A stretch of DNA of 64,000 nucleotides. It comes from Hexactinellida sp. DTS-2022 (Eukaryota > Porifera > Hexactinellida). The notes beneath the pieces were generated by a model that saw only the letters and a list, made by a program, of their open reading frames with translations, had not been told where the DNA came from and made no database searches. Positions 1 to 64,000 of this stretch are shown here, in pieces. The DNA is taken from contig JAPNXP010000002.1 of the NCBI GenBank assembly GCA_028753945.1, forward strand, positions 12,524,001 to 12,588,000, in the 5' to 3' direction. A program made the position numbers and the translations under genes. Each line of letters starts with the position of its first letter. Position 1 is the stretch's first letter.

Positions 1-194
1 AAATGAAGCGTAAGTAGAATCCTAATGGTCAAGAACATTATATGCAAGTAGTTTCATAATTCATATAAAAGTATTTCTTAATATTATGGGTACTCAAGAA
101 AATCCCATTTATCCTATCCCTGGTACTAGAAAATTTAGCTCAGTGAAATGGCCTGTAGTGGGACGATGTTTATAAAACTCTAAAAGTAAAGGAC

Positions 195-2697
195 ATTTTT
201 AAAAGGAGCAATACCAAAATACCTGCCTGATTGTCCGAGTTATCTCAGCGATAAGCCTACGAAATCTCAGCGTTTAGATAAAGTCAGAATAGAATGTGAT
301 CTACAAATGCAAGTGGGTCTATTAATATTTTTTATTAACTTAGTGATTTACTACTTCTGTTATGTTTACTATTTTATCCTATAACTATACTCATGTGTTT
401 TGATCAAAAAACCCAATTTAGTTATGCAATATATTTATTTAGGCGATAAAGCTAAGTGAGAAGCTATATGATATGAAGAAGAACTAAGAAAGTTCTCTAG
501 TTCAACCTTTTCTGATTTAATTACCAAGTTATACACGATACATCTCCCCGGTGATTGGGTTATTTGGCAACCTAACTCTACAACAAGTGAGTGTTATCAA
601 CTTCACATCGACCAACACTATATCAGTTTAAAATTATTTCATTATTGATACTTCCCTTGAAGTCAAAGTGTATCATCATGGAACACCAGTTATTCTATCT
701 ATCAAGTGTATTAGTGATACTCGCCAGATTGATACATTGCTTCAGGAGTTGGTCAATTACAAAACTGACTTAGTAGATATTGGTTAGTTATCATAACTGT
801 TTGATTATCATTTGTGTGAACTTTGTATATTCTTTAGAAGTCAGACGGTGCAATCCAAGAGAGAAACAAGCAATTATATTGCTTGAAGAAATGTTCTCAG
901 ATTCTGGTCACACTAGCGAATTGTTACCTAAACTCTACTTTATCTTGGGACAAATGGAGAACGATATAGTAAGGAAACCCCGTCGAAGATATAACATGGT
1001 TACCAAGATTTTATCACTAAATATCATCTCTCGTCCTCCGCTTGTTATAAACAACTTAGAGAAATCGACTGCATATCTTTACCGCATGAATCGTCACTAC
1101 GACGAATGTATAGTAGTTTTGGGTTGGATATTAAATGTTTACCTTTTCTCAAACTGAATGAAGTAGCTTTACTCAATTTGAACGTCATTCCCCCATAATA
1201 TGGATGAAATTCATGTAAAAGCCAATATTACATATAAAAGTCCGTATGTATGTCATTTTCTATACAATGCAAGCTCCCGATAACAAATCCAAAAGCTTCA
1301 GACTCATAGGCCGGGCAGCCCGAAGGGGCTGCCCGGTGAATATAGCTGTCCCGGAATCGATTGGGCCGGCAGGGCCATTTCCTACGCCTATGTTCAGACC
1401 TACTTCCTATTACACAACACATTACTAGAGATGTTGAACACTGTGACATTTTTGTTGATATAATTATCTCAGACAATTATCTGCTCAATGTGCACATTTT
1501 CAAACTCCTTGGCGATGGAAAACAACTTTTTTTCCTGGGTGCCGCATCCAAATAATTGTGAGCGGTCTCTCTACTTAATTTTCGATCTCGTGCACATTAT
1601 CAAGACAATCAGGAACAATTGGATCAATCAGAGGATCATGCTTGTACTTATATATTTCCAAACTTCGAAGTTATTCTACATTCTAACTATCCAGCAAAAT
1701 TATCCACGGCTACGTTTCAGGTAATCCACCTTGTAACTCGTACATAAGTATGACTTTAAACTTTTTTATAGATTTTGTAGGATTTGAGGCTTTTGTATAC
1801 ATCTGAGCAGTTTTCTGTTGCGAAACTGGCACCTAGGTTTTCTTTCAAAGCTTGCTAGCCATCTAGCTTAGAAAGGCAGAATGTGAATCTAGCTCTTCGT
1901 ATTTTCGATGAAACGAATGTAGCTACTCTTACCATTCTGCATTCGAAGAGCAATTCCGTAAATAATAATTACACTTGTGATTTTTTCTTTGATTTGTCGT
2001 GTCTGGTTAATATTTAACGTCAGAAGACCAATGATGGGCCATCGGCTTAATGACCAAGATAGTTCACCCCTCATATACAATGATTCAAGATTTCAACTAA
2101 TATCTTCAGTTATTCGTTGGCTAGAATATCGGAAGAGGTATCCAATACACAAGGAAAGTTGACAGCACAAACATTCTCTAGTTTTTGAAATTCATGTATT
2201 GCACTACCAAGACTTGTTAATTATTTGAACTGGTGAGGGAGGATTTTCTTATGTCCTCTCTTCGTTCCTGCAAAATGACCCAATCGAGCATCATTTCGGA
2301 TTATATCGACAGATGTCCGGGTCAAACTATAACGTCTCAGTTTGCCAATTGCTTGAGAGTGAAAGGGCCTTAAAATTATCTAAGATTCTCAAACTGTATA
2401 ATCAGCAGTGTCATCCGCAAAGATATAGCTTCTTTCATGCACTTTCTTAGTACTTTCGAATCTGAACAAGAGACTGATCTAGATTCTAACACAGGTGACG
2501 ATATTTACCTAACACACTACAATTCTATACTTACAATCGAGAATGTGAATCCAGATTCAGAAACGCGTGAAGCTTTGTCATTTATTGGTGGTTATGCGGC
2601 GTTTTCTCTAATGAAAATACTATTTAGAAGTAGAAGTTTATGTCATGATAGTACCTCAACTAAAATACAAGTCAAAACGCTTGAAATTGAAGACTGA
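195..2697 (+). pseudogene. Decayed P-element-like (THAP9-type) transposase
   Basis: Fragments in all three plus frames match, in order, the near-intact P transposase at 59877-63234 of this window. Examples are LKGAIPKYLPDCPSYLS near 200-250 against LKGAIPCILPGCPKYLS, the ISDTRQIDTLLQE stretch near 715-760, LYFILGQMEN then RRYNMVTKILSL near 930-1020, MDEIHVKANITYK near 1200-1240, SDNYLLNVHIFKLL near 1470-1510, HIIKTIRNNWINQ near 1600, and a DP-EHHFG-YRQMSG block near 2278-2325. The last corresponds to the acidic end of the P-type catalytic core. Many stops and frameshifts are present and no THAP finger is visible upstream, so it is non-functional. The intron position of the intact copy (after ...RRYNILTQ) has no intron here; the frame runs straight on into ILSL. 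Divergence from the 60 kb copy is large, so this is an older or distinct subfamily. An 88 bp MITE interrupts it at 1305-1392. Confidence 0.85.
1305..1392. mobile_element. 88 bp hAT-type MITE inside the P relic
   Basis: Ends CATAGGC...GCCTATG are inverted. Flanks are TTCAGACT (1297-1304) and TTCAGACC (1393-1400), a 7/8 matching target duplication. The interior holds a GC-rich hairpin (GGGCAGCC / GGCTGCCC). Ends resemble the MITE at 14096-14253. Confidence 0.65.
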
Positions 2698-2861
2698 ATC
2701 CAGCGTAGTATTGACTTACCTCCAGTTAGTATTTACATACACGTAGTAGTAGTATATTGTATACCCTGTAGATTAATATTGTTATAGTATTATGAGTTGG
2801 GAATAGCGATAATCTTCCTAGAGATGCGTTAATTAAAACTAGCAGTCAGTAATACAATTAC

Positions 2862-3483
2862 CAGGGTTGCCGTGGGAAGGGAATTTTCATTCCCATTCCC
2901 ATCCCATTCCCACAGGATTTCTGTGGGAATTCCCATAGGATTCCCACAGGATTTCCCATAGGATTCCCACAGGAAATCCCATAGGATTCCCACAGGATTC
3001 CCATAGGATTCCCACAGGATTCACATAGGATTCCCACAGGATTCCCAACATGTGGGAATTCCCATAGGATTTCCCACATGTGGGAATTCCCACAGGATTC
3101 CCACATGTGGGAAATCCCATAGCATTTACAATTTTACACAGGATTCCTACGTATGGGAATTCGCCTATATAGTGTTCATGAATCATTATGGTTTGTCTAC
3201 AACCATAATGTACACTATGCTTTATTGGTAATATGATCTATATGAATGTGTGGAAATTCTATTGATAATCCTATGGGAATTCCCATAGGATTCCCACATG
3301 TGGGAATTCCCATAGGATTCCCATAGGTTTCCCACAGGATTCCCACATGTGGGAATTCCCATAGGATTCCCACAGGATTCCCACATGTGGGAATTCCCAT
3401 AGGCTAAAAAATTTTCCCATTCCCATCCCATATGGGAATTCTGTGGGAATTCCCACAGGATTCCCATACCCACGGCAACCCTG
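2862..3483. mobile_element. 622 bp hAT-type MITE filled with a CCCATAGGATTC / CCCACAGGATTC satellite
   Basis: Terminal inverted repeats CAGGGTTGCCGTGGG / CCCACGGCAACCCTG are flanked by a perfect 8 bp duplication ACAATTAC (2854-2861 and 3484-3491), the hAT signature. The interior is almost entirely a ~12 bp motif (ATTCCCATAGG / ATTCCCACAGG) with interspersed palindromes CCCACATGTGGG, except for about 150 bp of unique sequence in the middle (3120-3270). Reading frames across it are satellite artefacts, not genes. Confidence 0.9.
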
Positions 3484-3512
3484 ACAATTACTAGGGGGCA
3501 GAGAAGACATTA

Positions 3513-3684
3513 CAGTCGAAATCGGGTTATTTTGCCTCTCCGGGTTTTTTTGCCTCAATGCTTCTCCTTGTTTCTTCATAACCTCATAGCACTGTGTAAT
3601 GTTAAATAAAGTTTTTTTGCGTATCGGGTTTTTTTGCCACTTTTTCCATGCATTTATGGGGGCAAAAAAACCCGATTTCGACTG
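3513..3684. mobile_element. 172 bp TA-flanked MITE (Tc1/mariner-pogo type)
   Basis: Inverted ends CAGTCGAAATCGGG / CCCGATTTCGACTG are flanked by TA at 3511-3512 and 3685-3686. Further inside, GGGTTTTTTTGCC motifs repeat in both orientations. No coding capacity. Confidence 0.8.
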
Positions 3685-3686
3685 TA

Positions 3687-4554
3687 GTACCAAATAAATA
3701 TACAAAATTCTATTTTGAATATTCTCAAAAGTCGACTCTAACTTATCCCTGGTCTAAAGTAGAGAAATGGCCTGTATATAGTAGGCTATGCATATAGTGA
3801 TTTCAATATCTAATAATAGACACCCATGATGATTATATAAAAATGGAAACGCTTATGGCCTAGGCAAAACGCGTTTGGCCTGCAACATGTACAGCCTAGT
3901 GTTTTAATTAATAGTATAGATTAGTGATACATGTAGTCAATATGCCAATAGTTTCTGAAGGGGGGGCTTAAGGATTTTGGTTCTCATGGAATTGGACAAT
4001 TCCATCAACCGACCGGCCGGTCGATCGGTCAATCATACCTTTCAATAATTTATAAATAATAGAATAAGAGTCTACTGTAGTGTTGTCATATAATTTAGGA
4101 ATAAATATTATGGCCATAGAGGCATAGACCATTTAAGGAAGCCTCCTTTAAGATTACTAAGCTCTCAAGGGCTATTGGAGCCAGATTCAATCAAAACAAT
4201 TATGATATTATGATATCGAATAGATCATATAGAGAACTCGACCGGCCGGTCAGGGTTCGACCGGTACCCGTCCGACCGGTTCCGTCTCTGGTATATACTA
4301 TAGTAAATGAGTATGTTTTATAATTTGAAAATAAGTATGCAGATAACAGTTGCAAATGAAATATTTGATTTGATGTTTGATTAAGGATTGGGTGATGAGG
4401 ATAGAATAATTGTATTTTGCACATTCAAAATGTTGTCCTTACTTCGAGAATGTAATAGTTTGTATGCTGCATGCTGATGGTACATGCTAAATTGAGAAAC
4501 TTTTCTAGCTTTATACTCTTCACGTAGAAAAGATGTTTTTATGTGCATATACGT
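3687..4554. other. Spacer without recognisable gene
   Basis: No coding region seen. It holds two patches of the palindrome GACCGGCCGGTC and its variants (about 4013-4035 and 4239-4285) and a GTAC-repeat run (4549-4562). A 40-50 bp stretch near 3741-3776 (TATCCCTGGT ... AAATGGCCTGTA) is repeated directly at about 112-157. Confidence 0.5.
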
Positions 4555-4755
4555 ACGTACGTATAACGAGTGTGAAGTTGGCTGAATATTCGACCAGCAG
4601 TCAATAAGTTGACTAACTTGCTGACATCAGATTTAAATGATTTTTACAGCATTCGAAAGAGTAGAAACCTACTGTATGAAACTAGCATTACAATTTTAAA
4701 GATTATTTTCGACAATAATAATTGATCCCTGACCCGCACTAGTTCACCCACTTTT
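4555..4755 (+). repeat. Inverted copy of the 13988-14363 segment
   Basis: Reads as the reverse complement of 13988-14363 once the 158 bp MITE there is removed, with scattered substitutions. Landmarks are CGAGTGTGAA, GACTAACTTGCTGACATCAG and CCCTGACCCGCACTAG. It abuts the palindromic minisatellite at 4756. Confidence 0.8.
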
Positions 4756-4875
4756 ACTGTGCCGACTATACTATAGTGGCCCAGTATTGGAATCACTGCC
4801 TTTATTATTATTTTTATTATTACTGTGCCGACTATACTATAGTATAGTGGGCCAGTATTGGAATCACTGCCTTTA
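4756..4875 (-). repeat. Two reverse-orientation copies of the palindromic minisatellite
   Basis: Two copies of TACTGTGCCGACTATACTA...GGCCCAGTATTGGAATCACTGCC, the reverse complement of the minisatellite found beside hairpins in the 28-54 kb array. The first copy has a shortened central palindrome. Confidence 0.85.
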
Positions 4876-4882
4876 TTTTTAT

Positions 4883-5632
4883 TAGTGTGCTTCTTCTAGT
4901 AAAAAACGTTATAGTAGGGTCCTACTATAGTTTTATACTATCAGTGCACACTATTGAATTTACCTCTGTCGGACTTCCGGCCGGCCGGCCGTACGCGATG
5001 GCCTGACTAAACCATAAAGGATAGAGATTTAAAAATTGGACAAGAGATATAGAATTTTCTGGAGATGATCACCTCGAAGCCTGATTTCTCAATTTCGCTT
5101 TTGTTCGTCAGTTATATCGAAATTTGTCTTCTGGTCCAGTGACTCTTTAATAATTCGAATTAGTTATTGAAAATATAGAGGTTGTATTCTCCTAAGGATG
5201 TTCTTTCTATATATCAATTAAAATTATTAGGTCGCTAATCAATTCTACGTTTTATTATCGATTATTTACATAAATCAGCCAACTTCTCCATATTGTAATT
5301 ACTCTATAGTATAGTCTATACTATAGTATACTGAATACAATAGAACATATTACATAAGCCTACTAAAGATAATGACTGTTATTGATTGGTTTGTAAGTGA
5401 ATATGTGTTTCATACAAGTGCAATTAAAACACTTGGAAGTTGAAATATTTTACAATTTGATGATGATGTCAATTCTATTATTCAAAATAGTAACGTAAAT
5501 ACTAGCACGTATTCCTAATTTCTATTTGTAATAATTAATCTTTAATTAATTTAATTAAACATTTGAAGTCTTCACAAACATTAATTAAATTGTATTACAC
5601 TAAGATGAAATGTAATTTGAATATTGAAATTC
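4883..5632 (+). repeat. Segmental duplication, copy 1 (partner 15137-16056)
   Basis: Direct-orientation match to 15137-16056 beginning TAGTGTGCTTCTTCTAG and running through CTCTGTCGGACTTCCGGCCGG, GATGATCACCTCGAAGCC and CTCCTAAGGATGTTC to AAGATGAAATG. It differs by substitutions and small indels, and lacks the 231 bp MITE present in copy 2. No open reading frame is conserved in both copies. Confidence 0.85.
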
Positions 5633-6415
5633 TAGTTAAATTAAACATTGGGGAAGTGTAATCAGAAGGAGCACACTCCCATCCCGTCTGTGAGGGGTTT
5701 TTATTTATTTTTATTTCTCCGTAGCAGGTGCCATGGCCACACCTGTATACATTGAGGCTGAAACTTGGCATGTAGTTGCGGAGGGACCGTCTAATTTGCA
5801 CCTGGGTTACGATTTTTATCAAATGATTTCAACACCTATTTAAACTAATTATAGCTCAAAACATGAAATAATTAATATTGAGCTTGATAAAATTTATATG
5901 TACGGATAGAGAATTAAATTCTACACCTTTTCACAGTGCACGAATTATTAAATTGGGTTTCGTTAGTGCCACAATAGAGTTGCAAGTTTCCTTTGTTTAC
6001 TAACACTTCAGTTCCATTGAAAGTGTTAAATCTAATTCTATTGTTTCAACTTGTAACAATTATATTCATTTGACTTGTTAAATCTTATTCTATTGTTTCA
6101 ACTTGCGATAAATATATTGATTTAACTTATAAATTCCAGCTGGCTTCTATTTAATTGTAGTATTACCATACAATGGATTAAATTAAATTAAATTAAATAT
6201 GGAATTTGTTGATTTACTCATTCACCGTGGATAACATTGCTAAAATAAATAACGAATAATATAATTTAATATCAATACACAATGAATGAATGGCATTAAA
6301 CTCTAGATGGTTTATGATAGAAACAAACTTCAAATTCAACAATCGTTCCTTGTGACTACGACCAATTAACAAATGGTTCTTCACACCTTGGGCGTTGATG
6401 ACTTGGCGAGAAAAA

Positions 6416-6531
6416 ATCCAAAATTGCAGCCTGCGCCGACAGCATGTTCCTTTGGAGGCGCTATCAAAAACCACCAACAAAATATAGTGCCACCAAAGGA
6501 ACATGCGTCGGCACAGGCTGCAATTTTGGAT
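6416..6531 (-). repeat. Array hairpin 1
   Basis: Arms start ATCCAAAATTGCAGCC and end GGCTGCAATTTTGGAT, each about 48 nt around a ~20 nt loop. Read on the minus strand relative to the main array. Loop-proximal GGCGCTATC departs from the usual GGCACTAT. Confidence 0.9.
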
Positions 6532-7048
6532 TTTTTTAGGGGTTATCGAGTGTGCGGAATTGAAATTTGATAGCCAAATTAATTAATATTATTTATGACA
6601 AAATAATTAAACTTAATAAATATAAGTTGACATCGAAATTGGTGTTAAATTATTAATAATTATTTATACTAATTAATTAAATATCATAAATCTCAGAGAT
6701 CATAGAAGATAGAAACAAACTTTCAATTTATCAATTGGTCCTTATGGCACGTGCAACCTATACTAGTGGGTCTTGACACCTTGAGATGATGATGACATTG
6801 CTAACAAAATGTGTTTTTACAATTTTGTTAATTCGAAATTTAAAATGGGTTAGTTGATGTTGGGTGATGACCCAACACTCACATAAAAAATGCTGATTCA
6901 TCAGCTATTATATTCTACTCAAACTTGAATATCTCAAAAATGAAGTGAACTAAATGGAAACTTCCACCACTCTAAGGGTCGATGCCTTGTGTAACACCTT
7001 TTTGAAATAATTTGACACCTTCATAGTGATGATGACATGGCGAAAAAA

Positions 7049-7165
7049 ATCCAAAATTGCAGCCTGTGCGACAGCATGTTCCTTTGGAGGCACTATCAAT
7101 AAACAACCAACAAAATATAGTGCCAAACAAAGGAACATGCGTCGGCACAGGCTGCAATTTTGGAT
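7049..7165 (-). repeat. Array hairpin 2
   Basis: Same ~117 bp inverted repeat in minus orientation. One arm reads CCTGTGCGAC (a base short) against CGTCGGCACAGG in the other. Confidence 0.9.
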
Positions 7166-8268
7166 TTTTTATTATTATTTTTTCTCCGTAGCAGGTGCCC
7201 TGGCCACACCTTTATACATTGAGGGCTGAAACTTGGCATGTAGATGTGGAAGGTCCTTCTAATTTGCACCTGGGGTTACGATTTTTTATTAACAAATTTT
7301 GGACACATTTTTAACACCTTTCAAAATTTGTCTGGTCCATAACTAGAAAAATGTTTTACTAAACCCCCAAATTTTTTTCACATTTGGATTCACCATAAAA
7401 TTCTGCGTCTGATGGGAGAAGAAAACTTTCAATAAAGAGTTTTATTTCTGCCATAAATGGGAGTTGAAATTTCTTTGTTTACTAACACTTCAGTTCAATT
7501 GAAAGTGTTAAATCTAATTCTATTGTTTCAACTCGTTATTATTATATTGATTCAACTTGTGAGATCGAGTAGGCTTCTATTTTCTAATTGAAAACCGAGA
7601 TTTTACATTCCATAACAACGACAGATTATGTGATTATATTTCCTTCTGCAAGAATACTCTTGCACTGTTAATATACTGACGTAATTAATTATAATTAATT
7701 CAGTCAGTATATGACTTATATAGATGCTCCCAATTTGTTTATTAGGAGTTATCGAGTGTGCGGAATTGAAATTTGATAGCCAAATTAATTAATTTATTAT
7801 TTATGACAAAATAATTAAACTTAATAAATATAAGTTGACATTGAAATTGGTGTTAAATTATAAATAATATTAATAATTTATTTATACTAATTAATTAAAT
7901 ATCATAAATCTCAGAGATAATAGAAGATAGAACCAAACTTTCAATTTATCAATTGGTCCTTATGGCACGTCCCACCTATACAAGTGGGTCAGGACACCTT
8001 GAGGTGATGATGACATTGTTAAAAAAATGTTTTTTTACAATTTTGTTAATTCGATATTTAAAATGGGTTAGTTGATGTTGGGTGATGACCCAACACTCAC
8101 ATTAAAAATGCTGAGTCATCAGCTATTATATTCTACTCAAACTTAAATATCTCTAAAATGAAGTGAACTAAATGGAAACTTCCACCACTCTAAGGGTCGA
8201 TGCCTTCTGAAACACCTTTCTGAAATAATTTAACACCTTCATTGTGATGATGACATGGCGGAAAAAAA

Positions 8269-8385
8269 ATCCAAAATTGCAGCCTGTGCCGACAGCATGT
8301 TCCTTTGGAGGCACTATCAATAAACCACCACCAAAATATAGTGCCACCAAGGGAACATGCGTCGGCACAGGCTGCAATTTTGGAT
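8269..8385 (-). repeat. Array hairpin 3
   Basis: Same inverted repeat in minus orientation. It lies 7 bp from the terminal inverted repeat of the long-TIR element starting at 8392. Confidence 0.9.
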
Positions 8386-8981
8386 TTTTTAATACACTAA
8401 CACTAATTATCAAGCGCTGAAATTATGCATGTATACTCCAGAGATATCTACGTTTATTTTATAGAAATTTCATCTAAAAGAATTCTGTACTTTTTGAAAT
8501 ATATGCGTTTGAATATTGAAGTTGTCAAAATCGAGTCTCCATTTAAAATCCTAATATACATGTTCACAGTATATGCATACAGCTAGCAATAGCGTCAATT
8601 TCAGTTTGACGTAGACAGTTAGAAGTGATTAAATTAGATCACAAGCTTCAAAGCTGATATTCTATTAAGTATTAATAATTCCTTATGAAGAGGATAATGT
8701 CAACTCACGCCTCTCCTTCTTTGAATAGTCCTTTGATATAGCAACACTATTTTATTGTTTGTTTGCTTATTGAATCAATAAACTATTTCAACATATCAAA
8801 CGAATCTTTTAATTTCAGAAATCATATTCAAAGCCCGCAGTTATTTTATTTATCTAATCCCGCCATTTATTGAACCAATACAGCCAAGAAACTTAACCAT
8901 TTCTAACTTTGACTTGTGAGTATTGACTCTTGAGGTTCGTTTCTTCTTATTACATAAGATTTATGGTTTTACATATTATAT

Positions 8982-9314
8982 CAGGGATTTTCAACCTGGG
9001 GATCGCAAGGCTTCCTTGGGAGGGCCACGAAACGATTATCTTTATTGATTAGAATTTAAAATTATTCAATTATTCATAAAATACAATATATACTGGTGGC
9101 ATCAATTGTAAGTGAATAGATTGGATTTTGGACCTGATTGGACCTGTTGTCTCTATAAATCTTAGCCTAGGGTTTCTCTAGTTCTTGAAAAAAGCAGTTC
9201 CAACTCTACATCAAATATTTTGGTAATTATATAAGAGTTCTGACAATAAATTTATCCCATGAACATTAAGGTGTTCGTGCGAATGTTCACAGATGCAAAA
9301 GTTAAAAATCCCTG
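8982..9314. mobile_element. 333 bp hAT-type MITE
   Basis: Inverted ends CAGGGATTTTCAACC / GTTAAAAATCCCTG, with a perfect 8 bp duplication TATTATAT at 8974-8981 and 9315-9322. Nested inside the 8392-13985 element. Confidence 0.88.
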
Positions 9315-9765
9315 TATTATATTGATTATTTTGTATCTACAATTTAGATTTACATTTACGTCTCCACGATATGGCTCGAAATTTCAACAAATCTTTCCCT
9401 GGAACCTACTTTTCTAAAAGTAAATTTATTGATATGTTTATCTAGGGCCCAAATCTATATTCTAAATATCGTTCTACTCCTTCCTTTCAAACTATATTCG
9501 TTTATGTCCAATGTTAAAATAAATACATTATATTCATTTCAACTAAATTATTATGATATTATTCCTGACTAATTATTTAAGTATGTTAAGTATGAACTAA
9601 CAATCGCTTCTAATTACCGAATTATCTGAATAAGTGCTGGGCATAAGTATGTGCCGCATTTTTCTTTAGTAATAATCTGGGTGGAGGTAATTCCACGACA
9701 CTTTTTGAGGAAAATACCATATGCATAACTAATCCCTATTTTCATTTCACTCTAATTTTTTTAGT

Positions 9766-12700
9766 TCCTCCAGAACTCCAGCAATTACTTTCATATGTTG
9801 AATCCACATCACAATCATACAATGAGATTATGAATTCCCTTTCTACCAGTCCTAGTGTCGCAGATTCAATTTGGGGAGTAATTTCTAAGAAAGTTCATGG
9901 ACGTAATAGTCAAGCTAAACGCGTAAAATTCAATTTGAAATGTAAGAACAATTCCCATAATATCCGTGAATTGTTAGAACGATTAATTAATCCTGATCCC
10001 ACCTCTGAAAATAAGTATTTTTCGTTAGTTTAAGTCTCTACTCTCTCCGCCCTGAAGGGTTAGCATCGTTACAGACCTCTGTTATGCTGCGAGAAATATC
10101 TCTATGTATGTTCCTATCTAGTCTTAGCCCTATAGTTCGTGAAGAAATTTCATGGGAATCCATTGAACCTGATTTGCAGGATGACAGATCATTGTTAATT
10201 TGGTCTTCCTCAGCATCTGACTTGGTTACCTACCATGAACTTAAGCAAAAGGACGAGCGTGTTTGATTTGATCTTAGCAATAGTACTTCTATTAGTAATA
10301 CACAAGCATACTATTATTACAACAATAGCCAGGCTCAATTATGGGTTGATGGTTGTAATTTTTATGGTTACCGAAGACCAAATTATTTTGAAAACTTTTT
10401 GAAATTTGAAAACATGATAGATTTGGAAAAGTGAGATAGATTCGTTCGTAAATGTATTGACGAGTTTGAGGTTGAGATTATTGAACAGACACCATTATTG
10501 TTAATTTGGTCAGTTCTTAACCAAATTAATTGTAAATGTATCGACAAGTTGTTTAAAAAACAATACGCACTTTTGACCAACGAGCAACTAAGTGAATTCG
10601 TACATTGGATAACAGATTTACGTGATCAGTTTTCGAGTGAAGGTGTTGATGTATTGAAAATCATTTATACTGATTGTTTAGTTATAATAGCTAACCCAGA
10701 AGTAGCTCCAGAATTGTCCCCACTTCCTGAAAATGTACCTCTTCATCTTGTTGAAGAGGAATATAATGCCGAGGACGCCATCAAGTGTAGTAATAATATC
10801 ATTAACAACGTAAATGATACTGTTTCTAATTTGCATGGGTGTAATTAATGTAACTTTGTACCCGATTTGAGTGTTAATGGTGAATTTTTCCTGGACGTGG
10901 ACGAGTGGAATAGCATTCATTTTATTGATATAGAAGGAAGAGATAAGTTAAATCGAGATTGGAAAGCTTTGTTTAGCAGTAAAGTTTCTAAAATCTATCC
11001 CATGTGTGTTCTTAAATTCAACAATTATTGGTTTAAGAAGATTTATAGTCGTAAAGTAAACTCACCGTGCTGACTGTAAGTTCCTTAACTGTTATTCGTT
11101 TGAGTTTTACATAAATTAAAACAAAAGTAGTCTACCAGGATCTACAAATACCTTAGCAATACACTTTATATCTAAAGGTTCTCTTTCAGTGCAACACAAT
11201 AAAGGAGAGAACAAATATGCACGCCATGTATCTGGTATTCAGCGAACACATCTAGGTGGAATTATACAACATAACTCTGTTTCAAAATATTTTCATAAAC
11301 AATTTGGTTGATGGATAATGTTGTCGAGTACTGTAGTGGTCATCTTATGACCCAAGATTGCTTAAGACAGATAAAATTTGAAGTTAACTCGTCTAACAGA
11401 TTTTCAAACGATATGATCAAGGATATTTCTGCAACTCAGGAATACTACCGTAACTTATTAAATGAGAAACCAATTCCTGGCTACGTACAATATTTTGTTA
11501 AGGAACCGTTTATTACCCATTTATACACTATGCATCAGATAGAGCTATTGAAACTTTTAAATAAAGAGATAATTTCATTTTTGGATGCTACGGGTTCTCT
11601 TATTAGTAAACCTCAATCCGTCACAAAACCAATCTACTATTATGCACTCACTCTACAGCATCCAGACTACCATACTAGCCCGATACAAGTAGCAGAGATG
11701 ATTAGCTCGGACATGGTACTGCAGAGATATCACATTTTCTAAATAAATGGTATTTAAATTCCAAGTTAGTTCTCAACAAAGAAATACACATAACTAGAAT
11801 AGAAATTGATTACAGTTGGGCTTTGATTCATAGCACTTGTAGTTGTATAGCCTTTAATAAAAGTAATATTTTAGGCTACCGAGAGAGTTGTTGGAAAGTA
11901 GTAAGTACAAATATAAAGGTTATGAATAGCTTAACTGTTATACATTTATGTTCCGCCCACATAATGCATAGATTAAGTAATAACTTAGATAAAAAATTTA
12001 AGATTCAAAAAATATTTAACATCTTATTTTATACGTGTTTGCTGTAATTTTAAAAGCAAAAAGTATGCAAGAGTTATCATAAATAGGGTTTTCGTAGGAT
12101 TAAGTAATATTTTATCTATACAGGTGTATAATGATACTGTCAGCTCCAGTTTAGTGGAATTAAATGGTTTAGTTAGAGGCGACATTATATCAACTTGACT
12201 ATGTGGAACCACCTGAAGATGATTGCACACAAGTAGAAAACGCCACTACATATCGTGCTAAATCACCCTTTGGTAGACATTTTGATTCACTAGTATCTAA
12301 GAATCGAAATGATTTAAAAACTAATAAAATTAGTATGCTGAATGGCTGTTATTGTCCCGATATTTTATAATATTTGTTAACATACTCAGTGGCGGCGCTA
12401 GGGGGGGCGCGGGGGGGCGGCCGCCCCCCCTGTGGGGGGGGGGGGGCGGGAACTCGCTTGTCTGTTATAGGAGTACTTAATGTTAATGCGGAAATGCTAA
12501 ATGCCCTGGACAGGGAGTTCATAATTAGCCGTTTTGCACCACCGTACACTATTATAGGACAGATTATTTAACCAAGTTTGTCATTAAAAATATCGATTTT
12601 GGTTTGAATGTGAATTTTGGAATGTTTACAACTATTGGGTTTGCCCCTCCAGTGCATTGGTCCGCCCCCCTTTCGCCCCCCCACTGGGGCTGTGCTGGCG

Positions 12701-12943
12701 CCGCCCCTGAACATACTATATGCCAATCTTACCTTTATGGACTGGAATTAAATTATCTCGAACTGGTGATCAAGAAGAAACTAAAGCAAGCAATGCCATA
12801 GCAGAAAATTGGTTTAGCATAGTTAAACATCCAATATTCGAATCTAATATACACATCAGACCTGGTGATTTTATTCGTACAATGTATAGTAATATTCATG
12901 ATAGAATTTCTGCTTTCAAATTAGGAGATAAATATTTGTCATA
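9766..12943 (+). pseudogene. DDE-type transposase of the long-TIR element, decayed
   Basis: Possible splice acceptor TTTTTTAG ends at 9765. Translated pieces in order are: an N-terminal region from 9766 (PPELQQLLSY); open segments 10084-10266 and 10498-10848; a cysteine-containing segment from 10867 (KALFSSKVSKIYPMCVLKF) that continues, after a frameshift near 11068, as ADCKFLNC; and a catalytic-core-like segment 11308-11742 with SFLDATGSLISKP and IYYYALTLQHPDYHTSPIQV. Then come VIHLCSAHIMHRLSN near 11935-11990 and, on both sides of a MITE, MLNGCYCPDIL and MPILPLWTGIKLS followed by NAIAENWFSIVKHPIF. The D in LDATG and the C/H pair in HLCSAH look like core residues of a DDE transposase. I recognise the family only as a repeatedly seen uncharacterised transposon protein, not a named superfamily. 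Multiple stops and frameshifts make it inactive. Confidence 0.65.
12387..12709. mobile_element. 323 bp hAT-type MITE with poly-G/C flanks
   Basis: Inverted ends CAGTGGCGGCGC / GCGCCGCCCCTG, with a perfect 8 bp duplication AACATACT at 12379-12386 and 12710-12717. It splits the transposase frame between MLNGCYCPDIL and MPILPLWTG. Long G and C runs lie just inside the ends. Confidence 0.88.
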
Positions 12944-12994
12944 ATCTGAATTTTAATGTTGTAATATCGCCAGTACATAGCAAGATTAACAGTA

Positions 12995-13490
12995 ATGTAA
13001 AGAGACCACTGAATGAGTATGTACCTAGCAAGACTTATTGTGTCCCCGGAGATGGAAATTGTTTGTTTTCTTCTATAGCATATTGGATTACGGGTTGTTC
13101 GGATAATTGTCACGAAATACGGAAACTTATCGTTGATAGAATGATAGATAAATTAAGAGTAATATGTGGAAAATTTATTAATAATAAATACACAAATACT
13201 TACAGAAATATCGGAGATTATGTGGCTAAAACTGGTATGAAGAGAATGCCAAATGAGGCGGAAATTTAGAATTATTTGCAGCAGGTCTCTTATTTAGGAC
13301 AGATATTTGGGTCTTTTCGAAAGACACGGGTAACACATGGAAAGTTTTCTCTGGAAAAGGTGCTAGTATAGATCAGGCAATTAATACACCACCCACCAAC
13401 ACAACAGGATCAATCTACATTGTACATACTGGTAATCATTATGAACCAGTCTTGGAATTATCAGAAAAGGAGATAGAGACGAAGGATTAG
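12995..13490 (+). pseudogene. OTU-family cysteine protease domain (transposon-encoded)
   Basis: The stretch VPGDGNCLFSSIAYWITG near 13040-13090 carries the OTU hallmark D-G-N-C, where the Asp and the catalytic Cys sit three residues apart. Near 13425-13450 the frame reads HTGNHYEPV, the C-terminal His motif. Between them a segment with LELFAAGLLFRTDIWVF fits the OTU core. A single-base frameshift near 13268 separates the Cys and His halves. The OTU fold cleaves ubiquitin or related conjugates. It lies directly downstream of the transposase fragments and inside the same TIRs, so it is likely the C-terminal domain or second gene of that element. A stop codon ends it at 13490. Family assignment is firm; activity is not expected. 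Confidence 0.8.
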
Positions 13491-13987
13491 ATTATTTATT
13501 TTAGCGCGCATATTATGGTTATTCTATTTTAATTCTGTGGACAACGATTAGCGATTGATGATTAACGATTAATTTATAAGTGTATTAATGATATTTGTGT
13601 ATACTTTATGTAGAATTTTGAATTATATAATCTTTGCTTTGTATCAAATTATTTAATATCTTATTTATGACCGAGGTCATCTTGCAATAATTAAAACAAT
13701 ACTCTTATTAATACGTAATAGAATATCAGCTTGAAGCTTGTGAACTAATTTAATCACTTCTAACTGTCTACGTCAAACTGGAATTGACGCTATTGCTAGC
13801 TGTATGCATATATACGTGTATATTAAGATTTTAAATGGAGACTCGATTTTGACAACTTCAATATTCAAATGTAAATATTTCAAAAAGTACAGAACATTTT
13901 TTGATGAAATTTCTATAACATAAACGTAGATATATCTGGAGTTTACATGCATAATTTCAGCGCTTGATAATTAGTGTTAGTGTATGA

Positions 13988-14363
13988 AAAAAGTGGGTGA
14001 ACTAGTGCGGGTCAGGGATCAATTAAAATTGTCGAAAATGAATCTTTTTAAATTGTAATGCTAGTTTCATAAACGTAGGTTTCTACTCTTTCGAACATAG
14101 GCGCAAAGTACGGTGGTGCAGGTGATGCAAGTGCACCACCGGCACTCAGCGATATAAGTGCCGGTGGTGCAAGGTGGTGCTAAGTCCACCTGTACTTTGT
14201 ATTGAGGTGCACCACTGGCACTTTTGGCTACAGGTCAAAAGTTTGCGCCTATGCTTTCGAATGCTGTAAAAATCATTTAAATCTGATGTCAGCAAGTTAG
14301 TCAACTTATTGACTGAAGTTGTGCTGGTCGAATATTCAGCCAATTCACACTCGTGTACGTATA
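13988..14363 (-). repeat. Inverted copy of 4555-4755, carrying a MITE
   Basis: Reverse-complement match to 4555-4755 on both sides of the MITE at 14096-14253. It starts immediately outside the right terminal repeat of the 5.6 kb element. Confidence 0.8.
14096..14253. mobile_element. 158 bp hAT-type MITE
   Basis: Inverted ends CATAGGCGCAAA / TTTGCGCCTATG, with a perfect 8 bp duplication CTTTCGAA at 14088-14095 and 14254-14261. The interior repeats GGTGGTGC and GTGCACCACC in both orientations. The empty site is preserved in the copy at 4555-4755, which confirms the boundaries. Confidence 0.93.
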
Positions 14364-15136
14364 AGCTTTATAAATTAAGAACAAAAGTTAAAACGCATTC
14401 GAAGAAATGTCTATATAAAATTAAATCTGTAGGCTTAACTACCCAATACATAAATCATCTAGAATCTGAAATCCTGATAAAATGTTACAAAGTTTAGCTA
14501 CGTTCCAGAAATGAAGCAATTGATTATTTAAATTTGATGCGAAAGTTTTCCAGAATCTGCAACTAATTTTGTAATATATTTTTAGCCAATTATTCTAGGA
14601 AATTTGCAGTCCAAAAGCGAAGAATACAGAGTTATCCAATAGCTGTTGTGCTGAATGATGGACTTGGACAGGGTTTTGTTAGGTCAGTTACTTAACTTTT
14701 AGATCTAATTCCCAACACAGCTCTAAATTAATAATGTAACTATCAATGTAAAGGAAATCATTAATAATCTCCACCCCTCTAGGAAATTACGAGTTGTAAG
14801 GATATATTTTAATATATTTTGATGTATTGTATTGTATAAATATACGTACCATTACATATAATAAGTATAAAAAGTAAGAATAAAAGAGAATAGTATTAAG
14901 TTAAATAAATAAATAGGAGTCAAGCAGTTGTACATCTATGACGACAAAGGAAGAAATGTGGTTCCATTGAGTCCTGAATAAGCGACTTGATTGTAGGTAT
15001 TAGTAGAGTCATTAGGAAAATACAAATTTAGAATTATCAAATGATGGTGTAGAATCTGTGGATGCAGCAATGGTATTTCGGCATGTCAGGTTATCTATAA
15101 AAATAGAAGACTTACCTAGGCTATGCACTGAATGTT
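14364..15136 (+). other. Spacer with two possible coding exons
   Basis: Two short segments look exon-like. 14586-14682 follows TTTTTAG, reads NYSRKFAVQKRRIQSYPIAV onward to LGQGFVR, and ends at GTCAGT. 14917-14981 follows AAATAG, reads KQLYIYDDKGRNVVPLSPE and stops at TAA. Their phases do not join directly, so another exon would be needed or the model is wrong. I do not recognise the protein. Nothing else coding is seen here. Confidence 0.22.
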
Positions 15137-16056
15137 TAGTGTGCTTCTTCTAGTAAAAAAACGTTATAGTAGGGTCCTACTACTATACTACAAGATGCAC
15201 AGTTCTAAATTTACCTCTGTCGGACTTCCGGCCGGCCGTACGCGATGGCCTAACAAGACCATTGGTGATAGAGAGTTCAAATTTTGGACAGGAGATCTAG
15301 AATTTCCTGGAGATGATCACCTCGAAGCCCGATTTCTCAATTTCGCTTTTGTTCGTCGGTTATATATAAATTTGTGTTCTGGTCTAGTGACTCTTTAATA
15401 ATTCGAATTAGCTATTGAAAATATAGAGGTTGTATTCTCCTAAGGATGTTCTTTCTATATATCAATTAAAATTATTAGGTCGCTAATCCATTCTACGTTT
15501 TATTAACGTTTTTTTTTATGTATATCAGCCATATTTATTGTATACTGAATAGTAAATACTATAGAACATATTACATAAGCAGGGGTGGATCTAGAGTGGG
15601 GGTGCGGGGGGGGGGGGGATGCGCACTACCCCAAAATTTTATCCTATTAGAAAATTTAATTCTATTTTGAATTGTAGTCCTATTTTGTTGAACACTTGGC
15701 AGAGAATATTTAATTTAAAAAACTCATCCAAAATTTTCACACCCCCAAACTACACCCATCCAAAATTAGCACCCCCTCCCCCCGAATTTCAGTGGCTAGA
15801 TCCACCCCTGTACATAAGCCTACTATCTGCTAGATAATTACTGTTATTGATTGGTTTGTAAGTGAAAATGTGTTTCATATAAGTGCAAGTGCAATGAAAA
15901 GAATATTTACAGTTGATGATGATTTCAATTATATTATTCATCTAAGCAACGTAGTAAATACGTATCGTATTCCTGTTTATAATAATAAACAGGAATTAAT
16001 AAAAATATATTAATTAACTTTTAATTAAGATGAAATGCAATTTGAATAATGAAATG
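15137..16056 (+). repeat. Segmental duplication, copy 2 (partner 4883-5632)
   Basis: Direct match to 4883-5632 except for the 231 bp MITE at 15580-15810 and local indels. The empty MITE site (ATTACATAAGCCTACTA) is present in copy 1. Confidence 0.85.
15580..15810. mobile_element. 231 bp hAT-type MITE
   Basis: Inverted ends CAGGGGTGGATCTAGA / CTAGATCCACCCCTG, with a perfect 8 bp duplication TACATAAG at 15572-15579 and 15811-15818. The empty site exists in the duplicate at about 5350-5370. Confidence 0.95.
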
Positions 16057-16579
16057 ATATTTAAATAATTTAATTATGCTTGATTCTTTGGTAATCAAAA
16101 CATATATGTGTATTCTTATACATCATTTAATATATTTTAACTAGTTTTCAAACCGAACTAACAATGTGTTTATTTTTTATGAATTTTTATTTCGGGCTAA
16201 TATAAAAATAACTCCCTGCATTGTGGCTAATATTCCAACCGCCCGATTTTATAATGCAAACAATTCGAGCTGAATAGTTGCGTTTTTATATTGTCTATTT
16301 ATCTAAGCTTCGAATTGAAATATTTCTACTCCGCCCAAAGGCGCCCAAATATATTTTTGAGCTAAGTAAAAGTGGGCCCATCATCGGACGGTTTTAAAAT
16401 TTCTCCAATTTTAACATTCATCTAAATTGATTAATTTCCCTCCTAGCTGTTAACGAAATAATGGTTTAACATAATATTAATTGATTTTGCTTGAATAATA
16501 ACTATTGTAATCTGTACTAGCTCTTCAAATTTGACAATATGAGTGAATTTGTTTCTAATAAAGACACATATGATACTCA
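16057..16579. other. AT-rich spacer, nothing recognised
   Basis: No open frame or repeat structure that I can support. Confidence 0.4.
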
Positions 16580-16586
16580 AGTAGGC

Positions 16587-17610
16587 CATGGACTACTATA
16601 TGTTACGGCTAGATAAGTCAAGTATTTGCTCATTTCATTTCCAGGCCAGTGTTTACTTTCTAATTGCTCGTAAAATGAATTACCTATCTTCATGGAATAA
16701 ACAAAACTTAGGTTTTCAAATACGCCAGAAACATCTAAAATACTTTGAGAATGATTTCTCTTCGGATTTAACCACAATGACGTAATCAAATATACATACT
16801 CATATATGGCAATCATGTTAAAGAAATGTTAATTTTTTAGATAATTTGAGAATCTAACTTTGCCGTTTTTATCCTATTGAATTTTTCTTGTTAAAAACTA
16901 ACTACAGTAACAAATTATGTTATTGCTTTCACTCAAAAATTTTTCAACGTCAATGAAATAAATAATTATAATATTGTTATCAAACCATATGTAGTGGGGT
17001 CAAAAATAAAGATTCCGTGACAACCTCTGGCTAGTTAAGACCTTAATTTTTCAAAATGATTGCTAGAGGCCCTTTGAATTTATCGCTATAAAAAAGTTTG
17101 CCCAAACTTTCCAGAGCAGTGAGATATATCCTAAAGTATCAGAATCAGGCATAAAACTTAACTAGCCAGAGGTTGTCACGGAATCTTAATTTTTGACCCC
17201 ACTAATGTTTTGTATTTTTTGAAATGTATAGTTTTTTAATCTAAGTCTTAAAAGTGCTGTTTGACGATGTACATGTTGCCCAGTCAGTTTAATGACCGTT
17301 CTTGGGACCTATTTAGCTAATGTTCACTGAATCTCTACTTCAATCTCTACTTCAAATCTCTACTTCATAATTAGTATTAATTACCATATAATATGGGTAT
17401 GCATATTTGATTACGTCATTGTGGTTATATCCGATGAGAAATCATTCTCAAAAGTATTTTAGATGTTTCTGGCGTATTTGAAAACCTAAGTTTTGTTTAT
17501 TCCATGAAGATAGGTAATTCATTTTACGAGCAATTAGAAAGTAAACACTGGCCTGGAAATGAAATGAGCAAATACTTGACTTATCTAGCCGTATAATATA
17601 GTAGGCCATG
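16587..17610. mobile_element. 1.02 kb foldback element with ~220 bp inverted arms
   Basis: About 16587-16808 is the inverted, nearly identical copy of about 17395-17610; both arms can be read as the same ~55-residue frame (SSICSFHFQASVYFLIARK) on opposite strands, which is coincidental. Termini CATGG(A/C)CTACTATAT are flanked by a perfect 7 bp repeat AGTAGGC at 16580-16586 and 17611-17617. The CAT terminus and 7 bp duplication resemble the P element at 59685-63542, so a non-autonomous P relative is possible. Interior is non-coding and contains a nested MITE (16994-17202). Confidence 0.75.
16994..17202. mobile_element. 209 bp TA-flanked MITE with ~45 bp TIR
   Basis: Inverted ends GTGGGGTCAAAAAT(A/T)AAGAT... 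extend about 45 bp through CCGTGACAACCTCTGGCTAG. TA flanks at 16992-16993 and 17203-17204. Nested in the loop of the foldback element. Confidence 0.85.
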
Positions 17611-17617
17611 AGTAGGC

Positions 17618-18231
17618 TAACGATGGAAGTATCATTATATCTGTACAAACTCTAATTGAAATTAGTACGTATAAAAAAACGTTTCAAAGCTACAAAGGTA
17701 TATAAAGACCCTACAAACTGCGTACAAGACACATTACACAATAATATACTCATGGAAAGCTACAATAAATGTCAATTAATACTATTTAGTCATGGAACTG
17801 TTTTGTATTAGCCTCCTAGGTATATTAACTTTGCTTTTGTTTCCAAATTCCATAAAAATTTTAATTAACTTAAAGTAAAGCAGCTATTGCAGTGTCATAC
17901 ATAGGGCCTAGCCTCCAGTTTAAAGTTTGGTATTATGGGTTATGAGTCATCATAGGTAGACCATTCTGGGACAATTTTGATTATGTTTAATAGAAAATTA
18001 TGATTCTGTGTAAATTATTGGTAGGCTCTACCAAACCAACCAAAAGCCTACGCATAGAATATTATTGGTAGGCTCTACCAAACCTACCGAAGCCTACGCA
18101 TATAATACAGGATCTATTTACTAATTTGCATAAAATATAGAGTGATCAATATTTGATTATTATTGACCCATATTCAAAATTTCATGCATTATGATGTCAT
18201 TTCACATATTTCTAGTAAAGTTGGAAAAAAC
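17618..18231. other. Spacer with a 47 bp direct duplication
   Basis: No gene seen. 18015-18061 and 18062-18108 are tandem copies of TTATTGGTAGGCTCTACC...GCCTACGCATA. The end CCTACGC recalls the CATAGGCGTAGG-type MITE ends elsewhere. Confidence 0.5.
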
Positions 18232-18588
18232 TAGGGCTGGAACGAATACATATACGGAATATTTGTTCGAAATGATTGAACGAATATTCGTTTGGACGTA
18301 TATTAGATTGAAACGGAAATTTGTGGACTACTTTTGGACAACAAGATTACTTTTGATTATCTTTGAGAGATCGTAAATATAAATTCCTACCTAAACTAGC
18401 TGATTAATAGCAAATTTGTATCTAATACACTTTGTAACTATTATTTAACAATTGTACATTAACAAAAACCTATTTAATTTATGTCTTGAAATTGATTTAA
18501 TGCTTAGTCATCCAAACGAACGAATATTCGAATGTTCGTTCGTTTATAAGGTTCGTTCGTTACATTTCGAATATTTGTTTCAGCTCCG
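18232..18588. mobile_element. hAT-type MITE, TAGGGCTGAAAC family, copy 1
   Basis: Starts TAGGGCTGGAACGAATA and ends TTTGTTTCAGCTCCG, with CGAACGAATATTCG repeats just inside both ends. The interior matches 53909-54280 in reverse orientation (for example TGATTTAATGCTTAGT). No intact target duplication, so this copy is older or one end is altered. Confidence 0.75.
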
Positions 18589-19315
18589 GCCATGGCCACA
18601 TCAATAATTTTGGTGACCACACAATTTTCGGCGAGACATTTAAGTTACCGACAACTATAGGAGCGGCATAATGGTATTGGTAAACACAACTGCTACAGGT
18701 GTGGCATAGGTGCTGCTGCCACTACCAAACTGTTCGGTACCATTATAATATATCGTATTTGTATTTTGTAACCATTAGATTATTTAGCAAGTAGCAACTC
18801 TTTTTTAAATACAAAAAAGAATGTATAAAATTTTAATAGTATGTATGTATTTTTTGTATTTCCATTAGTTGAGCAATTTAAAACATAGAGCGAAATTGCG
18901 TATAAAGTACAAAGGAATAATGTCTGTTTATATTAAATATAGTGACGTCACTATGCCGCACCAATAAATGTTGGCGTGCTACGGGCCTGTTATGTGTAAC
19001 ACTAACGTAAATATCTAATCCCATAATCGCCATTTTGCCACACTGTGTTCCCCCTATGGCTAAATATGGAAGTTATTTCCTTTTGAATTTGAAACTAATC
19101 ACCTCCAATACCCAGATTTTTATACCAATCAAATTTATCTCGTGAGGTAAGATTAAGCTATTCGATGATTGAATAAGTCGGTAACAAGCATGTGATATTC
19201 CATGAATTTCTTTAGTGAAATACTTGAGTAAAAATTTAATTATATCAAATTTCTCAGTTGCCCAACTAACTCAAGAGATTAACTACTGCAATGTAAATCA
19301 TCCATGTCTAGGTCT
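18589..19315. other. Spacer, no gene recognised
   Basis: AT-rich with scattered short inverted repeats (for example TAGTGACGTCACTA near 18940). No coding evidence. Confidence 0.4.
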
Positions 19316-19323
19316 ATCGAGTT

Positions 19324-21981
19324 TAGGGCTTACAATCCCGGGATCCCGAATCCCGGGATCCCGGTCTATTTTCTTCCCGGGATCAAATCCCGGGATTTGT
19401 TTCTCAATCCCGCGGTCCGGGATTGAATCCCGGGATTCGTTTCTCAATCCCGGGATCCCAAATTTTTGGTCTATATAGCTATATAGTATTAATACTTTCT
19501 TGATTAGATAATTGCCTTGCTCTAAGTTAACAATGGCTAAATCATAACTAGAGTTAGCATTTAGTGCTTCGTAATTGTAAGTTAGGTAGAATAACTTCCA
19601 TGTACGAATCACTACATGGTAACAGTATTTTAGTGCTTAACAATAACAATAACAATATATCATATTTTAACAAGTAAATTACGTATGCGCAATGTATGCA
19701 TAATTAACTTTTAATACAGATTTATCAATAATGCAATCGTGCTCTATCATAAATAAGGCCCTTTCCAATATGACTCAGTATAATTATTTACGCATATGGC
19801 TGAGAACAATAAATTTAAGGAATTTGTCGGGGCTGAGATATGGCAACATTTTCTAAGATCAGAAAGTGGAAAACTAGCACAATGTAAAGTCTGCAAAAAG
19901 GCATTGAAATGCGATGGTGGATCTACAAAAGGATTGCATGTACATCTAAAATCAACCCATCAAATTGAGATAACGCTTAAACGTAAGAATGATCAGATTC
20001 CTGAAAATGATTCCCAATCCAAATCTACAAAAGTCACCAAAATTGACCTTTTTCTAAACGAATCAACTCTTCCAGCAGTTCTTGCAAGGATGACTGCGTG
20101 TGATGGGCTTCCGTTTAATATTTTCATCACTTCGAAAGACCTAAGAAAATCTCTAATAGCCCTGGGCCATTCTTTACCCGGTCAGTGACTACTATTCGAG
20201 AACAAGTGTTCAAGTATGGCGCGCATGTAGTTGAGAGAATAAAGCATGATTTACTCCTTAAGAAAATTAACGGTGAAAAGTTCAGCATTACACTAGACGA
20301 ATGGACTTCAATGCGAAATAGGAGATACTTGAATATTAATATCCATGGGATTGGTTATTTTTGGAATTTAGGGTTGGTCAGAATAAGTGGATGCTTTTCA
20401 GCAGAGAGATGTCATGAGACAATTTCTAATAGACTTAGTGAATATGGCATAAATTTTGAGACTGATATTGTAGCTGCTACCACGGATGGATGCTCCATGA
20501 TGAGAAAACTTGGACGATTAATTCCAACACTTCATCAATATGTTACGCCCATGGTCTTCAACTCGTGATACATGACCTTTTTTATCAAAAGCATAATAGT
20601 TCTACGGAAAGATCTTATAGCAATTCAAGTGAAACCGAGGAATATGATGAAGAACTATTTGAGCAATTAGATGTGGATGGGTTAACTGTAATAGGCGACC
20701 TTGATACGGAACAAGAAAATATACTAATGTTAAGATTCGACATTGATGGCGTGGTCAACAAAGTTCGTAAAATTGTGAAACTATTCAAGCGTTCCCCTCT
20801 TAGAAATGAAGTTCTGCAAACGTATGTACGAGAGAAACATCCGAATGGATTACAGTTAATTCTGGACTGTAAGACCCGTTGGAGCTCACTCCTAAATATG
20901 CTCGAGAGAATACTTAAAATAAGCGTACCAGTTCAAAAATGTCTACTGGATCTAAATATTGATATTAAATTAACAGATGAAGAGTTCACACAGGTTTCTT
21001 TTGTCGTACAAGCATTACAACCTATCAAGATAGCAGTAGAGGCCTTATGCAGGCGAGATGCGAATTTTATCTCTGCTGAAGCAACGATATTATTTTTACT
21101 TGATGAAATCCAGAATTATCTTCCATCAGGTTCAGAATATATTCATCAAATTATTGAAGCAATAAACCAAAGAAGTATTCAAGAGCGTTATATCGAAGCT
21201 TCAGTCATTACTGCTTATCTACACAACCCTTTAGCAAAATTTGAAAAAAAAAGGAGTAGTAAAGGCATTTTGTCTGAGGTTATTATCAAGATTGGATAAA
21301 AATGAAGTTGTAGAAAGAAATACGGTAGATGAGATAGATACAATAATTTCTAACACGGATCTTGAAGTCAATGACACCGAAACACTGCCTCTACCCATGA
21401 AATTACAGTTAGCAATCGAAGCTTCCTTAAAAATCCCTAAAGGGGTTTTACCATCTGATGAGTCTCTATCATCTTCGTTGAAGTACGAATTAAATATAGC
21501 GGAGCAAACAGGTAGAAGAGGAAATTTGTTAGAAAAGGTATATCAAATGCTGCTCACAGTACCGCCTACATCTGTGGAATCGGAAAGGGGTTTTTCCTCA
21601 TGTTCCTATCTCTGCAACAAATTTCGAAGCTCTCTCAGTGATAAAAGCTTAAATATACTCTGCTTAATTAGACACAATGAAAAATAGTAATAAAATAATT
21701 TCAGCACTTTATGATAATGTCATCTCATTCAAACACAATTATTTACATCATTCATACAATCAGTTATTATTAAACGTTGTGTTACTTAGAAAATTAAATT
21801 ATATAATACCAACTTTTTTCGAAGAACTACCTGAATTGTATATGCTTCTTCTAATCCCGGGATCCCGGGATCCCGGGATTTAAAAAAAGTCAATCCCGCA
21901 ATCCCGGGATTAGAAAAAATTGACAATCCCGGAATCCCGAAATCCCGGGATTGCAAAATATGCCCGGGATTGTAAGCCCTA
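19324..21981 (+). mobile_element. Complete 2.66 kb hAT transposon
   Basis: Inverted ends TAGGGCTTACAATCCCGGG / CCCGGGATTGTAAGCCCTA are flanked by a perfect 8 bp duplication ATCGAGTT (19316-19323 and 21982-21989). Both subterminal regions (19336-19460 and 21855-21970) are packed with ATCCCGGG-type motifs in both orientations, as expected of transposase binding sites. One plus-strand transposase gene fills the middle. Confidence 0.95.
19796..21687 (+). pseudogene. hAT transposase (BED finger, hATC dimerisation domain), frameshifted
   Basis: Four overlapping open segments in different frames read as one protein: 19796-20188, 20185-20568, 20490-21299 and 21241-21687. Starting at ATG 19796, residues 16-55 form a BED zinc finger (W16, C30-x2-C33, H50-x4-H55). 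The second segment carries SITLDEWTS and TTDGCSMM, which match the catalytic Asp positions of hAT transposases. The last has VPPTSVESERGFS and NKFRSSLSDKSLNILCLIRHN, the conserved C-terminal hATC dimerisation region with its Glu. Frame breaks fall near 20180, 20540 and at an A9 run (21244-21252). About 620 residues in total, normal for the family. No introns are apparent. As read, it cannot make a full transposase unless the breaks are assembly or sequencing errors; the perfect element ends suggest recent activity. Confidence 0.9.
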
Positions 21982-21989
21982 ATCGAGTT

Positions 21990-22349
21990 ACCATCAACAA
22001 GCTTAATCGAGCTTCCGTGTTAATTGATGTAAAGTTTTATATGGTTGTTAACTTGTTAATAGAATACTTGAGTTTGAGAGTTATTAGTTTGAAGTACTAG
22101 TGAAAATGTTCAAACTTCACCGAGGATGGTCTCAACTTGGCGAGATTCGGGCGATATCGTAATTGGGACGTTTTATTATCAAAAGCTTTGATGTACAAAT
22201 CATCGTAAAGGTAGGGTGACCATATGCGTTTATCCGAAAACCTGGATAGTTTCCATTTTTTAGCAAAAAAACTGGATATTCCTGGACATATTAAATCCAA
22301 AACCTTGACAAAAAAACGAAAAATAAATCAGCGATTATCACATATATTT
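21990..22349. other. Spacer, no gene recognised
   Basis: Contains a TATCCGAAAACCTGGATAG / AAACTGGATATTCCTGGACAT-like patch near 22230-22290 but no gene or clear element ends. Confidence 0.4.
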
Positions 22350-22474
22350 CAGGGTGTGATACAGAGGGGGGGGCTGGGCCCCCATCCTAACTTTGCCTCA
22401 TAGTTATTAAATAAAGTACTCACAGTCTGTTCTAGGATAGTTCCCCCCTGGAAAATTTTTTGTATCAAACCTTG
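22350..22474. mobile_element. Decayed MITE
   Basis: Imperfect inverted ends CAGGGTGTGATACA / TGTATCAAACCTTG about 125 bp apart, with a G run and C run inside. No target duplication detected. A separate end-like sequence CAGAGGCGTAGCCAGGAT lies at about 22483-22500. Confidence 0.4.
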
Positions 22475-22540
22475 ATTATGATCAGAGGCGTAGCCAGGAT
22501 GCGGCATTTGGAGCATGTGCAACATCCAAAAAATGGACAC

Positions 22541-22810
22541 ATGAGTTGTCCAGCCGTTTAGTAGGTCGATGAAATCTATCTTAGAAAGAAGATCAGAATA
22601 TTCATAAATTAGGAGCTTATTCACCATTTCTTCGATGTCATTTATGCTCTTGGAGTCTACTGATTCCATCAGCAGTCGTTCTTTGTCATCTAGGGAAAAT
22701 CTCTTTGGAATTGTACTCAGAAAAGATAGGAAGGAAAGTTGGGGAAAATGCTGGGTACTGCTGTCTTCTTCATAGGATATTCTATCTCTGGAAACTGTAA
22801 CAGTACGAAG
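22541..22810 (-). CDS. Putative downstream exon of the FN3-domain gene
   Basis: Minus-strand open frame of 90 codons beginning after a TAG acceptor at 22811-22813 with LRTVTVSRDRISYEED and running through SLDDKERLLMESVDSKSIND to a possible donor after ...TTH. Its phase (0) fits the exon ending at 24126, and the intervening intron would contain the 916 bp hAT element. The protein segment is acidic and helical in character and not recognised. The acceptor has a poor pyrimidine tract, so the boundary or the linkage may be wrong. Confidence 0.35.
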
Positions 22811-23043
22811 CTAAGCCCGTCATTGTAGATTACGATTCTATCGATGTCATCTTTAAATTACGAATGCACACCTAAAGAAATGTACAAATCAATTGTACTA
22901 TTTGGGAAAGCTGATAAGTTTCGTGTATAGAATTTAAATCTAAACATAAATATATTTGACTGACCTAACCAATCCCTGGTCCAAGTTCATCAATCAGCAC
23001 CATTGCCTTATGCATAGAATGCTATGCCTATACGTATTTGGAA

Positions 23044-23188
23044 CAGGGACGTCGCCACGGGGGGGGGCATAGGGGGGCAATGCCCCCCCTGGTAGAAATC
23101 CTCGCCCCGGGGCAATGCCCCCCCTGGTAAAATTTCGTGCCCCGGGACATACCCCCCTGCTAAATTATTGCCAAATAACGTTGTATGT

Positions 23189-23225
<37 letters not shown>

Positions 23226-23959
23226 GTATACAAGCGCGCTTCGCTTGCTTTCGCTGCGCGGCTGCAGAAAGCACCCTTCTGGTGCCTCATATATCCCAAC
23301 CAACAAATAACAGAAGTAACGTTTGTAAATTCCTTATAACGTCTACATCTAAACAACAAATATATACACATGGGTTGTTAACAACATCATATTTGGAATC
23401 AGCTTACTTAATTACTCCATATATAGTCGTTGGAAGTAAGCGGCCACGACCCTTTAAAACATGTAAATTACAAATAATTGATTGGATTTATTATTTTTTC
23501 GCCCAATTAAATTGCAGTTTCAGATTGGCATTCTATAATGCACGCTTAATAGATGTTAGAGACACTAAATCAATTTATACTAATTGAATGCTAGCTGCTA
23601 ATCCATACTGTGCCACGATCGAATTTAATTGGTTAAAGGTTTTGTTACCTTTTGAGATTGAAGATGTGAATATTTTTCTTAGATATTAGAACTTGTTTCT
23701 AGATACGTAGTTACCCACCTCCCTGCCAAATTTCAAGTTTGTAGCTCTTACCCAGTTTCTCAATCAATTCCGAACAAAAACAACAAATAAAAAACAAACC
23801 ATTTAGATTTAATATATAAGATAGAAACTTGATAATTTCATATTATAATCGACTCTCGTTGATACGAATTTTGTGAGTGGGGGGGGGGGGGAGGGGGGGC
23901 ATGCCCCCCCTGGTAATTTTGCCGAGCCCCCTAGATGAAAAATCCTGGCGACGTCCCTG
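23044..23959. mobile_element. 916 bp non-autonomous hAT element
   Basis: Inverted ends CAGGGACGTCGCCA / TGGCGACGTCCCTG with a perfect 8 bp duplication ATTTGGAA (23036-23043, 23960-23967). Subterminal GCCCCCCCTGGTA motifs repeat at both ends. Inside are an ATT microsatellite (about 23191-23225) and a ~590 bp stretch ending ATTTAATATATAAGATAG that resembles the Helitron-like insert at 41955-42861. No transposase. It lies in a putative intron of the FN3 gene. Confidence 0.88.
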
Positions 23960-24125
23960 ATTTGGAACATGTTGAAAGGAAAACACCAAATTTGAAAGCA
24001 CAAATAACTCAGTTGAGCGTTGGCATAATGCACTGAAAAAAAGTTTAACTTTACTTCGCCCTTCACTATGCAAATTTTGAAGTATTTAAAGAGAAAATTA
24101 TAGAAACCGTGACCCACTGACATAC

Positions 24126-24176
24126 TTGAGGGGTATAATCCATATTCATGGAGACTTCAAAGAATAGTGTATGCAC
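24126..24176 (-). CDS. FN3 gene, small exon (17 codons)
   Basis: On the minus strand a good acceptor (TTAACTTTCAG) precedes VHTLFFEVSMNMDYTPQ, followed by the donor GTATGT. Phase is 0 at both ends. It would complete the last strands of the fibronectin-III domain begun in the exon at 24214-24485. Confidence 0.5.
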
Positions 24177-24213
24177 CTGAAAGTTAATAATGAAATAAAC
24201 TTAGACATTCAAC

Positions 24214-24485
24214 CAAATTGTATAATACAAACCCTGGAATTAGTCTTGATAGTATATAGCCAGTGATGTCATCAGAAAATAAGATATACTGCTCTGGGGC
24301 CCCTATTTGGTTCCAATACAACTTATATCTATAAGGAGATCCTCTCCAGTAGGGGTTAAGCAGAGTAGACCAAGTCAGAGATATAGAGTTAAGAGAAATT
24401 CTGCTGATTGTGAGACTGGGATAGGTGATGGGAGATGACTCGTTCGTGCGGAATGTTATAATTGGAGAGAATTGAGTGAAGTTAC
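24214..24485 (-). CDS. FN3 gene exon, fibronectin type III domain
   Basis: Minus-strand exon after the acceptor TTTACAG. It joins the previous exon in phase 1 (GGT glycine across the junction), giving ITSDG-NFTQFSPIITFRTNESSP, the typical FN3 domain end and linker. The next domain follows with SLTISRISLNSISLTWSTL (Trp of strand B), SPYRYKLYWNQ (strand C) and DDITGYILSRLIPGFVLY (the L-x-P-x-x-x-Y turn). Such domains form extracellular adhesion or receptor modules. The donor used here (after ...YNL) is a guess. Phase-1 FN3 borders and lack of stops support a real host gene. No signal peptide, membrane segment or start is in view, so the protein is partial. Confidence 0.7.
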
Positions 24486-24626
24486 CTGTAAATAGACTAC
24501 AGAGTTGATAAAATCAGTTACACACGTAAACTAACCATGGAAATATATATAAGCCATGCATATATGATACATACTTCAATATATAAATCATATAATCGCA
24601 GTCATAATTACAGAACAAACTAACTA

Positions 24627-24813
24627 CAGTGAATTCTAGTTATAACGAAGTGTTTGGGCTATAAATTTCTTCGAAATATCACTTTTTATATCAGGATATT
24701 CGTTATTAACGCATAATAATTAACACATTTAGTAACCTGGGGGAAAATCTCCATTTGGTTATAAGCGGTTATTTCGTTATTATATCCGACTTCGGTAGAA
24801 GTGGAGTTCACTG
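24627..24813. mobile_element. 187 bp TA-flanked MITE (pogo/Tigger-like) in an FN3 intron
   Basis: Ends CAGTGAATTCTAGTTATAAC / GAAGTGGAGTTCACTG with TA flanks (24625-24626, 24814-24815). It sits in the 350 bp intron 24486-24835. Confidence 0.75.
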
Positions 24814-24835
24814 TACATAAGTAATTATGTCATAC

Positions 24836-25125
24836 CGTCAGATGTAATAGCAGTGATAGCTGTCTGATATTGAGTGAAGGGTTGAAGCTCCTTCAAGTGA
24901 AAGAATTGAACAAATGTGGGTGTAGGATAACTGGTTGCTAACAACCCGTTTATTAGCCAAATAAAAATAATATAAGAATCTAGTTGATACGAAATGAAAG
25001 GAGGTTGCTCCCAAGAAAGAAAAATAGCTCTTGGAAATGGATGTGTGGCTGTGTAATGTGAGGGTGCAGGTAGTATTGAGTTATTATGTGAAGAGATTAA
25101 TTCCAAAGCAGACATATTAGTCATT
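24836..25125 (-). CDS. FN3 gene exon, fibronectin type III domain
   Basis: Minus-strand exon bounded by the acceptor AAATTTATAG and the donor GTATGA. The frame carries an FN3 domain: AIFLSWEQPPFISYQLDSY (strand B Trp, proline, strand C Tyr) and FFHLKELQPFTQYQTAITAI ending TSDG, with the L-x-P-x-T-x-Y signature. The phase-1 donor joins in frame to the next exon. Upstream exons are not identified; 25126-25900 shows none. Likely part of a multi-FN3 cell-surface protein; the subfamily cannot be told. Confidence 0.7.
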
Positions 25126-25920
25126 CTATAAATTTAGAAATCCCAAAATGAGAATACAATCTAACCTCGTTAATACGAACACGGTTATTAATAATAAAAA
25201 TACCAGTTATTAAGACTTTACGACACAATTCCAGTCAGTTGTACGTAATCAAATTAAATATTACTGTGCCGACTATACTATAATGGCCCAGTATTTAAAT
25301 GACTGCCTTGGTATATTATTATCTATCTATCTTTCAATATATTAAGAGGACTTCATGAGGAATAATTTAATACACCACAAAGATGTATAATTATAAATTA
25401 TTAGTTTCAAGGCGTAGTAAGGCCGCGCAGCAGTCGTCAATTGAGGCGTGAAGCGCCGAACCATTGCAAAGCGACCGAGACCGAAGGGCTCGTACTATTA
25501 AAACGCAATTAAAACACAAGGCTGTATATGTTTGTTTGAATGTTCCGAGTTGATTGAAGAAACTGGACGGTTTCAAAATCTGATTTTTGGCACATAGGGA
25601 CAACTTTTGGCACCCGACACAAATTGATGTTTCCATTCGGAATTTCTTACACCTCGCCAAAGTATGACGCCATTGTCACATTTTGAGAATCATGAAAATC
25701 ACTTAATTAATCGCACATAATTCGCACCCTCTATGAGATAAAAATCTCAAAACTTAATAAAACATGTACATTAAATCAGAAGGTATATATAGTAACGAAT
25801 TAAAATCAGACGCGACAGTGCTTAAAATGCGATAGCTTATAGCTTAAGTCATAATAGAACATCACTGGTTCATTCAAATTAAATATAAAATGTTAACTAA
25901 TTGAATCTATCTTGAAGATA
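25126..25920. other. Intergenic or intronic repeat-rich stretch
   Basis: Holds a single reverse-orientation minisatellite copy (25263-25312), a GC-rich hairpin-bearing patch with GACCGAGACCGAAGGGCTCG (25470-25492) that matches the edge of the insert at 41955, and 25578-25785, which is repeated at 63797-64000 (TGATTTTTGGCA...). No gene seen. Confidence 0.6.
25578..25785 (+). repeat. Dispersed repeat, copy 1 (partner 63797-64000)
   Basis: Direct match to the last ~200 bp of the window, through CAACTTTTGGCACCCG, TGACG(C/T)CATTGTCACATTT and CGCACATAATTCGC. Likely part of the same family as the GAAGGGCTCG-ended insert. Confidence 0.75.
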
Positions 25921-25923
25921 AAA

Positions 25924-26040
25924 ATCCAAAATTGCAGCCTGTGCCGACGCATGTTCCCTTGGTGGTACTATATTTTGGTGGTCGTTTATTGATAGTACCT
26001 CCAAAGGAACTTGCTGTCGGCACAGGCTGCAATTTTGGAT
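25924..26040 (+). repeat. Array hairpin 4
   Basis: First plus-orientation hairpin. Arms ATCCAAAATTGCAGCCTGTG / CACAGGCTGCAATTTTGGAT pair fully at the base. The unit around it lacks the usual upstream half. Confidence 0.92.
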
Positions 26041-26407
26041 TTTTTTTCGCCATGTCATCATCACTATGAAGGTGTTAAATTATTTCAGAAGGCATCGACC
26101 CTTAGAGTGGTGGAAGTTTCCATTTAGTTCACTTCATTTTAGAGATATTTAAGTTTGAGTAGAATATAATAGCTGATGACTCAGCATTTTTTATGTGAGT
26201 GTTGGCTCATCACCCAACATCAACTAACCCATTTTAAATATCGAATTAACAAAATTGTAAAAACATATTTTTTTAACGATGTCATCATCACCTCAAGGTG
26301 TCAAGACCCACTTGTATAGGTGGGACGTGCCATAAGGACCAATTGATAAATTGAAAGTTTGTTTCTATCTTCTATGATCTCTGAGATTTATGATATTTAA
26401 TTAATTA

Positions 26408-26776
26408 GGCCGTATAAAATAAATAACTTGTTTATCATCCCCGCCCGCCCCAATTTTTACTATCCGTCCGGATCTATTTTATTATTATCTTATGAACATA
26501 ATCGTACAAAATATAAGCTATAAACTTGTGTAAAGTACCTACTATGCCTGAATTTTTAATAAGTCCTATATTTAAGAGCATTACTTTAATTATTTGGGCA
26601 TTGTCATGTTATTTTCTGATTTATAATAAATTCAATATGTAGTATATTTATTTTTTGGCATAGGATAATGTTATTTGCATATTAATGGGAATAAAAAATA
26701 AAAATAAAATCCCGTCCGCCGTCCCAATTTTATCGAAAAATATGGATGATAAACAAGTAATTTATTTTATGTGGCC
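26408..26776. mobile_element. 369 bp PIF/Harbinger-type MITE
   Basis: Inverted ends GGCC(G/A)TATAAAATAAAT... extend ~30 bp through AACTTGTTTATCATCC, with a 3 bp duplication TTA (26405-26407, 26777-26779). It interrupts an array unit between TTAATTAATTA and GTATA. Confidence 0.82.
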
Positions 26777-27122
26777 TTAGTATATATAATTATTAATATT
26801 ATTTTGTCATAAATAATAAATTAATTAATTTGGCTATCAAATTTCAATTCCGCACACTCGATAACCCCTAATAAACAAATTGGGAGCATCTATATAAGTC
26901 ATATACTGACTGAATTAATTATAATTAATTACGTCAGTATATTAACAGTGCAATAATATTCTCGCAGAAGTAAATATAATCACATAATCTGTCGTTGTTA
27001 TGGAATGTAAAATCTCGGTTTTCAATTGGAAAATAGAAGGCTACTCGATCTCACAAGTTGAATCAATATAATAATAACGAGTTGAAACAATAGAATTAAA
27101 TTTATCACTTTCAATTGAACTG

Positions 27123-27742
27123 GGCCCGTATTCACTAAGAAGTTAAGTACGTACTTAAGTACGTACTTAGTACTTAAGTACTAAGTATGTACTTAAGTCG
27201 TATTCACTAAGATTGGTATTCACTAAGATTTAAGTGTGTACTTAAGTACATACTTAAGTACAAAACTTAAGTAACCTACTAAGTTGACTTAACTTATAAG
27301 AATTTTCTTTTATTGACTCTTTAGACGTTGGTGTTTAATTAGAACATTGTATTAGATTTCTAGTAGTACTTGCTTTACTGTAGGGGAAGTTTATGATTCT
27401 ATTTTCAACATTTATTACAATTGGTTGTTGTTTTCTAAAAGTCTGTTTTTTCTCAAGCACAAAAATCACAGGAACTTCATTGAGAATATTCTTTTTAAAG
27501 TTAAAAGAATACAGCAAGCTATTACAATAGCATTCCATACACTAATATGCTATGCTATTAAACATAATTCAATAAATATAATTCAATTTCGTACTTAAGT
27601 ACGTACTTAGTTAAGTATGTACTTAAGTACAACAATATTTCTTAGTGAATACGACTTAAGTATGTACTTAACTAAGTACGTACTTAGTACTTAAGTATAT
27701 ACTTAGTACTTAAGTACTAAGTAATCTTAGTGAATACGGGCC
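27123..27742. mobile_element. 620 bp Harbinger-like MITE built of AAGTACGTACTT palindromes
   Basis: Inverted ends GGCCCGTATTCACTAAGA / TCTTAGTGAATACGGGCC with a 3 bp duplication CTG (27120-27122, 27743-27745). Internal arms are long runs of TACTTAAGTACGTACTTAG in both directions. It splits the array unit inside TTGAACTGAAGTG. Confidence 0.78.
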
Positions 27743-28078
27743 CTGAAGTGCTAATTAGTAAACAAAGAAATTTCAACTCCCATTTATGGCAGAAATATAA
27801 CTCTTTATTGAAAGTTTTCTTCTACGCAGAATTTTATGGTGAATCCAAATGTTAAAAAATTTTTGGGGGTTTAGTAAAACATTTTTCTAGTTATGGACCA
27901 GACAAATTTTGAAAGGTGTTAAAAACGTGTCCAAAATTTGTTAATATAAAATCGTAACCCCAGGTGCAAATTAGAAGGACCTTCCACATCTCCATGCCAA
28001 GTTTCAGCCCTCAATGTATAAAGGTGTGGCCAGGGCACCTGCTACGGAGAAAAAATATAGTCGGCACAGTAATAAAAA

Positions 28079-28195
28079 ATCCAAAATTGCAGCCTGTGCC
28101 GACGCATGTTCCTTTGGTGGCACTATATTTTGTTGATGGTTTATTGATAGTGCCTCCAAAGGAACATGCTGTCGGCGCAGGCTGCAATTTTGGAT
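28079..28195 (+). repeat. Array hairpin 5
   Basis: Full hairpin. The 3' arm has CGGCGCAGG against CCTGTGCCG, one G-T type mismatch shared by many copies. Confidence 0.92.
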
Positions 28196-28863
28196 TTTTT
28201 TTCGCCAAGTCATCAACGCCCAAGGTGTGAAGAACCATTTGTTAATTGGTCGGAGTCACAAGGAACAATTGTTTACTTTGAAGTTTGTTTCCATCATAAA
28301 CCATCTAGAGTTTAATGCCATTCATTCATTTTGTATTGATAATACAATATATTATTAGTAATTTATTTTAGCAATGTTATCCACGGTTAAGTTGAACAAA
28401 TTCATTATTTAATTTAATTTGTTTTAATTCATTAAATAGTAATACTACAATTAAATAGAAGCCAGCTGCAATTTATAAGTTAAATCAATATAATTATTAC
28501 AAGTTGAAACAATGGAATTAGATTTCACAGTTTTATTGAAATTGAAGTGTGAGTAAACAAAGAAATTTCATCCCCATTTATGGCAGAAATTAAACCAATT
28601 TTAACAAATTTTCTTCTCCCATCAGACGCAGAATTTTATGGTGAATCCAAATATGAAATAAAATTTGGGGGTTTATTAAAACATATTTTGAGCTATGGGC
28701 CAGACAAATTTTGAAAGGTGTCAAAGATGTGTCAAAAATTGGGTAATCAAAAATCGTAACCCCAGGTGCAAATTAGACGGTCCCATCGCACCTACATGCC
28801 AAGTTTCAGCCGTCAATGTATACAGGTGTGGCCAGGGCACCTGCTACGGAGAAAGAAATAAAA

Positions 28864-28980
28864 ATCCAAAATTGCAACCTGTGCCGACGCATGTTCCTTT
28901 GGTGGCACTATATTTTGTTGGTGGTTTATTGATAGTGCCTCCAAAGGAACATGCTGTCGGCGCAGGCTGAAATTTTGGAT
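28864..28980 (+). repeat. Array hairpin 6
   Basis: Arms carry AACCTGTG (5') and CAGGCTGA (3'), unpaired changes at neighbouring positions. Confidence 0.92.
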
Positions 28981-29737
28981 TTTTTTTCGCCAAGTCATCA
29001 ACGCCCAAGGTGTGAAGAACCATTTGTTAAGTGGTCGGAGTCACAAGGAACGATTGTTGAATTTGAAGTTTGTTTCTATCATAGACCATCTAGAGTTTAT
29101 TGCCATTCATTCATTTTGTATTGATAATAAAATATATTAGTAGTAATTTATTTTAGCAATGTTATCCACGGTTGGTTGAGTTGAGTCAACAAATTCCTTA
29201 TATTATATTAATTAATTTAATCCATTGTATAGTAATACTATAATTAAATAGAAGCCAGCTGGAATTTATAAGTTAAATCAATATAATTATCGCGAGTTGA
29301 ATCAATAGAGTAAGATTTAACAAGTTAAATCAATATAATTATTACAAGTTGAAACAATAGAATTAGATTCAATATAATTATTACAAGTTGAAACAATAGA
29401 ATTAGATTTAACAGTTTTACTGAATCTGAAGTGTGAGGAAACACAGGAGATTGGCACCCCAATTATGGCACAAACCTAGGCTAAATTGAACATTTGTGAA
29501 TTGCCAAAAGGTGTAGAATTTAATTTTCTATCCGTATATGTAAAATTTATAAAGCTAACTATTAATTATTTAATGCTATGAGCCATAATTAGTTGAAATA
29601 GGTGTTAAAATTATTTGATCAAAAATAGTAACCCCAGGTGCAAATTAGACGGTCACTCCGCAACTACATGCCAAATTTCAGCCCTTAATGTATACAGGTG
29701 TGGCCAGGGCACCTGCTACGGAGAAATAATAATAAAA

Positions 29738-29852
29738 ATCCAAAATTGCAGCTGTGCCGACGCATGTTCTTTTGGTGGCACTATATTTTGGTGGTGGTTT
29801 ATTGATAGTGCCTCCAATGGGACATGCTGTCAGCACAGCTGCAATTTTGGAT
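29738..29852 (+). repeat. Array hairpin 7, matched one-base deletions in both arms
   Basis: 5' arm GCAGCTGTGC and 3' arm GCACAGCTGC each lack one base of the usual GCAGCCTGTGC / GCRCAGGCTGC, so pairing is kept. Confidence 0.92.
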
Positions 29853-30964
29853 TTTTTTTTCGCCATGTCATCATCACTATGAAGGTGTTAAAATATTTCA
29901 AAAGGTGTTACAGAAGGCATCGACCCTTAGAGTGGCGGAAGTTTCCATTTAGTTCACTTCATTTTAAAGATATTCAAGTTTGAGTAGAATATAATAGCTG
30001 ATGACTCAGCATTTTTTATGTGAGTGTTGGGTCTTCACCCAACTTCAAATAACCCATTTTAAATATCGAATTAACAAAATTGTAAAACACATTTTTTTTA
30101 CGATGTCATCATCACCTCAAGGTGTCAATTCCCATTTGTAGAGGTGTTACGTGGCATAAGGATCAATTGATAAATTGAAAGTTTGTTTCTATCTTATTTG
30201 AATTCTGAGATTTATGATATTTAATTAATTAGTATAAATAATTATTAATATTATTTATAATATAACACCAATTTCAATGTCAACTTACAATTATTAAGTT
30301 AAATTATCTTGTCATAAATAATTAATTAATTAATTTGGTTATCAAATTTCAATTCCGCACACTCGATAACCCCTAATACACAAATTGGAAGCATCTATAT
30401 AAGTCATATACTGACTGAATTAATTATAATTAATTACGTCAGTCTATTAATAGTGCAAGAATATTCTCGCAGAAATAAATATAATCACATAATCTGTCGA
30501 TGTTGTGGAATGTAAAATCTTAGGTTTCAATTAGAAAATAGAAGCCTACTCGATCTCACAAGTTGAATCAATATAATTATTACAAGTTGAAACAATGGAA
30601 TTAGATTTCACAGTTTTACTGAAATTGAAGTGTGAGTAAACAAAGAAATTCCAACCCCTTTTTATGGCATGAATTAAACCGTTTATTAAAAAATTTCTTC
30701 TCCCATCAAAAACAGAATCTTATGATGAATCCAATCGTAAAATAAAATTTGGGGGTTTAGTAAAACATATTTTGAGTTATGGAGCAGACAAATTTTGTAA
30801 GGTGTTAAAGATGTGTCAAAAAATTTGTTAATCAAAAATCGGAACCCCAGGTGCACATCTGTAACCCATGAGACACCCATCCTAAAAATTTGGGCTCTTA
30901 ATTAATAAAACTCTGTTTTGTGGAGTGGCTACGGATAAAAAATAATAATAATAATAATAATAAA

Positions 30965-31080
30965 ATCCAAAATTGCAGCTGTGCCGACGCATGTTCCTTT
31001 GGTGGCACTATATTTTGGTGGTGGTTTATTGATAGTGCCTCCAATGGAACATGCTGTCGGCACAGGCTGCAATTTTGGAT
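30965..31080 (+). repeat. Array hairpin 8, deletion in 5' arm only
   Basis: 5' arm GCAGCTGTGC but 3' arm CACAGGCTGC. This is the half-changed state of hairpins 7, 13 and 16. Confidence 0.92.
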
Positions 31081-32399
31081 TTTTTTTCGCCATGTCATCA
31101 TCACTATGAAGGTGTTAAACTATTTCAGAAAAGTGATTCAAAAGGCAACGACCCTTAGTGAGTTGGAAGTTTCGTTTTAGCTCACTTCATTTGAGAGATA
31201 TTCAAGTTTCAGTAGAATATAATATGTGCTGAGTCAGCATTTTTTAGGTGCCGTTTGGGTATTCACCCAACTCCCACCAACCCATGCGAATTATTTAATT
31301 CACAAAATTGTAAAAATACATTTTTTTGACGATGTCATAATCACCTCAAGGTGTCAAGACCCACTTGTATAGGTGGTGCCTGGCATAAGGACCAATTGAT
31401 AAATTGAAAGTTTGTTTCTATCTTGTATCATCTCTGAGATTAATGAAATTTAGCTAATTAGTATAAATATTTAATTAATTTATTAATTATTTAACACCAT
31501 TATTATATACAGCAAAATAAATTAAGTTCAATTATTTGCAATTATTATTAATTTAAATTGAATTTCACTATAATATTTGAATTCCACGCACTCGATAACC
31601 CCAATAATCTATTTGGAACCATCTCTATACGGTAAACACAGAGCGAATTAATTAGAATTAAATATGTCAGTACATTAATTGTGCAAGAATAGTCTCGCCG
31701 AAATAAATATAATCACTTTATCTGTCGTTGTTGTGGTATGTAAAATCTTAACGGTTCTATCATAAACCATCTTTAGTTTAATGCCATTCATTCATTACTT
31801 GTTGATAATAAATTAAATTATTAGTTATTTATTTTAGCAATGTTATCCACGGTGATTTGAGTTTAGTCAACAAATTCCTTATATCATTATATTTTATTTA
31901 ATCCATTGTATAGTAATACTACAATTAAATAGAAGCCAGCTGGAATTTATAAGTTGAATCAATATATTTATCTCAAGTTGAAACAATAGAGTAAGATTTA
32001 ACAAGTTAAATCAATATAATTATTACAAGTTGAAACAATAGAATTAGATTTAACACTTTTACTGAAATTGAAGTGTGAGTAAACAAAGAAATTTCAAACC
32101 CCATTTATGGCAGAAATTAAACATATTTTTGAAAATATTCCTCTCCAAACAGACGCAGAATTTTATGGAGAATCCAAATGTGAAATAAAATTTGGGGGTT
32201 TAGTAAAACATATTTTGAGTTATGGACCAGACAAATTTTGAAAGGTGTTAAAGATGTGTCAAAAATTCGTTAATCAAAAATCGTAACCCCAGGTGCAAAT
32301 TAGACGGTTCATACGCACCTACATGCCAAGTTTCAGCCCATCAACTATAAAGCTCAGGCCAGGGCACCGTCTACGGAGAAAAAATACAAATAAAAAAAA

Positions 32400-32516
32400 A
32401 TCCAAAATTGCAGCCTGTGCCGACGCATGTTCCTTTGGTGGCACTATATTTTGGTGGTGGTTTATTGATAGTGCCTCCATAGGAACATGCTGTCGGCGCA
32501 GGCTGCAATTTTGGAT
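32400..32516 (+). repeat. Array hairpin 9
   Basis: Full hairpin. 3' arm has CCATAGGAAC where CCAAAGGAAC is usual. Confidence 0.92.
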
Positions 32517-33807
32517 TTTTTTTCCGCCATGTCATCATCACTATGAAGGTCTTAAATTATTTCAGTAAGGTGTTTCAGAAGGCAACGATCCTTAGAGTCG
32601 TGGAAGTTTCCATTTTGCCCACTTCGTTTCAAAGATATTCAAGTTTCAGTAGAATATAATAAGTGATGAGTCTGCATTTTTTATGTGAGTGTTGGGTCAT
32701 CACCCAACACCAACTAACCCATTTTAAATGTCGAATTAAAAAAATTGTAAAAATACATTTTTTTGACGATGTCATCATCAATCACCTCAAGGTGTCAAGA
32801 CCCACTTGTGTAGGTTGTACGTGGCATAAGGACCAATTGATAAATTGAAAGTTTGTTTATATCTTGTATCATCTCTGAGATTAATGAAATTTAGCTAATT
32901 AGCATAAAAATTTAATTAATGTATTAATTATTTAACACCATTATTATATACAGCAAAATAAATTAAGTTCAATTATTTGCAATTATTATTAATTTAAATT
33001 GAATTTCACTATAATGTTTGAATTCCACGCACTCGATAAACCCAATAATCCAATTGGAACCGTCTATAAGTTAAATACAAAAGGAATTAATTATAATTAA
33101 TTACGTCAGTACATTAATTGTGCAAGAATATTCTCGCCGAAATAAATATATTCACTTAATCTGTCGTTGTTGTGGAATGTAAAATCTTAACGGTTCTATC
33201 ATAAACCATCTTTAGTTTAATGCCATTCATTCATTACTTATTGATAATAAATTATATTATTAGTTATTTATTTTAGCAATGTTATCCACGGTTAAGTTGA
33301 ATTAAGTCAACAAATTCCTTATATTATAATATTTTATTTAATCCATTGTATAGTAATACTAGAATTAAATAGAAGCCAGCTGGAATTTATAAGTTGAATC
33401 AATATAATTATCGCAAGTTGAATCACTAGAGTAGGATTTAACAAGTTAAATCAATATAATTATTACAAGTGAAATTGAAGTGTGAGTAAACAAAGAAATT
33501 TCAACCCCCATTTATGGCAGAAATTAAACCATTTATTGAAAATTTTCTTCACCCATTAGACGCAGAATTTTATGGTGAATCCAAATATGAAATAAAATTT
33601 GGGGGTTTAGTAAAACAATTTTTGAGTTATGGACCAGACAAAATTTGAAAGGTGTTAAAGATGTGTAAAAAATTTGTTAATCAAAAATCGTAACCCCAGG
33701 TGCAAATTAGACGGTCCTATCGCACCAACATGCCAAGTTTTAGCCCATCAACTCTAAAGCTCTGGCCAGGGCACCGTCTACGGAGAAAAAAAAAAAAAAT
33801 AATAATA

Positions 33808-33930
33808 AAGGCAGTGATTCCAATACTGGGCCACTATACTATAGTATAGTCGGCACAGTAATAAATAAAATAAATAAAGGCAGTGATTCCAATACTGGGC
33901 CACTATACTATAGTATAGTCGGCACAGTAA
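33808..33930 (+). repeat. Palindromic minisatellite, 2 copies
   Basis: Two copies of GGCAGTGATTCCAATACTGG...ACTATACTATAGTATAGT..CGGCACAGTA placed immediately before hairpin 10. Confidence 0.92.
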
Positions 33931-33933
33931 AAA

Positions 33934-34050
33934 ATCCAAAATTGCAGCCTGTGCCGACGCATGTTCCTTTGGTGGCACTATATATTTTTGTTGGTTTATT
34001 GATAGTGCCTCCAAAGGAACATGCTGTCGGCGCAGGCTGCAATTTTGGAT
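33934..34050 (+). repeat. Array hairpin 10
   Basis: Full hairpin, loop shifted by an inserted ATTTTTGTTGG. Confidence 0.92.
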
Positions 34051-34800
34051 TTTTTTTCGCCAAGTCATCAACGCCCAAGGTGTGAAGAAGCATTTGTTAT
34101 TTGGTCCGAGTCACAAGGAACGGTAGATAAATTTGAAGTTTGTTTCTATCATAAACCATCTAGAGTTTAATGCCATTCATTCATTATGTATTGATAATAA
34201 ATTATATTATTAGTTAGTTATTTTAGCAATGTTATCCACGGTGATTTGAGTTTAGTCAACAAATTCCTTATATTATTGTATTTTATTTAATCCATTGTAT
34301 AGTAATACTACAATTAAATAGAAGCCAGCTGGAATTTATAAGTTGAATCAATATAATTATCGCAAGTTGAAACAATAGTGAAAGATTTAACAAGTTAAAT
34401 CAATATAATTATTACAAGTTGAAACAATAGAATAAAATTCAATATAATTATTACAAGTTGAAACAATAGAATTGGATTTAACAGTTTTACTGAATCTCAA
34501 GTGTGAGGAAACACAGGAGATTGGCACCCCAATTATGGCACAAACCTAGGCTAAATTGAACATTTGTGAATTGCCAAAAGGTGTAGAAATTAATTCTCTA
34601 TCCGTATGTGTAAATTTTATCAAGCTCAATATTAATTATTTCATGTTATGAGCCATAATTAGTTTAAATAGGTGTTAAAATTATTTGATCAAAAATCGTA
34701 ACCCCAGGTGCAAATTAGACGGTCATTTCGCAACTACATGCCAAGTTACAGTCCTCAATGTATACAGGTGTGGTCAAGGCACCGTCTACGGAGAAAAAAA

Positions 34801-34917
34801 ATCCAAAATTGCAGCTGTGCCGACGCATGTTCCTTCGGTGGCACTATATTTTGTTGGTGGTTTATTGATAGTGCCTCCAAAGGAACATGCTGTCGGGCGC
34901 AGGCTGCAATTTTGGAT
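34801..34917 (+). repeat. Array hairpin 11, deletion in 5' arm only
   Basis: 5' arm GCAGCTGTGCC; 3' arm GTCGGGCGCAGGCTGC with an extra G. Half-changed state. Confidence 0.92.
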
Positions 34918-35069
34918 TTTTTTCGCCAAGTCATCAACGCCCAAGGTGTGAAGAACCATTTGTTAAGTGGTCGGAGTCACAAGGAACGATTGTTGAATTT
35001 GAAGTTTGTTTCTATCATAAACCATCTAGAGTTTAATGCCATTCATTCATTATGTATTGATAATAAATT

Positions 35070-35253
35070 ATGAAATTACTTATATAGAGCTGAGCTTTGT
35101 AGAGTTCAGTTTTTCACTATGTGTATTCATGCACTGAGAAAGGTCAGTTTTTTTTCCAGAGTTTGAAATTGACCTTTAGAAAGTAAGCCTGGGCTTTTAG
35201 TATGGGAAAAAATCTGAACTCTACAAAGCTCAGCTCTATATAAGGATTCCCAT
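35070..35253. mobile_element. 184 bp MITE with ~31 bp perfect TIR
   Basis: Inverted cores CTTATATAGAGCTGAGCTTT (and on through GTAGAGTTCAG) lie a few bases inside the insertion edges. Comparison with other units at AATAAATTATATTATTAG fixes the edges. AAATT repeats on both sides (35065-35069, 35254-35258), though in AT-rich context. Superfamily not assigned. Confidence 0.72.
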
Positions 35254-35835
35254 AAATTATATTATTAGTTATATATTTTTGCAATGTTATCCACGGTGAT
35301 TTGAGTTTAGTCAACAATTTCCTTATATTATTATATTATATTTAATCCATTGTATAGTAATACTAGAATTAAATAGAAGCCAGCTGGAATTTATAAGTTG
35401 AATCAATTTAATTATCGCAAGTTGAAACAATAGTGAAAGATTTAACAAGTTAAATCAATATAATTATTACAAGTTGAAACAATGGAATTAGATTTCACAG
35501 TTTTATTGAAATTGAAGTGTTGAGTAAACAAAGGAATTTCAACCCCCATTTATGGCAGAAATTAAACAAATTTTAACAAATTTTCTTCTCCCATCAGACG
35601 CAGAATTTTATGGTGAATCCAAATATTAAATAAAATTTGGGGGTTTATTAAAACATATTTTGAGCTATGGGCCAGACAAATTTTGAAAGGTGTCAAAGAT
35701 GTGTCAAAAATTGGGTAATCAAAAATCGTAACCCCAGGTGCAAATTAGACGGTCCCTCCGCAACTACATGCCAAGTTTCTGCCCTAAATGTATACAGGTG
35801 TGGCCAGGGCACCTGCCACGGAGAAATAAAAAAAA

Positions 35836-35952
35836 ATCCAAAATTGCAGCCTGTGCCGACGCATGTTCCTTTGGTGGCACTATATTTTGTTGGTTGTTTA
35901 TTTATAGTGCCTCCAAAAGAACATGCTGTCGGCGCAGGCTGCAATTTTGGAT
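35836..35952 (+). repeat. Array hairpin 12
   Basis: Full hairpin. Loop-side TTTATAGTGCC and 3' arm CCAAAAGAAC differ from consensus. Confidence 0.92.
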
Positions 35953-37266
35953 TTTTTTTTCGCCAAGTCATCATCACTATGAAGGTGTTAAATTATTTCA
36001 AAAAGGTGTTACAGAAGGCATCGACCCTTAGAGTGGTGGAAGTTTCCATTTAGTTCATATAATTTTAGAGATATTCAAGTTTGAGTAGAATATAATAGCT
36101 GATGACTCAGCATTTTTTATTTGTGTGTTGGGTCATCACCCAACATCAACTAACCCATTTTAAATATCGAATTTAAAGAATTGTAAAAATACATTTTTTT
36201 GACGATGTCATAATCACCTCAAGGTGTCAAGACCCACTTGTATAGGTGGTACCTGGCATAAGGACCAATTGATAAATTGAAAGTTTGTTTCTATCTTGTA
36301 TCATCTCTGAGATTAATGAAAATTATCTAATTAGTATAAATATTTAATTAATTTATTTATTATTTAACACCATTATTATATACAGCAAAATAAATTAAGT
36401 TCAATTATTTGCAATTATTATTAATTTAAATTGAATTTCACTATCATATTTGAATTCCACGCACTCGATAACCCCAATAATCTATTTGGAACTGTCTATA
36501 AGTTAAATACAAAATGAATTAATTATAATTAATTAAGTCAGTCATTAATTGTGCAAGAATATTCTCGCCGAAATAAATATAATCACTTAATCTGTCGTTG
36601 TTGTGGAATGTAAAATCTTAACGGTTCTATCATAAACCATCTTTAGTTTAATGCCATTCATTCATTATGTATTGATAATAAATTATATTATTAGTTATTT
36701 ATTTTAGCAATGTTATCCATGGTTGGTTGAGTTGAGTCAACAAATTCCTTATATTATATTATTTAATTTAATCAATTGTATAGTAATACTAAATTAAATA
36801 GAAGCCAGCTGGAATTTATAAGTTAAATCAATATAATTATCGCAAGTTGAATCACTAGAGTAGGATTTAACAAGTTAAATCAATATAATTATTACAAGTT
36901 GAAACAATAGAATTAGATTTAACACTTTACTGAAATTGAAGTGTCAGTAAACAAAGAAATTTCAACCCCCATTTATGGCAGAAATTGACCCCTTTATTGA
37001 AAAATTTCTTCTCCCATCAGACGCAGAATTTTATGGCGAATCCAAATGTGAAATAAAATTTTGGGGTTTAGTAAAACATTTTTTGAGTTATGGACCAGAC
37101 AAATTTTGAAAGGTGTTAAAGATGTGTCAAAAATTTGTTAATACAAAATCGTAACCCCAGGTGCAAATTAGACGTCGACTCCGAATCTACATGCCAAGTT
37201 TCAGCCCTCTATGTATACAGGTGTGGCCAGGGCACCTGCTACGGAGAAATAATAATAATATAAATA

Positions 37267-37522
37267 AAGGCAGTGATTCCAATACTGGGCCACTATACTA
37301 TAGTATAGTCGGCACAGTAATAATAAAAATAAAAATAAAGGCAGTAAGATTAGAACTGGGCCACTATACTATAGTATAGTCGGCACAGTAATAAAATAAA
37401 TAATAAAGGCAGTGATTCCAATACTGGGCCACTATACTATAGTATAGTCGGCACAGTAAAAATAATAAAGGCAGTGATTCCAATACTGGGCCACAATACT
37501 ATAGTATAGTCGGCACAGTAAA
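37267..37522 (+). repeat. Palindromic minisatellite, 4 copies
   Basis: Copies start near 37267, 37337, 37404 and 37467. The second uses the alternative left half GTAAGATTAGAACTGG, the others GTGATTCCAATACTGG. The fourth has CACAATACTATAG. Confidence 0.92.
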
Positions 37523-37540
37523 AATAATAATAATAATAAA

Positions 37541-37655
37541 ATCCAAAATTGCAGCTGTGCCGACGCATGTTCCTTTGGTGGCACTATATTTTGGTGGTGG
37601 TTTATTGATAGTGCCTCCAATGGGACATGCTGTCAGCACAGCTGCAATTTTGGAT
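37541..37655 (+). repeat. Array hairpin 13, matched one-base deletions
   Basis: 5' GCAGCTGTGC, 3' GCACAGCTGC, as in hairpin 7. The downstream ~330 bp also match the unit after hairpin 7 closely (GGGTCTTCACCCAACTTC). Confidence 0.92.
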
Positions 37656-38967
37656 TTTTTTTCGCCATGTCATCATCACTATGAAGGTGTTAAAATATAT
37701 CAAAAGGTGTTACAGAAGGCATCGACCCTTAGAGTGGCGGAAGTTTCCATTTAGTTCACTTCATTTTAGAGATATTCAAGTTTGAGTAGAATATAATAGC
37801 TGATGACTCAGCATTTTTTATGTGAGTGTTGGGTCTTCACCCAACTTCAAATAACCCATTTTAAATATCGAATTCACAAAATTGTAAAAATACATTTTTT
37901 TGACGATGTCATCATCACCTCAAGGTGTCAAGACTCACTTGTATAGGTGGTACGTGGCATAAGGACCAATTGATAAATTGAAAGTTTGTTTCTATCTTGT
38001 ATCATCTCTGAGATTAATGAAATTTAGCTAATTAGTATAAATATTTAATTAATAAATTAATAATTTAACATCATTATTATGTACAGCAAAATAAATAAAG
38101 TTCAATTATTTGCACTTATTATTAATTTAAATCGAATTTCACTATCATATTTGAATTCAGCGCACTCGATAACCCCAATAATCCAATTGGAACCGTCTAT
38201 AAGTTCAATACAAAAGGAATTAATTATAATAAATTACGTCAGTACATTAATTGTGCAAGAATATTCTCGCGAAATAAATATAATCACATAATCTGTCGTT
38301 GTTGTGGTATGTAAAATCTTAACGGTTCTATCATAAACCATCTTTAGTTTAATGCCATTCATTCATTACTTATTGATAATAAATTAAATTATTAGTTATT
38401 TATTTTAGCAATGTTATCCACGGTGATTTGAGTTTAGTCAACAAATTCCTTATATCATTATATTTTATTTAATCCATTGTATAGTTATACTACAATTATA
38501 TAGAAGCCAGCTGGAATTTATAAGTTGAATCAATATATTTATCTCAAGTTGAAACAATAGAGTAAGATTTAACAAGTTAAATCAATATAATTATTACAAG
38601 TTGAAACAATAGAATTAGATTTAACACATTTACTGAAATTGAAGTGTGAGTAAACAAAGAAATTTCAAACCCCATTTATGGCAGAAATTAAACATATTTT
38701 TGAAAATATTCCTCTCCCATCAGACGCAGAATTTTATGGTGAATCCAAATGTGAAATAAAATTTGGGGGTTTAGTAAAACATATTTTGAGTTATGGACCA
38801 GACAAATTTTGAAAGGTGTTAAAGATGTGTCAAAAATTCGTTAATCAAAAATCGTAACCCCAGGTGCAAATTAGACGGTCCCATCGCACCTACATGCCAA
38901 GTTTCAGCCCATCAACAATTAAGCTCTTGCCAGGGCACCGTCTACGGAGAAAAAAATAATAATAAAA

Positions 38968-39084
38968 ATCCAAAATTGCACCCTGTGCCGACGCATGTTC
39001 CTTTGGTGGCACTATATTTTGTTGGTGGTTTATTGATAGTGCCTCCAAAGGAACATGCTGTCGGCGCAGGCTGCAATTTTGGAT
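38968..39084 (+). repeat. Array hairpin 14, substitution in 5' arm only
   Basis: 5' arm GCACCCTGTG (G to C) but 3' arm still CGCAGGCTGC. Half-changed state of hairpin 24. Confidence 0.92.
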
Positions 39085-39820
39085 TTTTTTTCGCCAAGTC
39101 ATCAACGCCCAAGGTGTGAAGAAGCATTTGTTAATTGGTCCGAGTCACAAGGAACGGTAGATAAATTTGAAGTTTGTTTCTACCTTAAACCTGAGTTTGA
39201 TGCCATTCATTCATTATGTATTGATAATAAATTATATTATTAGTTATTTATCTTAGCATTGTTATCCACGGTTGAGTTGAATTAAGTCAACAAATTCCTT
39301 ATATTATATTATTTTATTTAATCCATTGTATGGTAAATTAAATAGAAGCCAGCTGCAATTTATAAGTTAAATCAATTTAATTATCGCAAGGTGAATCAAT
39401 AGAGTAAGATTTAACAAGTTAAATCAATATAATTATTACAAGTTGAAACAATGGAATTAGATTTAACAGTTATACTGAAACTGAAGTGTGAGTAAACAAA
39501 GAAATTTCAAGCCCCATTTATGGAAGAAATTGACCCCTTTATTGAAAGATTTCTTCTCCCATCAGACGCAGAATTTTATGGCGAATCCAAATGTGAAATA
39601 AAATTTGGGGGTTTAGTAAAACATTTTTTGAGTTATGGACCAGACAAATCTTTAAAGGTGTTAAAGATGTGTCAAAAATTTGTTAACGAAAAATCGTAAC
39701 CCCAGGTGCAAATTAGACGGTCCCATCGCACCTACATGCCAAGTTTCAGCCCATCAACAATTAAGCTCTGGCCAGGGCACCGTCTACGGAGAAAAAATAA
39801 TAAAAATAATAATAATATTA

Positions 39821-39873
39821 AAGGCAGTAAGATTAGAACTGGGCCACTATACTATAGTATAGTCGGCACAGTA
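39821..39873 (+). repeat. Palindromic minisatellite, 1 copy
   Basis: Single copy with left half GTAAGATTAGAACTGG, immediately before hairpin 15. Confidence 0.9.
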
Positions 39874-39876
39874 AAA

Positions 39877-39992
39877 ATCCAAAATTGCAGACTGTGCCGA
39901 CCATGTTCCTTTGGTGGCACTATATTTTGTTGTTTGTTTATTGATAGTGCCTCCAAAGGAACATGCTATCGGCACAGTCTGCAATTTTGGAT
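39877..39992 (+). repeat. Array hairpin 15, matched substitution in both arms
   Basis: 5' arm GCAGACTGTGCCGA pairs perfectly with 3' arm TCGGCACAGTCTGC; relative to consensus C became A in one arm and G became T in the other. Confidence 0.92.
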
Positions 39993-40739
39993 TTTTTTTC
40001 GCCCAGTCATCAACGCCTCAAGGTGTCAAAATCCATTTGTTAATTGGTCCGAGTCACAAGGAATGGTAGATAAATTTGAAGTTTGTTTCTATCGTAAACC
40101 ATCTATAGTTTACTGCCATTCATTCATTATACATATATCGATAATAAATTATATTATTAGTTATTTATTTTAGCAATGTTATCCACGGTTAAGTTTAATT
40201 AAGTCAACAAATTCCTTATATTATAATATCTTATTTAATCCATTGTATAGTAATACTACAATTAAATAGAAGCCAGCTGGAATTTATAAGTTAAATCAAT
40301 ATAATTATCGCAAGTTGAATCACTAGAGTAGGATTTAACAAGTTAAATCAATATAATTATTACAAGTTGAAACAATGGAATTAGATTTCACAGTTTTACT
40401 GAAATTGAAGTGTGAGTAAACAAAGAAATTTCAACCCCCATTTATGGCAGAAATTGACCCCTTTATTGAAATATTTTTTTCCCATCAGACGCAGAATTTT
40501 ATGGCGAATCCAAATGTGAAATAAAATTTGCGGGTTTAGTAAAACAATTTTTGAGTTATGGACCAGACAAAATTTGAAAGGTGTTAAAGATGTGTCAAAA
40601 ATTTGTTAATAAAAAATTGTAACCCCAGGTGCAAATCAGACGTCGACTCCGAACCAACATTCCAAGTTTTAGCCCTCTATGTATATAGGTGTGGCCAGGG
40701 CACCTGCTACGGAGAAATAAAAATAATAAAAATAAAAAT

Positions 40740-40983
40740 AAAGGCAGTAAGATTAGAACTGGGCCACTATACTATAGTATAGTCGGCACAGTAAAAATAA
40801 TAATAAAGCCAGTGATTCCAATACTGGGCCACTATACTATAGTATAGTCGGCACAGTAATAAAGGCAGTGATTCCAATACTGGGCAACTATACTATAGTA
40901 TAGTCGGCACAGTAATAATAATAATAATAAAGGCAGTGATTCCAATACTGGGCCACTATACTATAGTATAGTCGGCACAGTAA
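40740..40983 (+). repeat. Palindromic minisatellite, 4 copies
   Basis: Copies start near 40740, 40807, 40861 and 40931, each with the 18 bp palindrome, and end against hairpin 16. Left halves are of both types. Confidence 0.92.
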
Positions 40984-40989
40984 TAAAAA

Positions 40990-41104
40990 ATCCAAAATTG
41001 CAGCTGTGCCGACGCATGTTCCTTTGGTGGCACTATACTTTGGTGGTGGTTTATTGATAGTGCCTCCAAAGGAACATCCTGTCGGCACAGCTGCAATTTT
41101 GGAT
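40990..41104 (+). repeat. Array hairpin 16, matched one-base deletions
   Basis: 5' GCAGCTGTGCCGAC pairs perfectly with 3' GTCGGCACAGCTGC. 3' arm also has ACATCCTG for ACATGCTG. Confidence 0.92.
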
Positions 41105-41289
41105 TTTTTTCGCCAAGTCATCATCACTATGAAGGTGTTAAATTATTTCAAAAAGGTGTTACAGAAGGCATCGACACTTAGTGTGGTGGAAGTTTCCATT
41201 TAGCTCACTTCATTTTAGAGATATTCAAGTTTCAGTAGAATATAATATGTGCTGAGTCAGCTTTTTTTATGTGCGTGTTGGGTATTCAC

Positions 41290-41765
41290 CAGGGTTGCCA
41301 ATCCAATCCAATCCAATCGACAATCCAATCCAATCGAGCCAAATTTGGACAATCGGCAATACAAATTTCGACAATCGATTATTCGGATGAGAATCCAATC
41401 GCAATCGACAATCCAAAATATCATCGATTTTTTTGGATTGTTTCTCCGATTTTTTTGTATCGTTCACTCCTCAGTATTATATCAAAAAGAGTTATGTTTC
41501 ATCATATGTTCAAACTTAAAACATATATTATTGGGTTTAATTGACGAGTATTTTAAATTTTGGCATTATTTAGAAATTAAAAAACAAACAATCAAAAAAA
41601 TCGATGAAAATTCATCGATTGCAATCCAATCGATAAAAATCGAAGCAATCCAATCGACAATCCAATCGATGAAAAGTGCAGCAATCCAACCGATAATCCA
41701 ATCGATGAAAAATACAGCAATCGGCAATCGAAAATCTTCTCGATTGGATTGGATTGGCAACCCTG
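41290..41765. mobile_element. 476 bp hAT-type MITE filled with a CCAATCCAATCGA motif
   Basis: Inverted ends CAGGGTTGCCAATCCAATCC / GGATTGGATTGGCAACCCTG with a perfect 8 bp duplication GTATTCAC (41282-41289, 41766-41773). Both halves are ATCCAATCGA-type repeats with an AT-rich middle (41440-41590). It interrupts the array unit at GGGTATTCACCCAAC. Confidence 0.95.
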
Positions 41766-41954
41766 GTATTCACCCAACTCCAACCAACCCATGCGAATTA
41801 TTTAATTCACAAAATTGTAAAATACATTTCTTTGACGATGTTATCATCACCTCAATGTGTCAAGACCCACTTGTATAGGTGGTACGTGGCATAAGGACCA
41901 ATTGATAAATTGAAAGTTTGTTTCTATCTGCTATCATTTCTGAGATTAATGAAA

Positions 41955-42861
41955 CGAGCCCTTCGGTCTCGGTCGCTTCGCGACGGATCACTCTCTCACA
42001 AAGGTCGCTTCGCGACCTTTGTTCGTTCGTATTAGACACTACGCAAAACAATTAACGGCCGCTTCGCGGCCTTACTCTCCTCAAATATAACTCATATTAA
42101 ATAAGTTAAGCCTGTGACTGGTAAATTACACGCACTCAATTCAGTATGCTGCTATTTGGGACCCCAGTATGTCAAGTAATTAATTAATTCATTCATGTTA
42201 TTTACTAACCCAGGATTTTAACAGCATAGTAGTAAATTGTTTGTAAATAGTTGAATTACTTTGATAGTAATATTATGCTTATGTGATTGACGTAAGCTAA
42301 ATACATCACGAATAGAAATAAACTGATGGAAGCCAAACTGGATTAATCAAGTATGCAATTTCGGAAATAATGTAGGTGAGATTAAATCATCAAACCTCAA
42401 TATGTGCAATGACGCAGCAATTGTAGGTTACATTTTTGTTATTGCCTGGCTCAGATTAAATGCGAAAATTATAAAAATTTCTAGAGACATGCAACACATT
42501 CTGTTTTATAACGTGACAAAATTGTTTGACGATTGAATCAAAAATGTAAGAGCTGAATCAAAATTAGTTCGTACGTGACGTAACAATCCCATAAATCGGT
42601 ATACGTGTGTCTCATTTCATGTTGTTTTGCTATCTAAAATTGTGGGCGAATCGGATAAGAACTGAAAGAGTTATTCCCAAATATGTGCGTTTGTGATGTC
42701 ATAATCCCGTTATTTTGTTTAGAAAACCAATAGATCGTTGTCGCAGTACAAAATTACCCCTGCATGCCAATTTTCAGCTTTCTGGGACTTGTAGTCTTTC
42801 CAATTAATTCTGGACAAACACACAAACACACAAACAACAATTGCGCTTTTAATATAGAGAT
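41955..42861 (-). mobile_element. ~0.9 kb Helitron-like insert
   Basis: Comparison with other units shows it lies between A and T of GAAA|TTTAG without a target duplication. On the minus strand it starts TCTCTATATTAAAAGCGC and ends GACCGAAGGGCTCG. A 5' TC start and A|T insertion fit Helitrons, but the 3' CTCG is not the usual CTRR. The 3' region has several hairpins with GCTTCGC loops (GGTCGCTTCGCGACC, GGCCGCTTCGCGGCC). Related pieces lie at 23230-23817 and 25470-25785. Confidence 0.5.
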
Positions 42862-43589
42862 TTAGATAATTAGTATAAATATTTAGTTAATCTATTAATA
42901 ATTTCACACCAATATTATGTACATCAGAATAAATTAAGTTCAATTATTTGCAATAATTATTAATCTAAATTGAATTTCATTATATTATTTAAATTCAGCG
43001 CACACGATAACCCCAATAATCTAATTGGAACCGTCTCTATAAGTTAAACACAGAGCGAATTAATTAGAATTAAATATGTCATGTATCCATTGTGCAAAAA
43101 TATTCTTGCAGAAGGAAATATAATCACATAAACTGTCGTTGTTATGAAATATATAATCTTAGTTTTCAATTGGAAAATAGAAGCCTACTCGATCTCACAA
43201 GTTAAATCAATATAATAATCACAAGTTGAAACAATAGAATTAGATATAATACTTTCAATTGAACTGAAGTGTTAGTAAACAAAGGAAATTTGCAACTCTA
43301 TTGTGGCACTAATGAAACCCAATTTAGAAATTCGTGCACTGTGAAAGGTGTAGAATTTAATTCTCTATCGAATGCATATAAATTAAATATACGGGTACTA
43401 TTTATTGTTCCTGTTTCAATATTAAACAGGTGCAAATATGTGTCCAAATAAATCTAATAAAAAATCGTGACCCCAGGTGCACATCTGTAACCCATGAGAC
43501 ACATATCCTGAAATTTTGGGTTCTTAGTTAACTTTACTCTGTTCAGTGGATGAGCTACGAAAGAATAATATTAATATTAATCGGTAACC

Positions 43590-43913
43590 AAAGCACTAAG
43601 ATTAGAACTCGGCCACTATACTATAGTATAGTCGGCACAGTCATAATAATAAAGGCAGTGATTCCAATACTGGGCCACTATACTATAGTATAGTCGGCAC
43701 AGTAAAAATAAAGGCAGTGATTCCAATACTGGGCCACCATACTATACAGGGGCGTATACTCGGGATGGGGATTGCCCGGATTGGTAGGGCCATTTATGCT
43801 AACTTGCATCATACTTAATAGAAGATGATGGCTCTTGACAAATTATTGGTAGGGCCATGGCCTCACCAACCCTACCGGAGCCTACGCCTATGCTATAGTA
43901 TAGTCGGCACAGT
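43590..43913 (+). repeat. Palindromic minisatellite, 3 copies, last split by a MITE
   Basis: Two full copies, then a third interrupted at its central palindrome by the element 43747-43892; the remainder ends CGGCACAGTA next to hairpin 17. Confidence 0.9.
43747..43892. mobile_element. 146 bp MITE inside a minisatellite palindrome
   Basis: Ends CAGGGGCGTA / TACGCCTATG are imperfectly inverted, with GGTAGGGCC internal motifs. CTATA occurs on both sides but a clean 8 bp duplication is not seen because the target is itself palindromic. Confidence 0.65.
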
Positions 43914-43914
43914 A

Positions 43915-44027
43915 AAAATTGCAGCCTGTGCCGACGCATGTTCCTTTGGTGGCACTATATTGTGTTGGTGGTTTATTGATAGTGCCTCCAATGGAACATG
44001 CTGTCGGCACATGCTGCAATTTTGGAT
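43915..44027 (+). repeat. Array hairpin 17, 5' base lost
   Basis: 5' arm begins AAAAATTGCAGCC, so the ATCCAA start has been lost at the junction with the minisatellite tail. 3' arm has CACATGCTGC. Confidence 0.88.
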
Positions 44028-45100
44028 TTTTTTCCGCCATGTCATCATCACTATAAAGGTGTTAAATTATTTCAGAAAGGTGTTTCAGAAGGCTACGACC
44101 CTTAGAGTGGTGGAAGTTTCGTTTTAGCTCACTTAATTTCAGAGTTATTCAAGTTTTCAGTCAATGTAATAGGTGATGAGTTAGAATTTTTTATGTGCGT
44201 GTTGGGTGATCACCCAAAACCAACCGACCCATTTGAATTATATAATTCACAAAATTGTGAAAACACATTTTTTTTACGATGTCATCAACACCTCAAGGTG
44301 TCAAGACACATTTGTAGTGGTGCTACGTGGCATAAGGATCAATTGATAAATTGGAAGTTTGTCTCTATCTTGTATCATCTCTGAGATTTATGATATTTAA
44401 TTAATTAGTATAAATAATTATTAATAATTTAACACCAATTTCAATGTCAACTTATATTTATTAAGTTTAATTATTTTGATAAAATAATTAATTAATTAAT
44501 TTGGCTATCAAATTACAATTCCGCACACTCGATAACCCCTAATAAACAAATTGGGAGCATCTATATAAGTCATATACTGACTGAATTAATTATAATTAAT
44601 TACGTCAGTATATTAACAGTGCAAGAGTATTCTTGCAGAAGGAAATATAATCACATAATCTGTCGTTGTTATGAAATATATAATCTTTTTTTTCAATTGG
44701 AAAATAGAAGCCTACTCGATCTCACAAGTTGAATCAATATAATAATAACGAGTTGAAACAATAGAATTAGATTTAACACTTTCAATTGAACTGAAGTGTT
44801 AGTAAACAAAGGAAACTTGCAACTCAATTGTGGCACAAACGAAACCCAATTTAAAAATTCGTGCACTGTGAAAAGGTGTAGAATTTAATTCTCTATCGAA
44901 TGCATATAAATTAAATATTCACGCACTATTTATTGTTCTTTTTCAAATATTAAACAGGTGCAAAAATGTGTCCAAAAAAATGTAATAAAAAATCGTGACC
45001 CCAGGTGCACATCTGTAACCCATGAGACACATATCGTGAAAATTTGGGCTCTTAGTTTACAAAACTCTGTTCTGTGGACGATCTACGGACTAATAATAAA

Positions 45101-45217
45101 ATCCAAAATTGCAGCCTGTGCCGACGCATGTTCATTTGGTGGCACTATATTTTGGTGGTGGTCTATTGATAGTGCCTCCAATGGAACATGCTGTCGGCAC
45201 AGGCTGCAATTTTGGAT
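45101..45217 (+). repeat. Array hairpin 18
   Basis: Full hairpin. 5' arm has TGTTCATTTGG, loop GGTCTATTG. Confidence 0.92.
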
Positions 45218-46304
45218 TTTTTTTCCACCAAGTCATCATCACTATAAAGGTGTTAAATTATTTCAGAAAGGTGTTTCAGAAGGCTACCACCCTTTGAGTG
45301 GTGGAAGTTTCCATTTTGCTCACTTCGTTTCAAAGATATTCAAGTTTCAGTAGAATATAATAAGTGATGAATCAGCATTTTTTATGTGAGTGTTGGGTCA
45401 TCACCCAACTCCAACTAACCCATTTTTATAATATAATTCACAAAATTGTAAAAATACATTTTTTTGACGATGTCATCATCACCTCAAGGTGTCAAGATCC
45501 ACTTGTATAGGTGGTACGTGCCATAAGGACCAATTGATAAATTTAAAGTTTGTTTCTATCTTGTATCATTTCTGAGATTAATGAAATTTAGATAATTAGT
45601 ATAAATATTTAATTAATCTAAGATAATTTAACACCAATATTATTTACATCAAAATAAATTAAGTTCAATTATTTGCTATAATAATTAATTTAAATTTAAT
45701 TTCACTATCATATTTGAATTCAGCGCACTCGATACCCCAATAATCTAATTGGAACCGTTTCTCTAAGTTAAACACAGAGCGAATTAATTAGAATTAAATA
45801 TCTCATGTATCCATTGTTCAAGAATATTCTGAGCAGAAATAAATATAATCACATAATCTGTTGTTGTTATGGAATGTAAAATCTTAGTTTTCAATTAGAA
45901 AATAGAAGCCTACTCGATCTCACAAGTTGAATCAATGTAATTATCACAAGTTGAAACAATAGAATTCGATTTAACACTTCAATTGAACTGAAGTGTTAGT
46001 AAACAAAGGAAACTTGCAACTCAATTGTGGCACAAACGAAACTCAATTTAAAAATTCGTGCACTGTGAAAAGGTGTAGAATTTAATTCTCTATCGAATGC
46101 ATATAAATTAAATATTTGTGCACTATGTATTGTTCTTTTTCTAATATTAAACAGGTGCAAAAATGTGTCCAAAAAAATGTAGTAAAAAATCGTGACCCCA
46201 GGTGCACATCTGTAACCCATGAGACACCTGTCCTGAAATTTTGGGTTCTTAGTTAATTAAACTCTGTTCAGTGGACGATCTACGGACCAAAAATAATAAT
46301 AAAA

Positions 46305-46420
46305 ATCCAAAATTGCAGCCTGTGCCGACGCATGTTCCTTTGGTGGCACTATATTTTGGTGTGGTTTATTGATAGTGCCTCCTATGGAACATGCTGTCGG
46401 CACAGGCTGCAATTTTGGAT
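46305..46420 (+). repeat. Array hairpin 19
   Basis: Full hairpin with CCTATGGAAC in the 3' arm. First hairpin of the 3.73 kb higher-order repeat. Confidence 0.92.
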
Positions 46421-47513
46421 TTTTTTTCCGCCATGTCATCATCACTACGAAGGTGTTAAATTATTTCAGAAAGGTGTTTCAAAAGGCAACGACCCTTAGT
46501 GAGTTGTAAATTTCTTTTATGCTCACTTCATTTCAAAGATATTCAAGTTTCAGTAGAATATAATAGCTGATGACTCAGCATTTTTTATGTGAGCTCTGGG
46601 TCATCACCCAAAACGAACCGACCCATTTGAATTATATAATTCACAAAATTGTGAAAACACATTTTTTTTATGATGTCATCATCACCTCAAGGTGTCAAGA
46701 CCCACTTGTAGAGGTGTTACGTGGCATAAGGATCAATTGATAAATTGGAAGTTTGTTTCTATCTTATTTGATTTCTGAGATTTATGATATTTAATTAATT
46801 AGTATAAATATTAATTAATATTATTTATAATTTAACACCAATTTCAATGTCAACTTACAATTATTAAATTAAATTATTTTGTCATGAATAATAAATTAAT
46901 TATTTTGTTATCAAATTTCAATTAAGCACTCTCGATAACCCCTAATAAACAAATTATAAGCATCTATATAAGTAATATACTGACTGAATTAATTATAATT
47001 AATTACGTCAGTATATTAACAGTGCAATAATATTCTCGCAGAAGTAAATATAATCACATAATCTGTCGTTGTTGTGAAATATATAATCTTTTTTTCAATT
47101 GGAAAATAGAAGCCTACTCGATCTCACAAGTTGAATCAATATAATAATAACGAGTTGAAACAATAGAATTAGATTTAACACTTTCAATTGAACTGAAGTG
47201 TTAGTAAACAAAGAAATTTCAACCCCAATTTATGGCATGAATCAAACCTATTAGTAAAAACATTCATCTCCCATCAGATGGAGAATTTTATAGTGAATCC
47301 AATGGTGAAAAGAAAATTGGGGGTTTAGTATAACATTCTTTGAGTTATGGACCAGACAAAATTTGAAAGGTGTCAAAAAAAAGTCCAAAATTTGTTAATA
47401 AAATATCGTGACCCCAGGTGCACATCTGTAACCCATGAGACACCTGTCCTGCAAATTTGGGTTGTTAGTTAATTAAACTCTGTTCTGTGGATGAGCTACG
47501 GAAGAATAATAAA

Positions 47514-47631
47514 ATCCAAAATTGCAGCCTGTGCCGACGCATGTTCCTTTGGTGGCACTATATTTTTGTTGGTTGTTTATTGATAGTGCCTCCAAAGGAA
47601 CATGCTGTTGGCAAAGGCTGCAATTTTGGAT
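47514..47631 (+). repeat. Array hairpin 20
   Basis: 3' arm GTTGGCAAAGG departs from GTCGGCACAGG without a matching change. Confidence 0.92.
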
Positions 47632-48712
47632 TTTTTTTCCGCCATGTCATCATCACTATGAAGGTGTTAAATTATTTCAGAAAGGTGTTTCATAATGGCA
47701 ACGACCCTTAGTGAGTTGGAAGTTTCGTTTTAGCTCACTTCATTTCAAAGATTTTCAAGTTTCAGTAGAATATAATAAGTGATGAGTCAGCATTTTTTAT
47801 GTGCGTGTTGGGTGATCACCCAACACCAACCAACCCATTCGAAGTATAGAATTCACAAAATTGTAAAAACACATTTTTTTGACGATGTCATCATTACCTC
47901 AAGGTGTCAGGACCCATTTGTAGAGGTGTTACGTGGCATAAGGATCAATTGTTAAATTTGAAGTTTGTTTCTATCTTATATCATCTCTGAGATTTATGAT
48001 ATTTAATTAATTAGTATAAATAATTATTAATATTATTTATAATATGACACCAATTTCAATGTCAACTTACAATTATTAAGTTAAATTATTTTGTCATATA
48101 TAATTAATTAATTTGGTTATCAAATTTCAATTCCGCACTCTCGATAACCCCTAATAAACAAATTGGAAGCATCTATATAAGTAATATACTGACTGAATTA
48201 ATTATAATTAATTACGTCAGTCTATTAATAGTGCAATAATATTCTAGCAGAAGGAAATATAATCACACAATCTGTCGTTGTTATGGAATGTACAATCTTA
48301 GTTTTCAATTAGAAAATAGAAGCCTACTAGATCTCACAAGTTGAATCAATATAATAATAACGAGTTGAAACAATAGATTAGATTTAACACTTACAATTGA
48401 ACTGAAGTGTTAGTAAACAAAGGAAACTTGCAACTCAATTGTGGCACAAACTAAGTACAATTTTAAAATTCGTGCACTGTGAAAAGGTGTAGAATTTAAT
48501 TCTCTATCGAATGCATATAAATTTAATTTTCGGGTACTATTTATTGTTCCAGTTTCAATATTAAACAGGTGCAAAAATGTGTCCAAAAAAATGTAATAAA
48601 AAATCGTGACCCCAGGTGCACATCTGTAACCCATGAGACACCTGTCCTGAAAATTCCAGTTCTTAGTAAATATAACTCTGTTCTGAGGAGAGGATACGGA
48701 TAAATAATAAAA

Positions 48713-48828
48713 ATCCAAAATTGCAGCCTGTGCCGACGCATGTTCATTTGGAGGCACTATATTTTGTGGTGGTTTATTGATAGTGCCTCCAAAGGAACAT
48801 GCTGTCGGCACAGGCTGCAATTTTGGAT
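48713..48828 (+). repeat. Array hairpin 21
   Basis: The 5' arm has GGAGGCAC, which pairs exactly with GTGCCTCC; other copies have GGTGGCAC here. Confidence 0.92.
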
Positions 48829-49911
48829 TTTTTTTCGCCAAGTCATCATCACTATGAAGGTGTTAATTATTTCAAAAAGGTGTTACAGAAGGCATCGACC
48901 CTTAGAGTGGTGGAAGTTTCCATTTAGTTCACTTCATTTTAGAGATATTCAAGTTTGAGTAGAATATAATAGATGATGACTCAGCATTTTTTATGTGAGT
49001 GTTGGTTCATCACCCAACATCAACTAACCCATTTTAAATATCGAATTAACAAAATTGAAAAAACACATTTTTTTAACGATGTCATCATCACCTCAAGGTG
49101 TCAAGACCCACTTGTATAGGTGGTGCGTGCCATAAGGACCAATTGATAAATTGAAAGTTTGTTTATATCTGATATAATTTCTGAGATTAATGAAATTTAG
49201 CTAATTAGTATAAATATTTAATTAATTTATTAATAATTTAACACCAATATTATGTATATCAAAATAAATGAAGTTCAATTATTTGCAATTATTATTAATT
49301 TTAATTTCATTTCATTATAATAATTGAATTCAGCGCACTCGATAACCCCAATAATCTAATTGGAACCGTCTCTATAAGTTAAACACAGAACGAATTAATT
49401 ATAATTAAATATGTCATGTATCCATTGTGCAAGAATATTCTAAGCAGAAATAAATATAATCACATAATCTGTCGTTGTTATGGAATGTAAAATCTTAGTT
49501 TTCTATTAGAAAATAGAAGCCTACTCGATCTCACAAGTTGAATCAATATAATAATAACGAGTTGAAACAATAGAATTAGATTTAACACTTCAATTGAACT
49601 GAAGTGTTAGTAAACAAAGGGATTTTGCAACTCAATTGTGGCACAAACGAAGCGCAATTTGAAAATTCGTGCACTGTGAAAAGGTGTAGAATTTAATTCT
49701 CTATCGAATGCATATAAATTAAATATTCTCGCACTATTTAATGTTATTTTTCCAATATTAAACAGGTGCAAAAATGTGTCCAAAAAATGTAATAAAAATC
49801 GTGACCCCAGGTGCACATCTGTAACTCATGAGACACATATCCTGAAAATTTCAGTTCTTAGTTACTAAAACTCTGTTCTGTGGAGGATCTACGGACCAAT
49901 AATAATAATAA

Positions 49912-50030
49912 CCAAAGCACTAAGACCAATACTGGGCCACTATACTATAGTATAGTCGGCACAGTAATAACTAACCAAAGCACTAAGATTAGAACTGGGC
50001 CACTATACTATAGTATAGTCGGCACAGTAA
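49912..50030 (+). repeat. Palindromic minisatellite, 2 copies
   Basis: Left halves AACCAAAGCACTAAGACC and ACTAAGATTAGAACTGG; both keep the 18 bp palindrome. Confidence 0.9.
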
Positions 50031-50034
50031 TAAA

Positions 50035-50151
50035 ATCCAAAATTGCAGCCTGTGCCGACGCATGTTCCTTTGGTGGCACTATATTTTTGTGGTTGTTTAT
50101 TGATAGTGCCTCCAAAGGAACATGCTGTCGGCACAAGCTGCAATTTTGGAT
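50035..50151 (+). repeat. Array hairpin 22
   Basis: 3' arm CACAAGCTGC, unmatched. Together with its downstream unit it repeats 46305-47500 at +3730 bp. Confidence 0.92.
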
Positions 50152-51241
50152 TTTTTTTCGCCATGTCATCATCACTATGAAGGTGTTAAATTATTTCAGA
50201 AAGGTGTTTCAAAAGGCAACGACCCTTAGTGAGTTGTAAATTTCTTTTATGCTCACTTCATTTCAAAGATATTCAAGTTTCAGTAGAATATAATAGCTGA
50301 TGACTCAGCATTTTTTATGTGAGCTCTGGGTCATCACCCAAAACGAACCGACCCATTTGAATTATATAATTCACAAAATTGTGAAAACACATTTTTTTTA
50401 CGATGTCATCATCACCTCAAGGTGTCAAGACCCACTTGTAGAGGTGTTACGTGGCATAAGGATCAATTGATAAATTGGAAGTTTGTTTCTATCTTATTTG
50501 ATTTCTGAGATTTATGATATTTAATTAATTAGTATAAATATTAATTAATATTATTTATAATTTAACACCAATTTCAATGTCAACTTACAATTATTAAATT
50601 AAATTATTTTGTCATGAATAATAAATTAATTATTTTGTTATCAAATTTCAATTAAGCACTCTCGATAACCCCTAATAAACAAATTATAAGCATCTATATA
50701 AGTAATATACTGACTGAATTAATTATAATTAATTACGTCAGTATATTAACAGTCCAATAATATTCTCGCAGAAGTAAATATAATCACATAATCTGTCGTT
50801 GTTGTGAAATATATAATCTTTTTTTTCAATTGGAAAATAGAAGCCTACTCGATCTCACAAGTTGAATCAATATAATAATAACGAGTTGAAACAATAGAAT
50901 TAGATTTAACACTTTCAATTGAACTGAAGTGTTAGTAAACAAAGAAATTTCAACCCCAATTTATGGCATGAATCAAACCTATTAGTAAAAACTTTCATCT
51001 CCCATCAGATGGAGAATTTTATAGTGAATCCAATGGTGAAAAGAAAATTGGGGGTTTAGTATAACATTCTTTGAGTTATGGACCAGACAAAATTTGAAAG
51101 GTGTCAAAAAAGTCCAAAATTTGTTAATAAAAAATCGTGACCCCAGGTGCACATCTGTAACCCATGAGACACCTGTCCTGCAAATTTGGGTTGTTAGTTA
51201 ATTAAACTCTGTTCTGTGGATGAGCTACGGAAGAATAAAAA

Positions 51242-51358
51242 ATCCAAAATTGCAGCCTGTGCCGACGCATGTTCCTTTGGTGGCACAATATTTTGTTGTT
51301 GGTTTATTGATAGTGCCTCCAAAGGAACATGCTGTCGGCACAGGCTGCAATTTTGGAT
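51242..51358 (+). repeat. Array hairpin 23
   Basis: Full hairpin; loop side GGCACAATA. Confidence 0.92.
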
Positions 51359-52443
51359 TTTTTTTTTCGCCATGTCATCATCACTATGAAGGTGTTAAAT
51401 TATTTCAGAAAGGTGTTTCAGAAGGCAACGACCCTTTAGAGTGGTGGAAGTTTCCATTCAGCTCACTTCATTAAAGAGATATTCAAGTTTCAGTAGAATA
51501 TAATCTGTAATGACTCAGCATTTTTTAAGTGGGTGTTGGGTCATCACCCAACATTAACTAACCCATTTTTAATATCGAATTAACAAAATTGTAAATACAC
51601 ATTTTTTTAACGATGTCATCATCACCTCAAGGTGTCAAGACCCACTTGTATAGGTGGCACGTGTCATAAGGACCAATTGATAAATTGAAAGTTTGTTTCT
51701 ATCTTCTATGATCTCTGAGATTTATGATATTTAATTAATTAGTATAAATAATTATTAATATTATTTATAATATGACACCAATTTCAATGTCAACATACAA
51801 TTATTAAGTTCAATTATTTTGTCATAAATAATTAATTAATTAATTTGGCTATCAAATTTCAATTCCGCACACTCGATAACCTCTAATAAACAAATTGGAA
51901 GCATCTATATAAGTCATATACTGACTTAATTAATTATAATTAATTACGTCAGTATTTTAACAGTGCAAGAGTATTCTTGCAGAAGGAAATATAATCACAT
52001 AATCTGTCGTTGTTATGGAATGTAGAATCTTAGTTTTCAATTGGAAAATAGAAGCCTACTCGATCTCACAAGTTGAATCAATATAATAATAACGAGTTGA
52101 AACAATAGAATTAGATTTAACACTTTCAATTGAACTGAAGTGTTAGTAAACAAAGGAAACTTGCAACTCAATTGTGGCACAAACTAAGTACAATTTGAAA
52201 ATTCGTGCACTGTGAAAAGGTGTAGAATTATATTCTCTATCGAATGCATATAAATTTAATTTCGGGTACTATTTATTGTTCCTGTTTCAATATTAAACAG
52301 GTGCAAAAATGTGTCCAAAAAAATGTAGTAAAAAATCTTAACCCCAGGTGCACATCTGTAACCCATGAGACACTTGTCCTGAAAATTTCAGTTCTTAGTT
52401 AATTAAACTCTGTTCTGTGGAGAGGATACGGAAGGATAAAAAA

Positions 52444-52560
52444 ATCCAAAATTGCACCCTGTGCCGACGCATGTTCCTTTGGTGGCACTATATTTTATTG
52501 GTTGGTTATTGATAGTGCCTCCAAAGGAGCATGCTGTCAGCACAGGGTGCAATTTTGGAT
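52444..52560 (+). repeat. Array hairpin 24, matched substitution in both arms
   Basis: 5' arm GCACCCTGTGC pairs with 3' arm GCACAGGGTGC; consensus is GCAGCCTGTGC / GCRCAGGCTGC. Confidence 0.92.
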
Positions 52561-53303
52561 TTTTTTTCGCCCAGTCATCAACGCCCAAGGTGTGAAGAAC
52601 CATTTGTTAATTGGTCGGAGTTACAAGGAACGGTAGATAAATTTGAAGTTAGTTTCTATCATAAACCATCAAGAGTTTAATGCCATTCATTCATTATGTA
52701 TTGATAATAAAATATATTATCAGGAATTTATTTTAGCAATGTTATCCACGGTTGGTTGAGTTGAGTCAACAAATTCCTTATATTATTATAATTTATTTAA
52801 TCCATTGTATAGTAATACTAGAATTAAATAGAAGCCAGCTGGAATTTATTAGTTGAATCAATTTAATTATCGCAAGTTGAAACAATAGTGAAAGATTTAA
52901 CAAGTTAAATCAATATAATTATTACAAGTTGAAAAATGGAATTAGATTTCACAGTTTTACTGAAATTGAAGTGTGAGTAAACAAAGAAATTTCAAACCAC
53001 ATTTGTGGCAGAAATAAAAATCTTTATTAAAAGTTCTCTTCTCCCATCAGACGCAGAATTTTATGGTGAATCCAAATGTGAAATAAAATTTGGGGGTTTA
53101 GTAAAACATATTTTGAGTTATGGACCAGACAAATTTTGAAAGGTGTTAAAGATGTGTCAAAAATTTGTTAATCAAAAATCGTAACCCCAGGTGCAAATTA
53201 GACGGTCCCATCGCATCTACATGCCAAGTTTCAGCCCATCAACTATAAAGCTCAGGCCAGGGCACCGTCTACGGAGAAAAAAAAAAAAAAAAAAAAATAA
53301 TAA

Positions 53304-53760
53304 AGGCAGTGATTCCAATACTGGGCCACTATACTATAGTATAGTCGGCACAGTAATAATAATAATAACTAACCAAGGCAGTAAGATTAGAACTGGGCCA
53401 CTATACTGTAGTATAGTCGGCACAGTAATAATAACTAACCAAAGCACTAAGATTAGAACTGGGCCACTATACTATAGTATAGTCGGCACAGTAATAACTA
53501 ACCAAAGCACTAAGATTAGAACTGGGCCACTATACTATAGTATAGTCGGCACAGTAATAATAATAACTAACCAAAGCACTAAGATTAGAACTGGGCCACT
53601 ATACTATATTATAGTCGGCACAGTAATAACCAAGGCAGTAAGATTAGAACTGGGCCACTAGCCCACTATACTATAGTATAGTCGGCACAGTAAAAATAAT
53701 AATAAAGGCAGTGATTCCAATACTGGGCCACTATACTATAGTATAGTCGGCACAGTAAAA
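53304..53760 (+). repeat. Palindromic minisatellite, 7 copies, array edge
   Basis: Seven copies at roughly 55-70 bp spacing, five with left half TAAGATTAGAACTGG and two with GTGATTCCAATACTGG. No hairpin follows. A 22-base A run precedes it (53277-53298). The open frame across it is an artefact. Confidence 0.92.
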
Positions 53761-53908
53761 AGTAAATGATTAGGAGATTGCATTTATAGTAGCGTCTCAG
53801 TCTATCAGAGCGCCTCAAAATATCACAGCGTAATTTGCAATAGCACAGCCATAGTTTATACAAGTGTATCCTACGAGCGCCTCAATATACGATAGTGCCT
53901 CAAAATAC

Positions 53909-54280
53909 TAGGGCTGAAACCAATAATCGAAATGTAACGAATTTTCGAAATTTTTCTAAACGAACGATATTCGAATATTCGTTCGTTTGGATAACTAAGC
54001 ATTAAATCAATTTCAAGACACAAAATACATTGGGAAATGGGTTTTTAACTTTTTATCAATGTTACAATGGTTTAATAATAGTTGCAAAGTGTATTATAAA
54101 CAAGTTAGATAATAATCAGCTAGTATAGGTTGGAATTTATATTTACGATCTCTCCAAACTAAACAAAAGTAACGTTGTTGTCCAAAAGTACTCAACGAAT
54201 ATTCGTTTGGAAACGAACTAATATTCGTTCAATCATTTCGAACGAATATTCGAATATTCGGTATATTCGTTTCAGCCCCA
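53909..54280. mobile_element. 372 bp hAT-type MITE, TAGGGCTGAAAC family, copy 2
   Basis: Inverted ends TAGGGCTGAAAC / GTTTCAGCCCCA with a perfect 8 bp duplication CAAAATAC (53901-53908, 54281-54288). ACGAATATTCG motifs repeat at both subterminal regions. Same family as 18232-18588. Confidence 0.92.
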
Positions 54281-54419
54281 CAAAATACTATACAACAGAA
54301 TTACAGTTTATTTTATCCCAGTATTGATATGTCGTCTTGCAAAAACTATCAAGCCAATTCCAATTTAACTACAAAAGCTACCCATCCTTTAGAACCAATA
54401 TTGGTTACAGCCAAGGTTT

Positions 54420-54610
54420 GGTCAGTATCTCCTCACAATGACAGACTATTTTACAAAAATATTTCGCAACCCGGTTGCTTAAAACAAATGAGGCGCCCGA
54501 AGTTGCTGCTGTTGCCATATATTATTTCCATCTACTGCCCACTGGGTGCACCTGTTAGGATAATTACAGAGAATGGAACTTCTTTCGCGAGCAAAGTACG
54601 TAGATGTTTA
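54420..54610 (+). pseudogene. Retroelement integrase core fragment
   Basis: The segment GAPVRIITENGTSFASK near 54545-54595 resembles the second catalytic-Asp region of Gypsy-type integrases (G-x-P-x-x-I-x-x-D-x-G-x-x-F), here with Glu in the Asp position. Upstream, in other frames, pieces such as TDYFTK and EAPEVAAVAIYYF fit the first half of the core. Frameshifts and stops make it dead. No LTRs or reverse transcriptase were seen nearby. Confidence 0.5.
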
Positions 54611-54639
54611 TATATAAGTAGTCTAGATTGCTAAGTTTA

Positions 54640-55690
54640 CTAATTTATTGAAAAATAGCAATGGATGAATTAGTAAATTACGGTCTCCTCTCACAGGTGT
54701 TAACAGACCCTCAGGGGGAGAGGGACAGGAGCGTGGGGTTCTGACTGCTCTGGGGAGAGACCAATCGTACTCATTTAGGAAACAGCTGATCGAGTCTCCT
54801 CTCAACAGGGAGTATCTACGGGCATTGGAGACCTGTCTCTTCGGGATGTCTGGGCCAGTCTGACGCAGGACCCCGAAAGGTATTCTCAAATACTCCCGGT
54901 TCGGAGATAGGACTGGTAACTTCGAGTCATTCAATCGCTGGTTCGGATTAGGATGGCAGGTTGTGTTTACGAGAGACGGATGGCTAGGTTGGGTATCAGG
55001 CAATCTCTATTTGCAGGTCTCCCTGACCTGTCCGAGCCAGTGGAGCCAAATTCGGATATCTGAACCAGTTCGTGTAAAGTGAAACTACTGAGTTGGAACA
55101 TCTCACCCTGCAATCAGGCTAGCTGTGGGAGGCTAGACAATTCCTGTCCGGCTGCTACAACAAATACGACATAGACACATTCCGCTTCTCTGAGTACGGC
55201 ATGGCAAGGAGTTCCTGAGGAGACAGGACATATATTTTCAAGGCTAAATCCAGCTGACCCTGCAGCTAGACTACTGAGCAAGCTGTCTCACATCCTGAGC
55301 GGAGTCAGTAGCGTTTGTGGATGCGATGAGTGACAGCGAGACACGTCCTTATGTTGTTCGGGATTGAGACACATGAGATAGCAACGGAATTGGCACACGG
55401 GAATGTCTATCTAAAATACCTGTAAGCTAGCAGAGAAGGAGTAGTTACAGATATAATTATTTCACAGTACGCTTAGTGTTCACTACTCACAAGCTCTCCA
55501 GGAGCTCGGTGTACTCTTCCATAGACGGGACAGGAATATATCTGCCCCTGGTACACTTTTTGTGTTCCAACCGAATGATGTGACTGAAGTCATAAACTAA
55601 CTTCACAGTTTGTCCAGTGGCTAGCTCTCCTAGTTGCGTCACCCCTAAGGAATTATGTCCTACACTACAAGGTGAGTACATGAGTTGATA
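54640..55690. other. GC-richer block of unknown origin
   Basis: Base composition rises to about half G+C, unlike its neighbours. Short protein-like stretches occur on the plus strand (LTALGRDQSYSFRKQLIESP near 54735; SGCYNKYDIDTFRFSEYGMA near 55150-55205) and on the minus strand (LGELATGQTVKLVYDFSHII, 55487-55681). They are separated by stops and frameshifts. I do not recognise a family. It may be a decayed gene of the retroelement upstream or another mobile element. Confidence 0.35.
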
Positions 55691-56430
55691 GAATTGAGAG
55701 TTGTGTTAGCCAAGCCAAGCAATGGAATTAGTTCTAAATTATGTTTAATTATAGTTTACTGTACAATGTCATTAAATGTATATGGAGTTTTAATTTAGGC
55801 GCGCTGAAAATTTAGTTGGATGAAATTATGGGTAGAGGTAACTTAATTTTTCCCATAAATATTGGCGCCAATAACCATGGAATAGACAGTCTGTTTATTC
55901 ACAAATGCTTACTATTTATACTGATTGATAGCCTATTATGAAAGCAAGGGTGGGTAGTTTATTCATTCTGAAGCTACGGTTACGATTCTTTTTCTAGCCA
56001 CGGTTAACCGGTTAATCGCCCATCTTATTAAATACAATTTATCCTATAATATTTTTCAAATATACTACAGAATAAAACAGCTTTATAAACTATAACCCCA
56101 TAAGCACATTAACAAGGGGCGGCATACCCGGTGCGGCTGGTGCGGCGAAGCCATACCACTTTTCAGGATGGTCAGCTTTGCTGTACCACCTCTATCTGTT
56201 CGAAATTAAACAATTTATTGATTATTTAATGATTTAGTAATCGCCTGATCACATTCAAATACCTGGTGCGGCGTCGCCGGACAAGATACAAATACTGTAA
56301 ATTATCCGCCGTACAACTTCGAAAGGACGTACAGCGCCTGTTATCTGATACATTTATGCAATTAAAAACAATGTTGTATAAGAAAATTTATTTAGTAGTG
56401 ACATCTAGGAAAAGGATTGGAGGTATTGAA
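55691..56430. other. Spacer, no gene recognised
   Basis: Contains a GGTTAACCGGTTAATCGCCC patch near 56000 and GGTGCGGC repeats (56125-56280) that may be MITE remains. No paired ends were established. Confidence 0.4.
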
Positions 56431-56541
56431 AAGTACTGAGAGCATGCTCAATAGGTATTGAGAGCATGCTCAAAGTTACCGAGAGCATGCTGATTAGGTA
56501 CTGAGAGCATGCTCATAATACTGAGCATGCTCTCAGTACTT
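56431..56541. repeat. 111 bp array of GAGCATGCTC palindromes with 20 bp inverted ends
   Basis: Begins AAGTACTGAGAGCATGCTCA and ends with its exact reverse complement. Between them, GAGAGCATGCT recurs about every 20 bp. No target duplication seen. Confidence 0.75.
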
Positions 56542-56603
56542 AGTCTATTTTTGTTAAATCAACTATATAATTTTGTTGAAGTGGTAAGCCACAAATACTA
56601 CAA

Positions 56604-57028
56604 ATGTGTATAATGGGAAAAAAGGAATCAACTGTGATGGTTCATAACCTGATAATGAAATACTTCAAAAGACCTCCACGAATCATAGTTTATGATAATG
56701 CGTGCAACATACACAATACGTGTATGATCTGGTATATTACTACGGTTTACAATACATGCTCAATTATTAATTTTGAAATTTACAGGGATCCCAATTTATT
56801 CCAAGAAACAACATTCTTAATTGACCGTTTCCATTCCCGGAATCACTGTTACAACATCTCTTATTCAATGAAATCAACCAAATGTGACACAATTGATGAC
56901 ATTAACTCTCAAGCTTGTGAATAACTATTCTCCGTTCTCAGACGAATATCAACACAAATTTATTTTATGAGGGTCGAAAATGTGTTCTACAATATAAGAT
57001 ATTTTTTGAATGTTTAAATAAATATGAA
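56604..57028 (+). pseudogene. KDZ-type transposase fragment (Zisupton-like)
   Basis: Reads RPPRIIVYDNACNIHNTC, then LFQETTFLIDRFHSRNHC, then INSQACE-stop-LFSVLRRISTQIYFM. This order (YDxAC, xxDRFHxxxH, NSQxxEQ-xSxLR) is the conserved core of KDZ transposases. A 54 bp GT-AG intron at 56732-56785 would join ...CMIW and DPNLFQ and remove the unrelated residues between. The Gln after Glu is replaced by TAA at 56922-56924, and the frame closes near 57028. The N-terminal part is absent. It converges with the Ulp1-like relic on the other strand, 120 bp away. Confidence 0.75.
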
Positions 57029-57201
57029 ATTCAAAAATTGTGAAAAGTAATAAAGATAACTAATACTCTTTCAAAAGATTCTTTCTAATACACTAAATTA
57101 TATTCAAACTATTGTAGTGTGGTGCATGAGTATCAAAGGAAGGTGGTCAGTCGCTGGTCACCGCCTTTTTTGTATCCGGAAGGCCCACACATGGCTTAAG
57201 A

Positions 57202-57446
57202 CAGAGTTGTGGATTGATTGATATTTCATTCAAATCCAAATCAAATCAAATCAAATCCAAATCAAATCAAATCAAATCCAAATCAAATCCAATTCAAATC
57301 CATCCAAATCAAATCCAAATCCAATTCAATCCAAATCAAATCCTTCCAAATCCAAATCAAATCCAAATCAAATCAAATCATTTTCCTTTTAAAATGCATC
57401 AAATCCATCCAAATCAAATCCAAATCAAATCAAATCCACAACTCTG
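57202..57446. mobile_element. 245 bp hAT-type MITE filled with a CAAATCAAATC motif
   Basis: Inverted ends CAGAGTTGTGGATT / AATCCACAACTCTG with a perfect 8 bp duplication GCTTAAGA (57194-57201, 57447-57454). Nearly all the interior is AAATC / AAATCC repeats. It disrupts the PHD-like finger of the Ulp1-like relic. Confidence 0.95.
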
Positions 57447-58623
57447 GCTTAAGATACCATCTTTGACAATTTGGGCACTCCACCATATTGTTGAATGCAT
57501 ATGTAGGTAAACGACAAACACACCATAGTGAGATTATGTATTGTCTCATTTCATATTGCACATTCAAATGCTTTCCCTGTATTGTTGGGAACTGAGTTAT
57601 TTTTTCTGATTTGAAAATTTCACTCAAGTGCTTTCTCATATTCCTCTGTCGCCATCTTACCTTTGAGGGATCAACTTTAACTGCCAATGAGAGGCAAACG
57701 GCTATCGCAAATAGTTCACAGTCAGCCCCGCCATTTTTCTGCTGAACTGATGCAATAGTTACATTTAAGTCACCGATTATCTGCCTATATAGAAAAGAAA
57801 GTGTTGTGTATCCAACTCCTTGCTAGTAGATCCCCCATACGTACAGCGAATCATAAAGAGAAAACTGCTCCGTAAGCGTCACATGAAGAACATACCCAGT
57901 GTAACTGGCCATCATGGTGTATTTGGACACTGGATTTCGGAGCCTTGATAAACAAGCGCCTCTAAAAATAATACATTTAGTAATTGTTTATGTATCTATA
58001 TTATTCACTAAGGGAAGCAAAACTATATCAAAACAGATCGGAAAAGTATGTATTAGCTATATTTACTTGTGATAAAATAGTGTCTAGGAGGCCTCGTATC
58101 TCCGGGTACGTATTCCTCAAAATTTCCTACAGAGATATGAATTTAATTAATAGTTGCAAGAAATAATGCCAAACAATTATATATTAATACATACTATGCA
58201 CTCTTTATCAACTTACACAAAATGCGTTGATAGTGATTTCAGTTAGAAAGATGTTAGGATCAGATAACTCAAGAACACAACGTGATCTTATTGTTTCATC
58301 TAATATCCTGGAAGTATCCAGTGTAACAAGTGGTGTTAGAGGCTTCACACCACACAAGGAAGCCAAGGTACTTGTTGAATGAAATTTCAAAGTAGATTCG
58401 GGTTGCGGATTGAGTAGCCCATGGAAAAGGGATTCATTAGAATCTTCAACTATTTCATCTAATGAAATTATGTCCTGGTGAATAGTACTAGGACTATTAG
58501 TAGCTTCCTTCGCTATTGTATCAGAACCAGTAGTATCAACACGAGGTGCTGGAATGATCCTTGCTGCAGGAATACTGAGGGCTGGAGAGTGACCATAATT
58601 CTTATAGCCCTAAGTATTTTAAT

Positions 58624-59540
58624 CATTGGCGGCTTAAGCACTGCGAACATGCGAGCACCTATATTTTCTCAGAAAATTTGGGCCTAACTATTTTTAAAGG
58701 CATCAACTGCATTTATAACATCAGTGATCAGAATATTCAGATATTCTATTTGGATTTAGTAGATACAGAGACCCCGCTTAATCGGCTCAAAATGGCCTGG
58801 TCCCGACTCCCGATGATACCTTATTAAGCGGAGTACAGTGGAGTCTCCGAATAACGGACACGTTGGGGAAATGGCTTCTGTCCGTTGTAGAGAGTTGTCC
58901 GCTTCTCGGAGACAGGTCCATAACTATTACATGTATGGTAATTTAAATCCGTTCCAAGAGGGGTGGCCGCTATAGAGGGGTTGTCCGCTTCTCGGAGTGT
59001 CCATTTTGGGAGACTCCACTGTATACTGTAAATTCTGTAATTACTATATTAATGGGCGTAAACTTCATCAAAATACCCATGGTGCCACGGCACTTGTTCA
59101 TTCCCTAGTTATATATTTTTCTGGATAACTATTCATTTTGTGTTTTTGTGTCTTAATTAAAAAAATATTTAGCTCGCCATCTGCTAAATTAAGTTTGTGG
59201 GGTTAATTTCGGTTTGAAAATGCCAGGGTGCCAGAAACCTTTGGCACCATGGCATCACAGCCGTCAGGGTGCCAGGCACCCGCCGCACACCCCAAGTTTA
59301 CGCCCCTGACTATATTAATAGTCACTTAGTCAGCTATTATTTGGGCCTATTTTTTGTTTACAAATGATTTTGGCACATTATACTTTTTGTTCTGTTGTAG
59401 CATATTATGATATCATTAGTTAATATAATGGCAAGTTCAACTAGTGAAAGATAATTAATTTAATTACATAGTATTTAAAGAAAATTTGGGCCTAAATGAG
59501 GAGTGCTCGCACCTACATCGAAATGCTTCCGCCGCCACTG
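58624..59540. mobile_element. 917 bp non-autonomous hAT element
   Basis: Ends CATTGGCGGCTTAAGC / GCTTCCGCCGCCACTG with a perfect 8 bp duplication ATTTTAAT (58616-58623, 59541-59548). Subterminal AAAATTTGGGCCTAA matches in inverted orientation. Removing it with one duplication copy brings LLIK and ILRA of the protease relic into one frame. Contains a nested MITE. Confidence 0.88.
58836..59021. mobile_element. 186 bp TA-flanked MITE (pogo/Tigger-like), nested
   Basis: Ends CAGTGGAGTCTCC / GGAGACTCCACTG with TA at 58834-58835 and 59022-59023. TTGTCCGCTTCTCGGAG occurs twice inside. A further related piece with CAGAGACCCCGCTTAAT lies just before it (from about 58769). Confidence 0.82.
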
Positions 59541-59876
59541 ATTTTAATTAAGAGTTTCTTCTTACAACACCGACTAACATTTGTGAAAGGCACATCTTTG
59601 GGCCACCATTTAGGCTTAGGGTGTAATTTTCCACAAAGATCTACTTTTCCTATATAAATATAGACATTATAATTAAACAGTAACCATAGATGACTCAATA
59701 AAAGGATTAACCATTAAAAGACCATGGATAAGCGCGAAGGCCATTCAATCTGTTTCATAATATAAGAAAGTAAAGGTAAATACACGTATTGATTGTTTTT
59801 GGTTCTCTAAAACATTGGTTACCAATATAAGTGCATATATACGTGCGTAAAACATAAATAAATAACATAGAACATT

Positions 59877-62800
59877 TTAATTGTGCGTAAATTTCTTTGC
59901 CTTTCGCAAATTATCTCCACGAGCAGCTATGTCTGAATTGAAATTTTTAACTTTGTTTGATATCAAACAATTCGCCATGACGGAATACAAGTGCTTCAAA
60001 ATATCCCAATAAGCAGTGCTACAAGAGGGACATGTATTTCTCCATGTTTCACTATCATTATTTTCTATATATGTAATACCTAGAGAAACCAAAATATGTC
60101 GAGAAGCTCCTTGGACCAATACGGTCATTAGTGAGTTATTTCCATCAATAGTAACAAAAATTCTCCATAAAACAACTACTGCATCTATAATACTATCTGA
60201 AGGCCACTTGAGTGATCCTCTGTCAACGATTTCCAGATAGGTATACTTTGAATCAGGTATTTGTTCGAACAGAAATTCCTTGTCGATTGTGAGGAAATTC
60301 AGGCATGTGGAACATTTCGTAGATCTCATATAAAATTTGTGCACAGTATAACCAGCCATAAAAACTAGTGCTTGCAATGTTTGGGAGTCGTACATGATAG
60401 TTTCTAACTCTGGAAGTTGGTTTAGCAATTCTTCTATGGTTTCAGATGAAACAGTTGAAGACACTAACTCATCAGGACAATTTGAGAATTTTCTGATGAA
60501 GTCCCTAACAGAAATCTGTTCTGCACTAGTTTGATAAAGTTTAAGTATACTGGATAGTTTGAGTCTACGCTCTGACTCTAGAATTTGGCAGTAGGAAATA
60601 TGGTAGTTAGCACCTGACATCTGTCTGTATAGTCCAAAATGATGTTCTAACGGGTCATTCTGAAGAAAAGAAGTTAAGACGTAAGAAAATCCGCAATTAT
60701 TTGTTAAATGGTTAACTATATGTGGTAGACTGGTAGTGCTTGACATGTATGCTTTAAACTAGTGAATGTTTGGCGGGATAAGGATGATTTATTTGATTTT
60801 GAATTTGCTTCCCAAGCTTCAAGCCAAAATACAACTCGCTCTAAGAATAAGAAGCGAGGATCTGCATTTACAAGAGGATTAGAAATTTCATCTTTCAAAC
60901 GGATGCCCTTCTGAGGTGTACTAACATTAAAAATTTTCCAGATGTTAACAATAATAGAGATAAATTCAGATGATTGCGTTTTAAAATTATCAATTCGCGA
61001 ATTGTTCTGAATTTTTAAACCAGCGCTAGTTGACTCGCTAAAAACCTTTAGAGCAAGTTTTACATTCTGACGCTCAAAAGTTGAAGGCCAGCATGCTTTT
61101 GCTGTCAATTGATGTGCGATTTTGGCGAAAGAGTGTTGCTCTTGTCTGTAAAGTAATCGTACATCTTCAAAACAAGCTTTGAAATTCGTAAGAGGGTATT
61201 TCGTAGAGATGTTAGAAATTTCTTCAAAATTAGGAAAAACAAAAGTGTGGTTGAAATCTTTTGTATTAATCCAATTATTGCGAATAGTTTTCAAAATATG
61301 AACAGGATCAAAGAATAGGAAAAGGTTCCTGGTAATGTCGACCGGGTGAGGAACGATAGGAGTGAGAGTTTTTTTATCGGGAGAAAACTGTTTATATATT
61401 TTAACATTTTGAGGATAATTATCAGAACAAAGTACATGGACATAGAGACCGCATTTTTCAACGTCGCAAATTACAGATTTGATAGTAAGATATAAATTCG
61501 TTGCTTGGGTAGATGCTAGGGGAACTAGGCGAACAATCGATGACCATTTTTTGTGCAGACTTGACACCATAATTGCTAAAACCGTCCGTATAGGATCTTC
61601 TGTGTCCAAAGAAGGTGCAATAATTTTGCCTCCTTTATAAGTTATATCGGATTTGACATGGACTTCATCTATTTGAATAATTACATTCTTTTGTTGAGTT
61701 GAGAATTCACAAGCCACGTTTTTCAAGAAAAGAAAGTATTCGCTCTGTAGTCCAATAGGATGGTATAATCTCTCTAGTGTGTTAAAATGTGGAAGAGATA
61801 GACAGTCAAGGGACTGTAAATAATTATAGCATGCGCGAGAATAAATATGAGCCTTGAGCGATAATATCTAAAATAAAAATAGAACTATAAAGTAAATTCA
61901 GAAGTTCTGAATTTTTGATTTAAATCATGATTTAAATCAAACAACCCTGTTCAGAACTGGATGATCACTACAACAGTCAACTCCTCTATGCTGAAGCTCA
62001 AGGACCCCCCCCCCCCATTATTTTATTATATACAAAAGAATTTCAATATTTACGTGTATATCCAAATTGGTTGAGAGCATTTTATTCAAAAATAGTTTTC
62101 GGCTCTTCGAGACAACTTCGATATAACCAGGTATTTCAGAATATCAGGCTTGGTTATAATAGGAGTTGAGTGTAGATGTAAAAAAATCAATAACAATGTC
62201 ATAAGGAAGTAGTGAATATACAATTATATAATGTTCAAAGTTTGCGGTAAACACGTGTATATAATATATTTGTGCTCAATTAAATCGTTAAAAAAACTAA
62301 TTAATTGGCATACCTGCGTTAGGATATTGTATCTTCGCCTATTCTTTGCGACTGTGGCATTCTCGATCTGACATAAAATAAATTGGAGTCGAGGGAGATA
62401 AGTAGAAACGCTAACTTTCTCTTTTAACTCTGATTCTGTGTCATCAAGACTAAATTTCTCAATATTATCCATTGCCTTGATAATGTGCTTTTTCGCTGAA
62501 TCAATGTGATGCTGCACTATATCTGTGTTATGATCATCATTTAGGTATGAGTAACATTCACTGAGAAGGACTTCAATTTGGCGTACATCTGTCAAGCATT
62601 TGATGGATAGGGGGGTAGGTTGGTTATGGCAAAAAGCTTTGGTTCCCAAATGAGAATTAATTGTTAGGCTGGCTTGGATTGTGATCTTAGAATTTTCTAT
62701 ATGTGGAAGTATGAAATGAACAAAATTATCACAGGTAGACCAAAGTAACCAGTTGTTGAGAGAAATGAGATTAAGCTTTTCCTTTAATACGTCTAAAGTA

Positions 62801-63234
62801 TCTATACTAAACCTCTCCTGAGCAACTTCAGCAGTTTGCTGGCTCTCTTGAATTGCCTGAACAAAAAACTGAGCTTCTTTCGAGTCCATTTTCAAACTTT
62901 TACTCGACGTAGACGATGAGGGTATTGAAAGATACTTAGGACATCCAGGTAAGATACAAGGAATGGCGCCTTTAAGAAGCACTGGTACCTTTCGAGGAAT
63001 TTGTTGAATGGATCCACTAGGCCCAGAAGGTACAGAATAATAACGACAGATGTCTTCATCACGAAAATGCTTCTCACATACAAATGTGTTTGGGTGAATA
63101 TCTTCTAGATATAGCGCACTAATCCATTTCTGTCTCAGTTCAGGCGGTTCATTGGGGAGTTTGAACACGGTTACGTGCACATCAGTCGAACTGTAGTTCC
63201 CTTTACAGGCAGGAGCTGAACATTTGTTAGGCAT
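59877..63234 (-). pseudogene. P/THAP9-type transposase, two exons, one 8 bp frameshift
   Basis: Exon 1 (63234-62314) starts at ATG with a THAP zinc finger: C5, C10, W37, C53, H56 and FKLP. A phase-0 GT-AG intron follows (62313-61868, 446 bp). Exon 2 (61867-59877) continues in frame as ILSLKAHIYSR, then IIQIDEVHVKSDITYKGG (first catalytic Asp region), LCSDNYPQN (second Asp) and NDPLEHHFGLYRQMSG (the D-E block shared by THAP9 and P transposases). A CSTCLNF cysteine pair lies near the C terminus. Near 60735 the frame shifts by an 8 bp near-tandem insertion (CTACCA-GT-CTACCA). Allowing for that, the product would be about 967 residues, usual for this family. Everything else is open, so the lesion is recent. 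It acts on its own termini, in the nucleus. Confidence 0.88.
61905..61949. mobile_element. 45 bp minimal MITE-like insert with TTTAAATCATGATTTAAA core
   Basis: On the minus strand begins CAGGGTTGTTTGATTTAAAT, sharing CAGGGTTG with the satellite-filled MITEs. Flanks TTCAGAAG (61897-61904) and TTCAGAAC (61950-61957) match at 7 of 8. It lies in the P transposase intron. The other end is degenerate, so it may be a truncated copy. Confidence 0.5.
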
Positions 63235-63549
63235 AGAAGTAGGCAGAGCTCCAATTTAGTATGCTAATTACAGATGATTGAAGATAAGATATAAATCAGT
63301 AACACTAATTCAATAAAAACAAATAAATGTCTAGCAATTTCACTTCTACTACGTAAATTAAATTCAATATAAACAATTCTAAGTATTAGTATTTCAAGCT
63401 ACTAGCGTTATTAATACTAATGGGTAGATATTAAATATAAATTACATAACTTTCTTGTGGTTTGATAATAAAATGGCCTTCGAACTTATCCCTGGTTGGG
63501 TTATCAAGGTCAATGGTTAATCCTTATATTGAGTCATCTATGCAGTAAC

Positions 63550-63796
63550 ATAATCATGGTAACTTGCATCGAGACTTGCAAAGCAATTTGAAAAATATTT
63601 TAATGTATTTGAAATTTGCACAAAATGCATAAATAATAAATAAAAATAACACTCTCTAATAGCCTTAACTAAGCTAGTACAGTCACGGACTACTAGAATA
63701 CCCGGACGGGCAACTCGCAAAGTGTTGAATAAAAACTGGAGGCTGAGAGGCTCCAATTTAAAAATTGAAAAAGCATTAGGTTTCCGGTTTCCAAAT
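63550..63796. other. Spacer, no gene recognised
   Basis: AT-rich; a minus-strand frame over 63538-63858 runs into a dispersed repeat and is not supported as a gene. Confidence 0.4.
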
Positions 63797-64000
63797 GTGA
63801 TTTTTGGCATATAGGGGTAACTTTTGGCACCCGTCAACAATTTGAGGTTTTCACTCAAAATTTCTCACACCTCGACAAGTTATGACGTCATTGTCACATT
63901 TCGAGAACCCTGAAAAGTCACTTAATCGCACATAATTCGCGCACTCTAAGAGATAAAAATCTGAAAATTTAATAGAACATGCACATTAATGATGCGGACA
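63797..64000 (+). repeat. Dispersed repeat, copy 2 (partner 25578-25785)
   Basis: Direct match to 25578-25785 and continues to the window edge. Confidence 0.75.

Follow-up and report, generated by a model that had tools for sequence, protein, structure and literature searches.

The DNA analysed here, a stretch of 64,000 nucleotides from Hexactinellida sp. DTS-2022 (the window), contains 21 hairpins of ~126 nt each, all in the same direction, between 25920 and 52565, as detected by blastn using a 126-nt copy as query. All copies of the tandem array described in an initial annotation were thus recovered, together with three hairpins in the opposite orientation (6411-6535, 7044-7169 and 8264-8389) that it did not contain. 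Spacing between the hairpins of the array is uneven, from 785 to 2929 bases, and the three copies folded gave z-scores of -13.5 to -17.0 relative to dinucleotide shuffles. Short modules, shown below to be 5′ ends of the repeated element, accompany several of the hairpins (Table 1). In the second copy, of opposite orientation, the region from ~4890 to 5698 lacks similarity to the family and has the appearance of an unrelated insert. GC content in 2-kb windows ranges from 29% to 41%.

Table 1. Coordinates of the hairpin array, its 5′ modules and the second copy in the window
Feature	Position	Strand	Details
Array, 21 head-to-tail element units	25920..53767	-	5′ end ~53765, 3′ hairpin end 25920; element sense is the minus strand
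3′ terminal hairpin, outer 3′ end of array	25920..26045	-	flank GAAGAT then AAAAATCC
3′ hairpin	28075..28200	-	blastn
3′ hairpin, arm changes non-matching	28860..28985	-	blastn + alignment
3′ hairpin, both arms minus one base; haplotype as in 37538	29734..29857	-	blastn + alignment
3′ hairpin, single arm minus one base	30962..31085	-	blastn + alignment
3′ hairpin	32396..32521	-	blastn
3′ hairpin	33930..34055	-	blastn
3′ hairpin, single arm minus one base	34797..34922	-	blastn + alignment
3′ hairpin	35832..35957	-	blastn
3′ hairpin, both arms minus one base	37538..37660	-	blastn + alignment
3′ hairpin, change in single arm (C opposite C)	38964..39089	-	blastn + alignment
3′ hairpin, C/G to A/T as pair	39873..39997	-	blastn + alignment
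3′ hairpin, both arms minus one base	40986..41109	-	blastn + alignment
3′ hairpin, outermost tail replaced; other-arm-only changes	43915..44032	-	blastn + alignment
3′ hairpin	45098..45222	-	blastn
3′ hairpin; adjoining DNA 99.8% identical to copy on contig C1	46301..46425	-	
3′ hairpin, other-arm-only changes	47511..47636	-	blastn + alignment
3′ hairpin	48709..48833	-	blastn
3′ hairpin, other-arm-only changes	50032..50156	-	blastn + alignment
3′ hairpin	51238..51363	-	blastn
3′ hairpin, G/C to C/G as pair; identical adjoining DNA at L044_3903 on C1	52440..52565	-	
5′ modules, two (inverted repeat GTCGGCACAG + palindrome ACTATACTATAGTATAGT)	33825..33927	-	
5′ modules, four	37284..37518	-	
5′ module, one	39838..39871	-	
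5′ modules, four	40758..40980	-	
5′ modules, three, one degenerate	43607..43912	-	
5′ modules, two	49931..50027	-	
5′ modules, seven, 5′ end of array; final one ends GTCGGCACAGTAAAAA	53320..53765	-	
Second copy, opposite orientation, three hairpins	4752..8394	+	
Paralogous empty site for the 4752-8394 copy	13950..14030	.	GTGTTAGTGTATGA/AAAAAGTGGGTGAACTAG around 13985

A non-autonomous rolling-circle transposon, of the Helentron/HINE kind, has this repeated hairpin as its 3′ terminal structure. At the isolated loci examined, the element boundary is sharp at the outer end of the hairpin, and the 5′ terminus is a module of ~60 bp made of an inverted 10-mer, CTGTGCCGAC, and a palindrome. Subterminal inverted repeats of 10 bp (CTGTGCCGAC / GTCGGCACAG) lie near both ends, the 3′ repeat ~19 nt from the element end, and the 126-nt hairpin corresponds to the 3′-end palindrome by which Helentrons and HINEs are recognized. 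One 21-mer of the hairpin arm occurs 3,094 times, in both orientations, in the 112-Mb genome (reversed control, 0) and a 22-mer of the 5′ end 5,458 times, both being counts of exact pattern matches; a DNA search with the entire hairpin as query, in which very common words are passed over, gave no match. The target is T-rich and without clear target site duplication, as in Helentrons and HINEs, with A runs blurring the exact junction; at six loci no repeat abuts both ends, the exceptions being the A run and, at one locus, a single base. Among the empty sites listed by an automatic search, one, in the window, is clean and lies in an A/T run that blurs the junction; the other joins from this search are mostly internal to arrays.

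An autonomous partner is present at 5.54 Mb of contig C1, where a single open frame of 1,700 aa encodes a Rep, a PIF1 helicase and a C-terminal OTU-like part. The same hairpin is found 3′ of this gene and at two further copies (three fetched at the 3′ side). Besides the query locus itself, four places match the junction between UTR and 3′ module of the autonomous copy, three of them over 1-360 and the fourth over 11-360; a sixth place matches this query only as far as 221. In a search in which 40 of 1,970 candidates were scored, no such 3′ junction appeared at many other copies of the autonomous gene family. On the 5′ side, seen at one copy, the gene is preceded by the shared body and by part of the 5′ module, its palindrome, with the 10-mer falling just beyond the stretch fetched. 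A Rep-helicase partner with ends in common is a hallmark of Helentron/HINE pairs, and it is found here, represented at the 5′ end by the palindromic part at that one copy. The OTU-like part, matching the OTU-like protease expected of Helentrons, is aligned by phmmer with a viral OTU chain (1.2e-5) and with OTUD1 (2.1e-4); the Pfam OTU match to the autonomous protein, at 0.083, is under the Pfam cut-off. No endonuclease domain was matched by Pfam in the autonomous protein; GDFN and SDH-P motifs, which we take to be endonuclease motifs, were spotted by eye in P0001. A foldback MITE, unrelated to the rest and lodged within a satellite, would also be a short palindromic unit in high copy number, but such a unit is hardly credible when the outer end of the hairpin is itself the element boundary at isolated loci and three autonomous copies end in the same hairpin. 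Helitrons of score class A were also considered as partner and rejected: two stretches of one copy contain no hairpin and no 10-mer, save one match to the 10-mer with two mismatches.

Excerpts of PMC4067079 describe Helentron, HINE and DINE-1 elements that resemble the present ones in being non-autonomous, in their inverted subterminal repeats and the palindromes near either end, in a T-rich target lacking target duplication and, for Helentrons, in an autonomous partner with Rep-helicase and OTU-like part. The mite HINEs of those excerpts have palindromes of 5-10 bp and an inverted repeat of 12-15 bp at 38-60, whereas here the 126-nt hairpin contains the subterminal repeat, which is 10 bp long and nearer the 3′ end; whole-unit arrays and a putative endonuclease without Pfam match are further differences from the elements described there. 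Canonical Helitrons (ends as given in the same excerpts) share the rolling-circle Rep-helicase, the 3′ hairpin and the absence of target duplication, but the element-sense ends here read TTTTTACTGTGCC and GGATTTTT rather than 5′ TC and 3′ CTRR, the subterminal repeats are inverted and the hairpin is much larger. The oyster Cg_HINE, as far as parts of PMC7492417 present it, is likewise dispersed, of the same class and tied to tandem repeats, but its satellite-like monomers lie within one element, whereas the stacked units here are complete elements with ends of their own. FoHeli/Helitron2 of Fusarium, in portions of PMC5148889, has asymmetric terminal repeats, some ends reading ATTTT, and several 5′ termini per element, explained by self-insertion; these are single cases in those portions, in contrast to the thousands of copies, the 21-unit array and the testable order found here.

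For tandem arrays of rolling-circle transposons, self-insertion and rolling-circle concatemers are the causes given in portions of PMC5148889. Unit identity in the present family, in which 93 of 104 copies (in the window array, 19 of 21) had a match 300 nt or longer, is 88.1% for adjacent units, 88.0% for non-adjacent units and 88.4% for copies on C1, and the best match lies within the window array for one unit in 19. Nineteen arrays, L031 and L044 not among them, were scanned for 5′ modules, and 14 counted as complete. The complete arrays hold 61 hairpins and 76 5′ modules (rank correlation 0.92), and the order of hairpins and 5′ modules is balanced, as brackets are, in 12 of the 14, against a shuffled mean of 5.5 (P 0.0002). 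Bracket order is broken in the other two, 76 versus 61 departs from one-to-one, and four of the five arrays set aside as incomplete or leaving the locus are unbalanced as seen. Because units do not resemble their neighbours more than they resemble copies on C1, and because the order is bracket-like, the arrays appear to have grown by self-insertion into the T-rich spacer. Concatemers from one circle, or unequal crossing-over, would also yield units in head-to-tail order, and blocks of several units may have moved jointly; for three tandem Helitrons, the available portions of PMC5148889 allow rolling-circle replication as well as 5′-end insertion. However, neighbours that resemble each other no more than units on another contig do, best matches mostly outside the array and 5′ modules piled up instead of single per unit make such an origin unlikely. 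Altogether, the locus is very probably explained by a HINE/Helentron-type rolling-circle pair whose non-autonomous units appear to have been stacked by insertion into their own T-rich spacer.

In a mechanism built on these features, the Rep protein would nick at the 5′ end of the element, and the strand would then be unwound as far as the 3′ hairpin, whose terminal arm would carry the recognition 10-mer. The product would enter T-rich DNA without target duplication, the favoured target being the (TTA)n/oligo-T spacer of the element itself, located between body and 5′ module; this spacer would set the orientation of insertion. Newer copies would land head-to-tail within older ones, with 5′ modules accumulating in a bracket-like order. 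It can be proposed, tentatively and as a somewhat less than even prospect, that the transposon stacks upon itself in one direction because it carries its own oriented landing site, that nested brackets record the order of insertion, and that the giant 3′ hairpin, when the element is single-stranded, allows one arm to be rewritten from the other. Such arrays are a possible seed of satellite DNA, and the hairpin element family, with thousands of copies and open-frame autonomous partners, has an internal order that can discriminate self-insertion from concatemers.

The arms of the hairpins were compared in the 104 of 109 matches complete enough for alignment. Twenty loci of C1 were picked for holding the exact 21-mer, so their terminal arm is biased towards conservation; the 24 window copies are free of this bias and are reported apart. 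The exact 21-mer is absent from 33 of the 104 aligned copies. In the initial annotation, five copies were said to have changed in both arms together, and every one of these changes is present in the alignment: one base is missing from both arms at 29734, 37538 and 40986, C/G has become A/T at 39873, and G/C has become C/G at 52440. An additional paired change, in the inner stem at 25920, had escaped that list, which is selective and omits unpaired changes in the same array. The base in question is missing from one arm only at 30962 and 34797, a change in one arm at 38964 leaves C opposite C, arm changes at 28860 do not match each other, and at 43915, 47511 and 50032 the other arm alone is changed in that region. 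Since 29734 and 37538 have an identical hairpin haplotype over the changed stretch, the five copies may represent fewer than five events. Arm coupling is real but weak: with gaps set aside, pairs changed on both sides number three in the 24 window copies against a shuffled mean of 0.2 (0 of 500 shuffles as high), and sliding the partner by 1-3 columns as a control left 0 to 2 such pairs.

These changes had been read as a sign either that the folded RNA is selected, as in a cluster of tandem hpRNAs or small-RNA precursors, or that the arms correct each other; the former is not supported, and the latter fits a minority of events. The great stability of the three folded hairpins and the excess of paired changes over shuffles in the window copies are in line with an hpRNA cluster. 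However, the unit is a transposon having an autonomous partner, and the hairpin is a terminus shared with that Rep-helicase element. In the window copies, the terminal-arm 10-mer CTGTGCCGAC departs in 0 of 240 cells and its pairing partner in 20 of 240, a constraint on one side of the stem. Paired changes are present, but not the compensatory evolution through G-U intermediates expected of an hpRNA, as wobble-forming changes are 21 of 50 transition types, with about half expected, and thus are not enriched. The invariant 10-mer, its drifting partner and the lack of wobble enrichment argue against selection on folded RNA. In addition, mismatched arm states are common to close relatives at different loci, and Rfam gave no match at gathering thresholds. 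An hpRNA or small-RNA cluster is accordingly very improbable, and compensatory-looking hairpin changes can arise at the end of a transposon with no clear selection on RNA folding.

Template switching or gene conversion between the arms, perhaps in a single-stranded element, is compatible with the transposon identity as a cause of paired changes. Repair of stem pairing by template switching is already on record (in parts of PMC8794818), and 10 types of matched substitution occur together within single copies, in 17 cells against 2.4 expected under independence, a count inflated by the shared ancestry of haplotypes. However, 116 single-arm substitution types have stayed uncorrected, as have the frequent mismatches T/G (33 of 104 aligned copies) and T/T (24 of 104). 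Correction between arms is a serious candidate that stops just short of being probable; it does not fit most events, and the paired changes look like largely inherited hairpin haplotypes, with a few in which one arm was copied from the other. The best such case is L036_8506, in which one arm matches the other both at a substitution and at a 1-nt bulge kept by the other aligned copies, whereas its relative L035_6524, with 99% identity in the DNA next to the hairpin, carries the other-arm change alone.

Self-comparison places the start of the repeated DNA at the outer end of the hairpin and its finish one unit or one array further, and the hairpin is the end of the element. The outer end on the hairpin side is AAAAATCCAAAATTGCAGCCTGTGCCGAC and the opposite end ACTATACTATAGTATAGTCGGCACAGTAAAAA; on the opposite strand, the 10-mer CTGTGCCGAC lies close to the 5' end, and the inverted 10-mer lies ~19 nt inside the 3' end. 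End layouts much like this one are described for HINE and Helitron2 elements in passages of three papers (PMC4067079, PMC7492417, PMC5148889). The family very probably belongs to the Helentron/HINE elements, among which its 3' hairpin is unusually large and its arrays are self-stacked in an ordered way; literature searches returned related elements and, among the results listed, no paper on this family. One empty site was found in the window, near 13985, its exact junction blurred by an A run. No direct repeat at both ends was found at six fetched loci (L034, L038, L049, L043, L045, L037), apart from the A run and, at L043, one base, and the right ends of L032 and L048 are not clean, both stopping within a 5' module.

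The ~126-nt hairpin is present in the window as 21 same-orientation copies (25920-52565) and three opposite-orientation copies (6.4-8.4 kb). A 21-mer of the hairpin arm occurs exactly 1,602 + 1,492 times in the 112.4-Mb genome (18 contigs), with zero occurrences of the reversed-pattern control, and the family is dispersed through the genome. Because only 16 of the 24 window copies hold the exact 21-mer, the total may be ~4,600 hairpins, as estimated from this single window. Twenty 10-kb stretches of another contig (C1), every one picked for containing the 21-mer, together with the 24 window copies gave 109 hairpin hits.

Helitron_like_N was matched at at least 151 places genome-wide, in two score classes. 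Neither element end was found within the fetched stretches for the one class-A copy examined. The class-B copy at C1:5.54 Mb has a 1,700-aa open frame with Rep and PIF1 helicase matches and a weak OTU match in its C-terminal part; 3' of the stop come a UTR, the 3' module of the non-autonomous unit and the hairpin. When a 360-nt query spanning the UTR/3' module junction was searched, with 40 scored of 1,970 candidates, the junction was crossed at the query itself and at four other places, of which three aligned over 1-360 and one over 11-360; a further place aligned only up to 221, and another 34 among those listed aligned from 217 onward only. Residues 1-341 of the autonomous protein (P0001) match six places, with the junction present at five, the query counted. 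The hairpin also terminates two further fetched autonomous copies, and beyond it, in all three, lies the body start of another unit. On the 5' side, the C1:5.54 Mb copy has the palindromic part of the shared 5' module and, after it, the 5' body of the unit; the 10-mer would fall just upstream of the fetched stretch. These shared parts at both ends make the non-autonomous unit look like an internal-deletion derivative of the autonomous element. Near the start of the first open frame of the autonomous gene (L054, 360-1667) stands GGIEINPGPG, which we take to be a 2A-like motif. Loci L051 and L052 (C1:2.90-2.91 Mb) belong to the other Helitron score class, with open frames reaching 1,930 aa, and in the copy looked at the gene has tandem repeats on either side.

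The initial annotation had pointed to five paired arm changes, proposing that a folded RNA was selected or that the arms corrected each other. All five changes are real, but unpaired changes of the same array had been omitted. The arms covary weakly: among 104 hairpins, 10 matched substitution types occur together in the same copy (17 cells vs 2.4 expected if independent) and 116 types affect a single arm, and the 24 window copies hold three pairs changed on both sides (0.2 in shuffles, 0 to 2 in slid versions). Several paired changes are shared by descent, with neighbouring DNA 98-99% identical in the three T18 copies and identical in the two C18 copies. Single stem positions are mismatched as T/G in 33/104 copies and T/T in 24/104, C stands opposite C in four copies at different loci (neighbouring DNA 96-98% identical), and 21 of 50 transition types form wobbles, all of which count against selection on pairing. 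At pairs 20-29, departures number 0/240 cells in the terminal arm, which bears the 10-mer, vs 20/240 in the partner arm of window copies, and 6/330 and 31/330, respectively, in copies without the 21-mer; the terminal arm is kept as sequence. Given this constraint, the retained mismatches and the lack of wobble enrichment, the RNA-cluster reading appears unsupported. Pairs 18-19, just outside the 10-mer, are strongly variable in window and C1 loci (43/208 terminal-arm cells) and differ even among copies with 97-99% identical neighbouring DNA. Regarding correction between arms, the strongest individual candidate for arm copying is hairpin copy L036_8506, whose two arms agree because one matches its partner both at a substituted position and where the bulge usually lies; L035_6524 has the other-arm change only. 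Template switching of such kind is described in PMC8794818.

Array members seem mostly to have arrived separately, since in the DNA adjoining the hairpin neighbouring members (88.1% identical, 11 pairs) resemble each other no more closely than distant members do (88.0%) or than copies on C1 (88.4%). The best match lay within the same array for 1/19 window copies and 5/93 overall (random expectation 7.0). In fourteen arrays judged complete, the numbers of hairpins (61 in all) and of 5' modules (76) have a rank correlation of 0.92; read in element sense, 5' modules never fall behind hairpins in 12 of them (shuffled-order mean 5.5, P 0.0002). Five more arrays, truncated or running off the locus, were set aside, four of them unbalanced as seen. 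Inside the window array, 13 of 20 junctions run from hairpin directly to body without a 5' module, six from hairpin to 5' module and one (28075) from hairpin to a 5'-module remnant beside a body end. These are the types that would be left if the element inserted into the T-rich spacer between the 5' module and body of an older copy, and we infer that arrays formed by such insertion into their own copies. PMC5148889 proposes that Fusarium elements carrying several 5' ends arose by self-insertion, and for a tandem case offers rolling-circle replication as the alternative.

Predicted coding features of the window outside the array
Feature	Position	Strand	Remark
OTU-like frame	12925-13269	+	E 0.0013, below Pfam cut-off
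BED zinc finger and hAT dimerisation open frames	19784-21687	+	hAT transposon
Fibronectin type III exon-like frame	24825-25133	-	just outside array
TNP-like RNase H frame	60716-61867	-	
THAP domain frame	62224-63255	-	

The THAP and TNP-like RNase H frames (60716-63255) represent a P-element/THAP9-like transposase. An insert of ~615 bp in an array unit (27127-27742), with ends CGTATTCACTAAGA and TCTTAGTGAATACG, looks like a separate inverted-repeat transposon. A further stretch (26402-26782) has inverted ends, GGCCGTATAAAATAAATAACTTGTTTATCATCC and its complement, and the same word adjoins an element copy near 8809 of fetched locus L046.
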